The position numbers were made by a program, and so were the translations under genes. Below the pieces are notes generated by a model that ran no database searches, was not told the DNA's origin, and worked only from the letters and a program-made list of their open reading frames with translations. A stretch of 64,000 bases of DNA from Ornithinimicrobium sediminis (GTDB taxonomy: Bacteria; Actinomycetota; Actinomycetes; Actinomycetales; Dermatophilaceae). Where the stretch lies: the NCBI RefSeq assembly GCF_021272345.1, contig NZ_JAJSDQ010000001.1:806001-870000 (forward strand), written 5' to 3'. Below, one piece after another: positions 1 to 64,000 of the stretch (positions are counted from its first letter, which is position 1; each line of letters begins with the position of its first letter).

Positions 1-1043
1 TCGTCGGTGGCGGGCAGGCCGGGCTGGCGACCGCCTTCTACCTGCGCCGGGCCGGCCTCGACTTCGTGGTGCTCGACGACCAGCCGGAGCCAGGGGGCGC
101 GTGGCGGCACACCTGGCCCTCGCTGCGGCTGTTCTCCCCTGCTGCCTACTCCTCGCTGCCCGGGTGGCAGATGCCGCATACGGGCCCCGACAACCCCGAC
201 GCCGCGCATGTGGTCGGCTACCTGGCCCGCTACGAGCAGCGCTACCACCTGCCGGTGCACCGGCCGGTGCACGTCGAGGCGGTGTGCCGGACGGACGGCG
301 GCTACCGGGTGGAGACCGACCACGGCACCTGGCAGGCCCCGGTGGTCGTGAGCGCCACGGGCAGCTGGTCGCAGCCGCACTGGCCCACCGTGCCGGGCCA
401 GCGGGAGTTCCTCGGCCGGCAGACCCACAGCGCCCGCTACGCCGGACCGCAGCCGTATGCCGGGCGCCGGGTGGTGGTCGTGGGCGGCGCCAACAGCGGG
501 GCCCAGGTCGCCGCGGACCTCAGCGGGACGGCCGAGGTCACCTGGTGCCTGCACGGCCCGCCGCGCTACCTGCCCGACGACGTCGACGGCCGCGCGCTCT
601 TCGCCGCGGCCACCGCGCACGTCAAGGCCCTGGCCTCGGGCGGCGAGGGGACCGGCGGGGTGGCCTCGCTGGGCGACATCGTGGCCGTGCCCCCGGTGCG
701 GGAGGCCCGGGAGGCCGGGCTGCTGTCCCCCCGTCCCATGTTCGCGCGGTTCACCCCGCACGGTGTGCTCTGGCCCGACGGCACCGAGCTCCAGGTCGAC
801 GACGTCATCTGGTGCACCGGCTTCCGGCCGGCGCTGCGCCACCTGCGACCCCTGGGCCTGCGCGGGCCGGACGGGCGCATCGCCACGCGCGGCCCGCTCG
901 TGCCCGGCTCACCCGGGCTGTTCCTGGTCGGCTACGGCGACTGGACCGGCCCCGCGTCGGCCACCCTGATCGGTGTGGGCCGCACGGCGAAGTGGACCGT
1001 CGAGCGCATCCAGGAGCACCTGGGCGAGCCGGGCTCGCGGTGA
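1..1043 (+). CDS. ArsO-like FAD/NAD(P)H flavoprotein monooxygenase, 5' end outside window
   Basis: The reading frame is open from base 3, so the true start lies left of the window. A dinucleotide-binding loop (VGGGQAGLATAFYLRRAG) opens the visible protein and should bind FAD. A second Rossmann loop (VVVVGGANSGAQVAADL, near 470-520) should bind NAD(P)H. The segment LRLFSPAAYSSLPGW and the late GDWTGPASATLIGVGR are typical of the ArsO/flavin monooxygenase group often linked to arsenic operons in actinobacteria. It would oxidise a small substrate in the cytoplasm using NAD(P)H and O2; the substrate is unknown. The stop codon overlaps the GTG of the next gene by 4 nt, so the two are probably translationally coupled. 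The family call is good; the specific ArsO role is inferred, since the arsR operon is 6.5 kb away. Confidence 0.8.
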   Translation, partial: VGGGQAGLATAFYLRRAGLDFVVLDDQPEPGGAWRHTWPSLRLFSPAAYSSLPGWQMPHTGPDNPDAAHVVGYLARYEQRYHLPVHRPVHVEAVCRTDGGYRVETDHGTWQAPVVVSATGSWSQPHWPTVPGQREFLGRQTHSARYAGPQPYAGRRVVVVGGANSGAQVAADLSGTAEVTWCLHGPPRYLPDDVDGRALFAAATAHVKALASGGEGTGGVASLGDIVAVPPVREAREAGLLSPRPMFARFTPHGVLWPDGTELQVDDVIWCTGFRPALRHLRPLGLRGPDGRIATRGPLVPGSPGLFLVGYGDWTGPASATLIGVGRTAKWTVERIQEHLGEPGSR

Positions 1044-1339
1044 GCGCCTTCACGTTCGCCACACGGCTGTGGGAGCACGCGGGCCAGGGAGCCTGGCACT
1101 TCGTCACCCTCCCGGACGACACGAGCGACGAGATCGCGGACCTCACGGCCGGGGTGTCACGCGGCTTCGGCTCGGTCCGCGTCCGGGTCACCGTGGGCGG
1201 CACGACCTGGCAGACCTCGCTCTTCCCGGACACGAAGGCAGGGGCCTACGTGCTGCCGGTCAAGAAGGCGGTCCGCGCCGCCGAGGGCCTGGCCGCCGGT
1301 GACCTGGTCGAGGTCACCCTGAGCATCGCCGAGCACTGA
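1040..1339 (+). CDS. DUF1905 domain protein
   Basis: A 99-residue protein starting at GTG 1040, overlapping the preceding stop in GTGA. The short form is typical of a stand-alone DUF1905 beta-barrel domain. Visible family hallmarks are GAWHFVTLP near residue 15, a central GFGSVRVRV strand, the TSLFPDTKAGAYVLPVKKAVR segment and a final GDLVEVTL strand. No catalytic function is established for the family, and nothing here suggests a specific one. The overlap suggests co-expression with the upstream flavoprotein. Confidence 0.8.
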   Translation: MSAFTFATRLWEHAGQGAWHFVTLPDDTSDEIADLTAGVSRGFGSVRVRVTVGGTTWQTSLFPDTKAGAYVLPVKKAVRAAEGLAAGDLVEVTLSIAEH

Positions 1340-1519
1340 CCCGCGAAGGGCCTGCAGGACTCAGCAGCCGGACGCCGGGAGAGCTCGCCCTCAACCAGCG
1401 GCTGGTCCTGGCACCGGATGACCTCGTCCGCGGCGCCCACCCCGTGGCAGGTGGCGAGGCCTGCCGGCGTTCCTCCGTTTCGGTCGGCCTGTAGCGCGCA
1501 GCCCCGAAGGCAGACACAG

Positions 1520-1554
1520 GTCTGCCGCCCGCTCGGGGTGAGCGGACGGCAGAC
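1520..1554. terminator. strong GC hairpin, likely bidirectional terminator
   Basis: A 15-bp inverted repeat with one mismatch (arm GTCTGCCGCCCGCTC) surrounds a 5-base loop, directly after the yceI stop and facing the end of the DUF1905 gene. There is no T-tract, which is common for actinobacterial terminators. It could serve both converging genes. Confidence 0.65.
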
Positions 1555-1566
1555 CAGGGAGAGGGC

Positions 1567-2130
1567 TCAGACGTTGCGGATCGCGGAGATCTCGATCTCG
1601 AGGGTGATCTTGTCGGAGACCAGCACGCCGCCGGTCTCGAGCGCGGCGTTCCAGGTGATGCCGAAGTCGGAGCGCAGGACGGTGGTGCTGCCCTCGAAGC
1701 CGACGCGCTGCAGGCCGAACGGGTCGGTGGCACCTCCGGCGTACTCGAAGTCGATGGTGACGGGCTTGGTGGTGCCCTTGATCGTCAGGTCGCCCGTGAC
1801 GCGCAGGGTCTCGGCGTCGACCGGCACGACCTCGGTGGAGGCGAAGGTGATGGTCGGGTAGGTCTCGGCCTCGAAGAAGTCGTTGGTGCGCAGGTGGCCG
1901 TCACGGTCGGTGTTGTTGGTGTCGATGCTGGCGACCTGGATGGTCACCGCGATGTCGGTGTCCGCGAGCTGCTCGCCGGCGGTGACACTGCCCTCGAACT
2001 CCTTGAAGGAGCCGCGGACCTTCGAGACCATCGCGTGCCGGGCGGTGAAGCCCATGCGGCTATGGGTCGGGTCGATGGTGTAGGTGCCGGCCAGGTCGGT
2101 GAGGGCGGTGCTCTGGGTCTGGGTGCTCAT
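1567..2130 (-). CDS. YceI family lipid-binding protein
   Basis: A 187-residue protein. The start at 2130 is chosen because AAGGAG precedes this ATG at good spacing and the protein then begins near the family start (LAGTYTIDPTHSRMGFTARH). YceI proteins form a lipocalin-like barrel that binds polyisoprenoid or other amphiphilic lipids. Visible family signatures include the TIDPTHS opening, the KVRGSFKEFEG strand, SIDTNNTDRDGHLR, and the LRSDFGITWN segment. No signal peptide is seen, so this copy is probably cytoplasmic, as in many actinobacteria. It is divergent from a MarR regulator across a large inverted repeat, which suggests MarR-type control. Confidence 0.9.
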   Translation of the reverse strand: MSTQTQSTALTDLAGTYTIDPTHSRMGFTARHAMVSKVRGSFKEFEGSVTAGEQLADTDIAVTIQVASIDTNNTDRDGHLRTNDFFEAETYPTITFASTEVVPVDAETLRVTGDLTIKGTTKPVTIDFEYAGGATDPFGLQRVGFEGSTTVLRSDFGITWNAALETGGVLVSDKITLEIEISAIRNV

Positions 2131-2170
2131 GGAGGTCTCCTTGCGGGGGGCGGGGCTCGGCCGGAGGCCA

Positions 2171-2225
2171 AGTTGTTGACGTGTCACCAACGTTAGGGGA
2201 CGTTTAGGTGATGTGTCAACTAACT
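2171..2225. promoter_or_regulatory. inverted-repeat operator between yceI and marR
   Basis: Arms 2171-2188 (AGTTGTTGACGTGTCACC) and 2207-2225 are near-perfect inverted repeats (reverse complement AGTTAGTTGACACATCACC). They enclose a second small inverted pair AACGTT/ACGTT. The site lies between the two divergent starts and is the obvious operator for the adjacent MarR protein. Confidence 0.7.
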
Positions 2226-2240
2226 GGGTACACTGGTGCC

Positions 2241-2705
2241 ATGCGCAGCGACACCTCCCCCTGGCTCGACGACCGGCAGCAGCGCGTCTGGCGACAGTGG
2301 CTGCAGTCCAACGCCCGGCTCACCGCCGCCCTCGCGCGCCAGCTCAGCCAGGACAGCGGCACGTCGCTGGCGGACTTCGAGGTGCTCGTGCACCTCAGCG
2401 AATCCCCGGAGGGCCGTGTGCGCATCGTGCAGCTGGCCGACACCCTGCAGTGGGAGCGCAGCCGGCTGTCCCACCACCTCACCCGCATGGAGAAGCGCGG
2501 GCTGGTGGAGCGGCAGGGGTGCACCGAGGACGGGCGCGGCGCGTATGCCGTGCTGACGGACGAGGGGCGTGTGCTGATCGAGCAGGTCGCCCCCGGTCAC
2601 GCACGCACGGTGCGGGACCTCTTCTTCGGCGAGCTCACCGACGACGAGCTCGCCGCGCTCGACCGCTTCACCGCGGGGCTGCTGGCACGCCTGGACCAGC
2701 GGTGA
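2241..2705 (+). CDS. MarR family transcriptional regulator
   Basis: A 154-residue protein with a winged helix-turn-helix in the middle: LSESPEGRVRIVQLADTLQWERSRLSHHLTRMEKRGLVER is the recognition region, and the wing follows (CTEDGRGAYAVLTDEGR). The start at ATG 2241 is preferred because TACACT lies exactly 6 nt upstream, as expected for a leaderless transcript, and because the longer in-frame start lies inside the operator. It is divergent from yceI and probably represses both itself and yceI through the 2171-2225 inverted repeat. No redox cysteine of the OhrR type is seen, so the signal is unknown. The last 38 bases overlap the end of the opposite-strand gene. Confidence 0.9.
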   Translation: MRSDTSPWLDDRQQRVWRQWLQSNARLTAALARQLSQDSGTSLADFEVLVHLSESPEGRVRIVQLADTLQWERSRLSHHLTRMEKRGLVERQGCTEDGRGAYAVLTDEGRVLIEQVAPGHARTVRDLFFGELTDDELAALDRFTAGLLARLDQR

Positions 2706-3312
2706 GCTGACGCTCGGCGCGCTCGCGGATGCCCCGGAGCATCCGGTGCGACATCACGGCGCTGCCGACGGTGGCCAGGTGGGCCAGCGCCCTCGGCAGC
2801 AACAGCGGCACGACGTACCTCTCGCGCACGAGCAGCCTGGTGCGACCGGGACCGTCGGGGGTCAGCAGGAAGACCCACTGGAAGCCCAGCCCTGCGAGGA
2901 GCTCGTGGTGCCCGGCGACCAGCAGGCGACCGGGCACGACCCGCTGCACCTCCAGGGCGGCGCGGGGGTGCAGCCGCAGCCGGTCGCCTTCCTGGGTCTG
3001 CTGCCAGGCAGGGTCGAGGTGGTCGGCGTTGGTGACCCGGGCTCCGCCGAGGTTCTCCAGCCAGGCGTAGCTGTAGAAGCCGCCCTTGTCCTGGCCGAGC
3101 TGGGCGACCCACGGCCAGACCTGCTCCGGGGGCGCCGCGATGTCCACCGCCTGCGTGAGCGAGGCCGCCGGGCCGGGCACGAGCTCCTCGCCGGGCAGCG
3201 GGCGGGTGGCCTCGTCGCCGCGGGTGCCCCAGCGGCGCAGCCGGGTGCTGAGCAGGTATGCCGTGGCGCCGGAGGCCACGACGGCTCCGGTCACCGCTGC
3301 CAGGCCTGTCAT
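2668..3312 (-). CDS. SRPBCC-like protein with N-terminal hydrophobic segment
   Basis: A 214-residue protein. Residues 1-20 are hydrophobic (an anchor or uncleaved signal). The rest has the shape of an SRPBCC/polyketide-cyclase-like hydrophobic-pocket domain: VDIAAPPEQVWPWVAQLGQDKGG is the usual first strand and helix, followed by a HPRAALEVQRVVPG strand and WVFLLTPDGPGRTRLLVRER. The ligand is unknown. Its ATG overlaps the stop of the upstream MFS transporter in ATGA, so the two are probably a coupled operon. The 3' end overlaps the marR end by 38 nt tail to tail. Confidence 0.7.
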   Translation of the reverse strand: MTGLAAVTGAVVASGATAYLLSTRLRRWGTRGDEATRPLPGEELVPGPAASLTQAVDIAAPPEQVWPWVAQLGQDKGGFYSYAWLENLGGARVTNADHLDPAWQQTQEGDRLRLHPRAALEVQRVVPGRLLVAGHHELLAGLGFQWVFLLTPDGPGRTRLLVRERYVVPLLLPRALAHLATVGSAVMSHRMLRGIRERAERQLTAGPGVPAAPR

Positions 3313-4520
3313 GTCCCGAGTGTGTCATCGGCGGGGTCGGGCTCCCGGCGCAGCGTCTCGCGCGCCAGCAGCCAGGGGACGACGGCGACCAGGCTCACCG
3401 CACCGGTGGCCACGAAGGCCGGGCCGTAGCCCCAGACGTCGGCCACGACCCCGATGAGGATCGGGCCGACGATGGCACCGAGGTCCTGCGCCATCTGGAA
3501 GGCCGCCAGCACGCTGCCGCCACTGCGCTCGGTGCCGACGACGTCGGCCACGGTGGCCTGCTGGGCGGGGTTGACCAGACCGGCCCCGACACCGGAGACC
3601 AGGGAGAGCACGAGCAGCACGAGCAGGCTGGTGCTCAGGCCGATGACACCGAGGCCGCCTGCGGTGACGACCAGCCCGACGAGCACCAGCGGACGCCGGC
3701 CGACCTGGTCGGCGAGCCGTCCGGAGACCTGCAGCGCCCCGGCTGTGCCGACCGCCGCCACGGCCAGCGCCACCCCGGCCACCCAGGGGCCCTGGTGCAC
3801 CGCGATGGCGAACTGCGGCAGCACTGCCACCCGCACCCCGAAGTTGGCCCAGCCGTTGGCGAAGCCGGAGGCCAGCGCCGCACGGTAGGCCGAGTCACCC
3901 AGTGCCACGCGCAGCGCCAGGGGCGGCGCCGTGGGCGCGGAAGGGTCCGGGCGCAGCGCCGCGCCGGACAGGCGCAGGGCCACCACCAGCGCGGCGACCA
4001 CGAGCGCCACGGCATACACGACGAAAGGCAGGCGCAGGCCGAACTGCGCCAGCAGGCCGCCGAACACCGGCCCGAGCATGCCTCCGATGAGGAAGGCGCT
4101 GGCGTAGGCCGAGGACACCCGGCCCCGGATGGCCGGCGGCGCCAGCCGCACCAGCAGCGCCATCGCCGAGACCGTGAACATGGTCGACCCGATGCCGCCG
4201 AGCCCGCGCAGCACCAGCAGCTGCCCGTAGGACTGGGCGAAGGCCGTGGCCAGCGAGGAGGCGGCGACGACCAGCAGGCCGGTGAGGTAGACGGGGCGCT
4301 CACCCAACCGGGTGACCAGCGCACCGCCCACCGGCGCGAAGAGCAGCCGGAAGAACGCGAACGCCGAGACCACGGCCGAGGCCGCGGCCACCCCGACGTC
4401 GAAGCTGCGGGCGTAGGCCGGCAGCACCGGGGCGACCAGGCCGAAGCCGACCGCGATGACGAAGGCCGCGGCGACCAGGACCTTGATCTCACCGGGGATC
4501 GCGGGCCGTGGTCGCTGCAC
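3309..4520 (-). CDS. MFS transporter, drug/metabolite exporter type
   Basis: From GTG 4520 the protein is 403 residues, the normal size for a 12-helix major facilitator; an upstream ATG would add a charged non-membrane stretch. Hydrophobic helices alternate through the whole length. The loop 2-3 motif appears as GALVTRLGERPVYLTGL, and a second-half copy as GRLADQVGRRPLVLVGL. The family exports small molecules by proton antiport across the cytoplasmic membrane; the substrate cannot be read. It is translationally coupled (ATGA) to the SRPBCC-like gene and divergent from the methyltransferase, with 46 nt between starts. Confidence 0.85.
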   Translation of the reverse strand: MQRPRPAIPGEIKVLVAAAFVIAVGFGLVAPVLPAYARSFDVGVAAASAVVSAFAFFRLLFAPVGGALVTRLGERPVYLTGLLVVAASSLATAFAQSYGQLLVLRGLGGIGSTMFTVSAMALLVRLAPPAIRGRVSSAYASAFLIGGMLGPVFGGLLAQFGLRLPFVVYAVALVVAALVVALRLSGAALRPDPSAPTAPPLALRVALGDSAYRAALASGFANGWANFGVRVAVLPQFAIAVHQGPWVAGVALAVAAVGTAGALQVSGRLADQVGRRPLVLVGLVVTAGGLGVIGLSTSLLVLLVLSLVSGVGAGLVNPAQQATVADVVGTERSGGSVLAAFQMAQDLGAIVGPILIGVVADVWGYGPAFVATGAVSLVAVVPWLLARETLRREPDPADDTLGT

Positions 4521-4566
4521 CGCAGCATGGTGGCACGCGGCCCTGACACCTCGGGACAATGGCCCC

Positions 4567-5334
4567 ATGGACTCCCTGGACACCCCGCGCATGTACGGCG
4601 ACCTGGCCCCCTGGTGGCCCCTGCTCTCGCCTCCGGAGGACTACGCGGAGGAGGCGGCCATGGTGGCGGGCCTGGTCCGGGCGGCCGCGCCGGGAGCCCG
4701 GACCCTGCTCGAGCTCGGCAGCGGTGGCGGGCACAACGCGGTGCACCTGCGCACCGCCTACGAGATGACGCTGGTCGACCTCTCCCCCGGCATGCTCGAG
4801 GTCTCCCGGCGGCTGAACCCCGGTGCCGAGCACGTCGAGGGCGACATGCGCACGGTGCGGCTGGGCCTGACCTTCGACGCCGTCCTCGTGCACGACGCGC
4901 TGGACTACCTGCTCACCGCGGAGGACGTCGCCGCGTTGCTGGCCACCGCGGTGGCGCACCTGCGCCCCGGTGGTGTGCTCGTGCTCGTGCCCGACCACGT
5001 GCGCGAGACCTTCGAGGAGGACACCGAGCACGGTGGCACCGACGCCGCGGACGGCTCCGGCATCCGCTACCTCGCGTGGACCTACGACCCCGACCCCGAC
5101 GACGACTCGGTGGTGACGCAGTTCGCCTACCTCGTGCGCACGGCCGACGGGAGGGTCGCCTCGAGCGCGGAGACCCACCGGTGCGGGCTGTTCGGGCAGC
5201 AGCAGTGGCTCGGCTGGCTCACCGGGGCCGGCTTCGAGGCGAGCGCCCTGGTGGGGCAGACCGACGAGGACCGGCCGGGGCGCACGGTGTTCGTCGGCGT
5301 CCTGTCAGCCGGCGAGGCGGCTGACCAGGGCTGA
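4567..5334 (+). CDS. class I SAM-dependent methyltransferase
   Basis: A 255-residue protein. SAM-binding motif I is LLELGSGGGHNAVHL (about residue 45), the acidic end of strand 2 is MTLVDLSPGMLEVSRR, and the post-I region FDAVLVHDALDYLL and LRPGGVLVLVPDHV complete the Rossmann methyltransferase fold. The opening MYGDLAPWWPLLSPPEDY is typical of small-molecule methyltransferases of this kind. The substrate is unknown. ATG 4567 follows a GACAAT hexamer by exactly 6 nt, suggesting a leaderless mRNA. The 3' end overlaps the opposite-strand FAD gene by 30 nt. Confidence 0.88.
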   Translation: MDSLDTPRMYGDLAPWWPLLSPPEDYAEEAAMVAGLVRAAAPGARTLLELGSGGGHNAVHLRTAYEMTLVDLSPGMLEVSRRLNPGAEHVEGDMRTVRLGLTFDAVLVHDALDYLLTAEDVAALLATAVAHLRPGGVLVLVPDHVRETFEEDTEHGGTDAADGSGIRYLAWTYDPDPDDDSVVTQFAYLVRTADGRVASSAETHRCGLFGQQQWLGWLTGAGFEASALVGQTDEDRPGRTVFVGVLSAGEAADQG

Positions 5335-6288
5335 CCCCAGGGCGACACCGGAGAGGTACGCCCCCTCGACGCGCGGCCTGGCCGACCACCCGTCGCCGCA
5401 CAGGCCGACGCCGTCGTCGTCGAGGTGGTGGGTGCGCTCCCGGGTGCCGGCGGGGTGGGCGAAGGTCCACCGGTGCAGGTGGGTCCAGGCCGGCGGGTGC
5501 GCGATCCCCATGACGCGCATGAGCGCCTGCGTCATCGGCTCCTCGGCAGCCTCCGGCGCCTGCAGGTGACGGCCGGCGAACGCTGCGCCGGAGTGCGCCA
5601 CCAGCACCGCGGAGCCGTCACCGCGCCGGCTCCCGTCGTCGGCGACCCAGGTCAGGACGTCGTCGCCGTTGACGAAGGCCCCGTGCAGGTCCGGCGCCCA
5701 GTGCCGTCGCTCCCAGCCCGCGCTCAGCGCCAGCACCGGGGCGAACGGGTCGTCCAGCGCCTCCCGGGCGGCCTCCAGGGCCGGGTCCAGCAGCCGACGG
5801 GCCTGCGGGTCCGGCATCGCCAGGACGACGGCCGCGACCGGCCGGTCGTCGACGAGCAGCCGGGCCCCCGCGAGTCCCGGGCCTGCCGGGACGACCGAGC
5901 CGACCGTATGCCGTCGCACCTGCAGGCCACGGGCGAGGTCCTCGACCAGCGACCGCAGCCCCCCGGGTGCGGACCACCGGTCCGCCCCCTGCTTGGGCCC
6001 GGCCCAGCGGCCGTCCTCGACGACCTCGAAGGTGTCGGTCCACGGGCGGGCCAGCCCTCTCGTGGCCCAGTCCTCCACCACCGCGGCGAAGGCGTGGTCA
6101 CCGACGGTGAAGTAGGACGCCCCGGTGTCGACGACCCGGCCCTGCACCGAGCGCGCCGCCATCCGCCCCCCGAGCCGGTGGCCCCGGTCGAGCAGCTCGA
6201 CGTCGACGCCCGCGTCCGCCAGGGTGCGTGCGCACGCCACCCCGGAGATGCCACCACCGACCACCACCACCGGACCCATGCCACCCAT
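5305..6288 (-). CDS. FAD-dependent amine-oxidase/renalase-like oxidoreductase
   Basis: A 327-residue protein. It opens with an FAD-binding loop, VVVVGGGISGVACARTLADAG, followed by the GG-motif (HRLGGRMAAR) and the DTGASYFTV segment characteristic of the renalase/NAD(P)-FAD protein group. A C-terminal flavin contact (GLCGDGWSARPRVEGAYLSG) is also visible. Members oxidise amines or dihydronicotinamide isomers; the substrate here is not determined. The start is either ATG 6288 or ATG 6279; the longer one is given because an AGAGGTG precedes it. It converges on the methyltransferase with a 30-nt overlap. Confidence 0.8.
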   Translation of the reverse strand: MGGMGPVVVVGGGISGVACARTLADAGVDVELLDRGHRLGGRMAARSVQGRVVDTGASYFTVGDHAFAAVVEDWATRGLARPWTDTFEVVEDGRWAGPKQGADRWSAPGGLRSLVEDLARGLQVRRHTVGSVVPAGPGLAGARLLVDDRPVAAVVLAMPDPQARRLLDPALEAAREALDDPFAPVLALSAGWERRHWAPDLHGAFVNGDDVLTWVADDGSRRGDGSAVLVAHSGAAFAGRHLQAPEAAEEPMTQALMRVMGIAHPPAWTHLHRWTFAHPAGTRERTHHLDDDGVGLCGDGWSARPRVEGAYLSGVALGSALVSRLAG

Positions 6289-6364
6289 CCTCGCAGCACC
6301 TCTTGCCTCGGGCCGGTCGGCGAGGCAGCATGACCAGGGCCGACAGGCCACAGAGAGGGCTGCC

Positions 6365-7222
6365 ATGAACCTGAGCACCGTGCCCGAGGGCGCCGACGAC
6401 GTCATGCTCGACCCCGACCGTCGCAACCCCGAGCTCTACACGAAGAAGGGCCGCCTGCGGTCGTCCGTGTACGAGGAGGAGATGGAGCGTCTACAGGAGC
6501 AGCTGGTGCTCCTGCAGTACTGGATCCAGACCCAGGGGCTGAAGGTCCTCGTGATCTTCGAGGGCCGGGGCTCGGCCGGCAAGGGCGGGGTGATCAAGCG
6601 CATCACGGAGCGCACCAGCCCCCGGACCGTGCGGGTGGTGGCGCTGCCCAAGCCCACGGAGCGGCAGAAGACCCAGTGGTACTTCCAGCGCTACGTCGAG
6701 CACCTGCCGGCCGCCGGCGAGATGGTGCTGTTCGACCGCAGCTGGTACAACCGCAGCAACGTCGAGTGGGTCATGGGCTACTGCACCCCGGAGGAGCACC
6801 AGGAGTTCCTGCGCAGCTGCCCCGAGGTCGAGCGGACCCTGGTGCGCTCCGGGATCGTCGTGCTGAAGTACTGGTTCTCCGTGTCCTACGAGGAGCAGCG
6901 GCGTCGCTTCGAGGCGCGCAACGCCGAGCCCCTGAAGCGCTGGAAGCTCTCGGACATGGACCTGGCCGAGCACGAGCTCTACGTGAAGTACTCCATGGCC
7001 AAGGACACGACGTTCCAGTACACCGACATCAAGCAGGCCCCGTGGTACGTCGTGCCCTCGGACGACAAGCGCGTCGCGCGTATCAACTGCATCAGCCACC
7101 TGCTGAGCCAGTTCGACTACGTCGACGTGGCCCCCGAGCCGGTCACCCTGCCGGTCATGCAGAAGGTGCCCTACGTGCGGCCGCCGATGCACGAGCAGAC
7201 GTTCGTGCCGCAGCGCTTCTGA
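6365..7222 (+). CDS. ppk2: polyphosphate kinase 2 (PPK2)
   Basis: A 285-residue protein of the usual one-domain PPK2 length. Walker A is EGRGSAGKGG (about residues 64-74) and the Walker B/catalytic segment is VLFDRSWYNR (Asp124). The lid region ERQKTQWYFQRYVEHLP and the RRFEARNAEPLKRWKLSDMD stretch are PPK2 hallmarks. The enzyme transfers phosphate between polyphosphate and nucleotides, in this family usually making GTP or ATP from polyphosphate. It acts in the cytoplasm. The start ATG 6365 follows an AGAGGG-type site. It stands alone, converging on arsR. Confidence 0.93.
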   Translation: MNLSTVPEGADDVMLDPDRRNPELYTKKGRLRSSVYEEEMERLQEQLVLLQYWIQTQGLKVLVIFEGRGSAGKGGVIKRITERTSPRTVRVVALPKPTERQKTQWYFQRYVEHLPAAGEMVLFDRSWYNRSNVEWVMGYCTPEEHQEFLRSCPEVERTLVRSGIVVLKYWFSVSYEEQRRRFEARNAEPLKRWKLSDMDLAEHELYVKYSMAKDTTFQYTDIKQAPWYVVPSDDKRVARINCISHLLSQFDYVDVAPEPVTLPVMQKVPYVRPPMHEQTFVPQRF

Positions 7223-7229
7223 GCCAGGG

Positions 7230-7562
7230 TCAGCCCAGCGGTATGCCGAGTGCACGCACCGGCGCCAGCGCCTCCGGAAGGGCGCGGTAGTAGACCCAGG
7301 TGCCGCGGCGCTCGGACTCGACCAGGCCGGCCTCGCGCAGCTTGCGCAGGTGGTGGGACACGGTGGGCTGGGAGACGCCCAGGTCCTCGATCTCGCACAC
7401 GCACGACTCCCGGCCGCTGGCGGCGATGCGGGAGTAGAGCCGCAGCCGCACCGGGTCGGCGAGCGCCTTCAGCAGGGAGGCGACCCGCTCCGCCTCCTCG
7501 GACGACAGCCCGGCGGCCGGGGTGCAGGTCTCGACGCCGGCAGGAGCTGGGATCGTGGACAC
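7230..7562 (-). CDS. arsR: ArsR family metalloid-responsive repressor
   Basis: A 110-residue winged-helix protein. The DNA-binding helices are around LADPVRLRLYSRI and VSQPTVSHHLRKLREAGLV, followed by a beta wing (RRGTWVYYRA). Cys54 and Cys56 lie in ESCVCEIEDLG, matching the ELCVCDL As(III)-binding motif of classical ArsR; Cys13 could be an extra ligand. In its apo form such a protein represses its own operon, and arsenite or antimonite releases it. It is divergent from the flavoprotein-arsC operon, and the 74-bp gap between them carries inverted repeats. Confidence 0.92.
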   Translation of the reverse strand: MSTIPAPAGVETCTPAAGLSSEEAERVASLLKALADPVRLRLYSRIAASGRESCVCEIEDLGVSQPTVSHHLRKLREAGLVESERRGTWVYYRALPEALAPVRALGIPLG

Positions 7563-7636
7563 AGGAATATATTGACAAATATCGATGTCTTATGCAACAT
7601 CATTACATCGACGTTCATCGAAGCAAGGAGCCTTCC
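7563..7636 (+). promoter_or_regulatory. ars divergent promoter and candidate ArsR operator
   Basis: This AT-rich gap stands out from its surroundings. A perfect -35-like TTGACA sits at 7572-7577. TCGATGT at 7582-7588 is the exact inverted complement of ACATCGA at 7605-7611, and GATGT/ACATC form a nested pair. ArsR-family sites are usually such short inverted repeats overlapping the promoter. An AAGGAG ribosome site ends just before ATG 7637. Confidence 0.65.
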
Positions 7637-8962
7637 ATGTCCCCCACCCTCCCCGTGGTCGTCATCGGTGCCGGCCCGGTCGGCCTGGCCGCAGCCGCCG
7701 AGCTGGTCCGACGCGACCAGGACGTGCTCGTGCTCGAGGCAGGGCCCACCCCCGCCGACGCCGTGCAGCGCTGGGGCCACGTCCGCCTCTTCTCCCCGTG
7801 GGAGCAGCTCGTCTCCCCGGCGGCCGCGGCCCTGCTGGCCCCCACCGGCTGGCAGCAGCCACCCTCGGGCACCTACCCCACCGGCGCCCAGTGGGCGCAC
7901 GACTACCTCGCGCCGCTGGCTGCCGTGCTGGGCCGTCGGGTCCGCACGGGCCACCGGGTCGTCGGGGTCGCCCGGCAGGACCGTGACCTCCTGGTCGACT
8001 CCGGCCGGCCGGACCAGCCCTTCGCCGTGCACGTCGAGGGCCCCCGTGGCCTCGAGCGCATCCTCGCCCGGGCCGTGGTGGACGCCTCCGGCACGCTGGA
8101 CCGACCCAACCCGCTCGGCTCCGAGGGCTACCCCGTGCCCGGGGAGCGCGAGCTCGCCGAGCACATCCGCTACGCGATGCCCGACCGGGGCACGGACCGG
8201 GCACGGTATGCCGGACGGGCCACCGCCGTCGTCGGGTCCGGCGCCTCCGCCCTGACCGCGCTGCTCGCGCTGACCCGCGAGCCCGTGCACACCGGGACCT
8301 CCCGTGTGGTGTGGGTGCTGCGCCGGCCGGGGGTCGCGAAGGCGCTCGGCGGCGGCGCTGCCGACGAGCTCGCCGCCCGGGGCGCCCTCGGACAGCACGT
8401 CCGGGCCGCCGTCGACGCCGGTCTGGTCGAGGTCGTCACCGGCTTCCGGACCGCCGCCGTCGAGCAGCAGCCGGACGGCCTGCGTCTGGTCGCCACGGAC
8501 GGCCGGACGGTCGAGGGGATCGACGAGGTGGTGGCCACCACCGGCTTCCGCCCCGACCTGTCCTTCCTGTCCGAGGTGCGCCTCGACCTCGACGAGCGGC
8601 TGCAGTCACCACGCGGCCTGGCCGGCAGCATCGACCCCAACCTGCACTCGTGCGGCTCGGTCGCACCCCACGGCCACGACGTGCTGGAGATGCCGGAGGG
8701 GGGCCTCTACCTCGCCGGCCTCAAGTCCTACGGCCGGGCCCCGACCTTCCTGGCCCAGACCGGCTACGAGCAGGTGCGCTCCATCGCCGCGGCGCTGGCC
8801 GGCGACCTCGCGTCCGCGGCAGCGGTCGAGCTCACGCTGCCGGACACCGGGGTGTGCGGTGGCGCCGGCCTCTTCGACGACGCGGGGGCCGACGCAGGCG
8901 GGTGCTGCGGCGGACCCACCGTGCCGAGCAGCCCCGTGCCGGTCGGGATACTGGTGCCATGA
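7637..8962 (+). CDS. ars-operon FAD/NAD(P)-binding flavoprotein with C-terminal Cys tail
   Basis: A 441-residue protein with AAGGAG before its ATG. FAD loop: VVVIGAGPVGLAAAAELVRR at residues 6-25. NAD(P) loop: TAVVGSGASALTALLAL around residue 195-210. ATTGFRPDLSFL and the late GGLYLAGLKSYGRAPTFL are typical of flavin monooxygenase/thioredoxin-reductase-like enzymes found in actinobacterial arsenic operons. An unusual tail carries Cys407, Cys423 and Cys424 in a Gly-rich stretch, which could bind metalloid or relay electrons. It overlaps arsC by 4 nt (ATGA), so both are co-translated under ArsR. The precise reaction is not known; oxidation or reduction of an arsenic species is inferred from context. 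Confidence 0.8.
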   Translation: MSPTLPVVVIGAGPVGLAAAAELVRRDQDVLVLEAGPTPADAVQRWGHVRLFSPWEQLVSPAAAALLAPTGWQQPPSGTYPTGAQWAHDYLAPLAAVLGRRVRTGHRVVGVARQDRDLLVDSGRPDQPFAVHVEGPRGLERILARAVVDASGTLDRPNPLGSEGYPVPGERELAEHIRYAMPDRGTDRARYAGRATAVVGSGASALTALLALTREPVHTGTSRVVWVLRRPGVAKALGGGAADELAARGALGQHVRAAVDAGLVEVVTGFRTAAVEQQPDGLRLVATDGRTVEGIDEVVATTGFRPDLSFLSEVRLDLDERLQSPRGLAGSIDPNLHSCGSVAPHGHDVLEMPEGGLYLAGLKSYGRAPTFLAQTGYEQVRSIAAALAGDLASAAAVELTLPDTGVCGGAGLFDDAGADAGGCCGGPTVPSSPVPVGILVP

Positions 8963-9390
8963 GCCAGTCCGACACCGGTGCCGGCAGCCGGCCCACCGTC
9001 CTGTTCGTGTGCGTGCACAACGCCGGTCGCTCGCAGATGGCGGCCGCCTACCTGCAGCACCTCGCCGGCGACCGCGTGCGGGTGCTGTCGGCGGGGTCCG
9101 CCCCCGCCGACCAGGTGAACCCCGCCGCGGTGGCCGCCATGGCCGAGGAGGGCATCGACATCCACGGCGAGCAGCCGACGCTGCTGAGCGACGCGGCGGT
9201 GCGCGAGTCCGACGTCGTCGTCACGATGGGCTGCGGCGACGTCTGCCCGGTCTACCCCGGCAAGCGCTACGAGGACTGGCAGCTCGACGACCCGGCCGGT
9301 CAGGGCCTGGATGCGGTCCGACCCATCCGCGACGACATCCGCGGCCGTGTCGAGGCGCTCATCGGCCAGCTCACCTCGCCACCGTCGTAA
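8959..9390 (+). CDS. arsC: arsenate reductase, low-molecular-weight phosphatase type
   Basis: A 143-residue protein with the phosphatase-like active-site loop VCVHNAGRSQM, nucleophile Cys18. Cys92 and Cys96 lie in TMGCGDVCP, followed by the PGKRYEDWQLDDPAGQ segment conserved in this family. It reduces arsenate to arsenite in the cytoplasm. Whether it regenerates through thioredoxin (using Cys92/Cys96) or mycothiol, as some actinobacterial ArsC do, cannot be settled from the sequence. GATACT lies exactly 6 nt before the ATG inside the upstream gene, so it may also have its own leaderless transcript. No arsenite pump is present nearby. Confidence 0.92.
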   Translation: MSQSDTGAGSRPTVLFVCVHNAGRSQMAAAYLQHLAGDRVRVLSAGSAPADQVNPAAVAAMAEEGIDIHGEQPTLLSDAAVRESDVVVTMGCGDVCPVYPGKRYEDWQLDDPAGQGLDAVRPIRDDIRGRVEALIGQLTSPPS

Positions 9391-9413
9391 CCCCTCACCT
9401 CGCGGCTGCTCAC

Positions 9414-10061
9414 CTACGCGTCGTCCTCGACGAGCTCGCCCTCCCACGCCTCCAGACCTTCGCGGACCGCGAAGGCCGCGATGACGAGCGCGGCGACCGG
9501 GTCCACCCACGCCGCTCCGGTCAGTGTGAAGAGCAGCAGACCGGCGAGGGTGGAGATGCTCAGCAGCACGCAGATCCGGGTCTGCGCGGCGTCGGCCAGG
9601 ACCAGGTTGTCGCCCAGGCGCAGGCCCACCCGCCGCTTCAGGGCGGCCAGCACGGGCATCACCACCACGGAGGCCACCAGCAGGCCCACAGCCACGGCAG
9701 ATCCTTCAGGGGCCTCGCCGGAGGTGAGGCTGCGCCCGGCCTCCACGGTGACGTAGACCGCCAGGAGGAAGAAGGTGCCGGCCACGAGCCGCAGCGCGAG
9801 CCGCTCCCGGCGCTCGTCGGTGTCCCCGTGGCGCAGCCGGGCGGCCAGGCGCAGGGCCACCAGCACGGCGGCGACCGACTCGATGCCGGAGTCGATGCCG
9901 AAGCCCACCACCGACACCAGACCGGCCATCAGCCCGACGGTGACGGCCACCCCGCCCTCGACGACGTTGTACGCGACGGTGAGCTGGGCCAGCCGGAGAC
10001 CACGGCGGGTAAGCCGCTCGACCTCTGCCGGTGTCAGCTCGCCGGCGGTGTGCACCTGCAC
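9414..10061 (-). CDS. cation diffusion facilitator-like membrane protein, short form
   Basis: A 215-residue protein with about six hydrophobic helices. GFGIDSGIESVAAVLVAL (helix 2) and ADAAQTRICVLLS / WVDPVAALVIAAFAVREGLEAW (helices 5-6) match the cation-diffusion-facilitator transporter fold. The cytoplasmic C-terminal metal-binding domain of full CDF proteins (about 300 residues) is absent; the protein stops after helix 6. It would move a divalent metal or other cation out of the cytoplasm. It lies tail to tail with the ars operon (23 nt apart), so a role in metal resistance is possible but not shown. Confidence 0.75.
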   Translation of the reverse strand: MQVHTAGELTPAEVERLTRRGLRLAQLTVAYNVVEGGVAVTVGLMAGLVSVVGFGIDSGIESVAAVLVALRLAARLRHGDTDERRERLALRLVAGTFFLLAVYVTVEAGRSLTSGEAPEGSAVAVGLLVASVVVMPVLAALKRRVGLRLGDNLVLADAAQTRICVLLSISTLAGLLLFTLTGAAWVDPVAALVIAAFAVREGLEAWEGELVEDDA

Positions 10062-10167
10062 CTCGGCCCCTCTCGGACGTCGGCCCCATCACGGTCGGCG
10101 CCAGGCTACCCGGGGGAATAGGCCCGCGGAGCACGGCGTTCCTCGCCCCTCACCCCAGGAGGCGTCC

Positions 10168-10797
10168 GTGCCGGACTTCCCCACGCAGGTCGACAGGCTC
10201 GTCGAGCTCGGCTACCCACGGCTGGCCCGCCGCTCGGAGCAGCAGCTCCGCGCGCTGCTGGCCCCGCTGGCGCCGGTGGCCGACACCCTCGCGGCGCAGA
10301 CGCACGGGGCCCTTCCCTTCGTCCTCGTCGTGACCCGCGCCCTCGTCGACCCCTACGAGAGCGTCCCGCTGCTGCGCCTGCCCGGCAGCGACCCGCCCGG
10401 CGTGGTCGACCGCCACCATGCGCCGGGCGACCTCGCGACCTACCACCCGCTGGAGATGCTGGCCGTCCCCCGCTCCCCGGCATACCTGCTGGTGGACCCC
10501 GACCGCGGGGAGGAGCTCCGCGGCGTCCCACCGGAGGAGGCGCTGCCGGTGGTCACCGCTCGCGGTCGCTCGCCCCTCACGATCGACGAGGGGATCGCCC
10601 TGGTGACCCAGGCACCGCACCTCCTGGAGAAGAACCACTGCTTCATGCTGTCCGGCTCGCGCCGCCGCGACCGGCGGGTGCCGGCACTGTGGATCAGCGG
10701 CCGGGCGCCCAAGCTGGGGTGGTGCTGGGACGGCAACCCGTACAGCTGGCTGGGGGTGGCCTCGGCGGCCGACCGGCTCGCCCCCGCCGGCTCCTGA
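10168..10797 (+). CDS. DUF5701 family protein
   Basis: A 209-residue protein. GTG 10168 is preceded by CCAGGAGG at ideal spacing. The conserved C-terminal half reads TIDEGIALVTQAPHLLEKN followed by CFMLSGSRRRDRRVPALWIS and APKLGWCWDGNPYSWLG, which I recognise as the actinobacterial DUF5701 family. No catalytic site or known function can be assigned. It is soluble, with no signal peptide. Confidence 0.75.
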   Translation: MPDFPTQVDRLVELGYPRLARRSEQQLRALLAPLAPVADTLAAQTHGALPFVLVVTRALVDPYESVPLLRLPGSDPPGVVDRHHAPGDLATYHPLEMLAVPRSPAYLLVDPDRGEELRGVPPEEALPVVTARGRSPLTIDEGIALVTQAPHLLEKNHCFMLSGSRRRDRRVPALWISGRAPKLGWCWDGNPYSWLGVASAADRLAPAGS

Positions 10798-10830
10798 CCG
10801 GACCGGTCAGAGGGGCCCTACCCTGGAGGG

Positions 10831-11064
10831 GTGAGCGACATCCAGCAGGTCCCCATCCGTGACGAGGCCATCCGTCTCGGCCAGCTGCTCAAGCTGGCAG
10901 GCGTGGTGCCCGACGGGGCCATGGCGCGCATGGTCGTCGAGAACGGCGAGGTGACGGTCGACGGGAAGGTCGTCATGCGCCGCGGGACGCAGATCCGCCC
11001 CGGCATGGTCGTGACCTACCAGGGCGAGTCGCTCACCGTGCACCGCGAGGAGCCTGTCCGCTGA
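10831..11064 (+). CDS. S4 domain RNA-binding protein (YaaA/RlbA-like)
   Basis: A 77-residue protein consisting of a single S4 RNA-binding domain: RLGQLLKLAGVVPDGAMARMVV is the helix-loop-helix, and ENGEVTVDGKVVMRRGTQIRPG is the beta hairpin that contacts RNA. Such small proteins are thought to bind rRNA or ribosomal subunits. TACCCT lies exactly 6 nt before GTG 10831, and GGAGGG also occupies that gap, so either leaderless or standard initiation is possible. Confidence 0.88.
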   Translation: MSDIQQVPIRDEAIRLGQLLKLAGVVPDGAMARMVVENGEVTVDGKVVMRRGTQIRPGMVVTYQGESLTVHREEPVR

Positions 11065-11083
11065 GCGTCGGCAGGGGCCGCTC

Positions 11084-11371
11084 TCAGCGCGGGGCGAGCA
11101 GGTCCTGGTACTCCTCGTGGTCGTCCAGGAAGGAGCGGACGAACGGACACGTCGGGATGACGGTCATCTTCTCGATGCGGATCTGGTCGAGCACGCCCTG
11201 CACGAGCTCACTCGCCACACCCTCCTCGCGGCGCTTCTCGTCGACCTCGGTGTGCACGAGCTCGACCGTGTTGCCCCGGGTGCTGTAGTCGACGTGGCCG
11301 ACCACCTCCCCGTGGACCTGCGCCTCGAACCGGGACGCCGCTGCGTCGTGGACCACTGTCACGTCAGTCAT
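11084..11371 (-). CDS. small GCN5-related N-acetyltransferase (YjdJ-like)
   Basis: A 95-residue protein of the compact GNAT type. The parts are: FEAQVHGEVVGHVDYSTRGN (strands), VELVHTEVDEKRREEGVASELVQGVLDQI (acetyl-CoA-binding turn and helix, with RREEGVAS in place of the classic Q/RxxGxG/A), and TVIPTCPFVRSFLDDHEEYQDLL, a typical C-terminal signature. Substrate unknown. Its ATG overlaps by 4 nt the stop of a possible short reading frame upstream. Confidence 0.88.
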   Translation of the reverse strand: MTDVTVVHDAAASRFEAQVHGEVVGHVDYSTRGNTVELVHTEVDEKRREEGVASELVQGVLDQIRIEKMTVIPTCPFVRSFLDDHEEYQDLLAPR

Positions 11372-11484
11372 GACCCCACCCTGTCAGAGACCGGCCGCCG
11401 TCTGCGGACGTAGACCTGCTTGCGCACCCGTGCCACCACCGTCCCGTCCTCGGCGACCACGTCGGTCTCGGACCACCGCAGCAC
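11368..11484 (-). CDS. possible 38-residue coding remnant upstream of the acetyltransferase
   Basis: On the minus strand a frame starting at GTG 11484 runs to a TGA that overlaps the acetyltransferase ATG (ATGA). The frame stays open upstream to about 11550 without an obvious start. It reads VLRWSETDVVAEDGTVVARV and then an Arg-rich end. The overlap and codon pattern look like real coding sequence, but no ribosome site is visible and I recognise no family. It may be the C-terminal relic of a longer gene or a genuine tiny gene. Confidence 0.3.
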   Translation of the reverse strand: MLRWSETDVVAEDGTVVARVRKQVYVRRRRPVSDRVGS

Positions 11485-11603
11485 CTGAGGCAGCCGGCGC
11501 TCACAGGCCCGCGCACTGGTCCTCCCGGTCTCCGGCGACGACGTTACCCCTCATGACACCCGCGTGAGAGGCCGATGAGAGCCCTCGCATCCGGGGCGGG
11601 CGC

Positions 11604-12368
11604 TCAGAGCCACCCCACCCGGGGGGCGAGCACGGCATACCCGACGAAGGCCACGACGTCGAGCAGCGCGTGCGCCACCACGAGCGGCATGACCCGCCGG
11701 GTCCGGGTGTAGACCCAGCCGAGGAACAGCCCCATCACGACGTTGCCGACGAAGCCACCGAAGCCCTGGTAGAGGTGGTACGTGCCCCGGACCAGCGCGG
11801 AGACGACCACGACCGACCAGGTCGACCACCCCGCCTGGGCCCAGCGGCGGAAGAGGTAGCCCACCATGAGCACCTCCTCGAGCACGGCGTTCTGCACGGC
11901 AGCCAGCACGAGCACGGGCACCGCCCACCAGACGTCGGCCAGGTTGGCCGCCGCCACGGACGTGTTGAGGTCGAGCGCCCGCGCCACGAGGTAGAGCCCC
12001 AGCCCCGGGATGCCGATCGCTGCGGCGAGCAGCGCCCCGCGCAGCAGGTCGGGGCCGGGGCGCGTCAGGTCCAGTCCCATGCCCCGGGCGGCGGCCCGGC
12101 CCCCGCCCACCTCCCGTCCGAGCAGGTGCAGGGCGAGCAGCACCGGCACCAGGGCGAGCCCGATGTCGGCGAGCTGGTAGGCCAGGTCGAGCCACGGCCG
12201 GTCGGGCGTCACCGAGGTGTTCATCGCCGTCGTCTGCGCCGACAGCGGCTCGGGTGCGGTGACCTTGCGGGTGATCGAGAGCATCGCCCACACCGCGGAC
12301 GCGCCGAGGCTCACCCCGAGGACGAGCAGCGTCTCGGTGACCAGGCCGCGTCGGTCGAGCACCACCAC
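11604..12368 (-). CDS. CPBP family intramembrane metalloprotease
   Basis: A 254-residue protein with about seven or eight membrane helices. The CPBP/Abi motifs are NAVLEEVLMVGYLFRRW (Glu pair), RGTYHLYQGFGGFVGNVVMG (His) and VVAHALLDVVAFVG (His/Asp), which together form the metal site of these glutamic-type membrane proteases. Bacterial members process membrane or exported peptides, or confer bacteriocin self-immunity; the substrate here is unknown. It follows the membrane protein encoded from 12737 on the same strand with a 18-nt gap and may be co-transcribed with it. Confidence 0.88.
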   Translation of the reverse strand: MVVLDRRGLVTETLLVLGVSLGASAVWAMLSITRKVTAPEPLSAQTTAMNTSVTPDRPWLDLAYQLADIGLALVPVLLALHLLGREVGGGRAAARGMGLDLTRPGPDLLRGALLAAAIGIPGLGLYLVARALDLNTSVAAANLADVWWAVPVLVLAAVQNAVLEEVLMVGYLFRRWAQAGWSTWSVVVVSALVRGTYHLYQGFGGFVGNVVMGLFLGWVYTRTRRVMPLVVAHALLDVVAFVGYAVLAPRVGWL

Positions 12369-12386
12369 AACGTATGCCGTGCGCCC

Positions 12387-12737
12387 TCAGCCCTGGGCAC
12401 CCAGCCAGATCGCGAAGAGCGCGAACAGGCTGAGCGCAGCCGCGAGGGTCGGTGGCACCCACTCCGGGCCGTCGGGCCGGAAGGCGCGGTAGGAGGCGCC
12501 GAGCGTGATGGGCAGCAGCAGGACGATGAGGATGCTCGTGAGGTTGAACAGCGCGAGGTCCGCCTGGGCGAACCCGGCCACGGCCAGCGCGTAGATCGCC
12601 AGCGGCACCAGCGCGATCGGCCGCGTGGCCCAGTTCAGCGGGCCGCGCTCCCAGCTGCTGCGCCGGCGGAGCACCACCTCGGACGTCAGGTAGGCCACGG
12701 ACATCACGAGTATCAGCACCCCGGGTAGCAGCTCCAT
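12387..12737 (-). CDS. four-helix membrane protein of unknown function
   Basis: About 116 residues from ATG 12737 (a second ATG at 12755 would add six). Four hydrophobic segments are visible: LLPGVLILVMSVAYL, PIALVPLAIYALAVAGF, LFNLTSILIVLLLPITLGA and TLAAALSLFALFAIWLGA. A short Arg/Trp-rich loop (RRRSSWERGPLNW) lies between helices 1 and 2. No family is recognised. No clear ribosome site precedes either start. The position just upstream of the CPBP protease gene suggests an operon. Confidence 0.6.
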   Translation of the reverse strand: MELLPGVLILVMSVAYLTSEVVLRRRSSWERGPLNWATRPIALVPLAIYALAVAGFAQADLALFNLTSILIVLLLPITLGASYRAFRPDGPEWVPPTLAAALSLFALFAIWLGAQG

Positions 12738-12854
12738 GACCACGACCGTAACCATTGGCGCGACGAACGGCCGCGAAGCCTGGACAGCGAGGCGCCGCCG
12801 GTCGACACTGGCAGGGTCGGGCACGTGCCGTCCCGACATCCGAAGGGACCCACC

Positions 12855-15800
12855 GTGAGACACCACCCCCGTCGGCGCACCGTGCGCCTCTCGGCCCTTG
12901 CGTCGACGGCCGCGCTGGTCGTGCCGCTTGCGATGCTGCCCACCGCGGCCGCCCAGGACGGGGAGAGCGAGGACCCCACGCTCGCGGGCGAGACGCGGGG
13001 CTACATCGTGCAGCTGGAGGAGCCCTCGCTGGCGACCTACGACGGTGGGGTGCGCGGCATCCCCGGCACGCGCCCCGACGCGGGTGAGAAGCTCGACACC
13101 ACCGCCGCGCCCGCCGAGCGCTACGAGTCCTACCTGGTCGCCGAGCAGGACGCGGTCCTGGAGTCGGTGGGGCTGTCCGAGGACGACGTCTCGCTGCGCT
13201 ACTCCACGGTCTTCAACGGGTTCGCCGTCGAGCTGGACGGCGCCCAGGCCGCCGCGCTGCGCAAGGCGCCGGGAGTGCTGAACGTCTGGGAGGACGAGGT
13301 CCGCACCACCGATACCGTGAGCACGCCCGACTACCTCGGCATGACCGGGGCCGACGGCGTCTGGCAGACCCGCTTCGGGGGCCAGGACGACGCCGGGGCC
13401 GGCATGGTCGTCGGGGTCGTCGACTCGGGCATCTGGCCGGAGTCGCCGAGCTTCGCGGAGATGGACGGCGCGAGCGTGCCGGAGACCTGGCAGGGCGTCT
13501 GCCAGGCGGGCACCGAGGAGCCGGTGACCTGCAACAACAAGCTCATCGGCGCGCGCTACTACCCGCACCCCGACGTCCTGTCCTTCGAGTTCCTCTCGCC
13601 GCGTGACTACGACGGGCACGGCAGCCACACGGCCGGCACCGCGGCCGGCAACGCCGGGGTCGAGATGTCGGTCAACGACATCGACCTGGGGGTGGGCAGC
13701 GGCATGGCTCCGGCGGCGCACGTCGCGGCCTACAAGGCGATGTGGGCCAACGGCGAGGGCTCGGCGACGGGCTTCACGTCGGCCCTGGTCGCGGCCGTCG
13801 ACGACGCCGTCGCCGACGGGGTCGACGTCATCAACTACTCGGTCTCCGGCAGCACCGCGTTCGTCGTCTCGCCCGACCAGATCGCCTTCCTCGACGCCGC
13901 GACGGCCGGGGTCTTCGTGGCGACCTCGGCCGGCAACACGGGCGACACCGTCGGCGCCGGCAGCGTGGCCCACAACTCGCCGTGGACGACCACCGTCGCC
14001 GCCAGCACGCACGACCGCAACGTCAACAAGACCTTGACGCTCGGGGACGACACCGTCCTCGACGGGGTCGGGGTCGGCCCAGGGGTGGGCCCCGCCGACC
14101 TGGTCTACGCCGGGGACATCCCCGCCCCGGGGGCCAGCGCCCGGCAGGCCCGGGAGTGCCACCTGGACATCAACCCCAGCGCCCCGGGTGACCAGCTCGC
14201 GATCGACGCCGGCGAGGCCGAGGGCAAGGTCGTGGTGTGCGACCGGGGGTCGACCGCCCGGACCGACAAGAGCGCGGCCGTGGCGCTGGCCGGGGGCGTG
14301 GGCATGGTGCACGCCAACGTGCTGCCGGTGGAGTCGCTCACCGCCGACTTCCACTCCGTGCCGACCATCCACGTCTCCAGCGCGGTCGGCGACGTCGTCC
14401 GCGACTACGTCGCCTCGGCCGACAGCCCCACGGCGGAGATCTCCGGGCCGCTGGGCGGCGCCGTCATCGCGCCCGAGATGGCCGGCTTCTCCTCCTACGG
14501 ACCCGCCCTGGCCGGGGACGGTGACCTCCTCAAGCCCGACCTCACCGCACCGGGGGTGGACGTCGTCGCCGCGGTGTCCCCCGCCGACGGCGGGGAGCTG
14601 TTCAACAGCCTCTCCGGCACGTCCATGTCGACCCCGCACGTCGCCGGCCTGGCCGCGCTGATGCTGCAGGACAACCCGGGCTGGGGCCCCATGGCGGTCA
14701 AGTCGGCCATGATGACGACGGCCAGCACCGACAACAGCGCCGACGAGCCCATCCGCCGCGCGGGCGCCGAGGCGACGCCGCTCGACTACGGATCCGGCGA
14801 GGTCGCGCCCGGGCAGGCCTACGAGCCGGGGCTGGTCTACGACTCGTCACTGGCGGACTGGGAGGCCTACGCCTGCGCCCTGGGTCAGTACCAGCTGGTC
14901 GGCGGGCCCTGCCCGGACACCGCCACGGACCCCAGCGACCTCAACTACCCGAGCATCTCCGTCGGCGCCCTGACCGGCTCGCAGAGCGTCACCCGCACCG
15001 TGACCAACGTCGCTGACACCGAGCAGACCTACACCGCCACCGTGGAGGACCCGCCGGGCGTGGAGGTCAGGGTGGTCCCGGACGAGCTCACCCTCGCGCC
15101 GGGAGCCAGCGAGACGTTCACCGTGCACCTCGACGTCGTGGACGCCCCCCTGGACGCCTACACCTTCGGTGCGCTGACCTGGACCGCCGGTGACACCTCC
15201 GTGCGCAGCCCCGTCGCCGTCCGGCCGACGGGCGTGTCCGCCGAGGACGAGCTGCGGGTCGTCGGTGTCGACGGGGTGCTGCCCTACGAGGTCGTCCCCG
15301 GGTTCACCGGCACCCTGGAGACCGACGTCGACGGCCTGGTGGCCTCGACGGTCCAGTCACCCACCGTGTCCCCGCTACCGGACGACGGCGAGGTCCGCCT
15401 CGACGCCGTCGTCGCCCTGTCGGTGCCACCGGGCACCACGACGCTGCGCTTCGCGACCTTCGCCACCGAGGTCGAGGCTCAGGACGTCGACCTCTACCTC
15501 TTCGACCCCGACCTGGCCAACGTCGACCTCAGCGCCGATGAGGGCTCCGACGAGGAGCTCACCGTCCACGACCCTGCTCCCGGGACGTGGCGGGTCGGGA
15601 TCGACCTCTTCTCCGGTGAGTCGGACGTGGCCGTGCCGGTCCACGGCTTCCGCCTGGCCGACACCGACGCCGGCAACCTGAACGTGACCCCGGGCAAGGC
15701 CGACGTCACCGTCGGAGCGCCCACCGAGCTCACCGCCCAGTGGTCCGGGCTGGCCTCCGAGCGCCGCTACCTCGGCGCGGTCAACTACTCTGCGGGCACG

Positions 15801-16778
15801 CAGGACCTCGGCCGCACGCTGGTGTCGGTCGACACCACCGCCCCGACCGTGGACCGCCTGGGCGGCAGCGACCGGTACGAGACCGCAGCCCTCATCGCCG
15901 CGGAGTACCCCGAGGGCGTCGACACGGTCTACGTGGCCAGCGGCACGAGCTTCGCCGACGCGCTGTCGGCCGCGGCACCCGCCGCAGCCGGCCGGGTGCC
16001 GAGCACGCTGCCGGCCGCCGACGGGTCGCCCGCGCCGGTGCTGCTGACCCGGCCGGCCTCCCTGCCGGCTGCGACCGTCGCGGCACTGGACGCCCTCGAG
16101 CCGAGCCGCATCGTGCTGCTGGGCGGTGAGCTGGCCGTCGGCGAGGGCGTCGAGACGGCCCTGGAGTCCTGGGGCGAGGTGGTGCGGGTCGGGGGCAGCA
16201 ACCGCTACGGCACCTCGGCGCTGATGGCCCTGCTCTACCCCGCCGGCGTCGACCGGGTGTATGTAGCCAGCGGTGCCGACGCCTCCTTCGCCGACGCCCT
16301 CGCCGGCGGGGCGCTCGCCGGACACCTCGACGCCCCGGTGCTGCTCACCCGGCCGGACCGGGTCCTGGGCTCGACCCAGGCGGCGCTGACCTACCTGGAT
16401 GCCGACGAGGTGGTCGTCATCGGCGGCGAGTCCGCGGTCAGCGAGGACGTCTTCACCGCGCTCGGCGCCGACGAGCGCCTATCCGGCGACAACCGCTACC
16501 TGACCGCCGTCGCGGTCTCCGAGCAGTTCCCGGCCGACGCGCCGGCGACCTACGTCGCCTCCGGGGCCGACTGGCCGGACGCCCTCTCGGGGTCCGCCCT
16601 CGCCGGCCACCGGGGAGGCCCGATGACGCTCACCCGGCCGCACGCCCTGCCTGCGGCGGTGCTGGCCGAGCTGGACCGGCTCTCACCCGGCGACGTCGCC
16701 GTCCTCGGCGGCCTGACCGCGGTGGGCCTGGGGGTCGAGACCCGGCTGAACCTCGGCTACCAGGACTGGGTCGACTGA
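12855..16778 (+). CDS. secreted subtilisin-like (S8) protease with PA domain and three cell-wall-binding repeats
   Basis: A 1307-residue exported protein. GTG 12855 follows AAGGGA. Signal peptide: residues 1-34 (RRRTVRLSALAS..., cleavage near AAAQ). An inhibitor I9-type propeptide follows (GYIVQLEEPSLATY to about residue 150). The S8 triad is Asp190 (VVDSGIWPE), His255 (GHGSHTAGT) and Ser590 (GTSMSTPHVAG). A PA insert occupies about 430-530 (KVVVCDRGSTARTDKS). After the catalytic domain come an Fn3-like domain (VTRTVTNVADTEQTY) and a pre-peptidase-like domain. At about 1000-1300 there are three PF04122-type cell-wall-binding repeats, each with a GGxxRYxTA-like start and a VLLTRP segment. It should degrade proteins at the cell surface, tethered to wall polymers. 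Confidence 0.93.
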   Translation: MRHHPRRRTVRLSALASTAALVVPLAMLPTAAAQDGESEDPTLAGETRGYIVQLEEPSLATYDGGVRGIPGTRPDAGEKLDTTAAPAERYESYLVAEQDAVLESVGLSEDDVSLRYSTVFNGFAVELDGAQAAALRKAPGVLNVWEDEVRTTDTVSTPDYLGMTGADGVWQTRFGGQDDAGAGMVVGVVDSGIWPESPSFAEMDGASVPETWQGVCQAGTEEPVTCNNKLIGARYYPHPDVLSFEFLSPRDYDGHGSHTAGTAAGNAGVEMSVNDIDLGVGSGMAPAAHVAAYKAMWANGEGSATGFTSALVAAVDDAVADGVDVINYSVSGSTAFVVSPDQIAFLDAATAGVFVATSAGNTGDTVGAGSVAHNSPWTTTVAASTHDRNVNKTLTLGDDTVLDGVGVGPGVGPADLVYAGDIPAPGASARQARECHLDINPSAPGDQLAIDAGEAEGKVVVCDRGSTARTDKSAAVALAGGVGMVHANVLPVESLTADFHSVPTIHVSSAVGDVVRDYVASADSPTAEISGPLGGAVIAPEMAGFSSYGPALAGDGDLLKPDLTAPGVDVVAAVSPADGGELFNSLSGTSMSTPHVAGLAALMLQDNPGWGPMAVKSAMMTTASTDNSADEPIRRAGAEATPLDYGSGEVAPGQAYEPGLVYDSSLADWEAYACALGQYQLVGGPCPDTATDPSDLNYPSISVGALTGSQSVTRTVTNVADTEQTYTATVEDPPGVEVRVVPDELTLAPGASETFTVHLDVVDAPLDAYTFGALTWTAGDTSVRSPVAVRPTGVSAEDELRVVGVDGVLPYEVVPGFTGTLETDVDGLVASTVQSPTVSPLPDDGEVRLDAVVALSVPPGTTTLRFATFATEVEAQDVDLYLFDPDLANVDLSADEGSDEELTVHDPAPGTWRVGIDLFSGESDVAVPVHGFRLADTDAGNLNVTPGKADVTVGAPTELTAQWSGLASERRYLGAVNYSAGTQDLGRTLVSVDTTAPTVDRLGGSDRYETAALIAAEYPEGVDTVYVASGTSFADALSAAAPAAAGRVPSTLPAADGSPAPVLLTRPASLPAATVAALDALEPSRIVLLGGELAVGEGVETALESWGEVVRVGGSNRYGTSALMALLYPAGVDRVYVASGADASFADALAGGALAGHLDAPVLLTRPDRVLGSTQAALTYLDADEVVVIGGESAVSEDVFTALGADERLSGDNRYLTAVAVSEQFPADAPATYVASGADWPDALSGSALAGHRGGPMTLTRPHALPAAVLAELDRLSPGDVAVLGGLTAVGLGVETRLNLGYQDWVD

Positions 16779-16798
16779 CAGACGCGGGGGTCGTGCGC

Positions 16799-17824
16799 TC
16801 AGGGCGCCGACTCGGCGAGCAGGGCGAACGAGACCAGCCAGTGCGTGGCCATGAAGCCACCGCGGGTGATCTGCGGCAGCACGGACGCGACCTGGCGCCG
16901 CGCGGCCTCCTCGAGCACCGCCGCGCGCTTGGGGGGCAGCGCCCGGCCGACCGCGCGCAGCTGCCAGGCACGGGAGAGCGCCAGGCCGTGCAGGTGCACG
17001 AGCTGCCCGTCGGTGCCGTCGTGGACGGTCGGCACATCGAGAAGCGTCCGGTGCCGGCCCTGGCCGAGGCCGGGGAGGAACCGCTCGAGCCAGACGCCGA
17101 GCTCGTCGAAGTCAAGCACCCGTGACATCAGCTCGGCCTCGCTCAGCGCCGGTGACAGGAAGTCCGTGCCGCTGGGCTCCCACCGGGTCGGGTAGTCCTC
17201 GTCGTCGCCGAACCACTCCGTGGCCCGCCGCTCCAGCGCCCGCACGACGTCGGGGCGGTCCAGGCGACGGTATGCCGTGAGCAGCAGCGAGAACGCGAAG
17301 GCGTCGTTCTGGTGCTTGCCGTGCCGCACCGGGTAGGCCTGGCGGGGCAGCCAGCCGAGCACGTGGTCGGCGACCACGTCGCACAGCGGCTCCACCGCCG
17401 CCCACCAGACGTCGGCACCCTCGAGGGTGCTGTGCCGCAGCAGGGCCCCGAGCTGTGCCGCCCACGCCCAGCCGTAGGGCCGCTCGAAGGCCGGCCTGGC
17501 CCGCAGGTAGGCCGCCTCCGTGGCGAGGTGACCCGGCGTCAGCCGCTCCTGCACGAGCACCCGCGACGGCTCGAGCCCGCCCGCCTGCGCCAGCTCCCCG
17601 GCATACGACTCCATGAGCGTGAGCAGGCTCCAGGTCATGTGCACACAGGAGTGCCAGTCGAGCGACCCGTGGAAGGCAGGGTGGAGACGCTGGGGCGTGA
17701 TGTCGGTGTCCGCCGGCCCCGTCGCCAGGTGCCCGGAGGAGTAGGGGTAGGGCGTGCGGACGACCTCGCGCGCGATCGCGGCCCAGTCGGCGGCGTGCCG
17801 GCGGACCAGGGGTGAGGGGCTCAT
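16799..17824 (-). CDS. DUF2891 family protein
   Basis: A 341-residue soluble protein. The diagnostic segments of DUF2891 are clear: HPAFHGSLDWHSCVHMTWSL (about 48-67), RPYGWAWAAQLGALL, EPSGTDFLSPALSEAELMSR, and LVHLHGLALSRAWQLR. Length fits the family. The alternating helices and the conserved DWHS, HGKHQND and FLSP clusters suggest an alpha/alpha-barrel hydrolase-like fold, but no activity is established. GGAAGGGGGC precedes the ATG. Only 22 nt separate its start from the divergent thioesterase-like gene. Confidence 0.9.
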   Translation of the reverse strand: MSPSPLVRRHAADWAAIAREVVRTPYPYSSGHLATGPADTDITPQRLHPAFHGSLDWHSCVHMTWSLLTLMESYAGELAQAGGLEPSRVLVQERLTPGHLATEAAYLRARPAFERPYGWAWAAQLGALLRHSTLEGADVWWAAVEPLCDVVADHVLGWLPRQAYPVRHGKHQNDAFAFSLLLTAYRRLDRPDVVRALERRATEWFGDDEDYPTRWEPSGTDFLSPALSEAELMSRVLDFDELGVWLERFLPGLGQGRHRTLLDVPTVHDGTDGQLVHLHGLALSRAWQLRAVGRALPPKRAAVLEEAARRQVASVLPQITRGGFMATHWLVSFALLAESAP

Positions 17825-17846
17825 GCCCCCTTCCTACACTGGCCGC

Positions 17847-18641
17847 GTGACCCTGCCGACCGACTCCGACCACTACTACCTCGCGCTCGGCGAGCACCGC
17901 TACCGGCCCACGATCCACGTGCAGGGCGCGTGGTCGGACCGCGAGCAGCACATGGCGCCCGTCTCCGGGCTGCTCACCCACGCGATCGAGCGGCACGAGC
18001 CCCGCGACGACCTGCAGCTGGGCAGGATCACCTTCGACATCCTCGGGATGATCCCGGCGGAGGAGTCCACGGTGCGCACGCGCACGCTGCGCCCCGGGCG
18101 CACGATCGAGCTCATCGAGGCGACGCTCAGCGTCGGTGACCGCGACGTGGTGCGGGCGAGCGCCTGGCGGCTCAGCCGGCAGGACACCTCCGCGGTGGCG
18201 GCGACCGAGGACCCCCCGCTGCCGTCGCCCGAGGAGACGACGCCGTGGGAGGGCATGCGGATCTGGGCCGGCGGCTACATCGCCTCGGTGGAGTTCCGGG
18301 CTGCCGACGACGCCCGCGCGGGCCGGGGGCGGGCCTGGCTGCGCAGCCCCTACGGCCTCGTCGACGGCGAGGAGAGCACCGACCTGGCGCGCTACGTGGG
18401 CCTCGTCGACACGGCCAACGGCATCGGGGTCCGCCGGCCGCCGACGGAGTGGATGTTCCCGAACACCGACCTGACCATCCACCTGCACCGCGCTCCCCGC
18501 CTGCCGTGGGTGGGGATGGACGGCCGGGTCTCCTGGGGCGCGACCGGGCTCGGTGTCACCTCCACCGTGCTGCACGACAGCGAGGGGCCGGTGGGCTATG
18601 CCCACCAGGTCCTGACCGTCCGCCCCCAGCCCGGACGGTGA
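17847..18641 (+). CDS. thioesterase-like (hotdog-fold) protein
   Basis: A 264-residue protein that looks like a double hotdog acyl-CoA thioesterase: N-terminal half WSDREQHMAPVSGLLTHAIE then LQLGRITFDILGMIPAEE and TIELIEATLSVGDRDVVRAS; C-terminal half ends with GLGVTSTVLHDSEGPVGYAHQVLTVRP. It probably hydrolyses an acyl-CoA; the chain preference is unknown. GTG 17847 is chosen because TACACT sits exactly 6 nt upstream (leaderless), and the longer frame would run into the divergent gene. Confidence 0.8.
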   Translation: MTLPTDSDHYYLALGEHRYRPTIHVQGAWSDREQHMAPVSGLLTHAIERHEPRDDLQLGRITFDILGMIPAEESTVRTRTLRPGRTIELIEATLSVGDRDVVRASAWRLSRQDTSAVAATEDPPLPSPEETTPWEGMRIWAGGYIASVEFRAADDARAGRGRAWLRSPYGLVDGEESTDLARYVGLVDTANGIGVRRPPTEWMFPNTDLTIHLHRAPRLPWVGMDGRVSWGATGLGVTSTVLHDSEGPVGYAHQVLTVRPQPGR

Positions 18642-18702
18642 GCCTGCGGCAGACGCCGCAGGTCAACAACCGGGGGGCTACCTCGTTTCCGGCCGCTCGT
18701 CC

Positions 18703-19437
18703 TCAGCCGGGTCGATGGCCCGCGACCAGGGTCGCGGCGAGGTCGCGCAGGCGGGTGTTGGTGTCGCGGGCCTGACGGACCAGCAGCGAGAAGGCCTCGT
18801 CGGCCGACACCTGCTGCTGAGCCATGATCAGGCCCTTGGCCTGGCCGATGACGTCGCGGCTGTCGAGCGCGGTGCGCAGCTGGCTCTCGCGCTCGGCGCT
18901 GCCGACGCCGACGGAGGCGTGGACGGCCAGGATGAGCCCGACCCGTGCGGAGTCGGCCCCGAACGCGTGCGGTCGCATGGCGTAGGTGTTGATGGCGCCG
19001 ATGCGGTCGTCCTCCTCGTCCAGCCGCGGCAGGCTGAGCTGCAGCGACAGCATGCTGCCGATGCCGAGGGCGCGGGCCCGGCGGGAGAACTCCGGCCACG
19101 TCCGGTCGGTCTCGGTGTCGTCCAGGCGGGCGATCTTGTCCTGCCAGGCGGCCTGGATGCACGGGCCCTCTCCGCACTGCACCTGAGCGGCGTCGGCGAG
19201 GTCCGGCAGCGAGCCGGCACTGGCCAGGGTGTCGATGCCGACCCCGCGCCTGGCGAGGGAGACACTCGCCTCCTCGACGCCGGGGATGAGGGCCACCGCG
19301 GCGTCGGCGACCACCCGGGCCGACGCCATGAGGTCGGCCGCCTCCGACAGCGCCTCGGCGACCTCGACCATGGCCATGGTCAGATCGGTCACGGCCAGGG
19401 TCGGCGCTTCGCTCCCCAGCTGGGTCTGCGTGTCCAT
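18703..19437 (-). CDS. GAF-ANTAR antiterminator regulator
   Basis: A 244-residue protein: a GAF sensory domain (about residues 25-165, with the VQCGEGPCIQAAW segment common to this group) followed by a C-terminal ANTAR RNA-binding domain (about 175-240: ALDSRDVIGQAKGLIMAQQQ then ADEAFSLLVRQARDTNTRLRDLA). ANTAR proteins bind paired hairpins in mRNA leaders and prevent termination. The signal sensed by the GAF domain is unknown. The start at ATG 19437 gives the normal family length. It is divergent from the lipoprotein gene. Confidence 0.92.
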   Translation of the reverse strand: MDTQTQLGSEAPTLAVTDLTMAMVEVAEALSEAADLMASARVVADAAVALIPGVEEASVSLARRGVGIDTLASAGSLPDLADAAQVQCGEGPCIQAAWQDKIARLDDTETDRTWPEFSRRARALGIGSMLSLQLSLPRLDEEDDRIGAINTYAMRPHAFGADSARVGLILAVHASVGVGSAERESQLRTALDSRDVIGQAKGLIMAQQQVSADEAFSLLVRQARDTNTRLRDLAATLVAGHRPG

Positions 19438-19525
19438 ACCAACAGTGTGACACCAGTGCGCAGCGGCCCTGTGGAACGGCCGCCCGGCTCGGGCCGTCCT
19501 AGACTCACCCGACGGAAGGTGTGCC

Positions 19526-20071
19526 ATGCCCGCTGCACGACTGATCACCGCACTGGCCCTCGCGGCCGGCCTGATGCTGGGCGGGTGCGGGTCGGCCGAG
19601 CAGACCCCCGGCTCCGCCGTCGACGAGACGACGACACCGGCCGGCACCAGCGACAGCAGCGACAGCAGCGACAGCAGCGACAGCGAGGAGACCACGGTGA
19701 CCACCCCGGGCGACGAGTCGCCGACGACCCTGCCGGTCGGACCCGAGGCCGGCAGTCTGCCCCTCGGCCCCGTGCCCGAGCAGGTGGTGGCCCGTCCTGC
19801 CGTCCAGGCAGCCATCGCCGACATGGCCGAACGCGCGGACGTCACGGTCGACGAGGTCACCGTGGCGGGCTACGCCGACGTGACCTGGCCCGACGGCGCC
19901 ATCGGCTGCCCGCAACCCGGCATGATGTACACGCAGGCTCTCGTCCCGGGCCACCAGCTGGTGCTCCAGGTCGGCGACACCCTCGCGAGCTACCACGCCG
20001 CCGAGGGCAAGGACTTCGCCTACTGCGCCAGCCCGCAGCCCCCGCTCCCGGGGGACAGCGGCACCCGCTGA
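19526..20071 (+). CDS. lipoprotein with Ser-Asp linker
   Basis: A 181-residue protein. A signal peptide ends in the lipobox LGGC (Cys22), so it should be anchored to the outer face of the membrane. A low-complexity Thr/Ser/Asp linker (residues 35-70) includes four copies of SDS. The C-terminal domain has VTWPDGAIGCPQPGMMYTQA and two Cys (IGC and YC) that may form a disulfide. Small exported domains with this WPDGxLGCPxPG pattern are common, but no function is assigned. TAGACT near 19500 is a candidate -10. Confidence 0.78.
   Translation: MPAARLITALALAAGLMLGGCGSAEQTPGSAVDETTTPAGTSDSSDSSDSSDSEETTVTTPGDESPTTLPVGPEAGSLPLGPVPEQVVARPAVQAAIADMAERADVTVDEVTVAGYADVTWPDGAIGCPQPGMMYTQALVPGHQLVLQVGDTLASYHAAEGKDFAYCASPQPPLPGDSGTR
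19649..19684 (+). repeat. four tandem 9-bp units in the lipoprotein linker
   Basis: AGCGACAGC is repeated four times exactly and in frame, encoding Ser-Asp-Ser units. Such identical units can change copy number by slippage without breaking the frame, altering linker length. Confidence 0.85.
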
Positions 20072-20253
20072 CCCGAGCCGTCCGAGGCACCGGACCAGCA
20101 CACGCCCTGACAGCACCGGGCCGGCGCAGGCCCAGAGCACCGGCCCGCCACAACCTCGACCGCACACACCGCGGCCACCTGCACCGCGACCGTCCGACAC
20201 CCCGTTCGGTTTGCCGATGGGCCGACCACGGTCTACGTTGTGACTCAACACAC

Positions 20254-20273
20254 AAATGTATGCGCATACATTT
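20254..20273. promoter_or_regulatory. perfect 20-bp palindromic operator (LacI type)
   Basis: AAATGTATGCGCATACATTT is a perfect palindrome with the central CG expected of LacI-family operators. It lies 27 bp before the LacI start, just after a TTGTGA -35-like hexamer (20238-20243), so binding would block the promoter of the whole six-gene operon. It is notably AT-rich for this genome. Confidence 0.85.
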
Positions 20274-20300
20274 TGGTCGACGACGATCGGACGTGAAGCG

Positions 20301-21353
20301 ATGGCGCCGGAGCCAGGCACCCGCAGCCCGCGGGCGACGGTCTACACCGTGGCCGAGCGGGCCGGCGTCTCGGTCGCCACGGTCTCCCGGGTGCTGCAGG
20401 AGCCGCACCGCGTCAAGGAGGCCACCCGCGCCCGGGTGCTGGTCGCGATCGACGAGCTGGACTACGTGCCGCACGGGGCAGCCCGCTCCCTCGCCTACCA
20501 CCGCCACGAGGCCCACGGGCTCGTGCTGCCCGAGCTCAGCGGGCCCTACTACTCCGAGCTCCTCATGGGCTACGAGTCGGTGGCCGCCGCTGCCGGCTAC
20601 AGCGTCGTGCTGCTCCTCAGCGAGGGCAAGGACGACGTCGGTGCCGCGCTGCGCCGGCTCGCCGGCAAGGTGGACGGCATCGTCATCATGGGGGCCGCCG
20701 ACGTGCCCGAACGCACTCTCACGGCGCTGCGCGCGAGGGTGCCCGTCCTCGGGCTGACCCGCAACGACCGCGCAGACCTCGAGTCCTTCGCGACGGAGAA
20801 CCGGTCCAGCGCCGAGGAGCTCACCCGCCACCTGCTCGACCACGGCCGCCGTCGCCTGGTCTTCGTCGGCAGCCCCGACCTCGCGATCGACGTCCGCGAA
20901 CGCTACGAGGGCTTCGTCGCGGCGCACGACGGTCGCCCGGTCGCGCCTCCGCTGCCGGCCGACCTCCGGGAGACCGAGGGCGGCCGGGTCGCCGACCTCG
21001 TGCTCTCCGGCGAGGTCGAGGCCGATGCGCTCATGTGCGCCAACGACGAGCTCGCCCTGGCGGTCATGGACCGCCTCGTCGACCGCGGCCTCGACGTGCC
21101 CAGCGACATCGCCGTGGTCGGCTGGGACGACGTGATGACAGCACGCTACGTGCGTCCCGGGCTGACCACCGTCGCCCAGCCCGTGCGCGACCTGGGCGCC
21201 CGCGCAGCGGCCCGGATGCACGACCTCATCGTCGGCAGCACCGGCGACCCCGACCAGCACACCCTGCCCACCACCGTGGTGATCCGCCAGTCCTGCGGGT
21301 GTCCCCCAGCGGGCACGGAAGCGCAGCACACCGCAGCTGACACGAAGGAGTAA
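20301..21353 (+). CDS. LacI family repressor of the glucan operon
   Basis: A 350-residue protein. The LacI helix-turn-helix is near residues 11-32 (TVYTVAERAGVSVATVSRVL), followed by the hinge RARVLVAIDELDYVPHGAARSLA, and a periplasmic-binding-like sugar domain (HGLVLPELSGPYYSELLMGYE to ADALMCANDELALAVMDRL and IAVVGWDDVMTARYVRPGLT). The C-terminal end has CGCP, common in the actinobacterial group. ATG 20301 is chosen because the upstream in-frame ATG lies within the palindromic operator. It is followed after 3 nt by the sugar-binding protein gene and so is first in its own operon, most likely autoregulated and induced by an imported oligosaccharide. Confidence 0.92.
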   Translation: MAPEPGTRSPRATVYTVAERAGVSVATVSRVLQEPHRVKEATRARVLVAIDELDYVPHGAARSLAYHRHEAHGLVLPELSGPYYSELLMGYESVAAAAGYSVVLLLSEGKDDVGAALRRLAGKVDGIVIMGAADVPERTLTALRARVPVLGLTRNDRADLESFATENRSSAEELTRHLLDHGRRRLVFVGSPDLAIDVRERYEGFVAAHDGRPVAPPLPADLRETEGGRVADLVLSGEVEADALMCANDELALAVMDRLVDRGLDVPSDIAVVGWDDVMTARYVRPGLTTVAQPVRDLGARAAARMHDLIVGSTGDPDQHTLPTTVVIRQSCGCPPAGTEAQHTAADTKE

Positions 21354-21356
21354 GGC

Positions 21357-22637
21357 ATGAGAAGCACACGCATGATGTTGGCCCTGACCGCGGGGACCGC
21401 ACTGGTCCTCACCGGTTGCGGCCGGGACGACGGAGGGTCCGGCACCGACGCGGCCCCCGAGACGGGCGAGGAGATCTCGACGGAGGACGTCGCCGGCGAG
21501 ATCGACGTCTGGGCCATGGGCGCGGAGGGCGAGAAGCTCCCCGACCTCGCGGAGCAGTTCGAGGATGCCCACGACGGGGTCACGGTCAACGTGACCGCCA
21601 TCCCGTGGGACTCCGCGCACGACAAGTTCACGACCTCCATCACCGCCGGCACCACTCCCGACGTCGCGATGGTGGGCACCACCTGGATGGGTGAGTTCGC
21701 CGGGCTCGACGCCCTCGACCCGGCACCCGGGTCGATCGACTCCTCGGCGTTCTTCGAGGGAGCCCAGGAGACCGCGGTGGTCGACGGCACGGCATACGGC
21801 GTGCCCTGGTATGTCGAGACGCGCCTGGTCTACTACCGCACGGACATCGCCGAGGAGGCCGGCTACACCGAGGTCCCGACCGACTGGGAGGGCTTCAGGC
21901 AGATGGCGGCCGACATGCAGGAGAAGGGAGGCGCCGAGTGGGGCATCAGCCTCCAGCCCGGCGGGGTCGGCTCCTGGCAGACGGTGCTCCCCCTGGCCTG
22001 GACCAACGGCGCCGAGATCGCCGGCGAGGACGCCTACCAGTTCGACACGCCCGAGGTCGCCGAGGCGGTGGAGTACTACCAGAGCTTCTTCACCGACGGC
22101 ATCGCCAACCCCTCCCCGCCGGAGGGACAGACCGAGGCAGACTTCACCAGCGGTGACGTCCCCATGTTCATCTCCGGGCCGTGGATGCGCGGCATCGTCG
22201 AGGACATGGGCGGCGAGGGTTTCGCGGAGCAGTACGACGTCGCGCCGATCCCGGTGCCGGAGGGCGGCACGTCGTCCTCCTTCGTCGGCGGCTCCAACCT
22301 CGCGGTCTTCCAGCAGACCGACAACCGTGACACCGCCTGGGCGTTCGTCGAGTGGCTGACCGAGCCCGAGACCCAGGTCACCTGGTTCGAGGAGACCGCC
22401 AACCTCCCGTCCGTGCAGTCCGCGTGGGAGGACGACGCCCTCGCCTCCGACGAGAAGCTCACGGCCTTCGGCACCCAGCTCGAGACCGCTCAGGCCCCGC
22501 CGTCCTTCCCGACCTGGGAGGAGGTCGTGACCTCCTTCGACACCGAGATGGAGAAGGTGGCCAAGGCCGAGGCGGACCCGCAGGAGGCCCTCGACGCCGT
22601 GCAGGCGCAGGCCGAGTCCATCGGGACCGGACAGTAA
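21357..22637 (+). CDS. ABC transporter sugar-binding lipoprotein
   Basis: A 426-residue protein with AAGGAG before its ATG. The signal peptide ends at the lipobox LTGC (Cys20). The mature part is a carbohydrate-uptake solute-binding protein: IDVWAMGAEGEKLPDLAEQFE (opening strand/helix), VTVNVTAIPWDSAHDKFTTSI, PDVAMVGTTWMGEFAGLDAL, and AWAFVEWLTEPETQVTWF. It captures an oligosaccharide outside the membrane and hands it to the two permeases encoded next. The neighbouring glucanase and beta-glucosidase suggest a beta-glucan oligosaccharide. Confidence 0.92.
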   Translation: MRSTRMMLALTAGTALVLTGCGRDDGGSGTDAAPETGEEISTEDVAGEIDVWAMGAEGEKLPDLAEQFEDAHDGVTVNVTAIPWDSAHDKFTTSITAGTTPDVAMVGTTWMGEFAGLDALDPAPGSIDSSAFFEGAQETAVVDGTAYGVPWYVETRLVYYRTDIAEEAGYTEVPTDWEGFRQMAADMQEKGGAEWGISLQPGGVGSWQTVLPLAWTNGAEIAGEDAYQFDTPEVAEAVEYYQSFFTDGIANPSPPEGQTEADFTSGDVPMFISGPWMRGIVEDMGGEGFAEQYDVAPIPVPEGGTSSSFVGGSNLAVFQQTDNRDTAWAFVEWLTEPETQVTWFEETANLPSVQSAWEDDALASDEKLTAFGTQLETAQAPPSFPTWEEVVTSFDTEMEKVAKAEADPQEALDAVQAQAESIGTGQ

Positions 22638-22639
22638 CC

Positions 22640-23632
22640 ATGGCCTCCGCCACCACCACCCCCCGGCGTCGGTCCACCGACCGCCGCCGGGGGGAGACGG
22701 GCGACCCGGAGCAGAAGGGACGCGGGCTGCGCCGGGGTGGGAAGAGCCACACCGTCGGCCGCCGTCGGGAGGAGCGTGCCGCCTGGATCCTGGCGCTGCC
22801 CTTCCTGGTGCTCTTCCTGACCTTCACGGCCTGGCCGGTCATCCAGTCCACCTTCATGAGCCTGACCGACACGCAGGCGCGCGACCTGCGCACCCCCTTC
22901 GCGGTCGACTTCGTCGGGCTGGACAACTTCTCCCAGGCACTGGCCGACCCGATCTTCAGGCAGGCCGCCTTCAACACCGCATACTTCGTCCTGGTCGGGG
23001 TGCCGCTCACCCTGACGATGGCGCTGGCCGCGGCCCTCGCGCTCGACAAGGGGATCGGCAAGTTCCGCTCCTTCTTCCGCCTCGGCTTCTACACCCCGGT
23101 CGTCACCTCGATCGTCGCGGTCGCCGTCGTCTGGCGCTTCCTGCTGCACCCCGACGCGGGCCTGGTGAACACCGTCATCGGCTGGGTGGGCGTCGACGGC
23201 CCCAACTGGCTCGGGTCGACCACCTGGGCGATGCCCTCGCTGATCGCGATGGCCTCCTGGCGCAACTTCGGCACCGCCATGATCATCTTCCTGGCCGGGC
23301 TGCAGTCCGTGCCCTGGTCGCTGCACGAGGCGGCCGCCATCGACGGCGCCAACGCGGTGCAGCGCTTCCGGCACATCACGCTGCCGCTGCTCAAGCCCAC
23401 CATCCTCTTCGTGTCGGTCACCACCGCCATCGGCTACCTGCAGTTCTTCGAGGAGCCCTTCGTGATGACCGACGGCGGCCCGCTCAACAGCACGATCTCG
23501 GCGTCGATGTACACGTTCCAGCAGTTCAGCTTCGGCAACTACGGGTATGCCGCCGCGCTGAGCTACCTGATCTTCGTCGTGATCGTCATCGTGACCGCGA
23601 TCCAGTTCCGCGTGCTGAGGGAGAGGGACTGA
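22640..23632 (+). CDS. ABC sugar permease 1 (MalF type)
   Basis: A 330-residue protein with a long basic cytoplasmic N-terminus (residues 1-48) followed by six membrane helices. The EAA loop that docks the ATPase is EAAAIDGANAVQRFRHITLP at about residues 233-252. It starts 2 nt after the binding-protein stop and ends in a 1-nt overlap (TGATG) with the second permease. No ATPase gene is in the operon; a shared MsiK-like ATPase encoded elsewhere, as in many actinobacteria, is the likely energiser. Confidence 0.92.
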   Translation: MASATTTPRRRSTDRRRGETGDPEQKGRGLRRGGKSHTVGRRREERAAWILALPFLVLFLTFTAWPVIQSTFMSLTDTQARDLRTPFAVDFVGLDNFSQALADPIFRQAAFNTAYFVLVGVPLTLTMALAAALALDKGIGKFRSFFRLGFYTPVVTSIVAVAVVWRFLLHPDAGLVNTVIGWVGVDGPNWLGSTTWAMPSLIAMASWRNFGTAMIIFLAGLQSVPWSLHEAAAIDGANAVQRFRHITLPLLKPTILFVSVTTAIGYLQFFEEPFVMTDGGPLNSTISASMYTFQQFSFGNYGYAAALSYLIFVVIVIVTAIQFRVLRERD

Positions 23633-24471
23633 TGAGCTTCACCCAGCAGGAGCCCACCGTCCGCAGCCGCTGGTGGCTGTACGGGCTGCTCACCGCGGCC
23701 CTGGCTGCCGTCATGGCGCCGTTCATCTGGATGGTGCTGGGCAGCTTCAAGAGCAACGCCGAGCTGCGCCAGGCACCGCCCACCTGGTGGCCGGAGGAGG
23801 CGTCGTTCAACAACTACATCGAGCTCTTCAGCCGGCTCAACTTCGGACAGTTCTTCTTCAACTCCACCGCCGTGGCCGTGGTGGTGACGGCCGGCAACCT
23901 CATCTTCTGCTCCATGGTCGGCTACGCCCTCGCGATGCTGGACTTCCGCGGCAAGAACGTGCTCTTCGCGCTGATCATGGGCACGCTCATGATCCCCGGC
24001 GTGGTCACCTTCGTGCCGTTGTTCGTGCTCGTCGCCAACGCCGGGCTGGTCAACACGCTGCCCGGGCTCATGCTGCCGTTCCTGGTCGCCCCGTTCGGGG
24101 TCTTCCTGATGCGGCAGTTCATGATCGGCCTGCCGAAGGACCTGCTCGACGCCGCGCGGGTGGACGGCGCCGGCGAGCTCCGCATCTTCTTCCGGGTGTT
24201 CCTGCCGCTGTGCGGGCCCGCCCTGGCCACCCTCGGCATCCTCACCTTCCTCGGCAGCTGGAACAACTTCCTGTGGCCCCTGGTGGTGGCCCAGACCGAG
24301 GACACCTACACCCTGCCGGTGGCGCTCGCGCTCTACTCCACCGGGCAGAACGCCACCCAGTACGGCCTGCTCCTGGCGGGCGCCACAACCGTGGTGCTGC
24401 CGGTGCTGCTCGTCTTCATGGTCTTCCAGCGCCGCTTCATCCAGGGCATCGCAACGACCGGCATGAAGTGA
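23632..24471 (+). CDS. ABC sugar permease 2 (MalG type)
   Basis: A 279-residue protein with six membrane helices and the EAA loop DAARVDGAGELRIFFRVFLP (about residues 173-192). The final helix region NATQYGLLLAGATTVVLPVLLVFMVFQRRFIQGI is typical of MalG-like partners. Pairs with permease 1. Its stop codon lies inside a 12-bp direct repeat. Confidence 0.92.
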   Translation: MSFTQQEPTVRSRWWLYGLLTAALAAVMAPFIWMVLGSFKSNAELRQAPPTWWPEEASFNNYIELFSRLNFGQFFFNSTAVAVVVTAGNLIFCSMVGYALAMLDFRGKNVLFALIMGTLMIPGVVTFVPLFVLVANAGLVNTLPGLMLPFLVAPFGVFLMRQFMIGLPKDLLDAARVDGAGELRIFFRVFLPLCGPALATLGILTFLGSWNNFLWPLVVAQTEDTYTLPVALALYSTGQNATQYGLLLAGATTVVLPVLLVFMVFQRRFIQGIATTGMK

Positions 24472-24491
24472 CATCCGCCTGAAGTGACATC
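24464..24491 (+). repeat. direct repeat spanning the permease stop codon
   Basis: TGAAGTGACATC occurs at 24464-24475 and again at 24480-24491 (period 16). The first copy contains the last Lys codon and stop of permease 2. It looks like a small duplication in the 38-bp gap before the glucanase gene; an operator function is possible but unsupported. Confidence 0.7.
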
Positions 24492-24509
24492 ACACGACAA
24501 GGACATCTC

Positions 24510-26117
24510 ATGACCCCACGACGCACACCTCTCTCCCGCCGCTCGGTGCTCACCGGCGGTCTGGCCGGCGCGCTCGGCGTCGCCATCGCGGGCCCGGCCC
24601 TCGGCCAAGACAACGGCCGCGGCGTCGGCCCGCGCAGGCCAGGCACGCTCCCTGCGGGCGTGGACCGCGACACCCTCCTGCGCTGGGCCGAGGACACCTG
24701 GCAGTCGCTGGTGGCCATGACGCCCGAGGACACCGGGCTGCCGGCCGACAACATCACCGGTGACCTGGGCACCCTCAGCGGCTACACCTCCCCGACCAAC
24801 ATCGGCGGCTACCTCTGGTCGGCCATCGTGGCCCGCGAGCTGCGCCTGATCACCCCCGGGGAGGCGCAGCGCCGGATCACCCGGACGCTGCAGACGCTCG
24901 AGACGATGGAGCACCACGAGCCGAGCGGGATGTACGCCAACTGGTACGACGAGGCCACGGGTGAGCTGCTGCGCGAGTTCCCCGGCTCCGGCGAGCCGAT
25001 CGCTCCCTTCATCTCCAGCGTGGACAACGGCTGGCTCGGTGCTGCCCTGTGGGTGGTCAGGAACTCTGTGCCCAGCGCGTCGAAGAGGGCAGGAGCGCTG
25101 TTCGACCGGATGCGGTGGGACGCGTTCTACAACCCGGGCGACGCCCCGGACCATCCCTCCGTCCGGCCCGGCGGGCTGATGCACGGCGGCTTCTTCCTCG
25201 ACGACCACGACCGTCCGGGCGGCGTCTACCTCGGCTCGCACATCGACGCCCCCGACGTCTGGCTGACCACCCACCACTACGACACGATCGTCTCCGAGAG
25301 CCGCATCGCGTCATACCTGGGCATCATGACCGGCCAGGTGCCTCCTGAGCACTACTTCGCCGCCTGGCGCACGTTCCCGGCCACCTGCGACTGGAGCTGG
25401 CACGAGATGCAGCCGGTCGGCGAGACCCGCACCTACCTCGGCATCGAGGTCTACGAGGGCGCCTACACCTACCGCGGCATGCGGATCGTCCCGGGCTGGG
25501 GCGGGTCGATGTTCGAGGAGCTCATGCCCAACGTCTTCGTGCCGGAGGAGGTATGGGGTCCGAACTCGTGGGGGGAGAACCACCCGCTGCACGTGCGCGC
25601 CCAGATCGAGCACGGGCTCGACGACGCGGAGTACGGCTACTGGGGCTTCTCCCCGGCCAGCGACCCGTTCGACGCCTACCGGGAGTACGGCGTGGACCTG
25701 CTGGGGATGAACCCCGACGGCTACCACTCGGACCGGGAGGGGACCAACCCCGACGTCGGCTTCGGCGAGTGCCGCGAGGCGACGAACCCGGACCCGGAGT
25801 TCGGCGACGGCGTGGTGACGCCGCACGCTGCCTTCCTGGCGATGATGTACGACCCTGCCGCGGCCTACGACAACCTCACCCGCATCGAGGACGACCTGGG
25901 TGCCTACGGCCCCGGCGGCTTCTACGACGCGGTCGCGGTCATCTCCAACACCCAGGCCCAGCGCTACCTGTCCCTGGACCAGGCGATGATCATGGGCAGC
26001 CTCGGCAACGTCCTGGCCGACGACGTGCTGCAACGGGCGTTCAGCACACCACAGGTCGAGGCCGCGCTGCGTCCGGTCATCGGCATGGAGGAGTTCGGCG
26101 CCGGGACCGGCACGTGA
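24510..26117 (+). CDS. exported GH144-like glucanase (glycoamylase-domain protein)
   Basis: A 535-residue protein. The N-terminus SRRSVLTGGLAGALGVAIAG is a twin-arginine export signal, with a signal-peptidase site near ALGQ. The body carries the hallmarks of the PF10091/GH144 group: SSVDNGWLGAALWVVRN, GGSMFEELMPNVFVPEEVW, WGFSPASDP, GPGGFYDAV and RYLSLDQAMIMGSLGNVL. Characterised GH144 enzymes are endo-beta-1,2-glucanases releasing sophoro-oligosaccharides. Operon position between sugar permeases and a GH3 enzyme fits extracellular cutting before import. Substrate assignment to beta-1,2-glucan is an inference from the family. Confidence 0.8.
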   Translation: MTPRRTPLSRRSVLTGGLAGALGVAIAGPALGQDNGRGVGPRRPGTLPAGVDRDTLLRWAEDTWQSLVAMTPEDTGLPADNITGDLGTLSGYTSPTNIGGYLWSAIVARELRLITPGEAQRRITRTLQTLETMEHHEPSGMYANWYDEATGELLREFPGSGEPIAPFISSVDNGWLGAALWVVRNSVPSASKRAGALFDRMRWDAFYNPGDAPDHPSVRPGGLMHGGFFLDDHDRPGGVYLGSHIDAPDVWLTTHHYDTIVSESRIASYLGIMTGQVPPEHYFAAWRTFPATCDWSWHEMQPVGETRTYLGIEVYEGAYTYRGMRIVPGWGGSMFEELMPNVFVPEEVWGPNSWGENHPLHVRAQIEHGLDDAEYGYWGFSPASDPFDAYREYGVDLLGMNPDGYHSDREGTNPDVGFGECREATNPDPEFGDGVVTPHAAFLAMMYDPAAAYDNLTRIEDDLGAYGPGGFYDAVAVISNTQAQRYLSLDQAMIMGSLGNVLADDVLQRAFSTPQVEAALRPVIGMEEFGAGTGT

Positions 26118-27955
26118 CCGCGCTCGACTCGGACCGGCTGACCGGCCCCGACGGGATGACCTTCCGCGACCTCAACGGCAACGGGGTCCTGGACCCCTAC
26201 GAGGACCCGCGGCGCTCGGTGGCCGAGCGGGTCGAGGACCTGCTCGGCCGGCTGTCCCTGCCCGAGAAGGCCGGCCTGATGTTCCACACGGTCATCGAGG
26301 CGGGCACGGACGGCAAGGTGCTCGAGCGTCCGGGCAAGATCAGCAAGTCACCCACCTCCGACGTGGTGCTCGGCAAGCACCTGTCCCACTTCAACGTGCA
26401 CGAGCTCGGCTCGGCGCGGATGGCGGCGCGCTGGTACAACGACCTGCAGTGGCTCGCCACCCGCACGCCGCACGGCATACCTGTCACGATCTCGACCGAC
26501 CCACGCCACGGGTTCGTCGAGAACGCCGGGGTGTCGTTCTCGGCAGGCTCCTTCTCGCAGTGGCCGGAGCCGCTGGGCCTCGCAGCCCTGCGCGACCCCG
26601 AGCTGGTGCGGAGGTTCGCCGACATCGCGCGTCAGGAGTACGTCGCGGTCGGTATCCGCGCGGCCCTGCACCCCACGCTCGACCTGGCCACCGAGCCGCG
26701 GTGGGCACGGCAGGCGGGCACGTTCGGGCACGACCCGAAGCTCGTCACCGAGCTCGGCGTGGCCTACCTCCTGGGGTTCCAGGGTGCGCAGCTCGGGCCC
26801 GACAGCGTCGCCTGCACCAGCAAGCACTTCCCGGGTGGCGGCTCGCAGAAGGACGGGGAGGACGCGCACTTCCCCTACGGCCGGGAGCAGGTCTACCCGG
26901 CAGGGCGTTTCGAGGACCACCTGGCGCCTTTCCCTGCCGTGGTCGAGGCGGGCACGTCGGCCGTCATGCCCTACTACTCGATGCCCGTCGGGCTGGTCGT
27001 CGACGGGGAGCCGGTCGAGGAGGTCGGCTTCGGCTACAACAAGCAGGTGGTCACGGGGCTGCTCCGCGGCACCCTCGGGTTCGACGGCGTCGTCCTGACC
27101 GACTGGGAGCTGATCATGGACAACCATGTCGGCGACCAGGTGCTGCCCGCCCGCGCGTGGGGGGTGGAGCACCTCGACGCGCACGCGCGGATGGAGCTCA
27201 TCCTGGCCGCGGGTGCCGACCAGTTCGGCGGTGAGGAGTGCGTCGACGTCCTCGTCGACCTGGTCACCCACGGCCGGGTCAGCGAGGCGCGGGTCGACGA
27301 GTCGGTGCGGCGTCTGCTGGAGGTGAAGTTCCGGCTCGGCCTGTTCGACGACCCCTACGTCGACGAGGACGTCGCCGAGGCCACCATCGGCCGCCCCGAC
27401 TTCGTGGCCGAGGGGCACCGGGCCCAGGCCGCCTCGGTCACCGTCCTGCACCGCGAGGACGGCATGCTGCCGCTCCGTCCGGGGGCACGTGTCTACGCCG
27501 AGGGGGTGCCGGCTGAGGCGCTCGCGGAGCTGGGAGAGGTCGTCGACTCCCCTGAGGACGCGCAGGTCGCCCTGGTGCGTCTGGGTGCGCCCTTCGAGCC
27601 GCGCTCCGACCTGTTCCTCGAGGCGTGGTTCCACCAGGGCTCCCTGGACTTCCCGCCGGGGCTGGTGCACCGGCTGCGCAGGATCGCAGACCACTGCCCG
27701 CTGGTGGTCGACGTCAGCCTCGACAGGCCTGCCGTGCTGACGCCGCTGCTGGAGTTCGCCTCCGTGGTCGTCGGCAGCTACGGCACGAGCGCTCCGGCAC
27801 TGGTGGACGCGCTCACCGGTCGCATCGCACCGGTGGGCGTCCTGCCCTTCGACCTCCCGCGGTCGATGCAGGACGTGCGCGACCATCCGGAGGACCAGCC
27901 AGGTTTCGACGACCCGCTCTTCGCGTGCGGCTTCGGGCTGGGACTGCCGTCGTGA
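26114..27955 (+). CDS. GH3 beta-glucosidase
   Basis: A 613-residue protein starting at GTG 26114, overlapping the glucanase stop (GTGA). GH3 N-terminal barrel: SVAERVEDLLGRLSLPEKAG, then CTSKHFPGGGSQKDGEDAHF (Lys-His pair) and the nucleophile Asp330 in GVVLTDWELI. The second domain follows (QAASVTVLHREDGMLPLRPG), and the C-terminal part (VGVLPFDLPRSMQDV) closes the pocket. No signal peptide, so it acts inside the cell. In beta-1,2-glucan operons a GH3 enzyme hydrolyses imported sophoro-oligosaccharides to glucose; by context that is the likely job here. Confidence 0.9.
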   Translation: MTALDSDRLTGPDGMTFRDLNGNGVLDPYEDPRRSVAERVEDLLGRLSLPEKAGLMFHTVIEAGTDGKVLERPGKISKSPTSDVVLGKHLSHFNVHELGSARMAARWYNDLQWLATRTPHGIPVTISTDPRHGFVENAGVSFSAGSFSQWPEPLGLAALRDPELVRRFADIARQEYVAVGIRAALHPTLDLATEPRWARQAGTFGHDPKLVTELGVAYLLGFQGAQLGPDSVACTSKHFPGGGSQKDGEDAHFPYGREQVYPAGRFEDHLAPFPAVVEAGTSAVMPYYSMPVGLVVDGEPVEEVGFGYNKQVVTGLLRGTLGFDGVVLTDWELIMDNHVGDQVLPARAWGVEHLDAHARMELILAAGADQFGGEECVDVLVDLVTHGRVSEARVDESVRRLLEVKFRLGLFDDPYVDEDVAEATIGRPDFVAEGHRAQAASVTVLHREDGMLPLRPGARVYAEGVPAEALAELGEVVDSPEDAQVALVRLGAPFEPRSDLFLEAWFHQGSLDFPPGLVHRLRRIADHCPLVVDVSLDRPAVLTPLLEFASVVVGSYGTSAPALVDALTGRIAPVGVLPFDLPRSMQDVRDHPEDQPGFDDPLFACGFGLGLPS

Positions 27956-28029
27956 CGACACATCGGCACACCCAGGGCCCCTCCTGTCGCGGCCATGGGT
28001 CGGCCGCGTCCGGCACCCGGGCGTCACCG

Positions 28030-30714
28030 TCAGAAGGGCGGCTCGTCGGGCCACGTCGACAGGCCGGCCTCCGCGGGAGGGTCCGCCCATCCGCCACGCT
28101 GAGCGGTGTGGGTGTCCTGCGAGCCGGCTGCCGCCTCGCGCACCGATGGGGTGGGCTGCACGGCTGACGGGGGCTGCTCCTGCGCGGCTGGCGCGGGCTG
28201 CTCCGGCCGCAGCAGCTGGTCAGGCGTGGGCTGGCCCGTAGGCGGCCCCTGACGTCGCCGGCCACCGCTGCGATGGAAGACCGCCAGCGGCGGGTCGTAC
28301 CCTTTGACCCAGGCGCCGTCGTCGTAGTCGTCAAGCCCCTCGAGCCACCGGTTCTGTCCGTCCCGGGTGCACAACGCGGCGTAGACGAGACGGTCTCGCA
28401 GGTCGGGATCAGTCACCACGGCTGGGTCGACTGCTGTCCCCGGGTGGTCCGCCGTCCCTGGGTGATCCGCTGTGCCCGTGCGGCCGGCCGCCCCCAGGGC
28501 GTTCACGGCCGGTTCGTTCGCGGTGCGCTCGTTGGAACCTGCGAGGAGCCCGGCAGTCTCTGTGCTCGATCCGTGCTGTGGGCTGGGACCGTACTGCCGG
28601 TAGTCGTGGCTTCGTGTCCTGTAGACGCGACCGAAGAGGGTGGCCCAGGTCACGTCCCGGGTGTCGCCCATGAACGACGACCACAGGCGCTCGGTCTTGA
28701 GCTGATGATGGCGCGGATGCTTGAGGTTGAGGTTCGTCTCCGACGTGACACCTCCACTGCCGTAGGGCTCTTCGTGGTCGAGCTCGCACCGGTGCGCCGG
28801 AGTGAGGCACCCGGGAGCTCGGCAGAACCGGTCGACCGCCCGCACCTGGCGCACCATCTCGGCGTCGGGTCGGTATGAGGTGACCGAACGCTCGACGAGC
28901 CGACCGTCGGCCGGGTCCATCACCAGGCGGTGCAGTGTGCTGCCCGGCGAAAGCACGATCTCGCGGGCATGCTCGGACGTGATGAACCCGTGCCCTGGGA
29001 TCTCCGCCACGGCCCCACGCCGTCGACCGGACGGGGTGATGGCCGCACCCTGATGCGCTACGGCAGCTTCTTCGCGTGAGACTTCGGGTGGGGAGGTGCT
29101 GCCCCTCGGCGTGCCAGGAGTGTCCCCAGAGGCGCCGGATGGAGGACAGCCGCACGAGCCGCAGCCTCCTCCGGGCGACGAGCCGGTCAGTGCGCTGAGA
29201 GGCACGATGACCTCGACGGTGGCCTTGGGCTGGCCCGTGATGATCCGCCACACCTCCTCCGAGGTGTCGATGAGCGGCTCGGTGGGGTCGACCGGGGTCG
29301 GCTGCCCCGACGCGGATGGCCGACCCGAGGCGGACGGATACTCTGATGCAGATGGCCGACCCGAGGCCGACGGATGCTCTGAGGCAGATGGCCGACCTGC
29401 GGCGGACCGCACACCCGAGAAGGGGGACGGCTCGCGGCGGTCATGCGAGTCCGGGTGGCCGGCTGCTGCAGGCTCACCGTGCTGATGCAGCGGCACGCTC
29501 GGGAGGGGCAGGACGCCGTTGACCAACAGCGCAAGGGTGGTGTCGGAGCGGATGTGGCCAAGGGGTCGTTCGTCACCGGCCTTGCGGGCCTTGCGGGAGA
29601 TCGACTCGATCCGTTCCATCGCCGCGACCACGCTCGCCGTCGGTCCGGTGACCGAGATCTGGCTCAACCCGTCGTCGCAGATCTCGGCCTGCACGTTGCG
29701 CGTCCGCAGCGCCTCCCGGCGTCGCTCCCGGGCGGCCTTGGCATCCTCCCCCTCGACGCGACGGACCTCCCGGTCGAGCCTGCGGCGGAACTCTGTGCGT
29801 GTCTCGCGACGCCCCGAGCAGTCGCCCTCCGCGGCGTCCTCGGGACCTGCACGGTCCAGCAGCGGTCGGAACACCGCGTCACCGACGTCACCGGCCTGCT
29901 CGTAGGGCATGCGCCGGCAGCTCTGCCAGAAGTCGGCGACGCCCCGCCAGTCCGTGGCACCGGTGGCCAGCGCCGCATCCGCCACGGCGACCGCGGCCCG
30001 AGGCGCCAGGGCGAAGCCGACCCGCGTGTGCGACGACATCACCCCGTCACCGGTCACGACGGCCAGCTGCTGGGCCACGGCCGACTTGGTCCTCTTGACC
30101 CACTGCTGCCGCTCGGTGCCGGAGAGCTCAGCCGGCGAGGCGACCTGCTTGGCGCCCAGCAGCTCGCGCCCCGTGCGGTCGGCCAGGCTGCGGGTCGCAC
30201 CCACGAGCACTCCGTCGACGAAGCCCCGCACACCGGCAGCAGCCTGCGCCGCATCGAGCAGCTGGTCGCTGCTGATCGCCTCGTCCTCGGCGACCAGCCC
30301 GTCGGGGGACGACCCGTGGGCGGCGGCACACCGCAGGACGGCCATGATCTGCGGCGCGACCCCGTCGGGCAAGGGCAGCTGAGCCAGTCCGTGCTCGACC
30401 TTCGCCAGCGCCTGCCGGTCGGCGGCCTCCAGCGAGATGGCGATCAGGTCGTCGGCCGTCAGGTGCGGATGGTCCCAGTCCCCCGCCCAGTAGTCGGAAG
30501 CCCAGACCTCCTCCACGTCACCGCCGGCCCGTCGGTCTTCCACGTCACGGCCCGTCCACTCACCGGCGTCCGCCGGAGAGGCCACTGACCTGTCGGTGCA
30601 CCGAGTGCCCGTCGTGGCCGTACGGGTGTTCGTCCTCATCGTCTCTGTCGTCGTCTCTGCAGTGCTCCCGGTGGTCGCCTTGGTCACGCCGTCGGTCGTC
30701 ATGGTCGTCGACAT
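28030..30714 (-). CDS. DUF222 (13E12-type) HNH endonuclease
   Basis: An 894-residue protein. ATG 30714 has GGGGAGGCGCC directly upstream. The N-terminal third is the helical DUF222 domain (about residues 90-330). A Pro/Ser/Ala-rich linker with repeats covers about 435-470. The HNH nuclease motif is near residues 629-675: CRAPGC, CELDHEEPYGSGG, NLNLKHPRHHQLKT. The C-terminal 150 residues are low-complexity. Proteins of this family occur in many copies in actinobacteria and are suspected mobile or SOS-linked nucleases; the target is unknown. An SOS-like box lies about 50 bp upstream. The gene is about twice the usual length because of the linkers. Confidence 0.9.
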   Translation of the reverse strand: MSTTMTTDGVTKATTGSTAETTTETMRTNTRTATTGTRCTDRSVASPADAGEWTGRDVEDRRAGGDVEEVWASDYWAGDWDHPHLTADDLIAISLEAADRQALAKVEHGLAQLPLPDGVAPQIMAVLRCAAAHGSSPDGLVAEDEAISSDQLLDAAQAAAGVRGFVDGVLVGATRSLADRTGRELLGAKQVASPAELSGTERQQWVKRTKSAVAQQLAVVTGDGVMSSHTRVGFALAPRAAVAVADAALATGATDWRGVADFWQSCRRMPYEQAGDVGDAVFRPLLDRAGPEDAAEGDCSGRRETRTEFRRRLDREVRRVEGEDAKAARERRREALRTRNVQAEICDDGLSQISVTGPTASVVAAMERIESISRKARKAGDERPLGHIRSDTTLALLVNGVLPLPSVPLHQHGEPAAAGHPDSHDRREPSPFSGVRSAAGRPSASEHPSASGRPSASEYPSASGRPSASGQPTPVDPTEPLIDTSEEVWRIITGQPKATVEVIVPLSALTGSSPGGGCGSCGCPPSGASGDTPGTPRGSTSPPEVSREEAAVAHQGAAITPSGRRRGAVAEIPGHGFITSEHAREIVLSPGSTLHRLVMDPADGRLVERSVTSYRPDAEMVRQVRAVDRFCRAPGCLTPAHRCELDHEEPYGSGGVTSETNLNLKHPRHHQLKTERLWSSFMGDTRDVTWATLFGRVYRTRSHDYRQYGPSPQHGSSTETAGLLAGSNERTANEPAVNALGAAGRTGTADHPGTADHPGTAVDPAVVTDPDLRDRLVYAALCTRDGQNRWLEGLDDYDDGAWVKGYDPPLAVFHRSGGRRRQGPPTGQPTPDQLLRPEQPAPAAQEQPPSAVQPTPSVREAAAGSQDTHTAQRGGWADPPAEAGLSTWPDEPPF
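29312..29400 (-). repeat. in-frame 36-bp tandem repeat in the HNH gene linker
   Basis: Two nearly identical 36-bp units (29312-29347 and 29348-29383) and a partial third encode a 12-residue Ser-Ala-Ser/Gly-Arg-Pro pattern in the linker between DUF222 and HNH. Unit length is a multiple of three, so copy-number change would keep the frame. Confidence 0.85.
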
Positions 30715-30763
30715 GGCGCCTCCCCTCGGCATCTCCCCGGCGGCCTTCGCCGTGACCCCATGT

Positions 30764-30779
30764 TAGTACATATGTTCGA
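30764..30779 (-). promoter_or_regulatory. candidate LexA (SOS) box upstream of the HNH gene
   Basis: On the minus strand TCGAACATATGTACTA matches the actinobacterial LexA consensus TCGAAC-N4-GTTCGA at the whole left half and 4 of 6 positions of the right half. It lies 50 bp before the HNH start, in the promoter region. Confidence 0.6.
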
Positions 30780-30803
30780 ACCCCACAAGCCCCCCGTCAC
30801 ACC

Positions 30804-31805
30804 TCACCTCGGCACCACCGCCAGCCCGGTGCCGTAGACCTTCAACCGCACCCGCGCCCCCGGCTCCAGCCTCGCCGACTGCGCCGCCAGGGCCTCCAGG
30901 GGTCCGACCCCCTCGACGTCCAGCTCCAGCCGCACCGCGTCCGTCACGGCCACAGCGTCGCGCACCGTGCCGGCCAGGGGCCCGTCGTCGGTCACCCAGA
31001 CGGCCGAGCGCCGCACCGCGACAGCACACCCCTCCACGCCGTCGGCCTCGCGGCCCCCGGCCTCCAGCAGACGCCGCGCCGGCTCCCCCGTGACGACATG
31101 GTGGAACCCCAGGAACCGTGCGGTGCGCTCGTCGGCCGGCTCACGCCATACCTGCAGGGTCGGCCCCTGCTGGACCAGGCGACCGTCGAACATCACCCCC
31201 ATCCGGTCGGCGACGGTGAACGCCTCGTCGTGGTCGTGCGTGACCAGCAGCGCCGTGGTGCCGGTGCGCACGAGGATGTCGCGCAGGTCTCCCGCGAGGC
31301 GCTCGCGCAGCGACCGGTCGAGAGCCGACAGCGGCTCGTCGAGCAGCAGCACCCGTGGCTCGGCCGCGAGGGCCCGGGCCAGGGCCACCCGCTGCTGCTC
31401 CCCACCGGAGAGGGTGCCCGGACGGCGGTCACCGTATGCCGGCAGCCCGACAAGCTCGAGCAGCTCGGCCACCCGGGCGCGCACCTTCGCCGCCGGCATC
31501 CGGCGCAGCCGGAGCGCGTAGCCCACGTTCTCGGCGACGCTCTGCTGGGCGAAGAGCTGCCCGTCCTGGAACATCAGCGCGAAGCCGCGCCGGTGCGTCG
31601 GCACGTCGGCCAGGTCGCGCCCCTCCAGGAGGACCGACCCGGAGGCGAGCTCCTCCAGGCCCGCGACGGCCCGCAGCAGCGTGGACTTGCCGCACCCCGA
31701 CGGCCCGAGCACCGCGAGCACCTCGCCGCGGGCCAGCTCGAAGGACACGTCGTCGACCGCGACCGTGTCGCCGAAGCGCACCGAGACACCCTCGACCGTC
31801 AGCAC
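30804..31805 (-). CDS. thiQ: thiamine ABC transporter ATPase
   Basis: A 333-residue ABC ATPase. Walker A: GPSGCGKSTLL (about 35-45); Q-loop FQDGQLF; signature LSGGEQQRVALARAL; Walker B VLLLDEPLSALD; switch His VTHDHDEAF. A C-terminal TOBE-like extension of about 100 residues makes it longer than enterobacterial ThiQ. It is the last gene of the thiB-thiP-thiQ operon, 1 nt after thiP. The TPP riboswitch at the operon head supports thiamine rather than iron, which related ATPases serve. Confidence 0.85.
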   Translation of the reverse strand: MLTVEGVSVRFGDTVAVDDVSFELARGEVLAVLGPSGCGKSTLLRAVAGLEELASGSVLLEGRDLADVPTHRRGFALMFQDGQLFAQQSVAENVGYALRLRRMPAAKVRARVAELLELVGLPAYGDRRPGTLSGGEQQRVALARALAAEPRVLLLDEPLSALDRSLRERLAGDLRDILVRTGTTALLVTHDHDEAFTVADRMGVMFDGRLVQQGPTLQVWREPADERTARFLGFHHVVTGEPARRLLEAGGREADGVEGCAVAVRRSAVWVTDDGPLAGTVRDAVAVTDAVRLELDVEGVGPLEALAAQSARLEPGARVRLKVYGTGLAVVPR

Positions 31806-31806
31806 C

Positions 31807-33468
31807 TCAGAACGCTCCTACCCCGGCGACCCGCAGCCGCTCGACGACTCCCATGACGCCCACCGTCACCACGCTCAGCACGACCGAGGCTGCCAGGGCC
31901 ATGCCCAGGTTGTCAGCACCGGGCCGGCCGATGAGGTCGAAGATCAGCACCGGCACGGTCGGCCGGTCGGGCCGGGCCAGGAAGCTCGTGGCGCCGAACT
32001 CGCCCAGCGACACGGCGAAGGCGAAGCCCGTGGCGGCCAGCAGCGGCCGCACGAGCACCGGCGACTCGACGGTCCATGCTGCACGGAACGGCCCGGCCCC
32101 CAGCGCCGACGCCGCCTGCCGCAGCCGCGGGTCGACCCCCCGCAGCACGGGGGTGACCAGCCGCACCACGAGGGGAAGTGCCACCATCGCCTGGGCGATC
32201 GGCACCAGCACCGCGGAGGACCGCAGGTCCAGCGGAGGGCGGTCGAGCGTGATGAGGAAGCCGAAGCCGATCGTCACCGCCGAGATGCCCAGCGGCAGCA
32301 TGAAGGCCCCGTCGACCGCCGACACCAGTCGCCGTCCGCGGCGCGTCGACGGCCGCCGGGACACCAGCACCGCCACGATGAGCCCCAGCACGACGGCGAC
32401 CACCGTCGCGTCGATGGCCGTGCGCAGCGAGTTGCCCAGCGCGTCGGTCACGCTGACCCGCAGGGCAGGGGTGGCGCCCGGGTCGCCGAGCAGCCGGTAG
32501 TAGCGCAGCGTCCACCCGTCGCCGTCGTGCAGGCTGCGCCACACCAGCGAGCCCACCGGCAGCAGCACGAAGCCGACGGCGAGCGCCGCCAGGGACAGCA
32601 GGGGTATGTCGTGCGAGCGCGGCCTGCGCGCCGCCGACCGGGCACCTCCGCGCCGCAGCGCCTGCTCGCGACGGGTCCGGGTGCGTGCAGCCACCGCCAG
32701 CATCGCGACCACGGCGACCAGCTGCAGCACGGAGAGCACCGCGGCGGCCTGCAGGTCGAGGAACTGCGTGGTGAGCAGGTAGATCTCGGTCTCGATCGTG
32801 CCGTAGCGCAGGCCACCGAGGGTGAGCACGACGCCGAAGGCCGTGGAGCAGAAGAGGAAGACCAGGGTGGCCGCGGAGACCATCGCCGGCGTCAGCGCCG
32901 GCAGCGTCACCGTGCGGAAGACCTGCCACGGCGTGGCGCCCAGCGCCCGCGCCGAGTCCTCGGCGCGCGAGTCCAGCCCCTCCCAGGTGCCGCCGACGGT
33001 GCGGACGACGACCGCCAGGTTGAAGAAGACGTAGGCGAGCAGGATCGCCACCCAGGAGCCGTCCCAGCCCAGCACTCCGAGAGCCCCGGTCGGGGCCAGC
33101 AGCGAGCGGAACATCACCCCGACGACGACCGTCGGCAGCACGAAGGGCATGACCACGACGGCCCGCACGAGCGCCCGCCCCGGGAAGGTGAGGCGGTAGA
33201 GCACGTAGGCGAGCGGCATACCGAGCAGCAGCGTGAGCACCGTGCCGGCGGCGGCCATGCCGACCGTGAAGGCCAGCACGCGGCCGGTCCGTGCGCGTCC
33301 CAGCACCTCCCCGACCGCAGACAGGTCGAGGGTGCCGTCGGGCAGGAAGCCACGCGCCAGCATCCCGCCCAGCGGCAGCAGGAAGAAGACGGCGAGGAAC
33401 GCGAGCGGGAGGACGGCCAGGGCCGCCAGCGCCCATCCGGGGGCGGCCCGCCGTCCGAGCAGGCTCAC
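31807..33468 (-). CDS. thiP: thiamine ABC transporter permease (fused double-length)
   Basis: A 553-residue protein from GTG 33468, which overlaps the thiB stop (GTGA). It contains two permease halves in one chain with about 12 membrane helices, as in ThiP and iron FbpB. Two EAA-type loops are seen: ARALGATPWQVFRTVTLPAL in the first half and ASALGAGPFRAAWTVESPVL in the second. It forms the membrane channel for substrate delivered by ThiB and powered by ThiQ. Confidence 0.87.
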   Translation of the reverse strand: MSLLGRRAAPGWALAALAVLPLAFLAVFFLLPLGGMLARGFLPDGTLDLSAVGEVLGRARTGRVLAFTVGMAAAGTVLTLLLGMPLAYVLYRLTFPGRALVRAVVVMPFVLPTVVVGVMFRSLLAPTGALGVLGWDGSWVAILLAYVFFNLAVVVRTVGGTWEGLDSRAEDSARALGATPWQVFRTVTLPALTPAMVSAATLVFLFCSTAFGVVLTLGGLRYGTIETEIYLLTTQFLDLQAAAVLSVLQLVAVVAMLAVAARTRTRREQALRRGGARSAARRPRSHDIPLLSLAALAVGFVLLPVGSLVWRSLHDGDGWTLRYYRLLGDPGATPALRVSVTDALGNSLRTAIDATVVAVVLGLIVAVLVSRRPSTRRGRRLVSAVDGAFMLPLGISAVTIGFGFLITLDRPPLDLRSSAVLVPIAQAMVALPLVVRLVTPVLRGVDPRLRQAASALGAGPFRAAWTVESPVLVRPLLAATGFAFAVSLGEFGATSFLARPDRPTVPVLIFDLIGRPGADNLGMALAASVVLSVVTVGVMGVVERLRVAGVGAF

Positions 33469-34556
33469 CCGGTGGCGATGTCCGCCCACTCGCGCACCCA
33501 CTCCTCACGGTGCTCCTCGATGTCGGCCGGGTCCATCTCGACCGGCTCGTCGGCCACGTCGGCCCACTGCGCCCACACCTCCGGCAGCTCGACGTCGCTG
33601 CGCACCGGGTAGACGTACATCGCGTCGGGCACCGCGGCCTGCACCTCCTCGCTGAGCAGGAACTCGACCAGCGCCGCGGCCCCCTCGGGGTTGGCTGCGC
33701 CCTCGAGCACCCCGGCGTACTCGACCTGGCGGAAGCAGGTGTCGAGCAGGGCGCTGGTGGTCGGCTCGTCCTCGCCCTCGGGGATGGTGAAGGGCGGTGA
33801 GGAGGCGTAGGACAGCACGACCGGGCGGTCACCGTCGCCGCCGCCGGCGGTGAAGTCGACACCGTAGGCGTCGGACCAGCCGCTGGTGACCAGCACGTCG
33901 TTGGCCACGAGGTCGGCCCAGTAGTCCTGCCAGCCGTCCTCGCCGAAGTGGCCGACGGTGGCCAGCAGGAAGGCCAGCCCCGGGCTGGAGGTGCTCGCGC
34001 CGGGGGTGACGAACAGGCCCTCGTATGCCGGGTCGGTCAGGTCCTCCAGCGTCTGCGGCGGGGCGAGACCCTCGGCCTCGAACCAGGTGTCGTCGACGTT
34101 GACGCAGACGTCGCCGTAGCTGACCGGGGCTAGGCGCTCGGCACCCTCCCCCTCCAGCGCGTGCTCTTCGGCGCCCCCCGGCAGCTCGGCGCCGTGCGGT
34201 GCCAGCACCTCGGCGTCGAGCGCCCGGGAGGCGAAGGTGGTGTCGATGCCGAAGACCGCGTCGCCCACGGGGCTGCCCTCGGTGAGCACCAGGGTGTTGG
34301 TCATCGTCCCCGCGTCGCCGGAGGGCCGGACGTCGAGGGCGTAGCCGGTCTCGTCGGTGAAGGAGGCCAGCACCTCCTCGGGGAGGGTGAACGAGTCGTG
34401 CGTGACGAGCACGACCTCGGCCGGTCCGGTGGTGACGGCCGCGTCGTCACCGTCGTCACCGCCGGTGAGCGTGCACCCGGCCAGGCCGAGGGTCAGCAGC
34501 CCGGTGAGGGCGAGACGTGTGCTGCGGGTGAGACGCGTGCTGTGGATGTGGTGCAT
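33465..34556 (-). CDS. thiB: thiamine-binding lipoprotein of ABC transporter
   Basis: A 363-residue protein with lipobox LAGC (Cys28). The mature domain is a class of periplasmic-type binding protein close to TbpA/ThiB: VVLVTHDSFTLPEEVLASF opens it, then GDAVFGIDTTFASRAL, PVSYGDVCVNVDDTWF, PQTLEDLTDPAYEGLFVTPGASTSSPGLAFLLAT and CFRQVEYAGVLEGAANPEGAAALVEFLLS. These match thiamine-binding proteins well. It binds thiamine or a precursor outside the cell and delivers it to ThiP. Expression is controlled by the TPP riboswitch just upstream. Confidence 0.88.
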   Translation of the reverse strand: MHHIHSTRLTRSTRLALTGLLTLGLAGCTLTGGDDGDDAAVTTGPAEVVLVTHDSFTLPEEVLASFTDETGYALDVRPSGDAGTMTNTLVLTEGSPVGDAVFGIDTTFASRALDAEVLAPHGAELPGGAEEHALEGEGAERLAPVSYGDVCVNVDDTWFEAEGLAPPQTLEDLTDPAYEGLFVTPGASTSSPGLAFLLATVGHFGEDGWQDYWADLVANDVLVTSGWSDAYGVDFTAGGGDGDRPVVLSYASSPPFTIPEGEDEPTTSALLDTCFRQVEYAGVLEGAANPEGAAALVEFLLSEEVQAAVPDAMYVYPVRSDVELPEVWAQWADVADEPVEMDPADIEEHREEWVREWADIATG

Positions 34557-34565
34557 GGTCGAGTC

Positions 34566-34662
34566 CTCCGACTTCCTCCGCCGGTGCGAGCCGGGTCAGG
34601 TTCGAGGGTCTGCGGCACCTGGTGTGCCGCACTCTCAGCGCGTGAGCGCTCCCCTGTCGTGA
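34566..34662 (-). promoter_or_regulatory. TPP (thi-box) riboswitch
   Basis: The minus strand carries the conserved thi-box elements in order: ACAGGGGAGCGC, then GCGCTGAGAGTGCGG, then GCAGACCCTCGAACCTGACC, and the closing GCGGAGGAAGTCGGA. The ribosome-binding GGAGGA is part of the closing segment, 10 nt or so before the thiB ATG, so ligand binding probably hides it (translational control). TPP should turn the transporter off. Confidence 0.95.
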
Positions 34663-34688
34663 GGTCCCATCGTAGACACACCGGCGAC

Positions 34689-35744
34689 TCAGTCGCCCTC
34701 GGGTCGTCCTCCGCTCATCCGCAACTCCCTGCCGCGCTCGACGTCCTCGGCCTCCTTGGCCTCCGTCTTCTCGATCTTGGTGGTGTCGCGCGGAGGCAGC
34801 TGGATGTCCCGCTCCGCCTCGATGCCACCCTGCAGCTGCCGAGAACGCTCGAGCTCGGCGTCGAGCTCGGCACCGAAGAGCAGCGCGAGGTTGGTGATCC
34901 ACACCCACAGCAGGAAGATCACGACACCGGCGAGGGCGCCGTAGGTCGCGTTGTAGTTGGAGAAGTTGGCGACGTAGAAGCCGAAGGCCACCGACGCCAG
35001 GATCCACACCACGATCGCGAAGGTCGCCCCGATGCTGATCCAGCGGAACTTCGACTGCTTCACGTTGGGAGTGAAGTAGTAGAGGATCGCCACCATCGCG
35101 ATGACCACGACCAGCAGCACGGGCCACTTGGCGATGCTCCATACGGTCAGGGCGGTGGAGCCCAGGCCGATGCTCTCGCCGATCGCCTCTGCGACCGGCC
35201 CGGAGAGCACGAGGATCAGCGCGGCGATGACCGCCATCACGACCACGACCAGGGTGATGAGCACCATGACCGGGCGCAGCTTCCACACCGGGCGGCCCTC
35301 GCGGATCTCGTAGACCCGGTTCATCGCCCGCCCGAACGCCGTGACGTAGCCGGAGGCCGACCACAGCGCCACGAGCAGACCACTGGCCAGCGCGAGCCCG
35401 GCGCCGGTGCTCCCGGCGAGGCTCTCGACCACCGGCCCGAGGGTGTCCGCCACCGACGGGCCCACGACCGACTCGAGGATGCCCAGCGTCTCGTCGACGA
35501 CCTGCTCGCTCTGCCCGACCAGCCCCAGCAGCGAGAGCACGGCGATGATCGCCGGGAAGACCGCGAGCACCGCGTAGTAGGTGAGCGCCGCCGCGAGGTC
35601 GGTGCACTCGTCGTCGAGGAACTCACGGAAGGTCTTGCGCGCGGTGTACTTCCACGACGGCCCGCTGACGTCGCCGGGCGAGTCGGGTTTGGTGTCCGAG
35701 TCGGGGTGCGGGGCCGTGCGGGTGTTGTCGACCCGCTCAGCCAC
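34689..35744 (-). CDS. YihY/BrkB family inner membrane protein
   Basis: A 351-residue protein with six membrane helices. Family signatures: CTDLAAALTYYAVLAVFPAI at the start of the domain, LWSASGYVTAFGRAMNRVYE in the middle, and NYNATYGALAGVVIFLLWVWITNLALLFGAELDAELE at the end. Charged, non-membrane tails lie at both ends. Function is unsettled; the family is not RNase BN despite old annotations. GTG 35744 is chosen because AGGGGGAG precedes it; it overlaps the upstream stop by 8 nt, indicating coupling with the YtxH-like gene. Confidence 0.9.
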   Translation of the reverse strand: MAERVDNTRTAPHPDSDTKPDSPGDVSGPSWKYTARKTFREFLDDECTDLAAALTYYAVLAVFPAIIAVLSLLGLVGQSEQVVDETLGILESVVGPSVADTLGPVVESLAGSTGAGLALASGLLVALWSASGYVTAFGRAMNRVYEIREGRPVWKLRPVMVLITLVVVVMAVIAALILVLSGPVAEAIGESIGLGSTALTVWSIAKWPVLLVVVIAMVAILYYFTPNVKQSKFRWISIGATFAIVVWILASVAFGFYVANFSNYNATYGALAGVVIFLLWVWITNLALLFGAELDAELERSRQLQGGIEAERDIQLPPRDTTKIEKTEAKEAEDVERGRELRMSGGRPEGD

Positions 35745-36024
35745 GCCACTCCCCCTCGGCCGGCCGATCATGGGTGAACTCGCTCTCCGAGCCGCTCAGC
35801 GGGTCGGTGCCGAAGTCCTGCTGCTCCGTCGTGTCGTGATGAGTCTCGTCCGACTGAGCGGTGTCGTGTGAGGCAAGGCCGGCCTTCTCGGCGGCGCGCT
35901 GCACCGACGGCTTCTGCCACAGTCCCTGGGCCTTCTCGCTGAGCTGGTCGTAGCGCTCACGACCCGCCCTGGTGCCGAAGACATATCCCGCGGCGGCCGC
36001 CGCCGCCAGCATGATCTTGCTCAT
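35737..36024 (-). CDS. YtxH-like small membrane-anchored protein
   Basis: A 95-residue protein. A single N-terminal hydrophobic segment (MLAAAAAAGYVFGTRAGRER) is followed by a helical basic region and an acidic, disordered tail. The GYVxGTRAGRERYxQ pattern is shared by YtxH-like actinobacterial proteins. No function is assigned. AAGGAG precedes the ATG. It is cotranscribed with the YihY gene. Confidence 0.75.
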   Translation of the reverse strand: MSKIMLAAAAAAGYVFGTRAGRERYDQLSEKAQGLWQKPSVQRAAEKAGLASHDTAQSDETHHDTTEQQDFGTDPLSGSESEFTHDRPAEGEWRG

Positions 36025-36172
36025 GGCTCACTCCTTCATCTCGTGCAGGAAACACGGTTCCTCTCGAACGTAGGACGGAACCGCCCACCCTGCAGGACGA
36101 ACAGCCAGGGGTGGTCACCTAGGGTGTCGTCTCGGCCGCCACCACACCGACGGGTGTGACACGCTGGGGTCC

Positions 36173-36451
36173 ATGAGCAACCTGGTCTGGAAAGTCATGG
36201 CGACCGGCGCAGCGGTCGGGGCGAGCATCGTGGCCCGCAAGCTGACCGACGGCACGTGGAAGTTCGTCTCCGGGGGCGACTCGCCCACCAACCCCGAGGA
36301 CCCGGACATCGAGTGGAAGGAAGCAGTCGCCTTCGCCCTCCTCTCCGGTGCCATCGTCGGGCTCACCCGGATGCTGGCCAACCGTCAGGCTGCGAGGGTC
36401 TACCAGAAGTCGACCGGCCACATGCCGAAGGACCTGGCGAAGAAAGAGTAA
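36173..36451 (+). CDS. DUF4235 family membrane protein
   Basis: A 92-residue protein. Residues 5-20 form one hydrophobic helix and 45-63 a second one. LVWKVMATGAAVGASIVARKL and EDPDIEWKEAVAFALLSGAIVGLTRMLANRQAA match DUF4235, a small actinobacterial membrane family of unknown function. It is divergent from the YtxH-like gene. Confidence 0.85.
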   Translation: MSNLVWKVMATGAAVGASIVARKLTDGTWKFVSGGDSPTNPEDPDIEWKEAVAFALLSGAIVGLTRMLANRQAARVYQKSTGHMPKDLAKKE

Positions 36452-36555
36452 AGATCTGGTCAAGAGCATGTTGTCCTCCCCAACTTGCGACTCACCTACG
36501 ATGACTCCACACTTGATGTGTCATCGGGGGAAGGGGCAAGTCGGAACGAGGAGCT

Positions 36556-38391
36556 ATGCATGCTGCAGGTGGCCACGCGTCGATGCGCGAGGCGGCCGTA
36601 CGCACGGGCTGGGCTCTCTCTGACGGCCTGTGGTGGGCTGGAGCAGTCCTCGTCTACGCGTGGGTGCGCTACTCCTACGACCTGAGCGAGTCGCTTAACC
36701 CCGACGTCATCGTGATTGCCGCCACAGCCCTTATCGGTCAGGTCTTCGTGGGGTGCGCACTTGGCCCCTACTTGGTCAACCATATCCGAGGCTCGTTCGA
36801 AGAGGTTGTCGCCGTCACCCGGGCCGCCTTGATCATGGCGCTGGGCCTGACCGCGTGGGTCGCCCTGGCCCATCCCTCCATGCAGGTCCCGCGCTCGCTG
36901 CCGGTCGTGGCGGGAGCCGTCGCCCTGATCGGCATGCTGGCCAGCCGCTTCGTCGTGCGGACCTGGCGCATCCAGCGAGCCGCCAGTCGGCCCACGAACG
37001 CGAAGGTCATCGTCTTCGGGGCAGGTGTGGCCGGCCGCCGCCTGGTGTACAACATGATCCACGACGACGAGTCGGCGTTCCGACCGGTCGCTCTCGTCGA
37101 CGACGACCGCAGCAAGCGCAAGCTGCGCGTCGAAGGAGTGCGGGTGGCAGGCACGCGCGAGGACATTCCCCGCGTCGCCGCCCGGACCGCCGCCACCCAC
37201 CTCATTGTCGCGCTGCCCAACGCCGACGCCGGGATGATGCGCGAGATGCGGGAAATCTCCGAGGTCGCCGGCCTGCAGCTCAAGGTGCTGCCGACGCTTA
37301 ACAACCTCTTCAGCGGCAACCCCCAGGTGCAGGACCTGCGCGACATCAACCTCGAGGACCTGCTCGGCCGGCGCGCCGTCGAGCTCGACCAGGGCGCCAT
37401 CGCCGACCAGGTCACCGGCAAGGTCGTGCTCGTGACCGGTGCCGGTGGGTCGATCGGCGCCGAGCTCTGCCGTCAGATCGCGCGGTTCCAGCCGGCTCGT
37501 CTTCTGCTCCTGGAGCGCGACGAGTCCGCGCTGCACAGCACTCAGCTCTCGCTCACCGGGCGAGGTCTGCTCGAGGGCGAGGACCTGCTGCTTGCCGACA
37601 TCCGCGATCGCGAGACGCTGAGGCGCCTTTTCCGGGACACGCGACCCGACGTCGTCTTCCACGCCGCCGCGCTCAAACACCTCTCGCTGCTGGAGAGGCA
37701 CCCACTCGAAGCCTGGCAGACCAACATCCTCGGGACGCTGAACGTCCTGACCGCCGCAGCGGAGAGCGGGGTGGGGGCATTCGTCAACATCTCGACCGAC
37801 AAGGCGGCCAACCCCACGTCGGTCCTCGGCTACTCCAAGCGCATCGCGGAGCGTCTCACCGCCCAATTCGCGTACACCGAACCCGGACGCTATGTGTCGG
37901 TGCGCTTCGGCAACGTGCTCGGCTCGCGCGGATCTGTCGTGCCGAGCTTCATGGAGCAGATCCGACGCGGTGGCCCGGTGACGGTGACCCACCCGGACGT
38001 CGAGCGCTACTTCATGCTCATCTCGGAAGCCTGCCAGCTCGTGCTGCAGGCGTCAGCCATGGGCAGCGACGGTGACGTCATGGTGCTCGACATGGGCCAG
38101 CCGGTGAGGATCGCCGACGTGGCACAGACCCTGATCGACCTGTCAGGGAGAACCGACGTGGACATCGTCTACACGGGTTTGAGGCCGGGCGAGAAGCTCA
38201 CCGAGGACCTCTTCACCGACAGCGAGGTGCACGAGGCCACGGGGCACGAGCTGCTCACCCGGGTGCAAGTCCCCGCCCTGCCGGAGGACGCGGTCTCAGG
38301 GCCCGTGTGGAGACACCCGGGCGACCTCGTCGACTGGATGCAGACAGAAGCAACGGCTGGCTTGACCTCACTCGTGCCACTCGAGGATTAA
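36556..38391 (+). CDS. membrane-bound UDP-sugar 4,6-dehydratase (CapD/PglF/FlaA1-like)
   Basis: A 611-residue protein. GAGGAG precedes ATG 36556. Four membrane helices occupy about residues 15-140. A first Rossmann domain (VIVFGAGVAGRRLVYNM) is followed by the SDR dehydratase domain from about 285: VLVTGAGGSIGAELCRQI, VFHAAALKHLSLLERHP, and NISTDKAANPTSVLGYSKR. In PglF-type enzymes the Tyr of YxxxK is Met; here that position is Leu, with Lys kept. It should convert UDP-GlcNAc to its 4-keto-6-deoxy form at the membrane, the first step to 4-amino-dideoxy sugars. The DegT aminotransferase at 53687 would act next. This gene opens the polysaccharide region. Confidence 0.88.
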   Translation: MHAAGGHASMREAAVRTGWALSDGLWWAGAVLVYAWVRYSYDLSESLNPDVIVIAATALIGQVFVGCALGPYLVNHIRGSFEEVVAVTRAALIMALGLTAWVALAHPSMQVPRSLPVVAGAVALIGMLASRFVVRTWRIQRAASRPTNAKVIVFGAGVAGRRLVYNMIHDDESAFRPVALVDDDRSKRKLRVEGVRVAGTREDIPRVAARTAATHLIVALPNADAGMMREMREISEVAGLQLKVLPTLNNLFSGNPQVQDLRDINLEDLLGRRAVELDQGAIADQVTGKVVLVTGAGGSIGAELCRQIARFQPARLLLLERDESALHSTQLSLTGRGLLEGEDLLLADIRDRETLRRLFRDTRPDVVFHAAALKHLSLLERHPLEAWQTNILGTLNVLTAAAESGVGAFVNISTDKAANPTSVLGYSKRIAERLTAQFAYTEPGRYVSVRFGNVLGSRGSVVPSFMEQIRRGGPVTVTHPDVERYFMLISEACQLVLQASAMGSDGDVMVLDMGQPVRIADVAQTLIDLSGRTDVDIVYTGLRPGEKLTEDLFTDSEVHEATGHELLTRVQVPALPEDAVSGPVWRHPGDLVDWMQTEATAGLTSLVPLED

Positions 38392-38475
38392 TTGTCGCTT
38401 CGGTTGGAGTCTGAGGTGATCAGGGTGGTGGATGTGAGCGGATTGACGTACCCCGGTCGGCGGTAGGGTCGGGTC

Positions 38476-39592
38476 GTGGTGTTCATCCGCAGGTCGGCTG
38501 GCCGTTGGGGCGCCACGAAGGTCCGGATCGCTGAGCGGCGCGGCGGACGTAGCCACATCCTGGAGCACGTAGGGACTGCGCGGTCCGAGGCTGAGCACGC
38601 GGTGGCCCGAGGCCCGTCGGCGGTTGCGGCCGGGGCAGGAGTCGCTGGGGTTGGAGGTCAACGGGTGCCGGAGCAGGCGCGCTTAGGGGTGATCACCGGG
38701 AAACGGTCCGCAAGTGGTGTGGCACGTGCTGAGCACCGTATACGCCCGGCTGGGGTCGAGGCCCTGGAAGATGCGGCGTTCGAGCTGCTGGTACTGGCCC
38801 CCGATCATCACGCCGACGAGCAAGGCCGACTCGGTCCGCGTGCTGACCGAGATCGGCGTCGCACATGCCTCGTTGCGCACCATGTTCCGGTCACTGCAGC
38901 GCGCAGCGACCGGTGACTACCGCGACCAGATCGCGACCGCATGCTTCACGCATGCCGGCAGCGGCGGAGACGTCTCGCTGTGCCTGTACGACGTGACCAC
39001 GCTGTACTTCGAGGCCGGGAACGAGGACGAGTTGCGCAAGGTCGGCTACTCCAAGGAACGCCGCGTCGAATCGCAGATCGTCGTGGGACTGCTGGTGAAC
39101 CGAGCCGGGTTCCCGCTTGAGATCGGTTGCTGGGAGGGCAACAAGTCCGAGACGGCCACGCTCATTTCGATCAAGGCGTTCCAGGCCCGGCACAACCTGG
39201 CCGACATGGTCGTGGTCGCCGACGCCGGGATGCTCTCTGCGTCCAACCTCAAGGAGCTGCACGAGGCCAGTCTTCGGTTCATCGTCGGCTCAAGGGTCAC
39301 CAAGGCGCGGCCCACGTGGCCTCGCACTTCCGGTGGCACGGAGAGGCGTTCACCGACGGGCAGGTCATCGACACCCTCACCCCACGGGTGGCCACCGACT
39401 GCGCCAGGAGCAGCAACGACACCAACGTCCGGACAGAACCGGCATGGGACCCCACGGTGCACGACCGGTCCTGGCGGCCGGTGTGGGCCTACTCCCGCAG
39501 ACGGTCCGTACGGGACGGCAAGACCACCACCCCCCGACGGCCACCATCACAACCCGCCGCACAAGCCCGATCAAAGATCGAGGTTAGTTAGT
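38476..39592 (+). pseudogene. degenerate IS1634/IS1549-like transposase
   Basis: Homologous coding sequence is spread over three frames. Frame one starts at GTG 38476 (FIRRSAGRWGATKVRI, the family opening). It shifts near 38,700-38,800 into a frame with SLCLYDVTTLYFEAGNEDEL (catalytic Asp region) and DMVVVADAGMLSASNLKELH (second Asp). It shifts again near 39,300 into HFRWHGEAFTDGQVIDTLTP. The usual C-terminal third is missing after the DRSWRPVWAYSRRRSVRDGKT segment. The element is dead and truncated; no inverted ends were recognised. Confidence 0.85.
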
Positions 39593-39673
39593 CGAGAAAT
39601 CGTACCGAGTTTGAGGAGTCCCCACAGGTCAGCGGTCTACGTCCGTGGCGGTCGGCGGAAGACTGAACAAACT

Positions 39674-41096
39674 GGCTCTTCACAATGCAGGGTGTAGTTG
39701 CGGCCTGAACCCTCCGGTCTCCAGGAGCGATCTGGCGATGTAGTTGGTGAGGTTGGTGAAGCCGAGGGCTGAGCCGCGTAGGTGCTCGAGGCGGCCGTTG
39801 ATGGCTTCGGTGGGTCCGTTGCTGGTGCCGGACCGGTCGAAGTAGGCCAGCACGTCGGCAGCTCGTCGGGTCAGGGTCCGCCCCAACGTGATGAGCTCGG
39901 TCAACGTGTCCGGCACGTCGTGGGCGACCGAGTCGATGAGGGTCTGCATCAGCTGCCGGCCCCGGGACCTGTCGGGCTCCCGGTAGGCGGTCACCATGGA
40001 TTGGTACACGCCCCAGGTCACCTCGACCTCGACGTGGACATCGACCGCGAACAGCCGGTCCAACCGGTGCTGCTGTTTGTCGGTGAGCAGGTCGGACCCG
40101 GTGTGCAATGTCCTGCGGGCCGAGTACAGCGGATCGCCCTTGTGACCACGATGCCCGCGGGTGGCCTGCTGGACACGGCGCCGGCACTCATCCAGGGCGT
40201 CCCCGGCCAGGCGGACCACATGGAACGGGTCGAGCACAGTGACCGCCTCGGGCAGTTCCTCGGTGGCCGCGGTCTTGAACCCGGAGAACCCGTCCATCGC
40301 CACCACCTGCACCCCCTCGCGCCAGGCCTGGTCGCGCTGCGCCAACCAGGCCTTGAACGCCTTCTTGGAGCGGCCTTCGACCATGTCCAACAGGCGGGCC
40401 GGGCCGGTGCCATCCCTGACGGGGGTGAGGTCGATGATCACGGTGACGTACTTGTCACCGCGCCGCGTGTGCCGCCACACGTGCTCGTCCACCCCGACCA
40501 CGGCCACGCCGTCCAGCCGGGTCGGGTCGGCGATCAGGACCCGTCGTCCCTCGGCCAGGACCGCGTCGTTAGCGGTGTTCCACGCCACGCCCAAGGCTTC
40601 GGCGACGCGGGCCATGGACAGGTGCTGGCAGACGATCCCGACCAGGCCCCACCGCAGGCCGGCGCGGGAGATCTTGGCCCGCGGCTGCGCCGCGGCGGTG
40701 GTGTCCTGGCGCCACACGTGCGAGCACTCGACACACCGGTAGCGGCGCACGGTGACCAGCAGCGTCGTGGGTCGCCACCCGAACGGCTCGTGCGCCAACG
40801 ACCTGGTCCCGTGTCCCGCGGGATGCCCTGGCAGCCGCACCGCCGGCACCAGTCATCCGGCTCCACAACCCGGCAGGCCAGCACGGCACGGTCGGGCTCG
40901 AGCCGTTGGCCCGTGACCTCCAGTCCGAGGTCGTCCAGACCGGTGAAGGTCGTCAGGTCAGGGCGCGTGAAGGTAGCGTCAGCCACGTCGAGGTCTTCCA
41001 GGTGGGCGGTGTGAGAACTCCCATCATCGGAAGACCTCGACACCTACCCAGCGACCGACGCGCTGACGACCTCTACACCCTCATCTGTGAAGAGCC
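39674..41096 (-). mobile_element. ISL3-family insertion sequence, complete ends
   Basis: A 1423-bp element. Terminal inverted repeats are GGCTCTTCACAATGCAGGG (from 39674) and, on the other strand, GGCTCTTCACAGATGAGGG (from 41096), both continuing with TGTAG. It is flanked by a perfect 8-bp duplication, AACAAACT, at 39666-39673 and 41097-41104, the size expected for ISL3. The transposase lies on the minus strand and is frameshifted. The intact ends and target duplication mean a recent insertion. Confidence 0.95.
39680..41043 (-). pseudogene. ISL3 family transposase, frameshifted
   Basis: About 454 codons from GTG 41043 to 39680 would make a normal-length ISL3 transposase. The N-terminal part has the zinc-finger-like VEPDDWCRRCGCQGIPRD. 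Near 40808-40811 one base appears to be missing, so RDTG jumps to the frame of RSLAHEPFGWRPTTLLVTVRR and CVECSHVW. The rest is intact: DGVAVVGVDEHVW (first Asp), VVAMDGFSGFKTA (second Asp), VLDPFHVVRLAGDAL, and TSNGPTEAINGRLEHLRG (Glu). A single-base error in the assembly or a programmed shift could restore it; otherwise the copy is inactive alone. Confidence 0.88.
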
Positions 41097-41104
41097 AACA
41101 AACT

Positions 41105-41314
41105 CAGGACGGCCCCGCGTCGGCGACATATCTCCTGCCGCCCTTTGTCATCCGCTTCCGGCCAGCCTCGCATATCGTACTAGCGAACGGTGCCTAGGCC
41201 GTCCCGTTTCTTGTCCCTGAACTCGCCTTTAGCGTCGCCTCCGGCATCAGCGGCTTCGCCTGGGCGAGGACAGCCACCCATCCTATCCTTTTTCGGCGTA
41301 TCCTTAGCATTCGC
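41105..41314. other. gene-free, AT-richer stretch
   Basis: No coding frame, repeat or recognisable element is seen between the ISL3 duplication and the end of the glycosyltransferase. Base composition is lower in GC than the flanking chromosome and shared with the next three kilobases, marking the start of a foreign-looking block. Confidence 0.5.
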
Positions 41315-42454
41315 TCAAGGGCCTCGATCGATCAATTCCAGGTAAACTTCAAGGGTCTGCTCGATCATCCGGTCGCTGGAGAATAACGTAGACGCACGTT
41401 CAGCTGCGGCAAGACCCATCATTCGTCGCTCCTCGGGGGCCATTGAGATAAATCGGCCTAGCGCCTCGCGCAGAGCCGGTACATCATCAACTGGGACAAG
41501 AATCCCTGTACGCTCCTCTTCCACCTGAACGGAGGCACCCTCAGTTCGGGTCCTGATCACAGGAATTCCCATCATCATCGCCTCGATAGTCACGAGTGGA
41601 AAACCCTCCCGACGACTGGCAAGAACCAGAGCATCCAGCGCCGCATAAATACGCCTGACATCGGACGTGAACGGGCTGTGCAGGACGAAACGACGTGCAT
41701 TGGGAGATAGCCGCTGCAATACGTCTTCCGCCTCCGCCGACGATCCCCCGACCATCAGTAGACGAACCGTGTCGGAGAGCAGTGGCTCCACCGCGTCGAG
41801 CAATAAGTCCAGGCCCTTGACATACGTTAACCGACCCACCTGCGCTATTGCTACAACCGAATCATCTACACCCAGGGCTGCACGTGCTTCCTGTCGCTCT
41901 CGCTTGGTTGCGGGAGCGAATAGCGCTTCGTCCACGCCGTTGAAGATCAAGCGGACGGCGTTCGGACGATAACCGTATGTAGTAACGAGTTCGTCGCGCA
42001 GCTCCTCACTTATGGCGATCGCCATGTGTGCGCGTCGATTGAGCGGGTGGCGCGGAATACCAGTGACGTGATGGGTCGCTACGGTGGGTGTTTTGGCAAG
42101 CCATCCGTATAGTTTCGCGATGAAGGACGTTACCGGATAGTGGACATGAATGACGTCTGGCCGACTCAGATGCAATGCAATAAGCGCGGGCGGCAGAGCG
42201 AGTAGGTATCCCCCAAGTTGCCGGACCTTTCCCCATCGCGTAAATGACGGCTCCAATGGGAATCTGACCCGGCGGTGTTGCACCCCGGACTTCGCAGAAT
42301 CTCGAAATAATTGGATGGCCGCTTCATCCAAGCCAGGGCCTGCAGAGAGAACCACCACTTCATGCCCTCTTCGGACCATCCCCTCCGCGAGGGCGTACAG
42401 GTGAACCGTCGACCCCTCGGCAGGCAGGAAGCGGGCAAGGTAGACGATCTTCAT
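41315..42454 (-). CDS. family 4 glycosyltransferase, lower-GC copy
   Basis: A 379-residue GT-B glycosyltransferase. N-terminal: MKIVYLARFLPAEGSTVHLY; interdomain VDVIHVHYPVTSF-like and THHVTGIPRHPLNRRAHM; donor site: QVGRLTYVKGLDLLLDAVEP, then LVLASRREGFPLVTIEAMMMG, containing the EGFPxxxxEAM motif of GT4. It transfers a nucleotide-activated sugar to a growing saccharide at the cytoplasmic membrane face. It is a clear paralogue of the protein at 47598 with matching motifs along the length, but its codon use is far less GC-rich, suggesting it came from elsewhere. It sits between IS remnants. Confidence 0.9.
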   Translation of the reverse strand: MKIVYLARFLPAEGSTVHLYALAEGMVRRGHEVVVLSAGPGLDEAAIQLFRDSAKSGVQHRRVRFPLEPSFTRWGKVRQLGGYLLALPPALIALHLSRPDVIHVHYPVTSFIAKLYGWLAKTPTVATHHVTGIPRHPLNRRAHMAIAISEELRDELVTTYGYRPNAVRLIFNGVDEALFAPATKRERQEARAALGVDDSVVAIAQVGRLTYVKGLDLLLDAVEPLLSDTVRLLMVGGSSAEAEDVLQRLSPNARRFVLHSPFTSDVRRIYAALDALVLASRREGFPLVTIEAMMMGIPVIRTRTEGASVQVEEERTGILVPVDDVPALREALGRFISMAPEERRMMGLAAAERASTLFSSDRMIEQTLEVYLELIDRGP

Positions 42455-42644
42455 GTGATATCCAGTCAGTCGACCAGGCCAGACGGTACCACCAGGGGCG
42501 GGACCCGACTAGGCTACCTCGGGACGGGCCACGATTGCTGTCCGGGCACGTCAAGTGAGAAGGACGATGCGGGTATCCTGGACGAGGTCGGCGTGCTCCT
42601 GATCGCTCGGGCGCACCCGCGCGTGCTCGGACAGCGCCCAGATC
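42455..42644. other. gene-free stretch before the IS3 remnant
   Basis: No open frame with family similarity and no promoter-like signal could be supported here; it may be further decayed IS3 sequence upstream of the recognisable part. Confidence 0.4.
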
Positions 42645-42868
42645 GAGAGCTTTTCGCTCGACCCTGAAGACCGAGTCCTACGACCGTCATCACTTCGCCA
42701 CCCGTACCCGGGCGACCCACGCGATCACCTTCTGGGTCGAGAACGTCCACAACCGCCGTCGGCGCCACAGCGCCCTGCGCCCAGATCCCTCCAGTAGGGT
42801 TCGCGCTCCGGACCATCACCGCGGGCCCAGAAACCGTATCACCGATGTCCACCCGATGGGGTCAACCT
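42645..42868 (+). pseudogene. IS3-family transposase (OrfB) C-terminal remnant
   Basis: Plus-strand codons from 42661 read TLKTESYDRHHFATRTRATH and then FWVENVHNRRRRHSAL, the classic IS3 OrfB end (SFxSTLKTE ... YNxRRRHSAL). Upstream, ESF is one small shift away. After SALR a single extra base moves the frame to QIPPVGFALRTITAGPETVS, the usual tail. At least two frameshifts and loss of everything upstream make this a dead fragment. Confidence 0.85.
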
Positions 42869-42924
42869 CATTTCGGGTCTCAGAGCAGATGGACATAGCG
42901 GGCCTGGCCAAGTAGCCTTCGCCC

Positions 42925-43680
42925 ATGGGTAATGCAGGCCGAGAGACAGGGCGAGGGGCTCATTGGGTGCGACTGCCCGAGACTCCAGTGCTTATCGAGA
43001 GACTCGCGTTTGTGATTCTTGCTATAGTGGCTCTAAGTGTCTTTCAAGAAATCGTTCGTTACGCGGTGTACGACGGTGAGCCCTATGAAGGACTCAGTAG
43101 TTCCCTGTCGCTCCTTGACGTGGACGTTGAGGACAGCATTCCGACATGGTTCGCTTCCATGCAACTTGCGGCGATCGGTGGGTTGCTGCTGACATGGAAG
43201 CGGGAACTCGCTGGCGTTGAGCGAACATATGGTTGGATCCTGCTCGGCGTGGTCTTCGTAGGCTTGTCAATCGATGAGATCGCTTCTGTGCACGAGCGGT
43301 TGGACAGGCCGACTCGTTCCCTGCTAGACATCGAGGGTGGAGTCGTTATGGGCGATGGTGCGGTGGAACGGTTCTCCGGCTTGCCGCTATGGCCCATTCC
43401 CGTCGCTCTCTCGATGATCGTTCTGCTAGCCACTCTCGTACCGTTCCTCAGAAACCTTCCGCGAGCCACTCTTTGGCGTTTCGTCATTGCGGGTGCCGTG
43501 TTTGTCTCCGGCGCCATAGGCCTGGACATGCTTCAGTGGGCGACAGGAAGTTCATCCACCGACTCGTTCTTGTACAATCTCGTGACAACGGTAGAAGAAG
43601 CGTTAGAAATGATCGGTGCCCTACTGTTCCTACGCGCCGTCCTCCTGCACCACGATGAAATGCTGCGCCTAACGACGTGA
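42925..43680 (+). CDS. multi-pass membrane protein of unknown function, foreign composition
   Basis: A 251-residue protein with about six hydrophobic segments (VILAIVALSVFQEIVRYAVY, WFASMQLAAIGGLLLTW, YGWILLGVVFVGLSIDEIAS, LPLWPIPVALSMIVLLATLV, FVIAGAVFVSGAIGLDML, EEALEMIGALLFLRAVLL). Acidic and His residues cluster at helix ends (SIDEIASVHERL, TTVEEALEMIG), reminiscent of membrane enzymes or metal sites, but I recognise no family. TAGCCT lies exactly 6 nt before ATG 42925, pointing to a leaderless mRNA, so it is probably expressed. Codons are much lower in GC than the chromosome. Confidence 0.75.
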   Translation: MGNAGRETGRGAHWVRLPETPVLIERLAFVILAIVALSVFQEIVRYAVYDGEPYEGLSSSLSLLDVDVEDSIPTWFASMQLAAIGGLLLTWKRELAGVERTYGWILLGVVFVGLSIDEIASVHERLDRPTRSLLDIEGGVVMGDGAVERFSGLPLWPIPVALSMIVLLATLVPFLRNLPRATLWRFVIAGAVFVSGAIGLDMLQWATGSSSTDSFLYNLVTTVEEALEMIGALLFLRAVLLHHDEMLRLTT

Positions 43681-43798
43681 GCTGGAGTGACCACTCGCGT
43701 TACTGGTGTGGTTACACGGTGACACCACGACTCGCCACGCCGCACTCGGGTGGGCCAGGTGCGCGTACATATTGTGTCAGCATAGCTGAGACTAAACT
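43681..43798. other. short gene-free gap
   Basis: Nothing recognisable is seen between the membrane-protein stop and the ISL3-type terminal repeat that starts at 43799. Confidence 0.4.
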
Positions 43799-43880
43799 GG
43801 CTCTTCAAAGATGAGGTGTAGTCAGGGCTGGCGCGTCGGTCGCGGGGCAGATGTCGAGGTCTTCCGGAGGTGGAGGTTCC
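43799..43880 (+). mobile_element. solo ISL3 5' end fragment
   Basis: GGCTCTTCAAAGATGAGGTG matches the right terminal repeat of the complete ISL3 element at 41096. The match continues inward (GCGCGTCGGTCGC ... GATGTCGAGGTCTTCCGG) through the transposase start codon. It then stops abruptly and is replaced by another element, so only the promoter end of a second ISL3 copy remains, in opposite orientation. Confidence 0.85.
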
Positions 43881-43883
43881 TCC

Positions 43884-44125
43884 TCAGTTTGTCCATTTTC
43901 CTTTGTGCGTGAGTTTCCGGCGTAGAGCCTCCAGGATCTCCTGGTGGGCGTCCGGATTCCGGCGAAGGTCTGGTGCCGTTGATCGCGATGGTCGCTGAGC
44001 GCAGCGGGCGGAGATGGCGGATGGACAGTCCGGTGCCGGCCTGGGCCTCGCGGGAGAGGGCCAGGGCGGTGAACATGATGGTCAGGTAGGTTTCGATGGT
44101 GTCGGGCTGTCTGGCCCGACACGTG
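43884..44125 (-). pseudogene. IS1634/IS4-like transposase C-terminal fragment
   Basis: The minus strand encodes TIETYLTIMFTALALSREAQ and GLSIRHLRPLRSATIAINGT. After a shift it continues NPDAHQEILEALRRKLTHKG and the stop at 43884. This is the end of an IS1634/IS4-type transposase, the part missing from the 38476 pseudogene, but from a different copy. It abuts the ISL3 fragment within a few bases. Confidence 0.75.
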
Positions 44126-44180
44126 CCACCGGGGTTACGTCGCCGAGCGGTGATGTCGAGGGCGTCGAGGATGCATTTGG

Positions 44181-44640
44181 GGCTCTTCCCAGCTGCGGTG
44201 GGGTCCACAGGTCGAGTCCTCCGCCGACGAGGAGCATGCGCAGCCGGTAGTAGCCTCGATTCCCGAAGCCTCGCGCGGGCCAGGCGCCGGTGCAGCTCGA
44301 TCAGGCCGCTGATCGCCTTGGTGCCGCCGTTCGTTGCGCCGGTGGTGAGGTAGGCCAGGAACGCCTCCTTCCACGTACGTGGTGTCCGGTCCGGCCAAGG
44401 CGGGCGATCTCGGGGATCGGGCAGGTGGGGAAGGTGGCGACGATGCGCTCGGCGATCTTGCGGCCTTCCCCCTTGTCAGTCTGCCTGTAGGCCGAGCGCA
44501 GATGCTGGGCGAATTGCCTGGCGAGGTCGACCTCGTCGTGCGACCCTGCGCGGCGAACGCCTGGGTGATGCGGGCGCGTTTTAGCCGCGCCTACACCAGC
44601 CTGCCCGAGAGCTCAGGCCGCAGTTCTCCGCCCCAGACCG
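44181..44640 (-). pseudogene. ISL3-family 3' fragment with terminal repeat, second subtype
   Basis: GGCTCTTCCCAGCTGCGGTG at 44181 is an ISL3-type terminal repeat. Inward, the minus strand encodes LARQFAQHLRSAYRQTDKGE, RIVATFPTCPIPEIARLGRT, and AYLTTGATNGGTKAISGLIE with RRLARGFGNRGYYRLRML, i.e. the C-terminal third of an ISL3 transposase (catalytic Glu region), across more than one frame. The upstream two thirds are gone; the fragment ends next to the tyrosine-kinase stop. Confidence 0.8.
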
Positions 44641-44650
44641 CAGACGCACC

Positions 44651-46099
44651 TCACTGTTCGGCGACAGGTAGGCGACGTGTGCTTCGGCTGGCCTGTCGCG
44701 CGCGGTCGTGCCTCGCGCGGCGGTTCGGTGCCTCCTCCGTCTCCGGTCGGTACGTCTCGTACGAGTAGCTGTAGGAGTCCGGTCCGCTCACAGGAAGCCG
44801 GTTGAGGACGAGCCCCAAGATGTTGCCACCCACCTTCTCGAGACTGGCAAGTGCTCGCTGCAGCTGGTCGCGCTTCACCAGACCCGCGCCGACGACAAGG
44901 AGGGTGCCGTCGACCAGGGTCGACAACACCGCAGCGTCCGTGACCGGCAACAGGGGAGGAGCATCGACGATGACGAAGTCGTACTCCTTCTCCAGCCGCT
45001 CCAGAAGGCCCCGCATGGCGTCCGAACCCAGCATCTCGCTCGGGTTCGGGGGGATCGGGCCGCAGCCCAGGACCGACAAGCCGTTCCTGTAGGGCTGCAG
45101 CACATCCAGCAGGTCCGCCCGATCCACGAGCACGTCCGTCAGACCGGCCGCGTTCTCCAGACCGAGGTAGTCCAGGAGACGAGGCCGACGAAGATCGCCT
45201 TCGATGAGGCACACCGTCGCTCCCGCTTCGGCCAGGATGAGGGCTAGGTTGGCGGTCGTCGTGCTCTTCCCCTCTCCCGGTAACGTCGATGTGAGCACGA
45301 GGCTGCGCGGCTTCTTGTCGGCGTTGAGGAACTGCACGTTGGTACGAACGGTCCGGAAGGCTTCCGCCCGAGGCCCGTGGGAGTCGTGCGCCACGAGCGG
45401 GTGCCTCTCCGCATCGGCGTCGAAGGGGATGGCGCCCACCGTGGGAAGCTGGGTCACCCGGCCCACGTCTGCCTCAGCCCGGATGCGGGTGTTGAGGAGG
45501 TCTCGCACGACTGCCACCGCGAGACCTACCAGTGCCCCGAGGACCGCGCCCAAGGCAATATTCAGAGGCGGGTTCGGCGACGAGGGGGCCGCCGTGGTCG
45601 CCGGCTCCACGACCGTCACCTTCACAGGGCTCGGCCCCCCGTCAGCCAGACGCTCCAGCTCCTGCACAGACTCTGCGAACTCCGTCCCCACGCTGTCCGC
45701 CAGCTGCGCGGCTGCCGCAGGATCGTTGTCCGTCACCACGACGTCGATCAGGACCGTGTTCGGTGGGATACTGACGCTGATCCGCTCGCCCAGCTCCTGC
45801 GGACTTTCGTCAAGTCCCAGGTCGTCGATCACGGGACTGAGAACGATCGGCGCCGTGACGAGGTCGGCGTACGTAGCCACCTGCTGCTGCGTGAAAGAGC
45901 TTCCTTGCGCCACCTCGGAGATCGTCCCGCTGTTCGCGGTGGACACGAAGAACTGGGTCTGGCTGGAATACTCTCTGGGGGTCAGCAGTGTCACGACTGC
46001 GCTCACCGTCACGAACAGCAGGAAGATGGATACGATCAGGCGCCACTGGCGGACCCAGCTGCGCCACAGATCGGCGAATGTCACGTCGTTTCCCTTCAT
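44651..46099 (-). CDS. Wzz-type chain-length regulator fused to bacterial tyrosine kinase (Wzc-like)
   Basis: A 482-residue protein. Wzz domain: helix at about 20-40 and another at about 180-200 flank an extracytoplasmic part. The kinase follows: Walker A LPGEGKSTTTANLA (about 270), Walker A' VCLIEGDLRRPRL (about 295), Walker B FVIVDAPPLLP (about 375), and a C-terminal tyrosine cluster YSYSYETY (about 440) for autophosphorylation. It controls polymer length and export through cycles of phosphorylation. Its ATG overlaps the Wzy-like gene stop (ATGA). An IS fragment lies 10 bp after its stop, but the C-terminus appears intact. Confidence 0.93.
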   Translation of the reverse strand: MKGNDVTFADLWRSWVRQWRLIVSIFLLFVTVSAVVTLLTPREYSSQTQFFVSTANSGTISEVAQGSSFTQQQVATYADLVTAPIVLSPVIDDLGLDESPQELGERISVSIPPNTVLIDVVVTDNDPAAAAQLADSVGTEFAESVQELERLADGGPSPVKVTVVEPATTAAPSSPNPPLNIALGAVLGALVGLAVAVVRDLLNTRIRAEADVGRVTQLPTVGAIPFDADAERHPLVAHDSHGPRAEAFRTVRTNVQFLNADKKPRSLVLTSTLPGEGKSTTTANLALILAEAGATVCLIEGDLRRPRLLDYLGLENAAGLTDVLVDRADLLDVLQPYRNGLSVLGCGPIPPNPSEMLGSDAMRGLLERLEKEYDFVIVDAPPLLPVTDAAVLSTLVDGTLLVVGAGLVKRDQLQRALASLEKVGGNILGLVLNRLPVSGPDSYSYSYETYRPETEEAPNRRARHDRARQASRSTRRLPVAEQ

Positions 46100-47421
46100 G
46101 AGACATGCACGTTTTCAAGAGGTGCCGCCGGCAGTCTCCTCTGGCCCCCATGAACCACGAGGTCCTCGTCCACCGCGAGTCGGTCGTCATCCTGCGGGCC
46201 TCCGCTCCAGTCCGTCCGACTGACGAGGACAGGGAACGTCATCAGACACAGGGTCCAGATGAAGTCCACATACCCGATGGAGAGGAGGCTGATGCTCTCC
46301 ACGGTTCCCAGGGCCATCGCCCCCGCTCCCACGGCGACCAACGCTTGGCCCACGGCCCGCGGGGACGATGTATACGCCCTGGCCCAGATCCTAGCCACGA
46401 TCACCACGACGAGCACAGTCCCGACGATCCCCCAGTCCAGGACCTGGTCGAGCCAGAAGCTGTGGAACTGTCCCTGGGACATCCCGCTCTCTTCTGCCCT
46501 CGCGACGGCGTTGAAGAAACCGTAACCGAAGAGAGGTCGATCGGCGAAGAGTCCAAGGCCGATCGCCCAGATCTCGTCACGCCCGGTGAGTCCGACGTCG
46601 GGCCGCACGAAGAAGTGCAGGACGTAGGCACGCACGCTGGGTTGGAGCCACACAAGAACGACTCCGAGCAATGCTGTAGGCACCAGGAAGACCACCAGGA
46701 CCGCTAACCTCTTGAAAGCCAGGATGACACCCGCCACGATCAACATGGCCAGAATCGACCCGCGAGACATCGTCAGCGCGACCGAGACCACGAGGACGGC
46801 CCCCACCACGAGGTCACCCTTGCGGTGACCCCGCACTGCTCGGGTCACCAACAGCGCCCCGAATCCCAGGAAGAGCAACATTCCGAACTGGTTGCGGTTG
46901 GCCAGGAAAGAGCTGTAGCTCACGGCATAGCTCGATGTTCCGATACCCAGCCCAAAGAAGCTATCCAACCCCGTGAGAAGTCCGTACACAGCGACAATGG
47001 TCACAATGACCACGAACCCGCTGGTCAGCGTGCGTATCTGCCGGGGCGAAGGTCGCGTGTACTGGAACAGAGCCACGAGCACGAGGAAGTTGACAGGCTT
47101 GGCCACAACATTGACAAGGTCGCCCACGTGAAGCACGTCGCCGCGCACCACGTTCAGCCACACCGGCACGAGCTGCGCGCACGCGATCGTCAGGACCACG
47201 AGCACGGCCACCTGGCCCAGCGCATGCCATCTTCGGGCGTGGTACAGCGCCAGGATGACGGCCACACACGCCGACGCGAGGGGTATGCCCCACGCCAGGA
47301 TCGCCGGCTCGTCCAGCAGGTGAGCGCTCAGCAGCGGCACCAGCATGACCACGAGGGCGGAGAGCAGCACCACAGGCATGCCGGCCCGCGTCTCCGCTCG
47401 GCGCGGGCTCATGCTGGTCAT
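46096..47421 (-). CDS. Wzy/O-antigen ligase-like polymerase, first copy
   Basis: A 441-residue protein with about 11-12 membrane helices. The O-antigen-ligase region is in the second half: RNQFGMLLFLGFGALLVTRA, MSRGSILAMLIVAGVILAF, then the long external loop TGRDEIWAIGLGLFADRPLFGYGFFN and SGMSQGQFHSFWLDQVLDWG with conserved Gly and His, as in WaaL/Wzy. It should polymerise or ligate lipid-linked saccharide at the outer face. It is coupled to the tyrosine kinase by a 4-nt overlap. Confidence 0.87.
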   Translation of the reverse strand: MTSMSPRRAETRAGMPVVLLSALVVMLVPLLSAHLLDEPAILAWGIPLASACVAVILALYHARRWHALGQVAVLVVLTIACAQLVPVWLNVVRGDVLHVGDLVNVVAKPVNFLVLVALFQYTRPSPRQIRTLTSGFVVIVTIVAVYGLLTGLDSFFGLGIGTSSYAVSYSSFLANRNQFGMLLFLGFGALLVTRAVRGHRKGDLVVGAVLVVSVALTMSRGSILAMLIVAGVILAFKRLAVLVVFLVPTALLGVVLVWLQPSVRAYVLHFFVRPDVGLTGRDEIWAIGLGLFADRPLFGYGFFNAVARAEESGMSQGQFHSFWLDQVLDWGIVGTVLVVVIVARIWARAYTSSPRAVGQALVAVGAGAMALGTVESISLLSIGYVDFIWTLCLMTFPVLVSRTDWSGGPQDDDRLAVDEDLVVHGGQRRLPAAPLENVHVS

Positions 47422-47597
47422 CTGGCTCCAGGGGTCGTGGCGTCGCTCCTCCGCCGCGTGCCCTCATCGTCAGCACCGGCTCAGCTCACGCAATGGTAAC
47501 GTGCCGGTGGCAACTCCGTGCATGCGTGCGAAGGCATAGCTGTCCGGGGACGCAGCCATTCCGCACGCAAGAGAGCAGACACGTTTCCGGAGTTGGC

Positions 47598-48746
47598 ATG
47601 CGCATAGCATTCTCGGCGAGATATCTACCGGCCGAGGGCTCGACCATCCACATGTACACCCTCGCCTCAGGCTTGACGAGGGCCGGGCATGAGGTCCATC
47701 TTGTCTCGGCAGGCACGCCCCACGACAAGGCGGCAGAGGCGCTGTTGGCCCGGGCTCTCCAGAGTGGACTCATACATCACACCGTTCCTTTTCCCTTGTA
47801 CCCGAAATTCTCGGCGACAGGGAAAGCAGCGCAGCTGGCCTCGTACGCCCACGCCCTTCCCGTCGCACTCGGTGAGCTGTCGCAGATCGACCCCGACATC
47901 GTGCATGTCCACTACCCGGTCACGTCGTTCGTCGGCCGCATCCACCAGATCCGCTCCCCGACCCCCGTCGTGGTGACCCACCATGCCACGGGCATCCCCC
48001 GTCATCCGCTGAGCCGACGTGGGGACATGGCCATCGCCATCAGCGAAGATCTGCGTATCGAGCTGACGACCCGGCACGGGTACGACCCCAGCCGTGTGCG
48101 CACTGTCCTCAACGGTGTCGACGAGGCGGTGTTCGGCCCGCCCACCCAGCAGGAGAGGACCTCCCAGCGGGCCCAGCTCGGGGTCGATGAGGATGTCGTC
48201 CTGCTGGGGTTCATGGGGCGGCTGACATCTGCCAAAGGGATGGATGTCCTGCTGGACGCGGTGCGGCCCTACCTGGGACCGCACGTCCGGCTACTGGTCG
48301 CGGGGCAGCCGGCCACCGGCAAGGGAGCCGTCAGCGTGCCACACGCTATGCGTCGATGGGTGATCGAGATGCCGTTCCAGCAGGACCCGCGACCGCTCTA
48401 CGCGGCACTGGATCTGCTGGTTCATCCGAGTCGGTTCGAGGGATTCCCTCTCGTGCCGCTCGAGGCCATGATGATGGGCACACCGGTGATCCGGTCCCGG
48501 ACAGGAGGAGCGCAGGTCCAGGTGCTGGACGGCCTGAACGGCTACATCGTGCCCGTCGGCAGCTCCCACGCCCTGGCAGCCGCGCTCGAGAAGTTCTTGG
48601 GGCTCTCGCCCGCGGAACGGCAGTCGATGGGCGCGTCCGCCGCGGACCATGCCATCAGCCACTTCTCCAGCACCGCGATGGTCCGTCGCACGCTGGACGT
48701 CTACGACGAGGCCCGCTCCGTGCGTGGCCGCGCGAAGACGAGGTAG
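47598..48746 (+). CDS. family 4 glycosyltransferase
   Basis: A 382-residue GT-B enzyme; GGAG precedes ATG 47598. Motifs: ARYLPAEGSTIHMYTLASGL, DIVHVHYPVTSFVGRIH, THHATGIPRHPLSRRGDMAI, FMGRLTSAKGMDVLLDAVRP and the donor-binding RFEGFPLVPLEAMMMGTPVI. It adds a sugar to the lipid-linked repeat unit. It is paralogous to the enzyme at 41315 but has normal high-GC codon use. Its 3' end overlaps the flippase gene on the other strand by 46 nt. Confidence 0.9.
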   Translation: MRIAFSARYLPAEGSTIHMYTLASGLTRAGHEVHLVSAGTPHDKAAEALLARALQSGLIHHTVPFPLYPKFSATGKAAQLASYAHALPVALGELSQIDPDIVHVHYPVTSFVGRIHQIRSPTPVVVTHHATGIPRHPLSRRGDMAIAISEDLRIELTTRHGYDPSRVRTVLNGVDEAVFGPPTQQERTSQRAQLGVDEDVVLLGFMGRLTSAKGMDVLLDAVRPYLGPHVRLLVAGQPATGKGAVSVPHAMRRWVIEMPFQQDPRPLYAALDLLVHPSRFEGFPLVPLEAMMMGTPVIRSRTGGAQVQVLDGLNGYIVPVGSSHALAAALEKFLGLSPAERQSMGASAADHAISHFSSTAMVRRTLDVYDEARSVRGRAKTR

Positions 48747-49918
48747 AAACCGAGCAGGACGAGGTGCGCCGCCACGGTCGCCCACGCGAAGCCGTGCAGT
48801 CCGACGCGAAGGCTCAGCCCCACTGCGGCGCCCACGAAGACGCCGGCATAAAGGATGTTTGCCATCAGCGCTATGCCGCTGGGCCGGAACCTCAGCACAT
48901 ATGGCTGCATCAGGTAGGCAGCGGACGCCAGGCCCACCGAGATGCTCACCGGAAGCACGATGGGTCGCCCTTCCTCAGCGAACTGCGGGTAGAGAACCTG
49001 AAGTCCCAGCAGTCCGATGGCCAAGCTCGCGAGGGTGAGGACGATGATCACCCAGGGGAGCACCCGGTACAGTCGCTCAAGGATCTCACCACCACGCTCG
49101 TCGCCCATCGCGCCGAACTTGGCCAGCAGGAGGCCTGTGACAGGGTTGACCACAAGGGCCAGGCTCTTGGGGAGCACGCTGGCGGCGTAGTACACGGCCA
49201 GCGCGCCTGCACCCAGCAGAGGGTAGATGATCAGTCTGTCCAGATATCCGACCGCGTTGGCCAGCAGACCCACGGAGGCGAGTGACAGGTACTTGGTGGA
49301 CGTCCTGTAGAGGCGACGCCGGTCCTCGACACCGAAGTGCAACCGCCGACCGCCGGCAAGCAGGGCGACAGACAGCACGAGGACAGCGCACGCCTCCCCC
49401 ACCAGGAACGGCGCCAGCACCCAGTCGAAGCGCGCCACCAGGAGCAGCGCGCTCGCGCTGCCCGCTGCGTAGCAGAGATGCGCCACCAGCACGGTCCCGA
49501 ATCGTTGTTCGTACCGGAAAGGAGCGGCGAGGAAGAGACGCAGGGCAGTGAGGACGGAGATGACCGCGAAGAGGACGATCTCGTCACTGCTCACGTTCAG
49601 GACAGGCGCCACCACCACCCACGCCGCAGCCAACACCGCCAGCACCGGGACGAGCAGCAGGTGGAAGTCCCACGCGGCTCCCTCCCTCGCGTACTGGTGC
49701 CCCCGGACCAGCGCCGTGTTCGCCGCCTCGCCCCCTGTGACATTCGCAACGATGGCGGAGATCGTGACGAACAGGATGATCTTCGAGAAGTCGTCGGTGT
49801 TGGTCATCGCTGCGAGAAAGGGCAGGAGCAGGACCTGCTGGACCCCGACGATGGCACCGAACGCGCTCGTCGTGAGCGCGAGGTCGCGAAAGTGTGGGCT
49901 GCGCAGGCGACTCACCAT
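48701..49918 (-). CDS. polysaccharide flippase (Wzx-like, MOP superfamily), first copy
   Basis: A 405-residue protein with about 12 membrane helices. ATG 49918 is preferred because AAAGGGGGTGA precedes it; a GTG start 51 nt upstream is also open. The pattern FRDLALTTSAFGAIVGVQQVLLLPFLAAM, then YLSLASVGLLANAVGYLDRL and YYAASVLPKSLALVVNPVTGLLLAKFG is typical of Wzx-type lipid-linked saccharide translocases. It moves repeat units across the cytoplasmic membrane for the Wzy-like enzyme. The downstream end overlaps the convergent glycosyltransferase. Confidence 0.85.
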   Translation of the reverse strand: MVSRLRSPHFRDLALTTSAFGAIVGVQQVLLLPFLAAMTNTDDFSKIILFVTISAIVANVTGGEAANTALVRGHQYAREGAAWDFHLLLVPVLAVLAAAWVVVAPVLNVSSDEIVLFAVISVLTALRLFLAAPFRYEQRFGTVLVAHLCYAAGSASALLLVARFDWVLAPFLVGEACAVLVLSVALLAGGRRLHFGVEDRRRLYRTSTKYLSLASVGLLANAVGYLDRLIIYPLLGAGALAVYYAASVLPKSLALVVNPVTGLLLAKFGAMGDERGGEILERLYRVLPWVIIVLTLASLAIGLLGLQVLYPQFAEEGRPIVLPVSISVGLASAAYLMQPYVLRFRPSGIALMANILYAGVFVGAAVGLSLRVGLHGFAWATVAAHLVLLGFYLVFARPRTERASS

Positions 49919-49972
49919 GGAGCGTTCACCCCCTTTGGAAGCCACGCCGTCGCCGCGTGCCCCCGGCACCTC

Positions 49973-51214
49973 TCATGACGGTCCCAGCAGGCTCAGGACG
50001 AGTTCGACGACCCGTGGATAGGTGCGGCTACGGTCGAAGTGGTCCTCGGCCATTCGACGGTTGTTGGCGCCCATCTCCTCACGCAGCCGGGGGTTGTCGG
50101 CCAGCAGACACAGATGCCGTGCGAGATCCTTCGCATCTCCCGGGACACAGTTGACTCCGGCTTCGTACTCCGCGACCAACCTCCGGTACTCCACGTTGTC
50201 CTGCGTGTTCAGCACCGGCAGTGCTGCAGCGGCATAGTCGCCGACCTTGTTGATCACGCTCTGCGCGGCGCCGGGACGGATGGGGTTCACGGCCACGTGG
50301 CATCCCCCCAGGCGAGCGACCATGTCCGCGTACGGAAGACGCCCGACGAAGTCGGCGGCCACGCCACAGTCCTCGGCGTGCTGTTGGAAGCGCGACGTCA
50401 GCGGCCCATCCCCCATGACCACCAGACGAAACCGTCGCGCCGTCTTCTGTGTCGCCTCAGCGATGGCATCACACACCAGTGGCAGGTCGTAGCTGTGACC
50501 GAGCGTCCCGACATACGCGATCCGGATCTCGTCGGACGAGCTCGCGACGTCAGCGGCTCGGCTCCCCTGACGTAGCTCGTCGAACTTCGCGAGATCCGTG
50601 CCGAGGTAGACGACGTGAGCCGACCGTGATCCCGTCCGGACGGCGTCGGCGCGTCGAGCGTAGGTCTCGGACACTGCAACCACCGCGTCAGCCGCACGGT
50701 AGACGCGGTTCGCCGTCCTCGACAGGGGATGCATGAGAGGCCGCGTGACCGCCGGTGCCGGCGAGAGCAGCTCGAAGGCCTCGGGCCACAGGTCCTGCAC
50801 ATCGACGACGAGGGGGATGCGCTTCTCACCGGCGAACCTCGCTGCCACGTCGGCCACTGCCAGCGATGGCACGGCGCAGTAGATCAGGTCAGGGGTCTGG
50901 CGGGCGTGGAGGAACCTGCGCAGATGGCGCGCCATCAGTCGATGGCTGACCAGCCGCTTCAGCCCGACATTCCTGGTGTAGCCCGGCTCGCGGATCAGCG
51001 TGCGACGGAAACCGTGGTCACCGTACGGCCATGTCCGCTGCTCCTTCCGTGCATGTGAGAAGCTGGACGTGACCAGCTCTACATCCAAGCCACGCGCCAC
51101 TATCCGACCAGCCAGGTCGCTGAAGCGATCGTTCGAGCTGCTGTCGTCGGCGCTGAAATGGGCTATGAGCAGGACGTCAGGGGACGGGTCACCCACGCGC
51201 GGAGTGGAAGACAT
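49973..51214 (-). CDS. family 4 glycosyltransferase (WbuB-like)
   Basis: A 413-residue GT-B enzyme. N-terminal DVLLIAHFSADDSSSNDRFSDLA, acceptor-side VVDVQDLWPEAFELL (the QDLWPE motif of WbuB/WbpH-like transferases), and donor side RIAYVGTLGHSYDLPLVCDA followed by ADFVGRLPYADMVARLGGCHVAVNP and SVINKVGDYAAAALPVL. It adds a sugar to the lipid-linked unit. ATG 51214 is chosen over an adjacent GTG six bases upstream. It precedes the flippase gene on the same strand by 55 nt. Confidence 0.88.
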   Translation of the reverse strand: MSSTPRVGDPSPDVLLIAHFSADDSSSNDRFSDLAGRIVARGLDVELVTSSFSHARKEQRTWPYGDHGFRRTLIREPGYTRNVGLKRLVSHRLMARHLRRFLHARQTPDLIYCAVPSLAVADVAARFAGEKRIPLVVDVQDLWPEAFELLSPAPAVTRPLMHPLSRTANRVYRAADAVVAVSETYARRADAVRTGSRSAHVVYLGTDLAKFDELRQGSRAADVASSSDEIRIAYVGTLGHSYDLPLVCDAIAEATQKTARRFRLVVMGDGPLTSRFQQHAEDCGVAADFVGRLPYADMVARLGGCHVAVNPIRPGAAQSVINKVGDYAAAALPVLNTQDNVEYRRLVAEYEAGVNCVPGDAKDLARHLCLLADNPRLREEMGANNRRMAEDHFDRSRTYPRVVELVLSLLGPS

Positions 51215-51388
51215 GTGCACTCAACTTCCGTCTGGTCGGACCGTGCCCCGGTCCGTCACGGCGACCATCGGACACTCACGGTCGTTACGCCCCACCCAGC
51301 GTCATCGAGGCCCGAGCGCGGCCTGCGCCAGTGTACGTCAGGTATCACGGCCGAGGTCGCCGGACTTGGTAGGATCTGAGCCCGAGAG

Positions 51389-51410
51389 GACCCGGTCATG
51401 CCGGGTCTTT
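51389..51410 (+). terminator. small hairpin with T-run ahead of the ATP-grasp gene
   Basis: GACCCGG pairs with CCGGGTC around a 5-base loop and is followed by TTT, 20 bp before the ATP-grasp start. TAGGAT at 51370-51375 is a possible -10 just upstream, so the hairpin would lie in the first bases of the transcript: either an attenuator or a 5' stabilising stem. Confidence 0.45.
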
Positions 51411-51429
51411 GCCGTCTGTGAGGAGTCCG

Positions 51430-52377
51430 ATGGGTTCTGTGTGCTTCCTACTCACGTCGGTCGGGCGCCGAGTCGAGCTGGTCCGGCACTTCCTGTCCTA
51501 CGCCGAAGAACACCCCGGCAGGCTTCGAGTCCTCGGCACCGAGATCGACCCGCACGCACCTGCCGCCCAGCTCCTGGGCGACCACGTGCGGCTCGTTCCA
51601 CGCAGTGACGAGGCCGGCTACGGGTCCAGCCTGCAACAGGTCTGCGAGGTCGAGGGTGTCGACGCTGTCTTTCCGCTCATCGACCCCGACGTGTCGGCCC
51701 TGGCCGGCACGGACCTGCCCGTGGGGGGTCTACGCGACCGGGAGGTGGCCGCGGTCGTCTCGGACAAGTGGTCGACCTACGAGTGGCTCAGAGGACGGGG
51801 CATTCCCACCGTGTCGACGTGGCTCCCCGGACAGCGCCGGCACGACTCCTTCCCCGTCTTCATGAAACCCCGAAAAGGAAGCGGTGGGGAGGATGCGTTC
51901 CAGGTCCGAGATCCGGACGAGTACGCGTTCTTCAGTCGCTACATCACCGCTCCGGTGGCGCAGGAGCTCCTGCCCGGCCCGGAGCTCACTGTCGACGTGG
52001 TCGTCGGCCGAGATCGGGAGGTGCTGGCCCTCGCTCAACGCGAACGTCTTGCCGTCAGGGGCGGAGAGGTCAGCCGTGGGCGGCTCGTCCACGCGGACGA
52101 AGTCGAGCGGGTGGTGCGCCACGTCGTCACCGAGCTGCGGCCCGGGGGGCCTATCACGGTTCAGGGCATGTACGACCGACACGGCACGTTCCGCGTGACT
52201 GAGATCAACGCCAGGATGGGGGGAGGGCTCCCTCTGGCGATCGCCGCCGGGGTGCCGCTCGCCCGTCTCCTCGTCGAGAGCTGGGCGGGTGAGCGGCCTC
52301 GAGAGGTTCGTAACAGCGATCTGTCGATCGGCCTGCACATGGCGCGATTCGACGATGCGTTCTACTGGCACCCATGA
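51430..52377 (+). CDS. ATP-grasp ligase of the polysaccharide locus
   Basis: A 315-residue protein; GAGGAG precedes ATG 51430. The fold resembles carbamoyl-phosphate-synthase-like ATP-grasp enzymes: preATP-grasp domain CFLLTSVGRRVELVRHFLSY and GTEIDPHAPAAQLLGD; ATP-binding lysine loop FPVFMKPRKGSGGEDAF; then QELLPGPELTVDVVVGRD; and the metal site TEINARMGGGLPLAI. Such enzymes form amide or peptide-like bonds between a carboxylate and an amine. It overlaps the HAD gene by 4 nt (ATGA). Context suggests it acylates an amino sugar, like the ATP-grasp domain of neisserial PglB2; this is inference. Confidence 0.85.
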   Translation: MGSVCFLLTSVGRRVELVRHFLSYAEEHPGRLRVLGTEIDPHAPAAQLLGDHVRLVPRSDEAGYGSSLQQVCEVEGVDAVFPLIDPDVSALAGTDLPVGGLRDREVAAVVSDKWSTYEWLRGRGIPTVSTWLPGQRRHDSFPVFMKPRKGSGGEDAFQVRDPDEYAFFSRYITAPVAQELLPGPELTVDVVVGRDREVLALAQRERLAVRGGEVSRGRLVHADEVERVVRHVVTELRPGGPITVQGMYDRHGTFRVTEINARMGGGLPLAIAAGVPLARLLVESWAGERPREVRNSDLSIGLHMARFDDAFYWHP

Positions 52378-53069
52378 CCGTGGCACGCAGCGCAGCTCTC
52401 CTGCTGGACCTAGACGACACCTTGTTCGTCGAGCGTGACTACGTCAGGAGTGGCTACTCGTCCGTCAGCTCATGGCTGGGTGAACAGCTGGGAGTGCCTC
52501 CCCGAGTGCTCATGGCTTCGCTGACGGAGATCTTCGACTCACCTACCCGCGGTCGGGCCTTCGACACGCTCCTGGCTGAGTACGGCCGGAAGGACCTGGT
52601 CGACGAGAGCGTCCGACGCTATCGGCATCACAAGCCGGACATCGAGCTCACACCTGAAGCCGAAGAGCTTCTGGCGACGCTACCGAGCGGCCTACCCCGG
52701 GGCATCGTCACCGACGGACCGACGGTCATGCAGGCCGGCAAGGTCGAGGCCCTCGGTCTGCATCAACGCGTCCCCGTCATCGTGCTCACCGACCGGCTCG
52801 GCGGGAGAGACGCCTGGAAGCCGTCGCCCGTCGGTCTCCTCGATGCCGCCCGACGCCTCGGAGTCGTCGCCGACCAGTGCGTCTACGTGGGCGACAACCC
52901 GCACAAGGACTTCCACGCGGCCCGTGCGGCGGGCATGGCCTCCATCCGGTACCGGGCAGGCTTCCAGGTCCATCGGGACTGCGAGGCCGAGTCGTCGTAC
53001 CAGCCGGATACGGAGATCACGTCTCTACTGGACCTCCCGGCCTGGGTCGACCTGCCGCCGACCGGCTGA
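52374..53069 (+). CDS. HAD family phosphatase
   Basis: A 231-residue protein. HAD motif I LLLDLDDTLF gives nucleophile Asp12 and acid/base Asp14; motif II is around GIVTDGP; motif III Lys lies in AWKPSPVGL; motif IV is VYVGDNPHKDFHAA. The helical cap between residues 20 and 85 makes it a subfamily I enzyme. It likely removes phosphate from a small molecule, perhaps the acid that the coupled ATP-grasp enzyme uses. Its end overlaps the convergent sugar-transferase gene by 45 nt. Confidence 0.88.
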   Translation: MTVARSAALLLDLDDTLFVERDYVRSGYSSVSSWLGEQLGVPPRVLMASLTEIFDSPTRGRAFDTLLAEYGRKDLVDESVRRYRHHKPDIELTPEAEELLATLPSGLPRGIVTDGPTVMQAGKVEALGLHQRVPVIVLTDRLGGRDAWKPSPVGLLDAARRLGVVADQCVYVGDNPHKDFHAARAAGMASIRYRAGFQVHRDCEAESSYQPDTEITSLLDLPAWVDLPPTG

Positions 53070-53690
53070 GCGGTCCAGCGGCTCACTCTCATGCCCGGAG
53101 CCACGGAACTCGGGCATCGTGGGGTGACCCTCCGCCGAGATCCCCTGTCGCCGGACAGTGTTGACGACGGTCCTCGCCAGGATCTGCAGGTCCATGGCGA
53201 AGGTGGCTGACTCGACATACACCGCATCGAGCTCGAGCCTCGACTCCCACGAGAGTGCGTTGCGCCCGCTGACCTGGGCAAGTCCTGTGATTCCTGGCCT
53301 GACATCGTGACGGCGTGCCTGTCTCTCGGAGTAGCGGTCCAGGTAGCGCGGGAGCAGCGGCCTCGGACCCACGAGAGACATGTCGCCCACGAGCACGTTC
53401 CACAGCGTGGGCAGCTCGTCGACGCTCGTCGTCCTGAGGGCTCGGCCCACCAGGGTCATGCGTTCCGCATCACGGTCCGACCCCACAGAAGGGTCGGCGA
53501 GCCGCATCGTCCGGAACTTGACCAGCTCGAACGGCCGGCCATGAAGCCCGGGACGTTCTTGTCTGAACAGCACCGGTGAGCCCATGGTCACGCGAACCGC
53601 TACCGCCGCGGCTGCCTGCACCGGAAGAGACGCGACCAGGAGTGGGGCGGCGATCGCAACGTCCAGAACCCGCTTGCCTCGGTAGCTCAC
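53025..53690 (-). CDS. initiating phosphoglycosyltransferase (PglC/WcaJ-like)
   Basis: A 221-residue protein, the short PglC-like form. GTG 53690 overlaps the aminotransferase stop (GTGA). It has one hydrophobic membrane re-entrant helix (VLDVAIAAPLLVASLPVQAA), the ELVKFRTMR motif, and the catalytic segment TTSVDELPTLWNVLVGDMSLVGPRPLLP with the Asp-Glu pair. It transfers a sugar-phosphate, in this family often a di-N-acetylbacillosamine-type sugar, from its UDP form onto undecaprenyl phosphate, beginning repeat-unit assembly on the inner face of the membrane. Confidence 0.92.
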   Translation of the reverse strand: MSYRGKRVLDVAIAAPLLVASLPVQAAAAVAVRVTMGSPVLFRQERPGLHGRPFELVKFRTMRLADPSVGSDRDAERMTLVGRALRTTSVDELPTLWNVLVGDMSLVGPRPLLPRYLDRYSERQARRHDVRPGITGLAQVSGRNALSWESRLELDAVYVESATFAMDLQILARTVVNTVRRQGISAEGHPTMPEFRGSGHESEPLDRSAGRRQVDPGREVQ

Positions 53691-54817
53691 GTCGCGAGGA
53701 CCTCGACCACGGCAGCGATGACGTAGTCGACCTCCGAGTCCGTGAGCGCAGAGCCACTCGGCAAGGCAGCACCTCTCCTGAAGAGCCCCTCGCTCTGTCT
53801 CGCACCGAACGTGCGCGCACCGGCCATCGAGGGCTGCATATGCATGGGTTTCCACAGGTGTCTCGCCTCGATACCGCGGCGGGTGAGCTCGCTCAGGACG
53901 TGTGTGACGTCCGCCTCGTCGTCCTCGACGACCAGCGCCGTCAACCAGCAGTTGTCCGAAGCATCTGAGCGGCCGGTGTCTGCTCCGAGGAACCTCACGG
54001 GCAGATCCCCCAGAGCCTGGACGTAGCGTCTCCGGATCTCCCTCCTCCGTTCCATCATGGCGTCGAGTCTCGTGAGCTGGGCTCTTCCCAGTGCTGCCAG
54101 GAGGTTGGACATCCTGTAGTTGAACCCGATTTCCCTGTGCTCGTACCAGGCGGCAGGCTCCCGGGCCTGCGTCGAGAGCTTGCGCGCGTGGGCGACGAGG
54201 CCACTGTCGTTGCTGAGGAGCATCCCTCCGCCCGAGGTGGTCATGATCTTGTTGCCGTTGAACGACAGGGCGGCGGCGCGACCAAACGCACCGGCTGCGA
54301 CGCCGTGGAACGACGCGCCCAGGGCCTCGGCCGCGTCCTCGAGGAGGGGCACCTCCCGTTCCTCGAGTGCGGGGACGATGGCGTCGTAGTCACAGGCTCG
54401 GCCGAAGAGGTCGACCGTCATCACCCCCGCCACGTCTCTACCCTCAGCTCTCAGCGTGTCGACTGCTTCGACCAGCCGGTGAGGATCGACGTTGCCGTCC
54501 CCGGGCTGGCTGTCCACGAAGACTGGTTCGGCTCCCGAGTAGACCACGGCGTTCGCTGACGCAGCGAAGGTCATCGACGGCAGCACCACGACCTTGCCGG
54601 GACCTGCGCCCAGCTCGAGGAGAGCCAGATGCAGGGCTGCAGTGCCGGAGGCAAGGGCCAGCGCATGCTTCACACCCACACGCTCCGCGATCTCGGCCTC
54701 GAACTCGTCGACATCAGGGCCGAGCGGCGCTATCCAGCCCGACCTCAGCGCGTTGAGGACATACTCCTCCTCCACCGCAGTGACATCAGCCTTGGATAGG
54801 TAGATCGTCCCGCCCAT
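53687..54817 (-). CDS. DegT/DnrJ/EryC1 (PglE-like) sugar aminotransferase
   Basis: A 376-residue PLP enzyme. ATG 54817 has GGGAGG 7 nt upstream. IYLSKADVTAVEEEYVLNAL, ALASGTAALHLALLELG, DVAGVMTVDLFGRACDYDAI, PLLEDAAEALGASFHG, and the PLP-lysine segment SFNGNKIMTTSGGGML are diagnostic. It transaminates a UDP-4-keto-6-deoxy sugar to the 4-amino sugar. The dehydratase at 36556 should supply the keto sugar, and the phosphoglycosyltransferase encoded immediately downstream should use the product. No PglD-type acetyltransferase is visible in the window. Confidence 0.92.
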   Translation of the reverse strand: MGGTIYLSKADVTAVEEEYVLNALRSGWIAPLGPDVDEFEAEIAERVGVKHALALASGTAALHLALLELGAGPGKVVVLPSMTFAASANAVVYSGAEPVFVDSQPGDGNVDPHRLVEAVDTLRAEGRDVAGVMTVDLFGRACDYDAIVPALEEREVPLLEDAAEALGASFHGVAAGAFGRAAALSFNGNKIMTTSGGGMLLSNDSGLVAHARKLSTQAREPAAWYEHREIGFNYRMSNLLAALGRAQLTRLDAMMERRREIRRRYVQALGDLPVRFLGADTGRSDASDNCWLTALVVEDDEADVTHVLSELTRRGIEARHLWKPMHMQPSMAGARTFGARQSEGLFRRGAALPSGSALTDSEVDYVIAAVVEVLAT

Positions 54818-54839
54818 GGTCACGCCTCCCGGTGTGCGC

Positions 54840-55613
54840 TCAGCGCAGCAGCTCGTCGATGGTCTCGGCCCAGTCCTGGGGACCGTCCGCCCCGGTCGCG
54901 TCAAGGGTCGCCAGACCGTTGTCCGCGGCGAAGTCCGCCAGCGCGGTGTTGACCTCGGGGGTCGACACCTGCTCAGCCTGCAGCACGATGCCGACGGGCA
55001 CGCCGTCACCGACCAGGCCGCGCAACGCATCGAGCAGGTCCTGCATCTGGTCCCCCACCTCGTCGGCGTCGTTGTTCACACCGAGGTTGACCAGCACCAG
55101 GTCAGTGGGCGCGTCCGGCAGGAAGTCCTCCACCCGCTCGGCCGCCGCGGCGATGTCGGTGCCGGCGCGGGCCGGGCTCCAGATCGACAGCATGACGCCT
55201 TCACCCGACTCGGAGAGCACATCCGGAGTCGTGTAGGCGACGTCGGCCTGCTCTGCCCAGTGCACGACCGTCACGGGTCGCTCGTCGGCGAGCCGCTCCG
55301 CCCACAGGTGCACCCACTCGCTGCGGTTGTTGCTGGTGTCGTCGCCGATGACCACCACGTCAACGGCCCCGTCGTCCTCGCCTTCGAGGGCCGCCGACAG
55401 ATCCTCCAACGACGTGTCGTCCTGCTCGTCCTGCTCGTCGTCCTCCTCGGCGTCCGGGACCGCAGCCGACGTGGTGGCTGCGTCGCTGTCGGAGGTGTGC
55501 CCGCCCGTCGTCACCGGGTCGATGGAGGGTGCACTGGTGAGCGCCGCGACCACGGACGCGGCGGCCACCGCGGCCAGCAGCCCGACCAGCACGTTCTGCA
55601 GACGCTCGTTCAC
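54840..55613 (-). CDS. SGNH/GDSL-like exported protein with altered nucleophile block
   Basis: A 257-residue protein; a very strong GGAGGAGGTG precedes GTG 55613. One N-terminal hydrophobic helix (VLVGLLAAVAAASVVAALT) anchors it, followed by an acidic linker (DAEEDDEQDEQDDTS). The globular part starts VDVVVIGDDTSNNRSEWVHLW, where SGNH enzymes have GDS, and later has VLVNLGVNNDADEVGDQM, corresponding to block III (GxND). The usual Ser is Asp here, so esterase/acetyl-transfer activity is uncertain. It is 22 nt upstream of the aminotransferase gene in the same operon. Confidence 0.65.
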   Translation of the reverse strand: MNERLQNVLVGLLAAVAAASVVAALTSAPSIDPVTTGGHTSDSDAATTSAAVPDAEEDDEQDEQDDTSLEDLSAALEGEDDGAVDVVVIGDDTSNNRSEWVHLWAERLADERPVTVVHWAEQADVAYTTPDVLSESGEGVMLSIWSPARAGTDIAAAAERVEDFLPDAPTDLVLVNLGVNNDADEVGDQMQDLLDALRGLVGDGVPVGIVLQAEQVSTPEVNTALADFAADNGLATLDATGADGPQDWAETIDELLR

Positions 55614-55697
55614 TCACACCTCCTCCGGCGGTCCTCAGCCTAGGTCACGCCCACGAGCTCTACCGACTCCCCCCGGCACGCGTGGGAGACTGTCACC

Positions 55698-56033
55698 GTG
55701 ATCTTCCTGGCCTTCGTCGTCCTCGGCCTGATCTTCCTGCTCGTGCTGGGCAGGTACGTCTCGCCGCGCTCGAGCCGCAAGCCGGTGGTCACCTGGGGGC
55801 TGGACGACTACGGCACGCACATCCTGCGGGGCCTCAGCGTCTTCTACGCCGCCGGGGCGCGCAACGCCTACCGGATGGACCGGCTGCACGAGGAGGCCAA
55901 GCGCCGCCCGCAGGACGAGCCGGAGGGCCTGGGCGTCATCGACGGCCCCTACCTCGACGACCCCAACGACCCGCGCGGCAAGCCCGACGGCTGGGTGCCC
56001 CCCGGCGAGGCCGACCAGGACCCCCGGCCCTGA
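55698..56033 (+). CDS. small membrane-anchored protein of unknown function
   Basis: A 111-residue protein: one N-terminal helix (IFLAFVVLGLIFLLVLGRYV), then a short domain with KPVVTWGLDDYGTHILRGLS and GARNAYRMDRLHEEAKRRP, ending in a Pro/Asp-rich tail. No family is recognised. GAGACT lies exactly 6 nt before GTG 55698, suggesting a leaderless transcript. It is followed after 19 nt by a glycosyltransferase on the same strand, so it may be part of that operon. Confidence 0.65.
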   Translation: MIFLAFVVLGLIFLLVLGRYVSPRSSRKPVVTWGLDDYGTHILRGLSVFYAAGARNAYRMDRLHEEAKRRPQDEPEGLGVIDGPYLDDPNDPRGKPDGWVPPGEADQDPRP

Positions 56034-56052
56034 CCCGCGGCCGGAGCCCACG

Positions 56053-57183
56053 ATGACCGGACCCCGTCTGCGGGTGCTCTTCGCGTTCTCCTACTCCACG
56101 CACTACCGCCTCGGCGTGCTGCGCGCGCTGCTCGCCGACCCGGACACGGACGTCGACGTCGCGGCCGGGGTCACCGTGCTCGCGCACGCGCCGCAGAAGG
56201 TGCACCCCCTCGACCCGGCCGACCTGCCGCCCCTGCGGCTGCACCGGACGTATGCCGTGCGCTCGCTGCGCTGGCAGCCCGGCCTGCTCCGGCAGTCGCT
56301 GCGCCGCGACTACGACGTCGTGGTCTGGGACCCCTCCATGCACTGCCTCACCATGTGGGCCTCCTCCCTCGCCCTGCGGGCACGGCGGCGCACGACCCTC
56401 GTCTACTGGGGCCTGGGGTGGACGGCCCGCCACGGGGCCGCCAAGGAGTGGGTCAAGGTGCGCGCCTTCCGTCTGGCGCACGGCTTCCTGACGTATGGCG
56501 CACGCTCGGCCGAGCTGGGTGCGGCGGCGGGCTACCCCGCCGACCGGCTGCACGTCGTCGGCAACAGCACCATCGACACGCGGCAGGCCGCCGAGGTCGC
56601 CACGGCGCTGCCGCCACTCGAACCGCTGACACTCGGCATCTCGCTGCGGCTGACCCGGCGCAAGCGCATCGACCTGCTGCTCCGCGCGGCATCGGCCCTC
56701 CAGCAGACGGGCACCCCTGTGCGGGTCCACGTCGTGGGCGACGGCGAGGAGCGGGCCGCCCTGGAGGCCCTGGCCGGCGCGCTCGGGGTCGACGCGCACT
56801 TCCACGGCGCGCTCTACGACCCCGGCGACATCGCCGAGGTCTACCGGCAGGTGCACCTGACGGTCATCCCCGGCCATGCCGGGCTCACCGTCGTCCAGTC
56901 GCTCATGCACGGCCGGCCTGTCGTCACCCACGACAACACCGGGCGCCACGCCGCGGAGTGGGAGGCGCTGCGCGACGGCGTGACCGGCTCCTTCTACCGC
57001 GAGGGCGACCTCGACGACCTCGTCACGCACATCCGCCAGGTCGCCGGCTGGATCGCCGAGCGGGGTCCTCGCGTGGCTCGCGACTGCCGTGAGGACTACC
57101 TCGCGCACGGCGACCCGGCGCAGCACGCGCAGCGCATCCTGACCGCGGTGCGCGAGGTCCACGAGTGGCTGCGGGTGGAGTAA
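56053..57183 (+). CDS. family 4-like glycosyltransferase
   Basis: A 376-residue GT-B protein. N-terminal VLFAFSYSTHYRLGVLRALL; middle VVVWDPSMHCLTMWASSLA and TLVYWGLGWTARHG; donor-domain LTLGISLRLTRRKRIDLLLRA, HFHGALYDPGDIAEVYRQV and the late VIPGHAGLTVVQSLMHGRPV, with GLTVVQSL in place of the more usual EGFPxxxxEA. It probably adds one sugar of the repeat unit; the donor is unknown. A small GC hairpin follows its stop. Confidence 0.85.
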   Translation: MTGPRLRVLFAFSYSTHYRLGVLRALLADPDTDVDVAAGVTVLAHAPQKVHPLDPADLPPLRLHRTYAVRSLRWQPGLLRQSLRRDYDVVVWDPSMHCLTMWASSLALRARRRTTLVYWGLGWTARHGAAKEWVKVRAFRLAHGFLTYGARSAELGAAAGYPADRLHVVGNSTIDTRQAAEVATALPPLEPLTLGISLRLTRRKRIDLLLRAASALQQTGTPVRVHVVGDGEERAALEALAGALGVDAHFHGALYDPGDIAEVYRQVHLTVIPGHAGLTVVQSLMHGRPVVTHDNTGRHAAEWEALRDGVTGSFYREGDLDDLVTHIRQVAGWIAERGPRVARDCREDYLAHGDPAQHAQRILTAVREVHEWLRVE

Positions 57184-57197
57184 GCCCCTCTGGGGGC
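57184..57197 (+). terminator. short GC hairpin after glycosyltransferase
   Basis: GCCCC pairs with GGGGC immediately after the TAA stop codon. There is no T-run. It is a weak terminator candidate separating the glycosyltransferase from the fcl promoter (TACGCT at 57240-57245). Confidence 0.4.
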
Positions 57198-57281
57198 ACA
57201 GATACCCCGGAAGGAAGGCGTCATCGGTGCCGTCCCCGCTACGCTGAACTCCTGCTGATGGAACCGTCACCTGGGAGCGTC

Positions 57282-58250
57282 GTGGAAACAGATGAGCTGA
57301 TCTACGTTGCCGGCCACCGTGGCCTCGCGGGCGGGGCCATCGTCCGCGCCCTTGAGGCGGCGGGCTTCCACAGGCAGGTCACGCGCACGCATGCAGAGCT
57401 GGACCTGACGGAGCTCGCAGCCGTCATGGACTTCTTCAGCACCGAACGGCCCGACCACGTCTTCCTGGCCGCCGCGAGGGTCGGCGGCATCGCCGCCAAC
57501 GTGGCCTCGCCAGTGGAGTTTCTTCTCGACAACCTCCGCATCCAGAACAACGTGCTGGAAGCAGCACATGGCTTCGGGGTCACCAAGCTCATGTTCCTCG
57601 GGAGCTCCTGCATCTTTCCGCGCGCAGCACCGCAGCCGATGGGCGAGGACCTGCTGCTGACCGGTCCTCTCGAGCCGACGAACGAGAGCTACGCGTTGGC
57701 GAAGATCGCCGGCATGAAGCTGGCCTCGGCCTACCGGCGCCAGCACGGTCGCGACTTCGTCAGCGTGATGCCGTGCAGCCTGTACGGACCAGGTGACAAC
57801 TTCCACCCGGAGACCAGCCACGTGGTCCCTGCCCTGCTCCGCCGCTTCCACGAGGCCACGATGACCGGCGCCGACGAGGTGGTCGTCTGGGGCACGGGGC
57901 GACCACTCCGGGAGCTGATGTATGTCGACGACTTTGCGCAGGCATGCGTCTTCCTGATGAACACATGGTCCCAGGACGGCTTCATCAATGTGGGCACCGG
58001 CCACGAGATCACCACCGGTGACCTCGCTCGGCTGATCGGGCGGACAGTGGGCTACGAGGGGGCGGTCGTCTTCGACCACGATCGCCCGGACGGCATGCCT
58101 CGCAAGGTGCTCGATGTGAGCCGGCTGAACGATCTCGGCTGGACCGCTCCGACACACCTCGTCGACGGGTTGCGTATGACCTACGCATGGTTCGCGGAGC
58201 ACTACGACAGCACGGCGCCTGTGCGAGGACAGTCGGCGACGCGTCCGTAG
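57282..58250 (+). CDS. fcl: GDP-L-fucose synthase
   Basis: A 322-residue SDR enzyme. GTG 57282 is preferred because GGGAG lies 5 nt upstream and the protein then begins close to the nucleotide loop; ATG 57258 would add 8 residues. YVAGHRGLAGGAIVRAL binds NADP. The catalytic set is visible: Ser and Cys in LGSSCIFPR, Tyr and Lys in NESYALAKIAGMK, and His in ETSHVVPALLRR. It epimerises and reduces GDP-4-keto-6-deoxymannose to GDP-L-fucose in the cytoplasm. It is convergent with gmd, its pathway partner. Confidence 0.93.
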   Translation: METDELIYVAGHRGLAGGAIVRALEAAGFHRQVTRTHAELDLTELAAVMDFFSTERPDHVFLAAARVGGIAANVASPVEFLLDNLRIQNNVLEAAHGFGVTKLMFLGSSCIFPRAAPQPMGEDLLLTGPLEPTNESYALAKIAGMKLASAYRRQHGRDFVSVMPCSLYGPGDNFHPETSHVVPALLRRFHEATMTGADEVVVWGTGRPLRELMYVDDFAQACVFLMNTWSQDGFINVGTGHEITTGDLARLIGRTVGYEGAVVFDHDRPDGMPRKVLDVSRLNDLGWTAPTHLVDGLRMTYAWFAEHYDSTAPVRGQSATRP

Positions 58251-58298
58251 GCGTCATCCCGCTTCGCAGCCTTGCTGTCTCGCAGCCTCCTTGCACAC

Positions 58299-59417
58299 CT
58301 ACTCCGTCGGGAGCGCGACCCTGAAACCACCGTCCTTGAGGTACGCCAGCCGGGCGGCGACGTCGTAGTCGTGAGCCACCATCTCGGCAACCAGGTCGCG
58401 GATGCCGATGGTGGGCTTCCACGACAGCACGGACTCCGCCTTCCCGGCGTCACCCAGCAGCGTCTCCACCTCCGTCGGCCGGAAGTAGCGGGGGTCCACG
58501 CGGACCACCGTGTCACCGACGCCGACGTGTGGCGCACGATCGCCGTCCACGGCCTCCACGACGCCGACCTCGTCGACCCCCTCCCCCTCGAAACGCAAGG
58601 TGACCCCGAGCTCGTGGGCACTCCACAGCACGAACTGACGCACGGAGTACTGCTCCCCTGTGGCGATCACGTAGTCCTGCGGCGCATCCTGCTGCAACAT
58701 CATCCACTGGAGTCGCACGTAGTCCTTGGCATGCCCCCAGTCCCGCAGGGCGTCCATGTTGCCGAGGTAGAGGCACGGTTGAAGCCCAAGGGCAAGATGG
58801 CTGATGCCGCGCGTGATCTTGCGGGTGACGAAGGTCTCCCCTCGCCGGGGTGACTCATGGTTGAAGAGGATGCCGTTGCAGGCGTAGAGACCATAGGCCT
58901 CGCGGTAGTTGACGGTGATCCAGTAGGCGTAGAGCTTCGCAACGGCATACGGCGACCGGGGGTAGAACGGAGTGGTCTCCCGTTGAGGCGTCTCCTGGAC
59001 CAGGCCGTAGAGCTCGCTGGTCGAGGCCTGGTAGAAACGGACCTTGCCGGTCATCCGCAGCAGCCGCATGGCCTCCAGGAGCCGCAGCGTGCCGAGTGCG
59101 TCCACGTCGGCGGTGTACTCCGGCTCCTCGAAGCTGACGGCGACATGGGACTGCGCACCCAGGTTGTACACCTCGTCCGGCTCCACGTCCCGCAGGATCC
59201 GGGTCAGGTTGGTCGCATCGGTGAGATCGCCGTAGTGCAGATGCAGCTGGGCGTCCTCCTCGTGCGGGTCCTGGTAGATATGGTCAATGCGGTCGGTGTT
59301 CAGCAGTGACGACCGACGCTTGATCCCGTGGACCTCGTAGCCCTTCTGCAGGAGGAGCTCCGCGAGGTAGGAACCGTCCTGTCCCGTGATGCCGGTGATG
59401 AGTGCCTTCTTGGTCAT
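58299..59417 (-). CDS. gmd: GDP-mannose 4,6-dehydratase
   Basis: A 372-residue SDR enzyme of standard length from ATG 59417. [20 protein letters not shown] binds [23 protein letters not shown] and [20 protein letters not shown] are strong Gmd signatures. Catalytic Thr/Glu lie in QASTSELYG and Tyr-Lys in [35 protein letters not shown] completes the family pattern. It makes GDP-4-keto-6-deoxy-D-mannose, which Fcl turns into GDP-L-fucose. Confidence 0.95.
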
Positions 59418-59576
59418 GTCACCCGATCCGATTGCCGCAGTGAATGGTCCGACCCTGTGCGCCAGCCTGGGCCGATCATCCCACGACACCGCCCGGCTGA
59501 CCATGACCGCAGCCGGGCGGCCGACAGGTCAGACCTTATGCTGGCACTCCATGACACCCCCAGGAGACGCCGTCCT

Positions 59577-60302
59577 ATGGAGCACCGGGTCAACACCATC
59601 GACCTGAACCAGCTGCTGCTGGCCGGGTGGAGATGGATCGTCGTGGCCGCGGTGGCCGGCACACTGCTGGGGGCGCTGGTGGGCACCCAGTGGCCTAAGT
59701 CCTACGAGGCGACGGCGGTTCTGACGATCGAGCCGTCCTCGGCCGAGGACGTGCTCAACATGGAGACGGAGCAAGTTGTCGCCTCCTCCACCGCGGTGCA
59801 GTCGCGCGCCGCTGAGGTGCTCGGCGTCAGGACGGGCGAGGTGCGCTCCACGGTCTCGGTGCAGGTGCCCCGCGGAGCATTCGCTCTGCAGTTCACCGCC
59901 ACGCACAGCTCGCCGGAGCAGGCGGCTGCCTTCGCCAACGCCATGGCCGAGGCCTACGGCGACCAGGCGCAGGAACGCGTGCAGGAGGCCACCACCAACA
60001 GGATCGAGACGCTGGTCGCCCTCATCGACGACCTGGAGCAGGAGCTCGCCGACAATGACCAGGACTCGGCACGAGCCACAGCCGTGGAGTCGCGCCTGAC
60101 AGCCGCGGAACGGGAGCTGCTCGACCTGGAGCTCAACCCCGAGACCGGCGTGGCTGAGCGAGGGACACTGGTGTCCCCGGCCTTCCCGCCGACGACTCCG
60201 GCAACGCCAGGCTGGCCTGTCTTTGCCGCTGGGGGTCTCGTCGCCGGCCTGATCATCGGGGTCGCCCTCGTCGTGGCCTTCCGAGGGCGCGGAAAGGTCT
60301 GA
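59577..60302 (+). CDS. Wzz-type chain-length determinant without kinase
   Basis: A 241-residue protein; AGGAGA lies upstream of ATG 59577, and TATGCT near 59537 is a candidate -10. Two membrane helices (WRWIVVAAVAGTLLGALVGT at about 18-37, and VFAAGGLVAGLIIGVALVVAF near the end) flank an external domain with a coiled-coil (IETLVALIDDLEQELADNDQ). A Pro-rich PPTTPATPGWP precedes the last helix, as in Wzz proteins. The cytoplasmic kinase domain is absent, unlike the homologue at 44651. It would set polymer length for the second assembly system. Confidence 0.83.
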   Translation: MEHRVNTIDLNQLLLAGWRWIVVAAVAGTLLGALVGTQWPKSYEATAVLTIEPSSAEDVLNMETEQVVASSTAVQSRAAEVLGVRTGEVRSTVSVQVPRGAFALQFTATHSSPEQAAAFANAMAEAYGDQAQERVQEATTNRIETLVALIDDLEQELADNDQDSARATAVESRLTAAERELLDLELNPETGVAERGTLVSPAFPPTTPATPGWPVFAAGGLVAGLIIGVALVVAFRGRGKV

Positions 60303-60333
60303 CCCTGCCCGGCAGGACGATCCCGTCCAACGG

Positions 60334-61209
60334 TCAGAGACGCTGCCAGCTGCCCGGCACGAGATCGGTCGCCCGGTCATCGGGGCGGGACGCGAACCAC
60401 GTCGCAGGTGCCACCACCGGTTGCTCCTCCGTGGAGGGATCTCCGAGCCACCCACCCCACCAGCTGAAGCTGCTGTTGGCGATGATCCGCGACGAGCAGG
60501 CCGCCATCAGCCGGATCTCGCCTCCTGCACTGGTCGTGACATCCGGGGGACACAGCAGGTCCCCCGGGCGGGCGAGGTTCTCCCGCACCCAGACCAGGTC
60601 GTCGCTGAACCACACTCGTCGATGGTGGCCGGTGGCCTGGACGAGCTCCAGCGCCTCCTCGTAGTAGTGCCTGGACAGCACCCCATGGACCTGCGCATTG
60701 GTGGCAGTGGTGTAGTCACCGCGCCGGATGTGGACCGCGACCGACGAGGAGTCTTCCGTGAGGTCGTCCAGCAGCTCCCGGCCGCGGGCGGTGAGCATGG
60801 ATGTCAGCAGCCCTGTGACCCGCGCGCGCACCGACTCCTCGTGCCCACGGAAGTAGGACGGCGACTGGAAGTAGCCGCGCACGTAGGTGCGCCCCGACAG
60901 CACGTCCTGTCGGACGGAGTCGGGGTGCGCCGGTGCCGGCTCGTGCACGGGTCGCAGGCCCACCAGGCCCAGCCTCCCCGTGCGCTCCAGACCGACCAGC
61001 GCGAGACCGACCGGCCGGGGCAGCAGGAGGTGACGCGGCACCAGGGGCGCGAGCTCGAAAGGGCGCTCACCCCTGCAGCGCACCTGGTCGTACTGGACGT
61101 GATGGCCTGCAGCGGTGAGGGAGTGGGCGAAAGCCCACTCGAACAGCTGGTTCCCTAGCCCTCCCTGGAAAGAGAGTATGGTGTCAGCGTGTCTGACCAG
61201 GTGTCGCAC
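60334..61209 (-). CDS. alpha-1,2-fucosyltransferase (GT11)
   Basis: A 291-residue protein. The GT11 motifs are clear: SFQGGLGNQLFEWAFAHSL near the N-terminus, VAVHIRRGDYTTAT (donor-binding HxRRGD) at about residue 155, VWFSDDLVWVRENL, and IIANSSFSWWGGWLG near the C-terminus. It transfers fucose from GDP-L-fucose, made by the adjacent gmd/fcl pair, onto a galactose-like acceptor. TAGAGT lies exactly 6 nt before GTG 61209, suggesting leaderless transcription. Confidence 0.93.
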   Translation of the reverse strand: MRHLVRHADTILSFQGGLGNQLFEWAFAHSLTAAGHHVQYDQVRCRGERPFELAPLVPRHLLLPRPVGLALVGLERTGRLGLVGLRPVHEPAPAHPDSVRQDVLSGRTYVRGYFQSPSYFRGHEESVRARVTGLLTSMLTARGRELLDDLTEDSSSVAVHIRRGDYTTATNAQVHGVLSRHYYEEALELVQATGHHRRVWFSDDLVWVRENLARPGDLLCPPDVTTSAGGEIRLMAACSSRIIANSSFSWWGGWLGDPSTEEQPVVAPATWFASRPDDRATDLVPGSWQRL

Positions 61210-61246
61210 GCCAGAACTCTACCGTCCCACGGTGCGGGAGGGCGCG

Positions 61247-61981
61247 GTGCCGAGCCCGAGGAATGACGGTGGAACCCGACAGGGTTTCCGGGCTGCTCTG
61301 AGCCGGTTGGAAGGTTCCCAGAAGCCCGGCGACGGAGAGCCCGCCTACCTGAGGTGGGTCAACCGTCCGCTGGGCCGCCGAGCGGCTGCCCTGGCCCACA
61401 CCGTGGGCCTGACCCCGGATGCTGTGACCTGGACGAGTGCAGCCTTCTCCCTGGCCGGCTTCGCCGTGGTGGCGGCCGCCCCGCCCACCTTCGCCGCTGC
61501 TCTCGGGGCAACCCTGCTGCTCGTCATCGGCTACGCGCTGGACTCCGCCGACGGCCAGCTCGCCCGGCTCACCGGGACAGGCAGCCACGCGGGCGAGTGG
61601 CTGGACCACGTGGTGGACGCTGCGCGGATCCCGATGCTGCACCTGGCCATCGCCTCCTCGTTCTTCTTCAGGTCGCACGGCGGGTCTCTCTGGCTCGTCG
61701 CCGCTGCACTGGCCTTCGCCGTGGTCTCCTCGGTGTGGTTCTTCGGCTCCATCCTGGCCTCGCACCTCGGAAGCGCGTCTTCTCGAACCGCCCCGGGGAC
61801 GGCCCCGGCCTGGGTGTCGTTCGTCAAGCTGCCCAACGACATCGGCTTCCTCTACCTGTGCCTGCTGACCCTGCCCGTCCTGTGGCTCTTCGCCGGGCTC
61901 TACCTCTTCCTCCTGCTCTACACGGTCATGGCCGCGACAGTCTCCCTGCACCGCAAGCACCGCGCACTGCGCAGCCTGTGA
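61247..61981 (+). CDS. CDP-alcohol phosphatidyltransferase family protein
   Basis: A 244-residue protein from GTG 61247, which has GGGAGGG upstream. The CDP-alcohol signature DG-x2-AR-x8-G-x3-D-x3-D is present in DSADGQLARLTGTGSHAGEW and the following LDHVVDAAR. Five or six membrane helices follow the usual layout. The family joins a CDP-linked alcohol to another alcohol, usually in phospholipid synthesis. Its place between a fucosyltransferase and a Wzy-like gene suggests a role in decorating or anchoring the polysaccharide, but this is inference; ordinary lipid synthesis is the alternative. Confidence 0.87.
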   Translation: MPSPRNDGGTRQGFRAALSRLEGSQKPGDGEPAYLRWVNRPLGRRAAALAHTVGLTPDAVTWTSAAFSLAGFAVVAAAPPTFAAALGATLLLVIGYALDSADGQLARLTGTGSHAGEWLDHVVDAARIPMLHLAIASSFFFRSHGGSLWLVAAALAFAVVSSVWFFGSILASHLGSASSRTAPGTAPAWVSFVKLPNDIGFLYLCLLTLPVLWLFAGLYLFLLLYTVMAATVSLHRKHRALRSL

Positions 61982-61994
61982 CACGAGGACCGGT

Positions 61995-63299
61995 ATGACC
62001 GATACCGCGGCAAGGACATCCGGTCCGACAGGGCGTGCCAGCGCTACCACGACGTCCTCTCCCACGAGACCGACGGAGCTGCCCGGCTGGCCCGTCCTCG
62101 CCCTCCTCTGGGGGCTGCCGCTGTGGTGGGTCGTGGGTCTCTTCTCGCTGAGCACCGTGGTGATGGCGGGCCCGATGCTCCTCTACCTGGTCACCCGTCG
62201 CGACGTGCTGGTCGTCCCGGGCTTCCTGCCCTATGCAGCGTTCGTGGCCTGGATGGTTCCCTCAGCTCTCATGCTCGAGGGCGGCACGCTCAGCTATGCG
62301 ATGCGGTTCGCCCAGTTCGTGTCGTTCGCCGTGCTGGCGCTCTACGTCCTCAACGCTCGTCGGTCGCTCCCGGCCGAGCGTGTGCTGCCGGCCCTCACCG
62401 CAGTATGGGTCTGGGTGGTCCTGGGCGGCTATCTCGGAATGGCCCTTCCCGATCTGGAGCTCTCGTTCACCGTCGGCAAGCTCCTACCCGCCTCGTTGGC
62501 CGACAACCCTTACGCAGCCGACCTGTTCTACCCCGGGGTCGCGGAGATCCAGCGACCATGGGGTGCCGAGGAGCCGTTCGTCAGACCCGCGGCACCATTC
62601 GCCTACGCCAACGGGTGGGGAGCCTCCATCGCCCTGCTGACGCCTGTGCTGCTGGCCACCGTCGCGCTGGTGGGGAGTCGCGCAGGCATGATGTGGGCAC
62701 TGGTCGGCCTGGTGCTGGCCGTGCCGCCCGCAGTTGCCACGACCAACCGGGGGCTCTTCCTCACCTTGGGGGTGGTCCTGGGCTACGCGATGCTCCGCCT
62801 CCTGCTGCGAGGGCAGGTCCTGGTGCCGCTGATGGCCACCGCGGCTGCTGCAGCCGTCGCTCTGGCCGGGGGCTGGCATGCTCTCTACGCCTCCGTCACG
62901 GCCCGACAGGAGGTGGCCGACACCACCACGGGTCGCAGCAACCTGTATGCGGAGACGTGGGAGCGGACGCTGAGCTCGCCCGTGCTCGGACACGGGGCAC
63001 CACGCCCGTCCTTCAGCAGCGAGATCAACGTCGGAACGCAAGGCATGGTGTGGAACGTCATGTTCTGCTTCGGTCTCGTCGGGCTCGTGCTGTTCCTCTA
63101 CTTCCTCGCCGGGCTCGTCGTGCGCACCTTCTCCGTGCCCAGCACGGCCGGTCTGTGGCTGCACACCGCGCTGGTCGGCGCACTGTTCATGAGCACCTTC
63201 TACGGACTCGACCGCCACCTGCCCTACATCATGGTGGTCGCCGCCCTCCTGCTGCGAGACAAGGGGGATCTCCGCTCCCGGCTGTGGCGTCGGGCATGA
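61995..63299 (+). CDS. Wzy/O-antigen ligase-like polymerase, second copy
   Basis: A 434-residue protein with about 11-12 membrane helices after a 25-residue Thr/Ser-rich cytoplasmic start. The family features are PFAYANGWGASIALLTPVLL, ATTNRGLFLTLGVVLGYAML, then the external TTGRSNLYAETWERTLSSPVLGHGAPR and GTQGMVWNVMFCFGLVGLVL. It should polymerise or ligate saccharide units outside the membrane. It overlaps the flippase gene in ATGA, so the pair is co-translated. Confidence 0.85.
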   Translation: MTDTAARTSGPTGRASATTTSSPTRPTELPGWPVLALLWGLPLWWVVGLFSLSTVVMAGPMLLYLVTRRDVLVVPGFLPYAAFVAWMVPSALMLEGGTLSYAMRFAQFVSFAVLALYVLNARRSLPAERVLPALTAVWVWVVLGGYLGMALPDLELSFTVGKLLPASLADNPYAADLFYPGVAEIQRPWGAEEPFVRPAAPFAYANGWGASIALLTPVLLATVALVGSRAGMMWALVGLVLAVPPAVATTNRGLFLTLGVVLGYAMLRLLLRGQVLVPLMATAAAAAVALAGGWHALYASVTARQEVADTTTGRSNLYAETWERTLSSPVLGHGAPRPSFSSEINVGTQGMVWNVMFCFGLVGLVLFLYFLAGLVVRTFSVPSTAGLWLHTALVGALFMSTFYGLDRHLPYIMVVAALLLRDKGDLRSRLWRRA

Positions 63300-64000
63300 C
63301 GGCGCCGGCCCAGAACCCCGCTCCCCGTAGGCTGCTGACGTCCGGAGCGGTGAGCCTGACAGGCTCGGCGTTCGCGGCGGGCGCTGCCCTGGTGCTCGCC
63401 ATCGTGGTCGGACGAGGGCTGGGAACGGCAGGGACCGGCCTGTTCTTCCAGGCAGTCGCCCTCTTCACCGTCCTGGCAGGCATCCTCAAGCTCGGCACGA
63501 ACAGCGGACTCCTCCGGTCCTTGGCCCGGTCGCGCGCGCTGGACAGCCGGACGAGCGAGACCAGGGTGCTCTGGTGGGCGACCTGGCCGGTCCTGGTGGT
63601 CTCGGTCGTCGTCAGCGTGCTGCTCGGCGCGCTGGCGGACCCGGTCGCCCGCGTCCTCGCAGGGGGCGGACGTGTCGAGGACCTGGCGGACATCATCAGG
63701 CTCGGCGCCCCGTTCGTGGCCGTCGCCGCTGTGCTGGGGGTGCTGCACACGGGTGTGCGGATGATGCGGGGCGTGGCGGCCTTCACCGTGCTGCAGAACA
63801 TCCTGGTGCCGGTGGGGCGCGTCGCCGGTGTCGGGCTCGTCGTGGGTCTCGGGTGGGGTGTCGTCCACGCCTTCGGCGCCTGGTTGGCGCTGCTGCCCTT
63901 GTGGCTTCTGGTCACCCTCGGGGTCCTGGTCGCTCCGGTACGAGCCGACCTGCGCGCGCGCCGAGCACCGACCGAGAACGGTGAGACGTTCAGGTCGTTC
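63296..64000 (+). CDS. polysaccharide flippase (MOP superfamily), second copy, 3' end outside window
   Basis: ATG 63296 overlaps the upstream stop by 4 nt and the frame is open to the right edge (235 codons seen). The N-terminal half has the alternating helices of a Wzx/MATE-type translocase: AVSLTGSAFAAGAALVLAIVVGR, the motif LGTAGTGLFFQAVALFTVLAG, and GTNSGLLRSLARSRAL, characteristic of O-antigen/teichoic-acid exporters. It would flip lipid-linked units for the adjacent Wzy-like enzyme. Confidence 0.87.
   Translation, partial: MTAPAQNPAPRRLLTSGAVSLTGSAFAAGAALVLAIVVGRGLGTAGTGLFFQAVALFTVLAGILKLGTNSGLLRSLARSRALDSRTSETRVLWWATWPVLVVSVVVSVLLGALADPVARVLAGGGRVEDLADIIRLGAPFVAVAAVLGVLHTGVRMMRGVAAFTVLQNILVPVGRVAGVGLVVGLGWGVVHAFGAWLALLPLWLLVTLGVLVAPVRADLRARRAPTENGETFRSF

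Follow-up and report, generated by a model that had tools for sequence, protein, structure and literature searches.

A putative ATP-grasp N-acyl ligase paired with a HAD phosphatase in a bacillosamine-like surface-sugar locus of Ornithinimicrobium sediminis

In bacteria that follow the diacetylbacillosamine pathway (PglF/E/D/C in Campylobacter; PglD/C/B in Neisseria), the C4 amine of the nascent sugar is acylated by PglD with acetyl-CoA. Excerpts of PMC11130364 attribute another product, GATDH, to the Neisseria protein PglB2 (an ATP-grasp/transferase), whose gene has one called ‘ORF8’ as its neighbour; those of PMC6959607 present N. oralis as a GATDH producer and list a HAD hydrolase in the legend of its pgl-organisation figure. 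According to the excerpted text of PMC4569582, pglB2 is reported to be still functional when split. A further point of comparison is the CA_C2189 modified-sugar operon, which is described (excerpts of PMC4000134) as encoding an ‘ATP-grasp amino acyl ligase’ and, elsewhere in the operon, a HAD domain; it differs in its other sugar genes (a NeuB-like synthase and an acyl carrier protein), and was likened to the present locus by description.

The window (i.e. the whole 64,000-nucleotide stretch of the O. sediminis contig NZ_JAJSDQ010000001.1 that was analysed) carries, at positions 36556-54817, genes for relatives of PglF, PglE and PglC, a stand-alone ATP-grasp protein and a HAD protein coupled to it, all of them open, intact-looking and furnished with the stated domains (Table 1). 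The same span also encodes three GT4-type glycosyltransferases, Wzy_C, Wzz/ATPase and putative flippase proteins, as well as an ISL3 transposase. A sequence-only reading had claimed the PglF/PglE/PglC-like set, and an ATP-grasp gene coupled to a HAD gene and convergent with that of the transferase; both claims held, the former through the Pfam domains and open frames, and the latter through a 4 bp overlap between ATP-grasp and HAD and a 45 bp convergent overlap between HAD and PglC (PglE and PglC also overlap by 4 bp). The dehydratase frame of the N. gonorrhoeae pgl stretch shares 42% identity with the window PglF (over 407 aa), and the transferase domain of N. gonorrhoeae PglB 50% with the window PglC (over 194 aa). 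The SFNGNK motif of PglE and D91-E92 of PglC, which we take to be residues used by such enzymes, are intact; the best NCBIfam model for PglE, TIGR04181 (LegC aminotransferase), scored 323.7 bits, below its cut-off of 420. Searches of the putative flippase against Pfam and PHROG returned no matches.

Table 1. Genes of the sugar locus, with coordinates given as positions of the window.
Feature	Coordinates	Strand	Length	Evidence and remarks
PglF-like membrane UDP-sugar 4,6-dehydratase	36556..38391	+	611 aa	PF02719 E 1.6e-102, PF13727 E 1.3e-11
GT4-type glycosyltransferase	41315..42454	-		PF13692, PF00534
Wzz/tyrosine-kinase-like chain-length protein	44651..46099	-		PF02706, PF13614, PF10609
Wzy-like polymerase/ligase	46096..47421	-		PF04932 E 4.4e-14
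GT4-type glycosyltransferase	47598..48746	+		PF13692, PF00534
Multi-spanning membrane protein, probable Wzx-type flippase	48701..49918	-		inferred from sequence and place
GT4-type glycosyltransferase	49973..51196	-		PF00534, PF13439
Stand-alone ATP-grasp ligase	51430..52377	+	315 aa	PF15632 3.4e-16, PF21360 1.7e-14, PF02655 2.7e-13; start ATG 51430
HAD-IA phosphatase	52374..53069	+	231 aa	PF13419 E 2.9e-18
PglC-like small phosphoglycosyl transferase	53025..53690	-	221 aa	PF02397 E 6.6e-58; start GTG 53690
PglE-like (LegC-family-like) DegT aminotransferase	53687..54823	-	378 aa	PF01041 E 6.7e-93; start ATG 54823

The acetyltransferase PglD had been said to be missing from the window, and we found it neither in the locus nor, by the PglD_N domain (PF17836), anywhere in the genome (0 matches, with 8 of 14 control genomes positive); TIGR03570 (PglD) produced no genomic match above its cut-off and nine weaker ones. 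A hidden PglD was set aside on the same PF17836 result, after an inspection of hexapeptide matches in which not each protein was identified. On contig 13, a 200-aa hexapeptide protein adjoins DegT-like and oxidoreductase-like genes (identified by eye), in what looks like another diamino-sugar set.

Whereas the window shares relatives of PglF, PglE and PglC with the diacetylbacillosamine pathway, it has an ATP-grasp and a HAD protein and no PglD domain. The same profiles, when applied to the N. gonorrhoeae pgl stretch as a positive control, recovered PglC fused to PglD, followed by PglE and PglF, and found ATP-grasp and HAD absent from that stretch. With the PglB2/GATDH pathway, the window has in common (by description, from the excerpts mentioned above) a dehydratase, an aminotransferase, a PglC-type transferase and an ATP-grasp domain in the absence of PglD, with a HAD protein in the window and a HAD hydrolase in the N. 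oralis pgl listing (PMC6959607). It differs in that PglB2 joins ATP-grasp and transferase in one protein, while the window keeps them as separate genes (the fusion occurs in relatives, at loci L106 and L214), and in that Neisseria PglB2 serves protein glycosylation, whereas the window likely holds a polysaccharide locus.

The ATP-grasp protein retains K113, K146, E258, N260 and R262 (presumably the residues used by such enzymes) and has a predicted fold with a pLDDT of 94.0. It shows whole-length similarity to 2pn1, its nearest solved structure (E 1.6e-29), and to the ‘carbamoyl phosphate synthase-like’ proteins of PRK12767, yet the match to the corresponding model (NF009405, 183.7 bits) stays under the equivalog cut-off of 390; among the models listed, this family carries no functional assignment. 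In the Foldseek ranking of the predicted fold, 2pn1 was followed by the L-amino-acid ligases 4wd3 (RizA) and 3vot (BL00235), with PylC at rank 12. PylC and the L-amino-acid ligases form amide or peptide bonds; they have the ATP-grasp fold and a PylC-like N-terminal domain in common with the window protein, but act on differing substrates and are only about 16-18% identical to it. Since biotin carboxylases and PurK likewise ranked high, the fold alone is insufficient to show an amide ligase of the proposed type. On context, we rejected a conventional carboxylase or carbamoyl phosphate synthase. The sequence-only reading would be refuted by firm clustering with an unrelated ligase family; in a quick tree (simple model) the window protein grouped with other pgl-linked ATP-grasps, apart from paralogues of other context.

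The name of PF15632, which is the best Pfam match and hits 67 of 67 aligned relatives, would assign the ATP-grasp and HAD proteins to Ter-linked biosynthetic systems. Such systems have Ter-type, PRTase and lyase partners, none of which occurred among the part of the window genes scanned; moreover, PF21360 and PF02655 each match all 67 relatives too and the constant partners are sugar enzymes, so that we give this assignment next to no credence.

The HAD protein bears the marks of a HAD-IA phosphatase, as D12 and D14 (which we take to be the DxD nucleophile motif) and K149 and D174 (presumably the Lys and Asp of motifs III/IV) are invariant in 40 relatives. These relatives also share a Y-R-x-H-x-P stretch (Y83, R84 and P88 invariant; H86 nearly so), and the predicted fold reached a pLDDT of 95.0. 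In a congener (G119) the HAD gene is split across two frames. The best fold match, human NANP (2w4m), together with the weak matches to many HAD-IA NCBIfam models (none over cut-off among the phosphatase equivalogs listed), would suit a general sugar- or nucleotide-phosphate phosphatase of the operon, or an N-acylneuraminate-9-phosphatase-like enzyme, in either case not tied to an acid. We regard this as rather unlikely, given the constancy of its association with ATP-grasp: HAD lies within 400 bp of ATP-grasp in 64 of 80 related loci (the best 80 of at least 517 confirmed in a scan of named genomes), even where PglC and PglE are lacking, and the two are once fused (L138, Pfam-confirmed). Seen from the HAD side, this HAD type (E <= 1e-38) was present in 8 of 396 actinobacterial genomes, in 7 of which it shares a short locus with ATP-grasp.

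As to whether the combination recurs in other actinobacteria, a survey proposed with the sequence-only reading, PglF, PglE, PglC, ATP-grasp and HAD were found together in five other actinobacterial genomes belonging to several orders (L025, L060, L061, L062, L063), one of which (L061) holds them on a single strand in the order PglF-PglE-ATP-grasp-HAD-pyruvyl transferase-PglC. Agrococcus baldri (L070) and Priestia filamentosa (L150) carry the module as well. Among the best 80 of at least 517 loci, HAD, PglC and PglE all accompanied ATP-grasp in 33 (seven named phyla), the ATP-grasp and HAD pair stood without a nearby PglC or PglE in 19 (10 of them planctomycetes), and none of the three partners was present in 7; these gene calls beyond the window stem from simple scripts and from family profiles built on 3 to 10 sequences. 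ATP-grasp is also fused to PglC (L106 and L214) and to PglE (L082), as confirmed by Pfam, and to PglD in L229, where the fusion adjoins HAD, PglE and PglF. The PglC-ATP-grasp fusion appeared in 0 of 19 places in a search of a second phylum, and a plasmid search with the L106 fusion yielded no readable single-frame fusion (the 3 records covering at least 80% each consisted of two pieces).

The 19 loci devoid of a nearby PglC or PglE are compatible with an ATP-grasp that amidates the carboxyl of another sugar (e.g., a uronic acid), rather than the amine placed by PglE. We consider this very improbable in view of the fusions to PglE and PglC and of the recurring five-gene set; besides, no UDP-glucose dehydrogenase showed among the part of the window genes that was scanned for domains. 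Across the 11 loci that we inspected, FemAB-like, methyltransferase-like, glycosyltransferase and other genes were inserted in a few, and no constant acid-making neighbour was seen. Comparison across genomes makes the link of ATP-grasp and HAD to the sugar genes firmer than neighbourhood alone. Among the matches listed by our search of the open literature, we found no description of this pair.

To assess the relation to PglD, 40 actinobacterial neighbourhoods were chosen by PglC alone, regardless of ATP-grasp. ATP-grasp only was present in 13, PglD only in 11, both in none and neither in 16 (hypergeometric P 0.0056 for the zero overlap), in a count for which 10 hexapeptide proteins from these very 40 loci had served as seeds of the PglD profile, and in which 6 stretches were shorter than 6.5 kb (contig ends) and one ATP-grasp neighbourhood (L220) rests on a 40-bit match. 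As most of the 13 belong in the tree to a subgroup distant from the window protein, and HAD is absent from 10 of them (present in 3), the exclusivity bears mainly on other branches. The claim that the ATP-grasp protein takes PglD's place stands in part: well outside the window, the conserved grouping, the fusions to PglC, PglE and HAD and the 0/40 overlap speak for it, whereas a strict replacement is not supported, because a few relatives hold both. The two lie no more than 1.5 kb apart in L073 and no more than 6 kb apart in L071 and L135; L101 has both as well, and L229 has them as a fusion.

The latter fusion and the presence of PglD in L071, L073 and L135 would suit an ATP-grasp that acts in addition to PglD or alongside it. 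It might place an amino acid on the C4 amine, to be capped afterwards by a formyl transferase or a PglD-like enzyme, or else work on another sugar of the repeat unit. Pointing the same way are the formyl transferase genes of L135 (Pfam), an annotated methionyl-tRNA formyltransferase adjoining the ATP-grasp and HAD genes in L153, and the L-amino-acid ligases among the nearest folds. We nevertheless judge this arrangement unlikely, as both enzymes shared none of the 40 PglC neighbourhoods and PglD_N is absent from the O. sediminis genome, where any cap would come from elsewhere.

The reading that we favour, and hold to be likely, is that of a Wzx/Wzy-type surface polysaccharide locus whose initiating sugar would be a 4-acylamino sugar distinct from diacetylbacillosamine, with the ATP-grasp protein as its N-acyl ligase; this sugar probably bears some different acid in place of the customary acetyl group. 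By established family chemistry, PglF would convert UDP-GlcNAc into a 4-keto-6-deoxy sugar and PglE would place an amino group on its C4. The ATP-grasp protein, as genome context and fusions suggest, may then activate a carboxylic acid as acyl phosphate and join it to the C4 amine, usually instead of the PglD step, before PglC (whose 50% identical relative is the PglB transferase domain) would, again by family chemistry, transfer the sugar phosphate to undecaprenyl phosphate. HAD may act on a phosphate of the acid, either by releasing the free acid ahead of ligation (e.g., glycerate from phosphoglycerate) or by trimming a phospho-acid once ligated. Candidate acids include hydroxy acids such as glycerate, for which Neisseria PglB2 would offer the precedent by analogy, and amino acids, maybe further acetylated or formylated in some relatives.

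It is possible, albeit doubtful, that ATP-grasp and HAD together make up a mobile cassette, spread across the bacteria, which N-acylates nascent 4-amino sugars, and that PglB2 is just one fused offshoot of it. Such a cassette would couple a phosphorylated central metabolite (e.g., 3-phosphoglycerate or phosphoserine) to the sugar, with HAD dephosphorylating it before or after ligation, and would underlie a large unseen class of amide sugars that initiate the surface polymers of bacteria.

The acyl group of the first sugar determines what is presented to the downstream transferases, to the flippase, and to the receptors of hosts or phages. The locus would provide a stand-alone enzyme set for a chemistry that the excerpted sources tie to Neisseria PglB2, and its ATP-grasp/HAD module appears to be a widespread form of a known pathway type, occurring in many kinds of bacteria. 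If the pair works in the way proposed, acetylation in the bacillosamine pathway would be one among several endings that can be exchanged for each other, and many loci currently labelled ‘carbamoyl phosphate synthase-like’ plus ‘HAD hydrolase’ would produce amide-linked sugars beyond the reach of annotation.

Four of the five module genes in the window (C7:806001-870000, in a genome of 3.53 Mb on 16 contigs; G+C 70%) form two convergent pairs facing each other, ATP-grasp/HAD and PglE/PglC, each with a 4-base overlap. PglF is separated from them by GT4 genes, Wzy, Wzz/ATPase, a probable flippase and an ISL3 transposase, which is adjoined (38714-40798) by a frame without a Pfam match. Third-position G+C (0.79-0.82 across the four genes of the 51-55 kb stretch, 0.87 for PglF, 0.95 for one flanking gene) follows a pattern as in an exchanged polysaccharide locus. 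A second polysaccharide set (GDP-mannose dehydratase, GDP-fucose synthase, GT11-type transferase, Wzz-like frame and Wzy-like protein) occupies 56053-63299.

Module genes and transposase in the window
Feature	Coordinates	Strand	Remarks
PglF	36556-38391	+	intact open frame, expected domains
ISL3 transposase	39680-40798	-	in interval 38714-40798 between PglF and rest
ATP-grasp	51430-52377	+	intact open frame, expected domains
HAD	52374-53069	+	intact open frame, expected domains
PglC	53025-53690	-	intact open frame, expected domains
PglE	53687-54823	-	intact open frame, expected domains

The motifs of this gene set are intact. The predicted ATP-grasp structure (mean pLDDT 94.0, pTM 0.92) was closest to 2pn1, followed by amino-acid ligases (4wd3, 3vot), carboxylases and PurK, with PylC at rank 12; 26 columns were invariant across 67 relatives (including G12, R14, K113, K146, E185, R204, R206, E213, E258, N260 and R262). 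For the HAD (pLDDT 95.0; 20 columns invariant across 40 relatives), the best solved match was N-acylneuraminate-9-phosphatase (2w4m).

Of the 186 genomes from the family, 6 had ATP-grasp matches at E <= 1e-10, as had 29 of the 396 from the order, mostly at about 30% identity, and the complete five-gene module was present in five of the fetched neighbourhoods (L025, L060, L061, L062, L063). At the congener locus (L025, genome G119), PglC, PglE and PglF form one uninterrupted block, towards which ATP-grasp and HAD converge (identity to the window: ATP-grasp 58, HAD 46, PglC 55, PglE 69 and PglF 67%), and the HAD matches across two frames (4011-4720), reflecting either a frameshift or an assembly error. 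Loci L027-L030 and L064-L069 had no useful-score match to the module HAD, PglC or PglF (L065 gave weak PglE and PglF matches); by eye, the ATP-grasp paralogues of L064 and L066 are flanked by response-regulator-like, PHP-like and glycosyltransferase-like genes. The window protein clustered with L025, L060 and L070 (support 92) in a quick 121-member ATP-grasp tree, the smallest starred set around it held 17 rows (15 with HAD), and nine paralogues of the same order and family, with different neighbours, formed a separate starred group. The HAD label changed 17 times on the tree against a shuffled mean of 34.8 (equally low in 0 of 500 shuffles). The placement of the L061 and L062 ATP-grasps among Bacillota proteins suggests transfer.

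This association is conserved more widely. By scanning named genomes with six aligned ATP-grasps we obtained at least 517 confirmed stretches, and among the best 80 of these HAD lay within 400 bp of ATP-grasp in 64, together with PglC and PglE (<= 6 kb) in 33 and alone in 19, all three being missing in 7; requiring HAD on the same strand and <= 300 bp downstream gave 61 of 79 loci, or 37 of the 42 with at least 6 kb on each side. The 33 came from Bacillota (23), Planctomycetota (3), Chloroflexota (2), Actinomycetota, Atribacterota, Bacteroidota and Cyanobacteriota (1 each), and one lacked a phylum. Annotated plasmid records showed aminotransferase, sugar transferase, ATP-grasp and HAD together in Priestia filamentosa, HAD displaced two genes beyond ATP-grasp in Segatella copri, and ATP-grasp-HAD within polysaccharide regions of Roseibium and Ensifer. 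In a second phylum, ATP-grasp matched in 18 of 395 genomes (E <= 1e-45), the short locus containing HAD at 12 of 19 places. Conversely, the HAD profile found 8 of 396 actinobacterial genomes (E <= 1e-38, own counted), with ATP-grasp in 7 of the 8 loci (once about 0.7 kb distant; absent in L254). A FemAB/GNAT-like gene was observed close to the module in L079, L102 (in both between HAD and PglE) and L144, and formyl transferase genes close to ATP-grasp and HAD in L135 (4526-5422) and L153 (8023-8934).

PglD, which the sequence-only reading had not seen in the window, was likewise not found in the whole genome with TIGR03570 (no match above cut-off) or PF17836 (no match; 8 of 14 control genomes positive). 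ATP-grasp and PglD generally exclude each other beside PglC: around the best 40 PglC-profile matches from 396 actinobacterial genomes (own genome left out), 13 neighbourhoods had ATP-grasp only, 11 PglD only, none both and 16 neither within 1.5 kb (identical counts at 6 kb; chance P = 0.0056 for zero overlap), a test limited by HAD being present too in just 3 of the 13 (L184, L211, L214) and by 8 of the 13 forming one HAD-less subgroup on the tree. Eight actinobacterial ATP-grasps (L195, L199, L204, L208, L209, L210, L215, L218) adjoin PglC with neither HAD nor PglE nearby; CAGQR or GVGKR replaces SxGRR wherever their starts were inspected, and they perhaps serve a different acyl group or sugar. 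Among the ATP-grasp-chosen loci (best 80 of at least 517), 45 had a clear PglC, accompanied within 1.5 kb by ATP-grasp only in 36, both in 1 and neither in 8 (at 6 kb: 41, 3 and 1).

Pfam-confirmed fusions join ATP-grasp to PglC (L106, L214), PglE (L082), HAD (L138) and PglD (L229). The first three place ATP-grasp in one short pathway with the amine-making, loading and phosphatase steps, and the last shows that PglD and ATP-grasp can also act jointly. A PglD-type acetyltransferase fused to ATP-grasp was also seen in L244 (8381-10030), and as in L229 the locus holds HAD, PglE and PglF.

In Neisseria, PMC11130364 describes PglB2 as the ATP grasp/phosphoglycosyl transferase behind GATDH, acquired as a pglB2-ORF8 fragment, and PMC6959607 terms glycerol-type transfer by the C-terminal domain of PglB2 'proposed', reports GATDH in N. 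oralis and, in the legend on pgl organisation, lists for this species a formyl transferase as well as an HAD hydrolase. As a positive control, the same profiles recovered a PglC-PglD fusion (transferase domain 50% identical to the window PglC over 194 aa), PglE and PglF from the N. gonorrhoeae pgl stretch; ATP-grasp and HAD were not found there. The plasmid record NZ_CP119140.1 is a misfiled N. gonorrhoeae chromosome (2.17 Mb).

The dehydratase, aminotransferase and phosphoglycosyl transferase steps are established family chemistry. We reason that ATP-grasp would form an amide on the C4 amine and that HAD may handle the phosphate of the acid; since the ATP-grasp-HAD pair is retained also at loci without PglC and PglE nearby, a role for HAD with the acid is more likely than one with the sugar. 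Glycerate is the single precedent for this acid in the cited passages, and given the formyl transferase or PglD in some loci, an amino acid would fit there.
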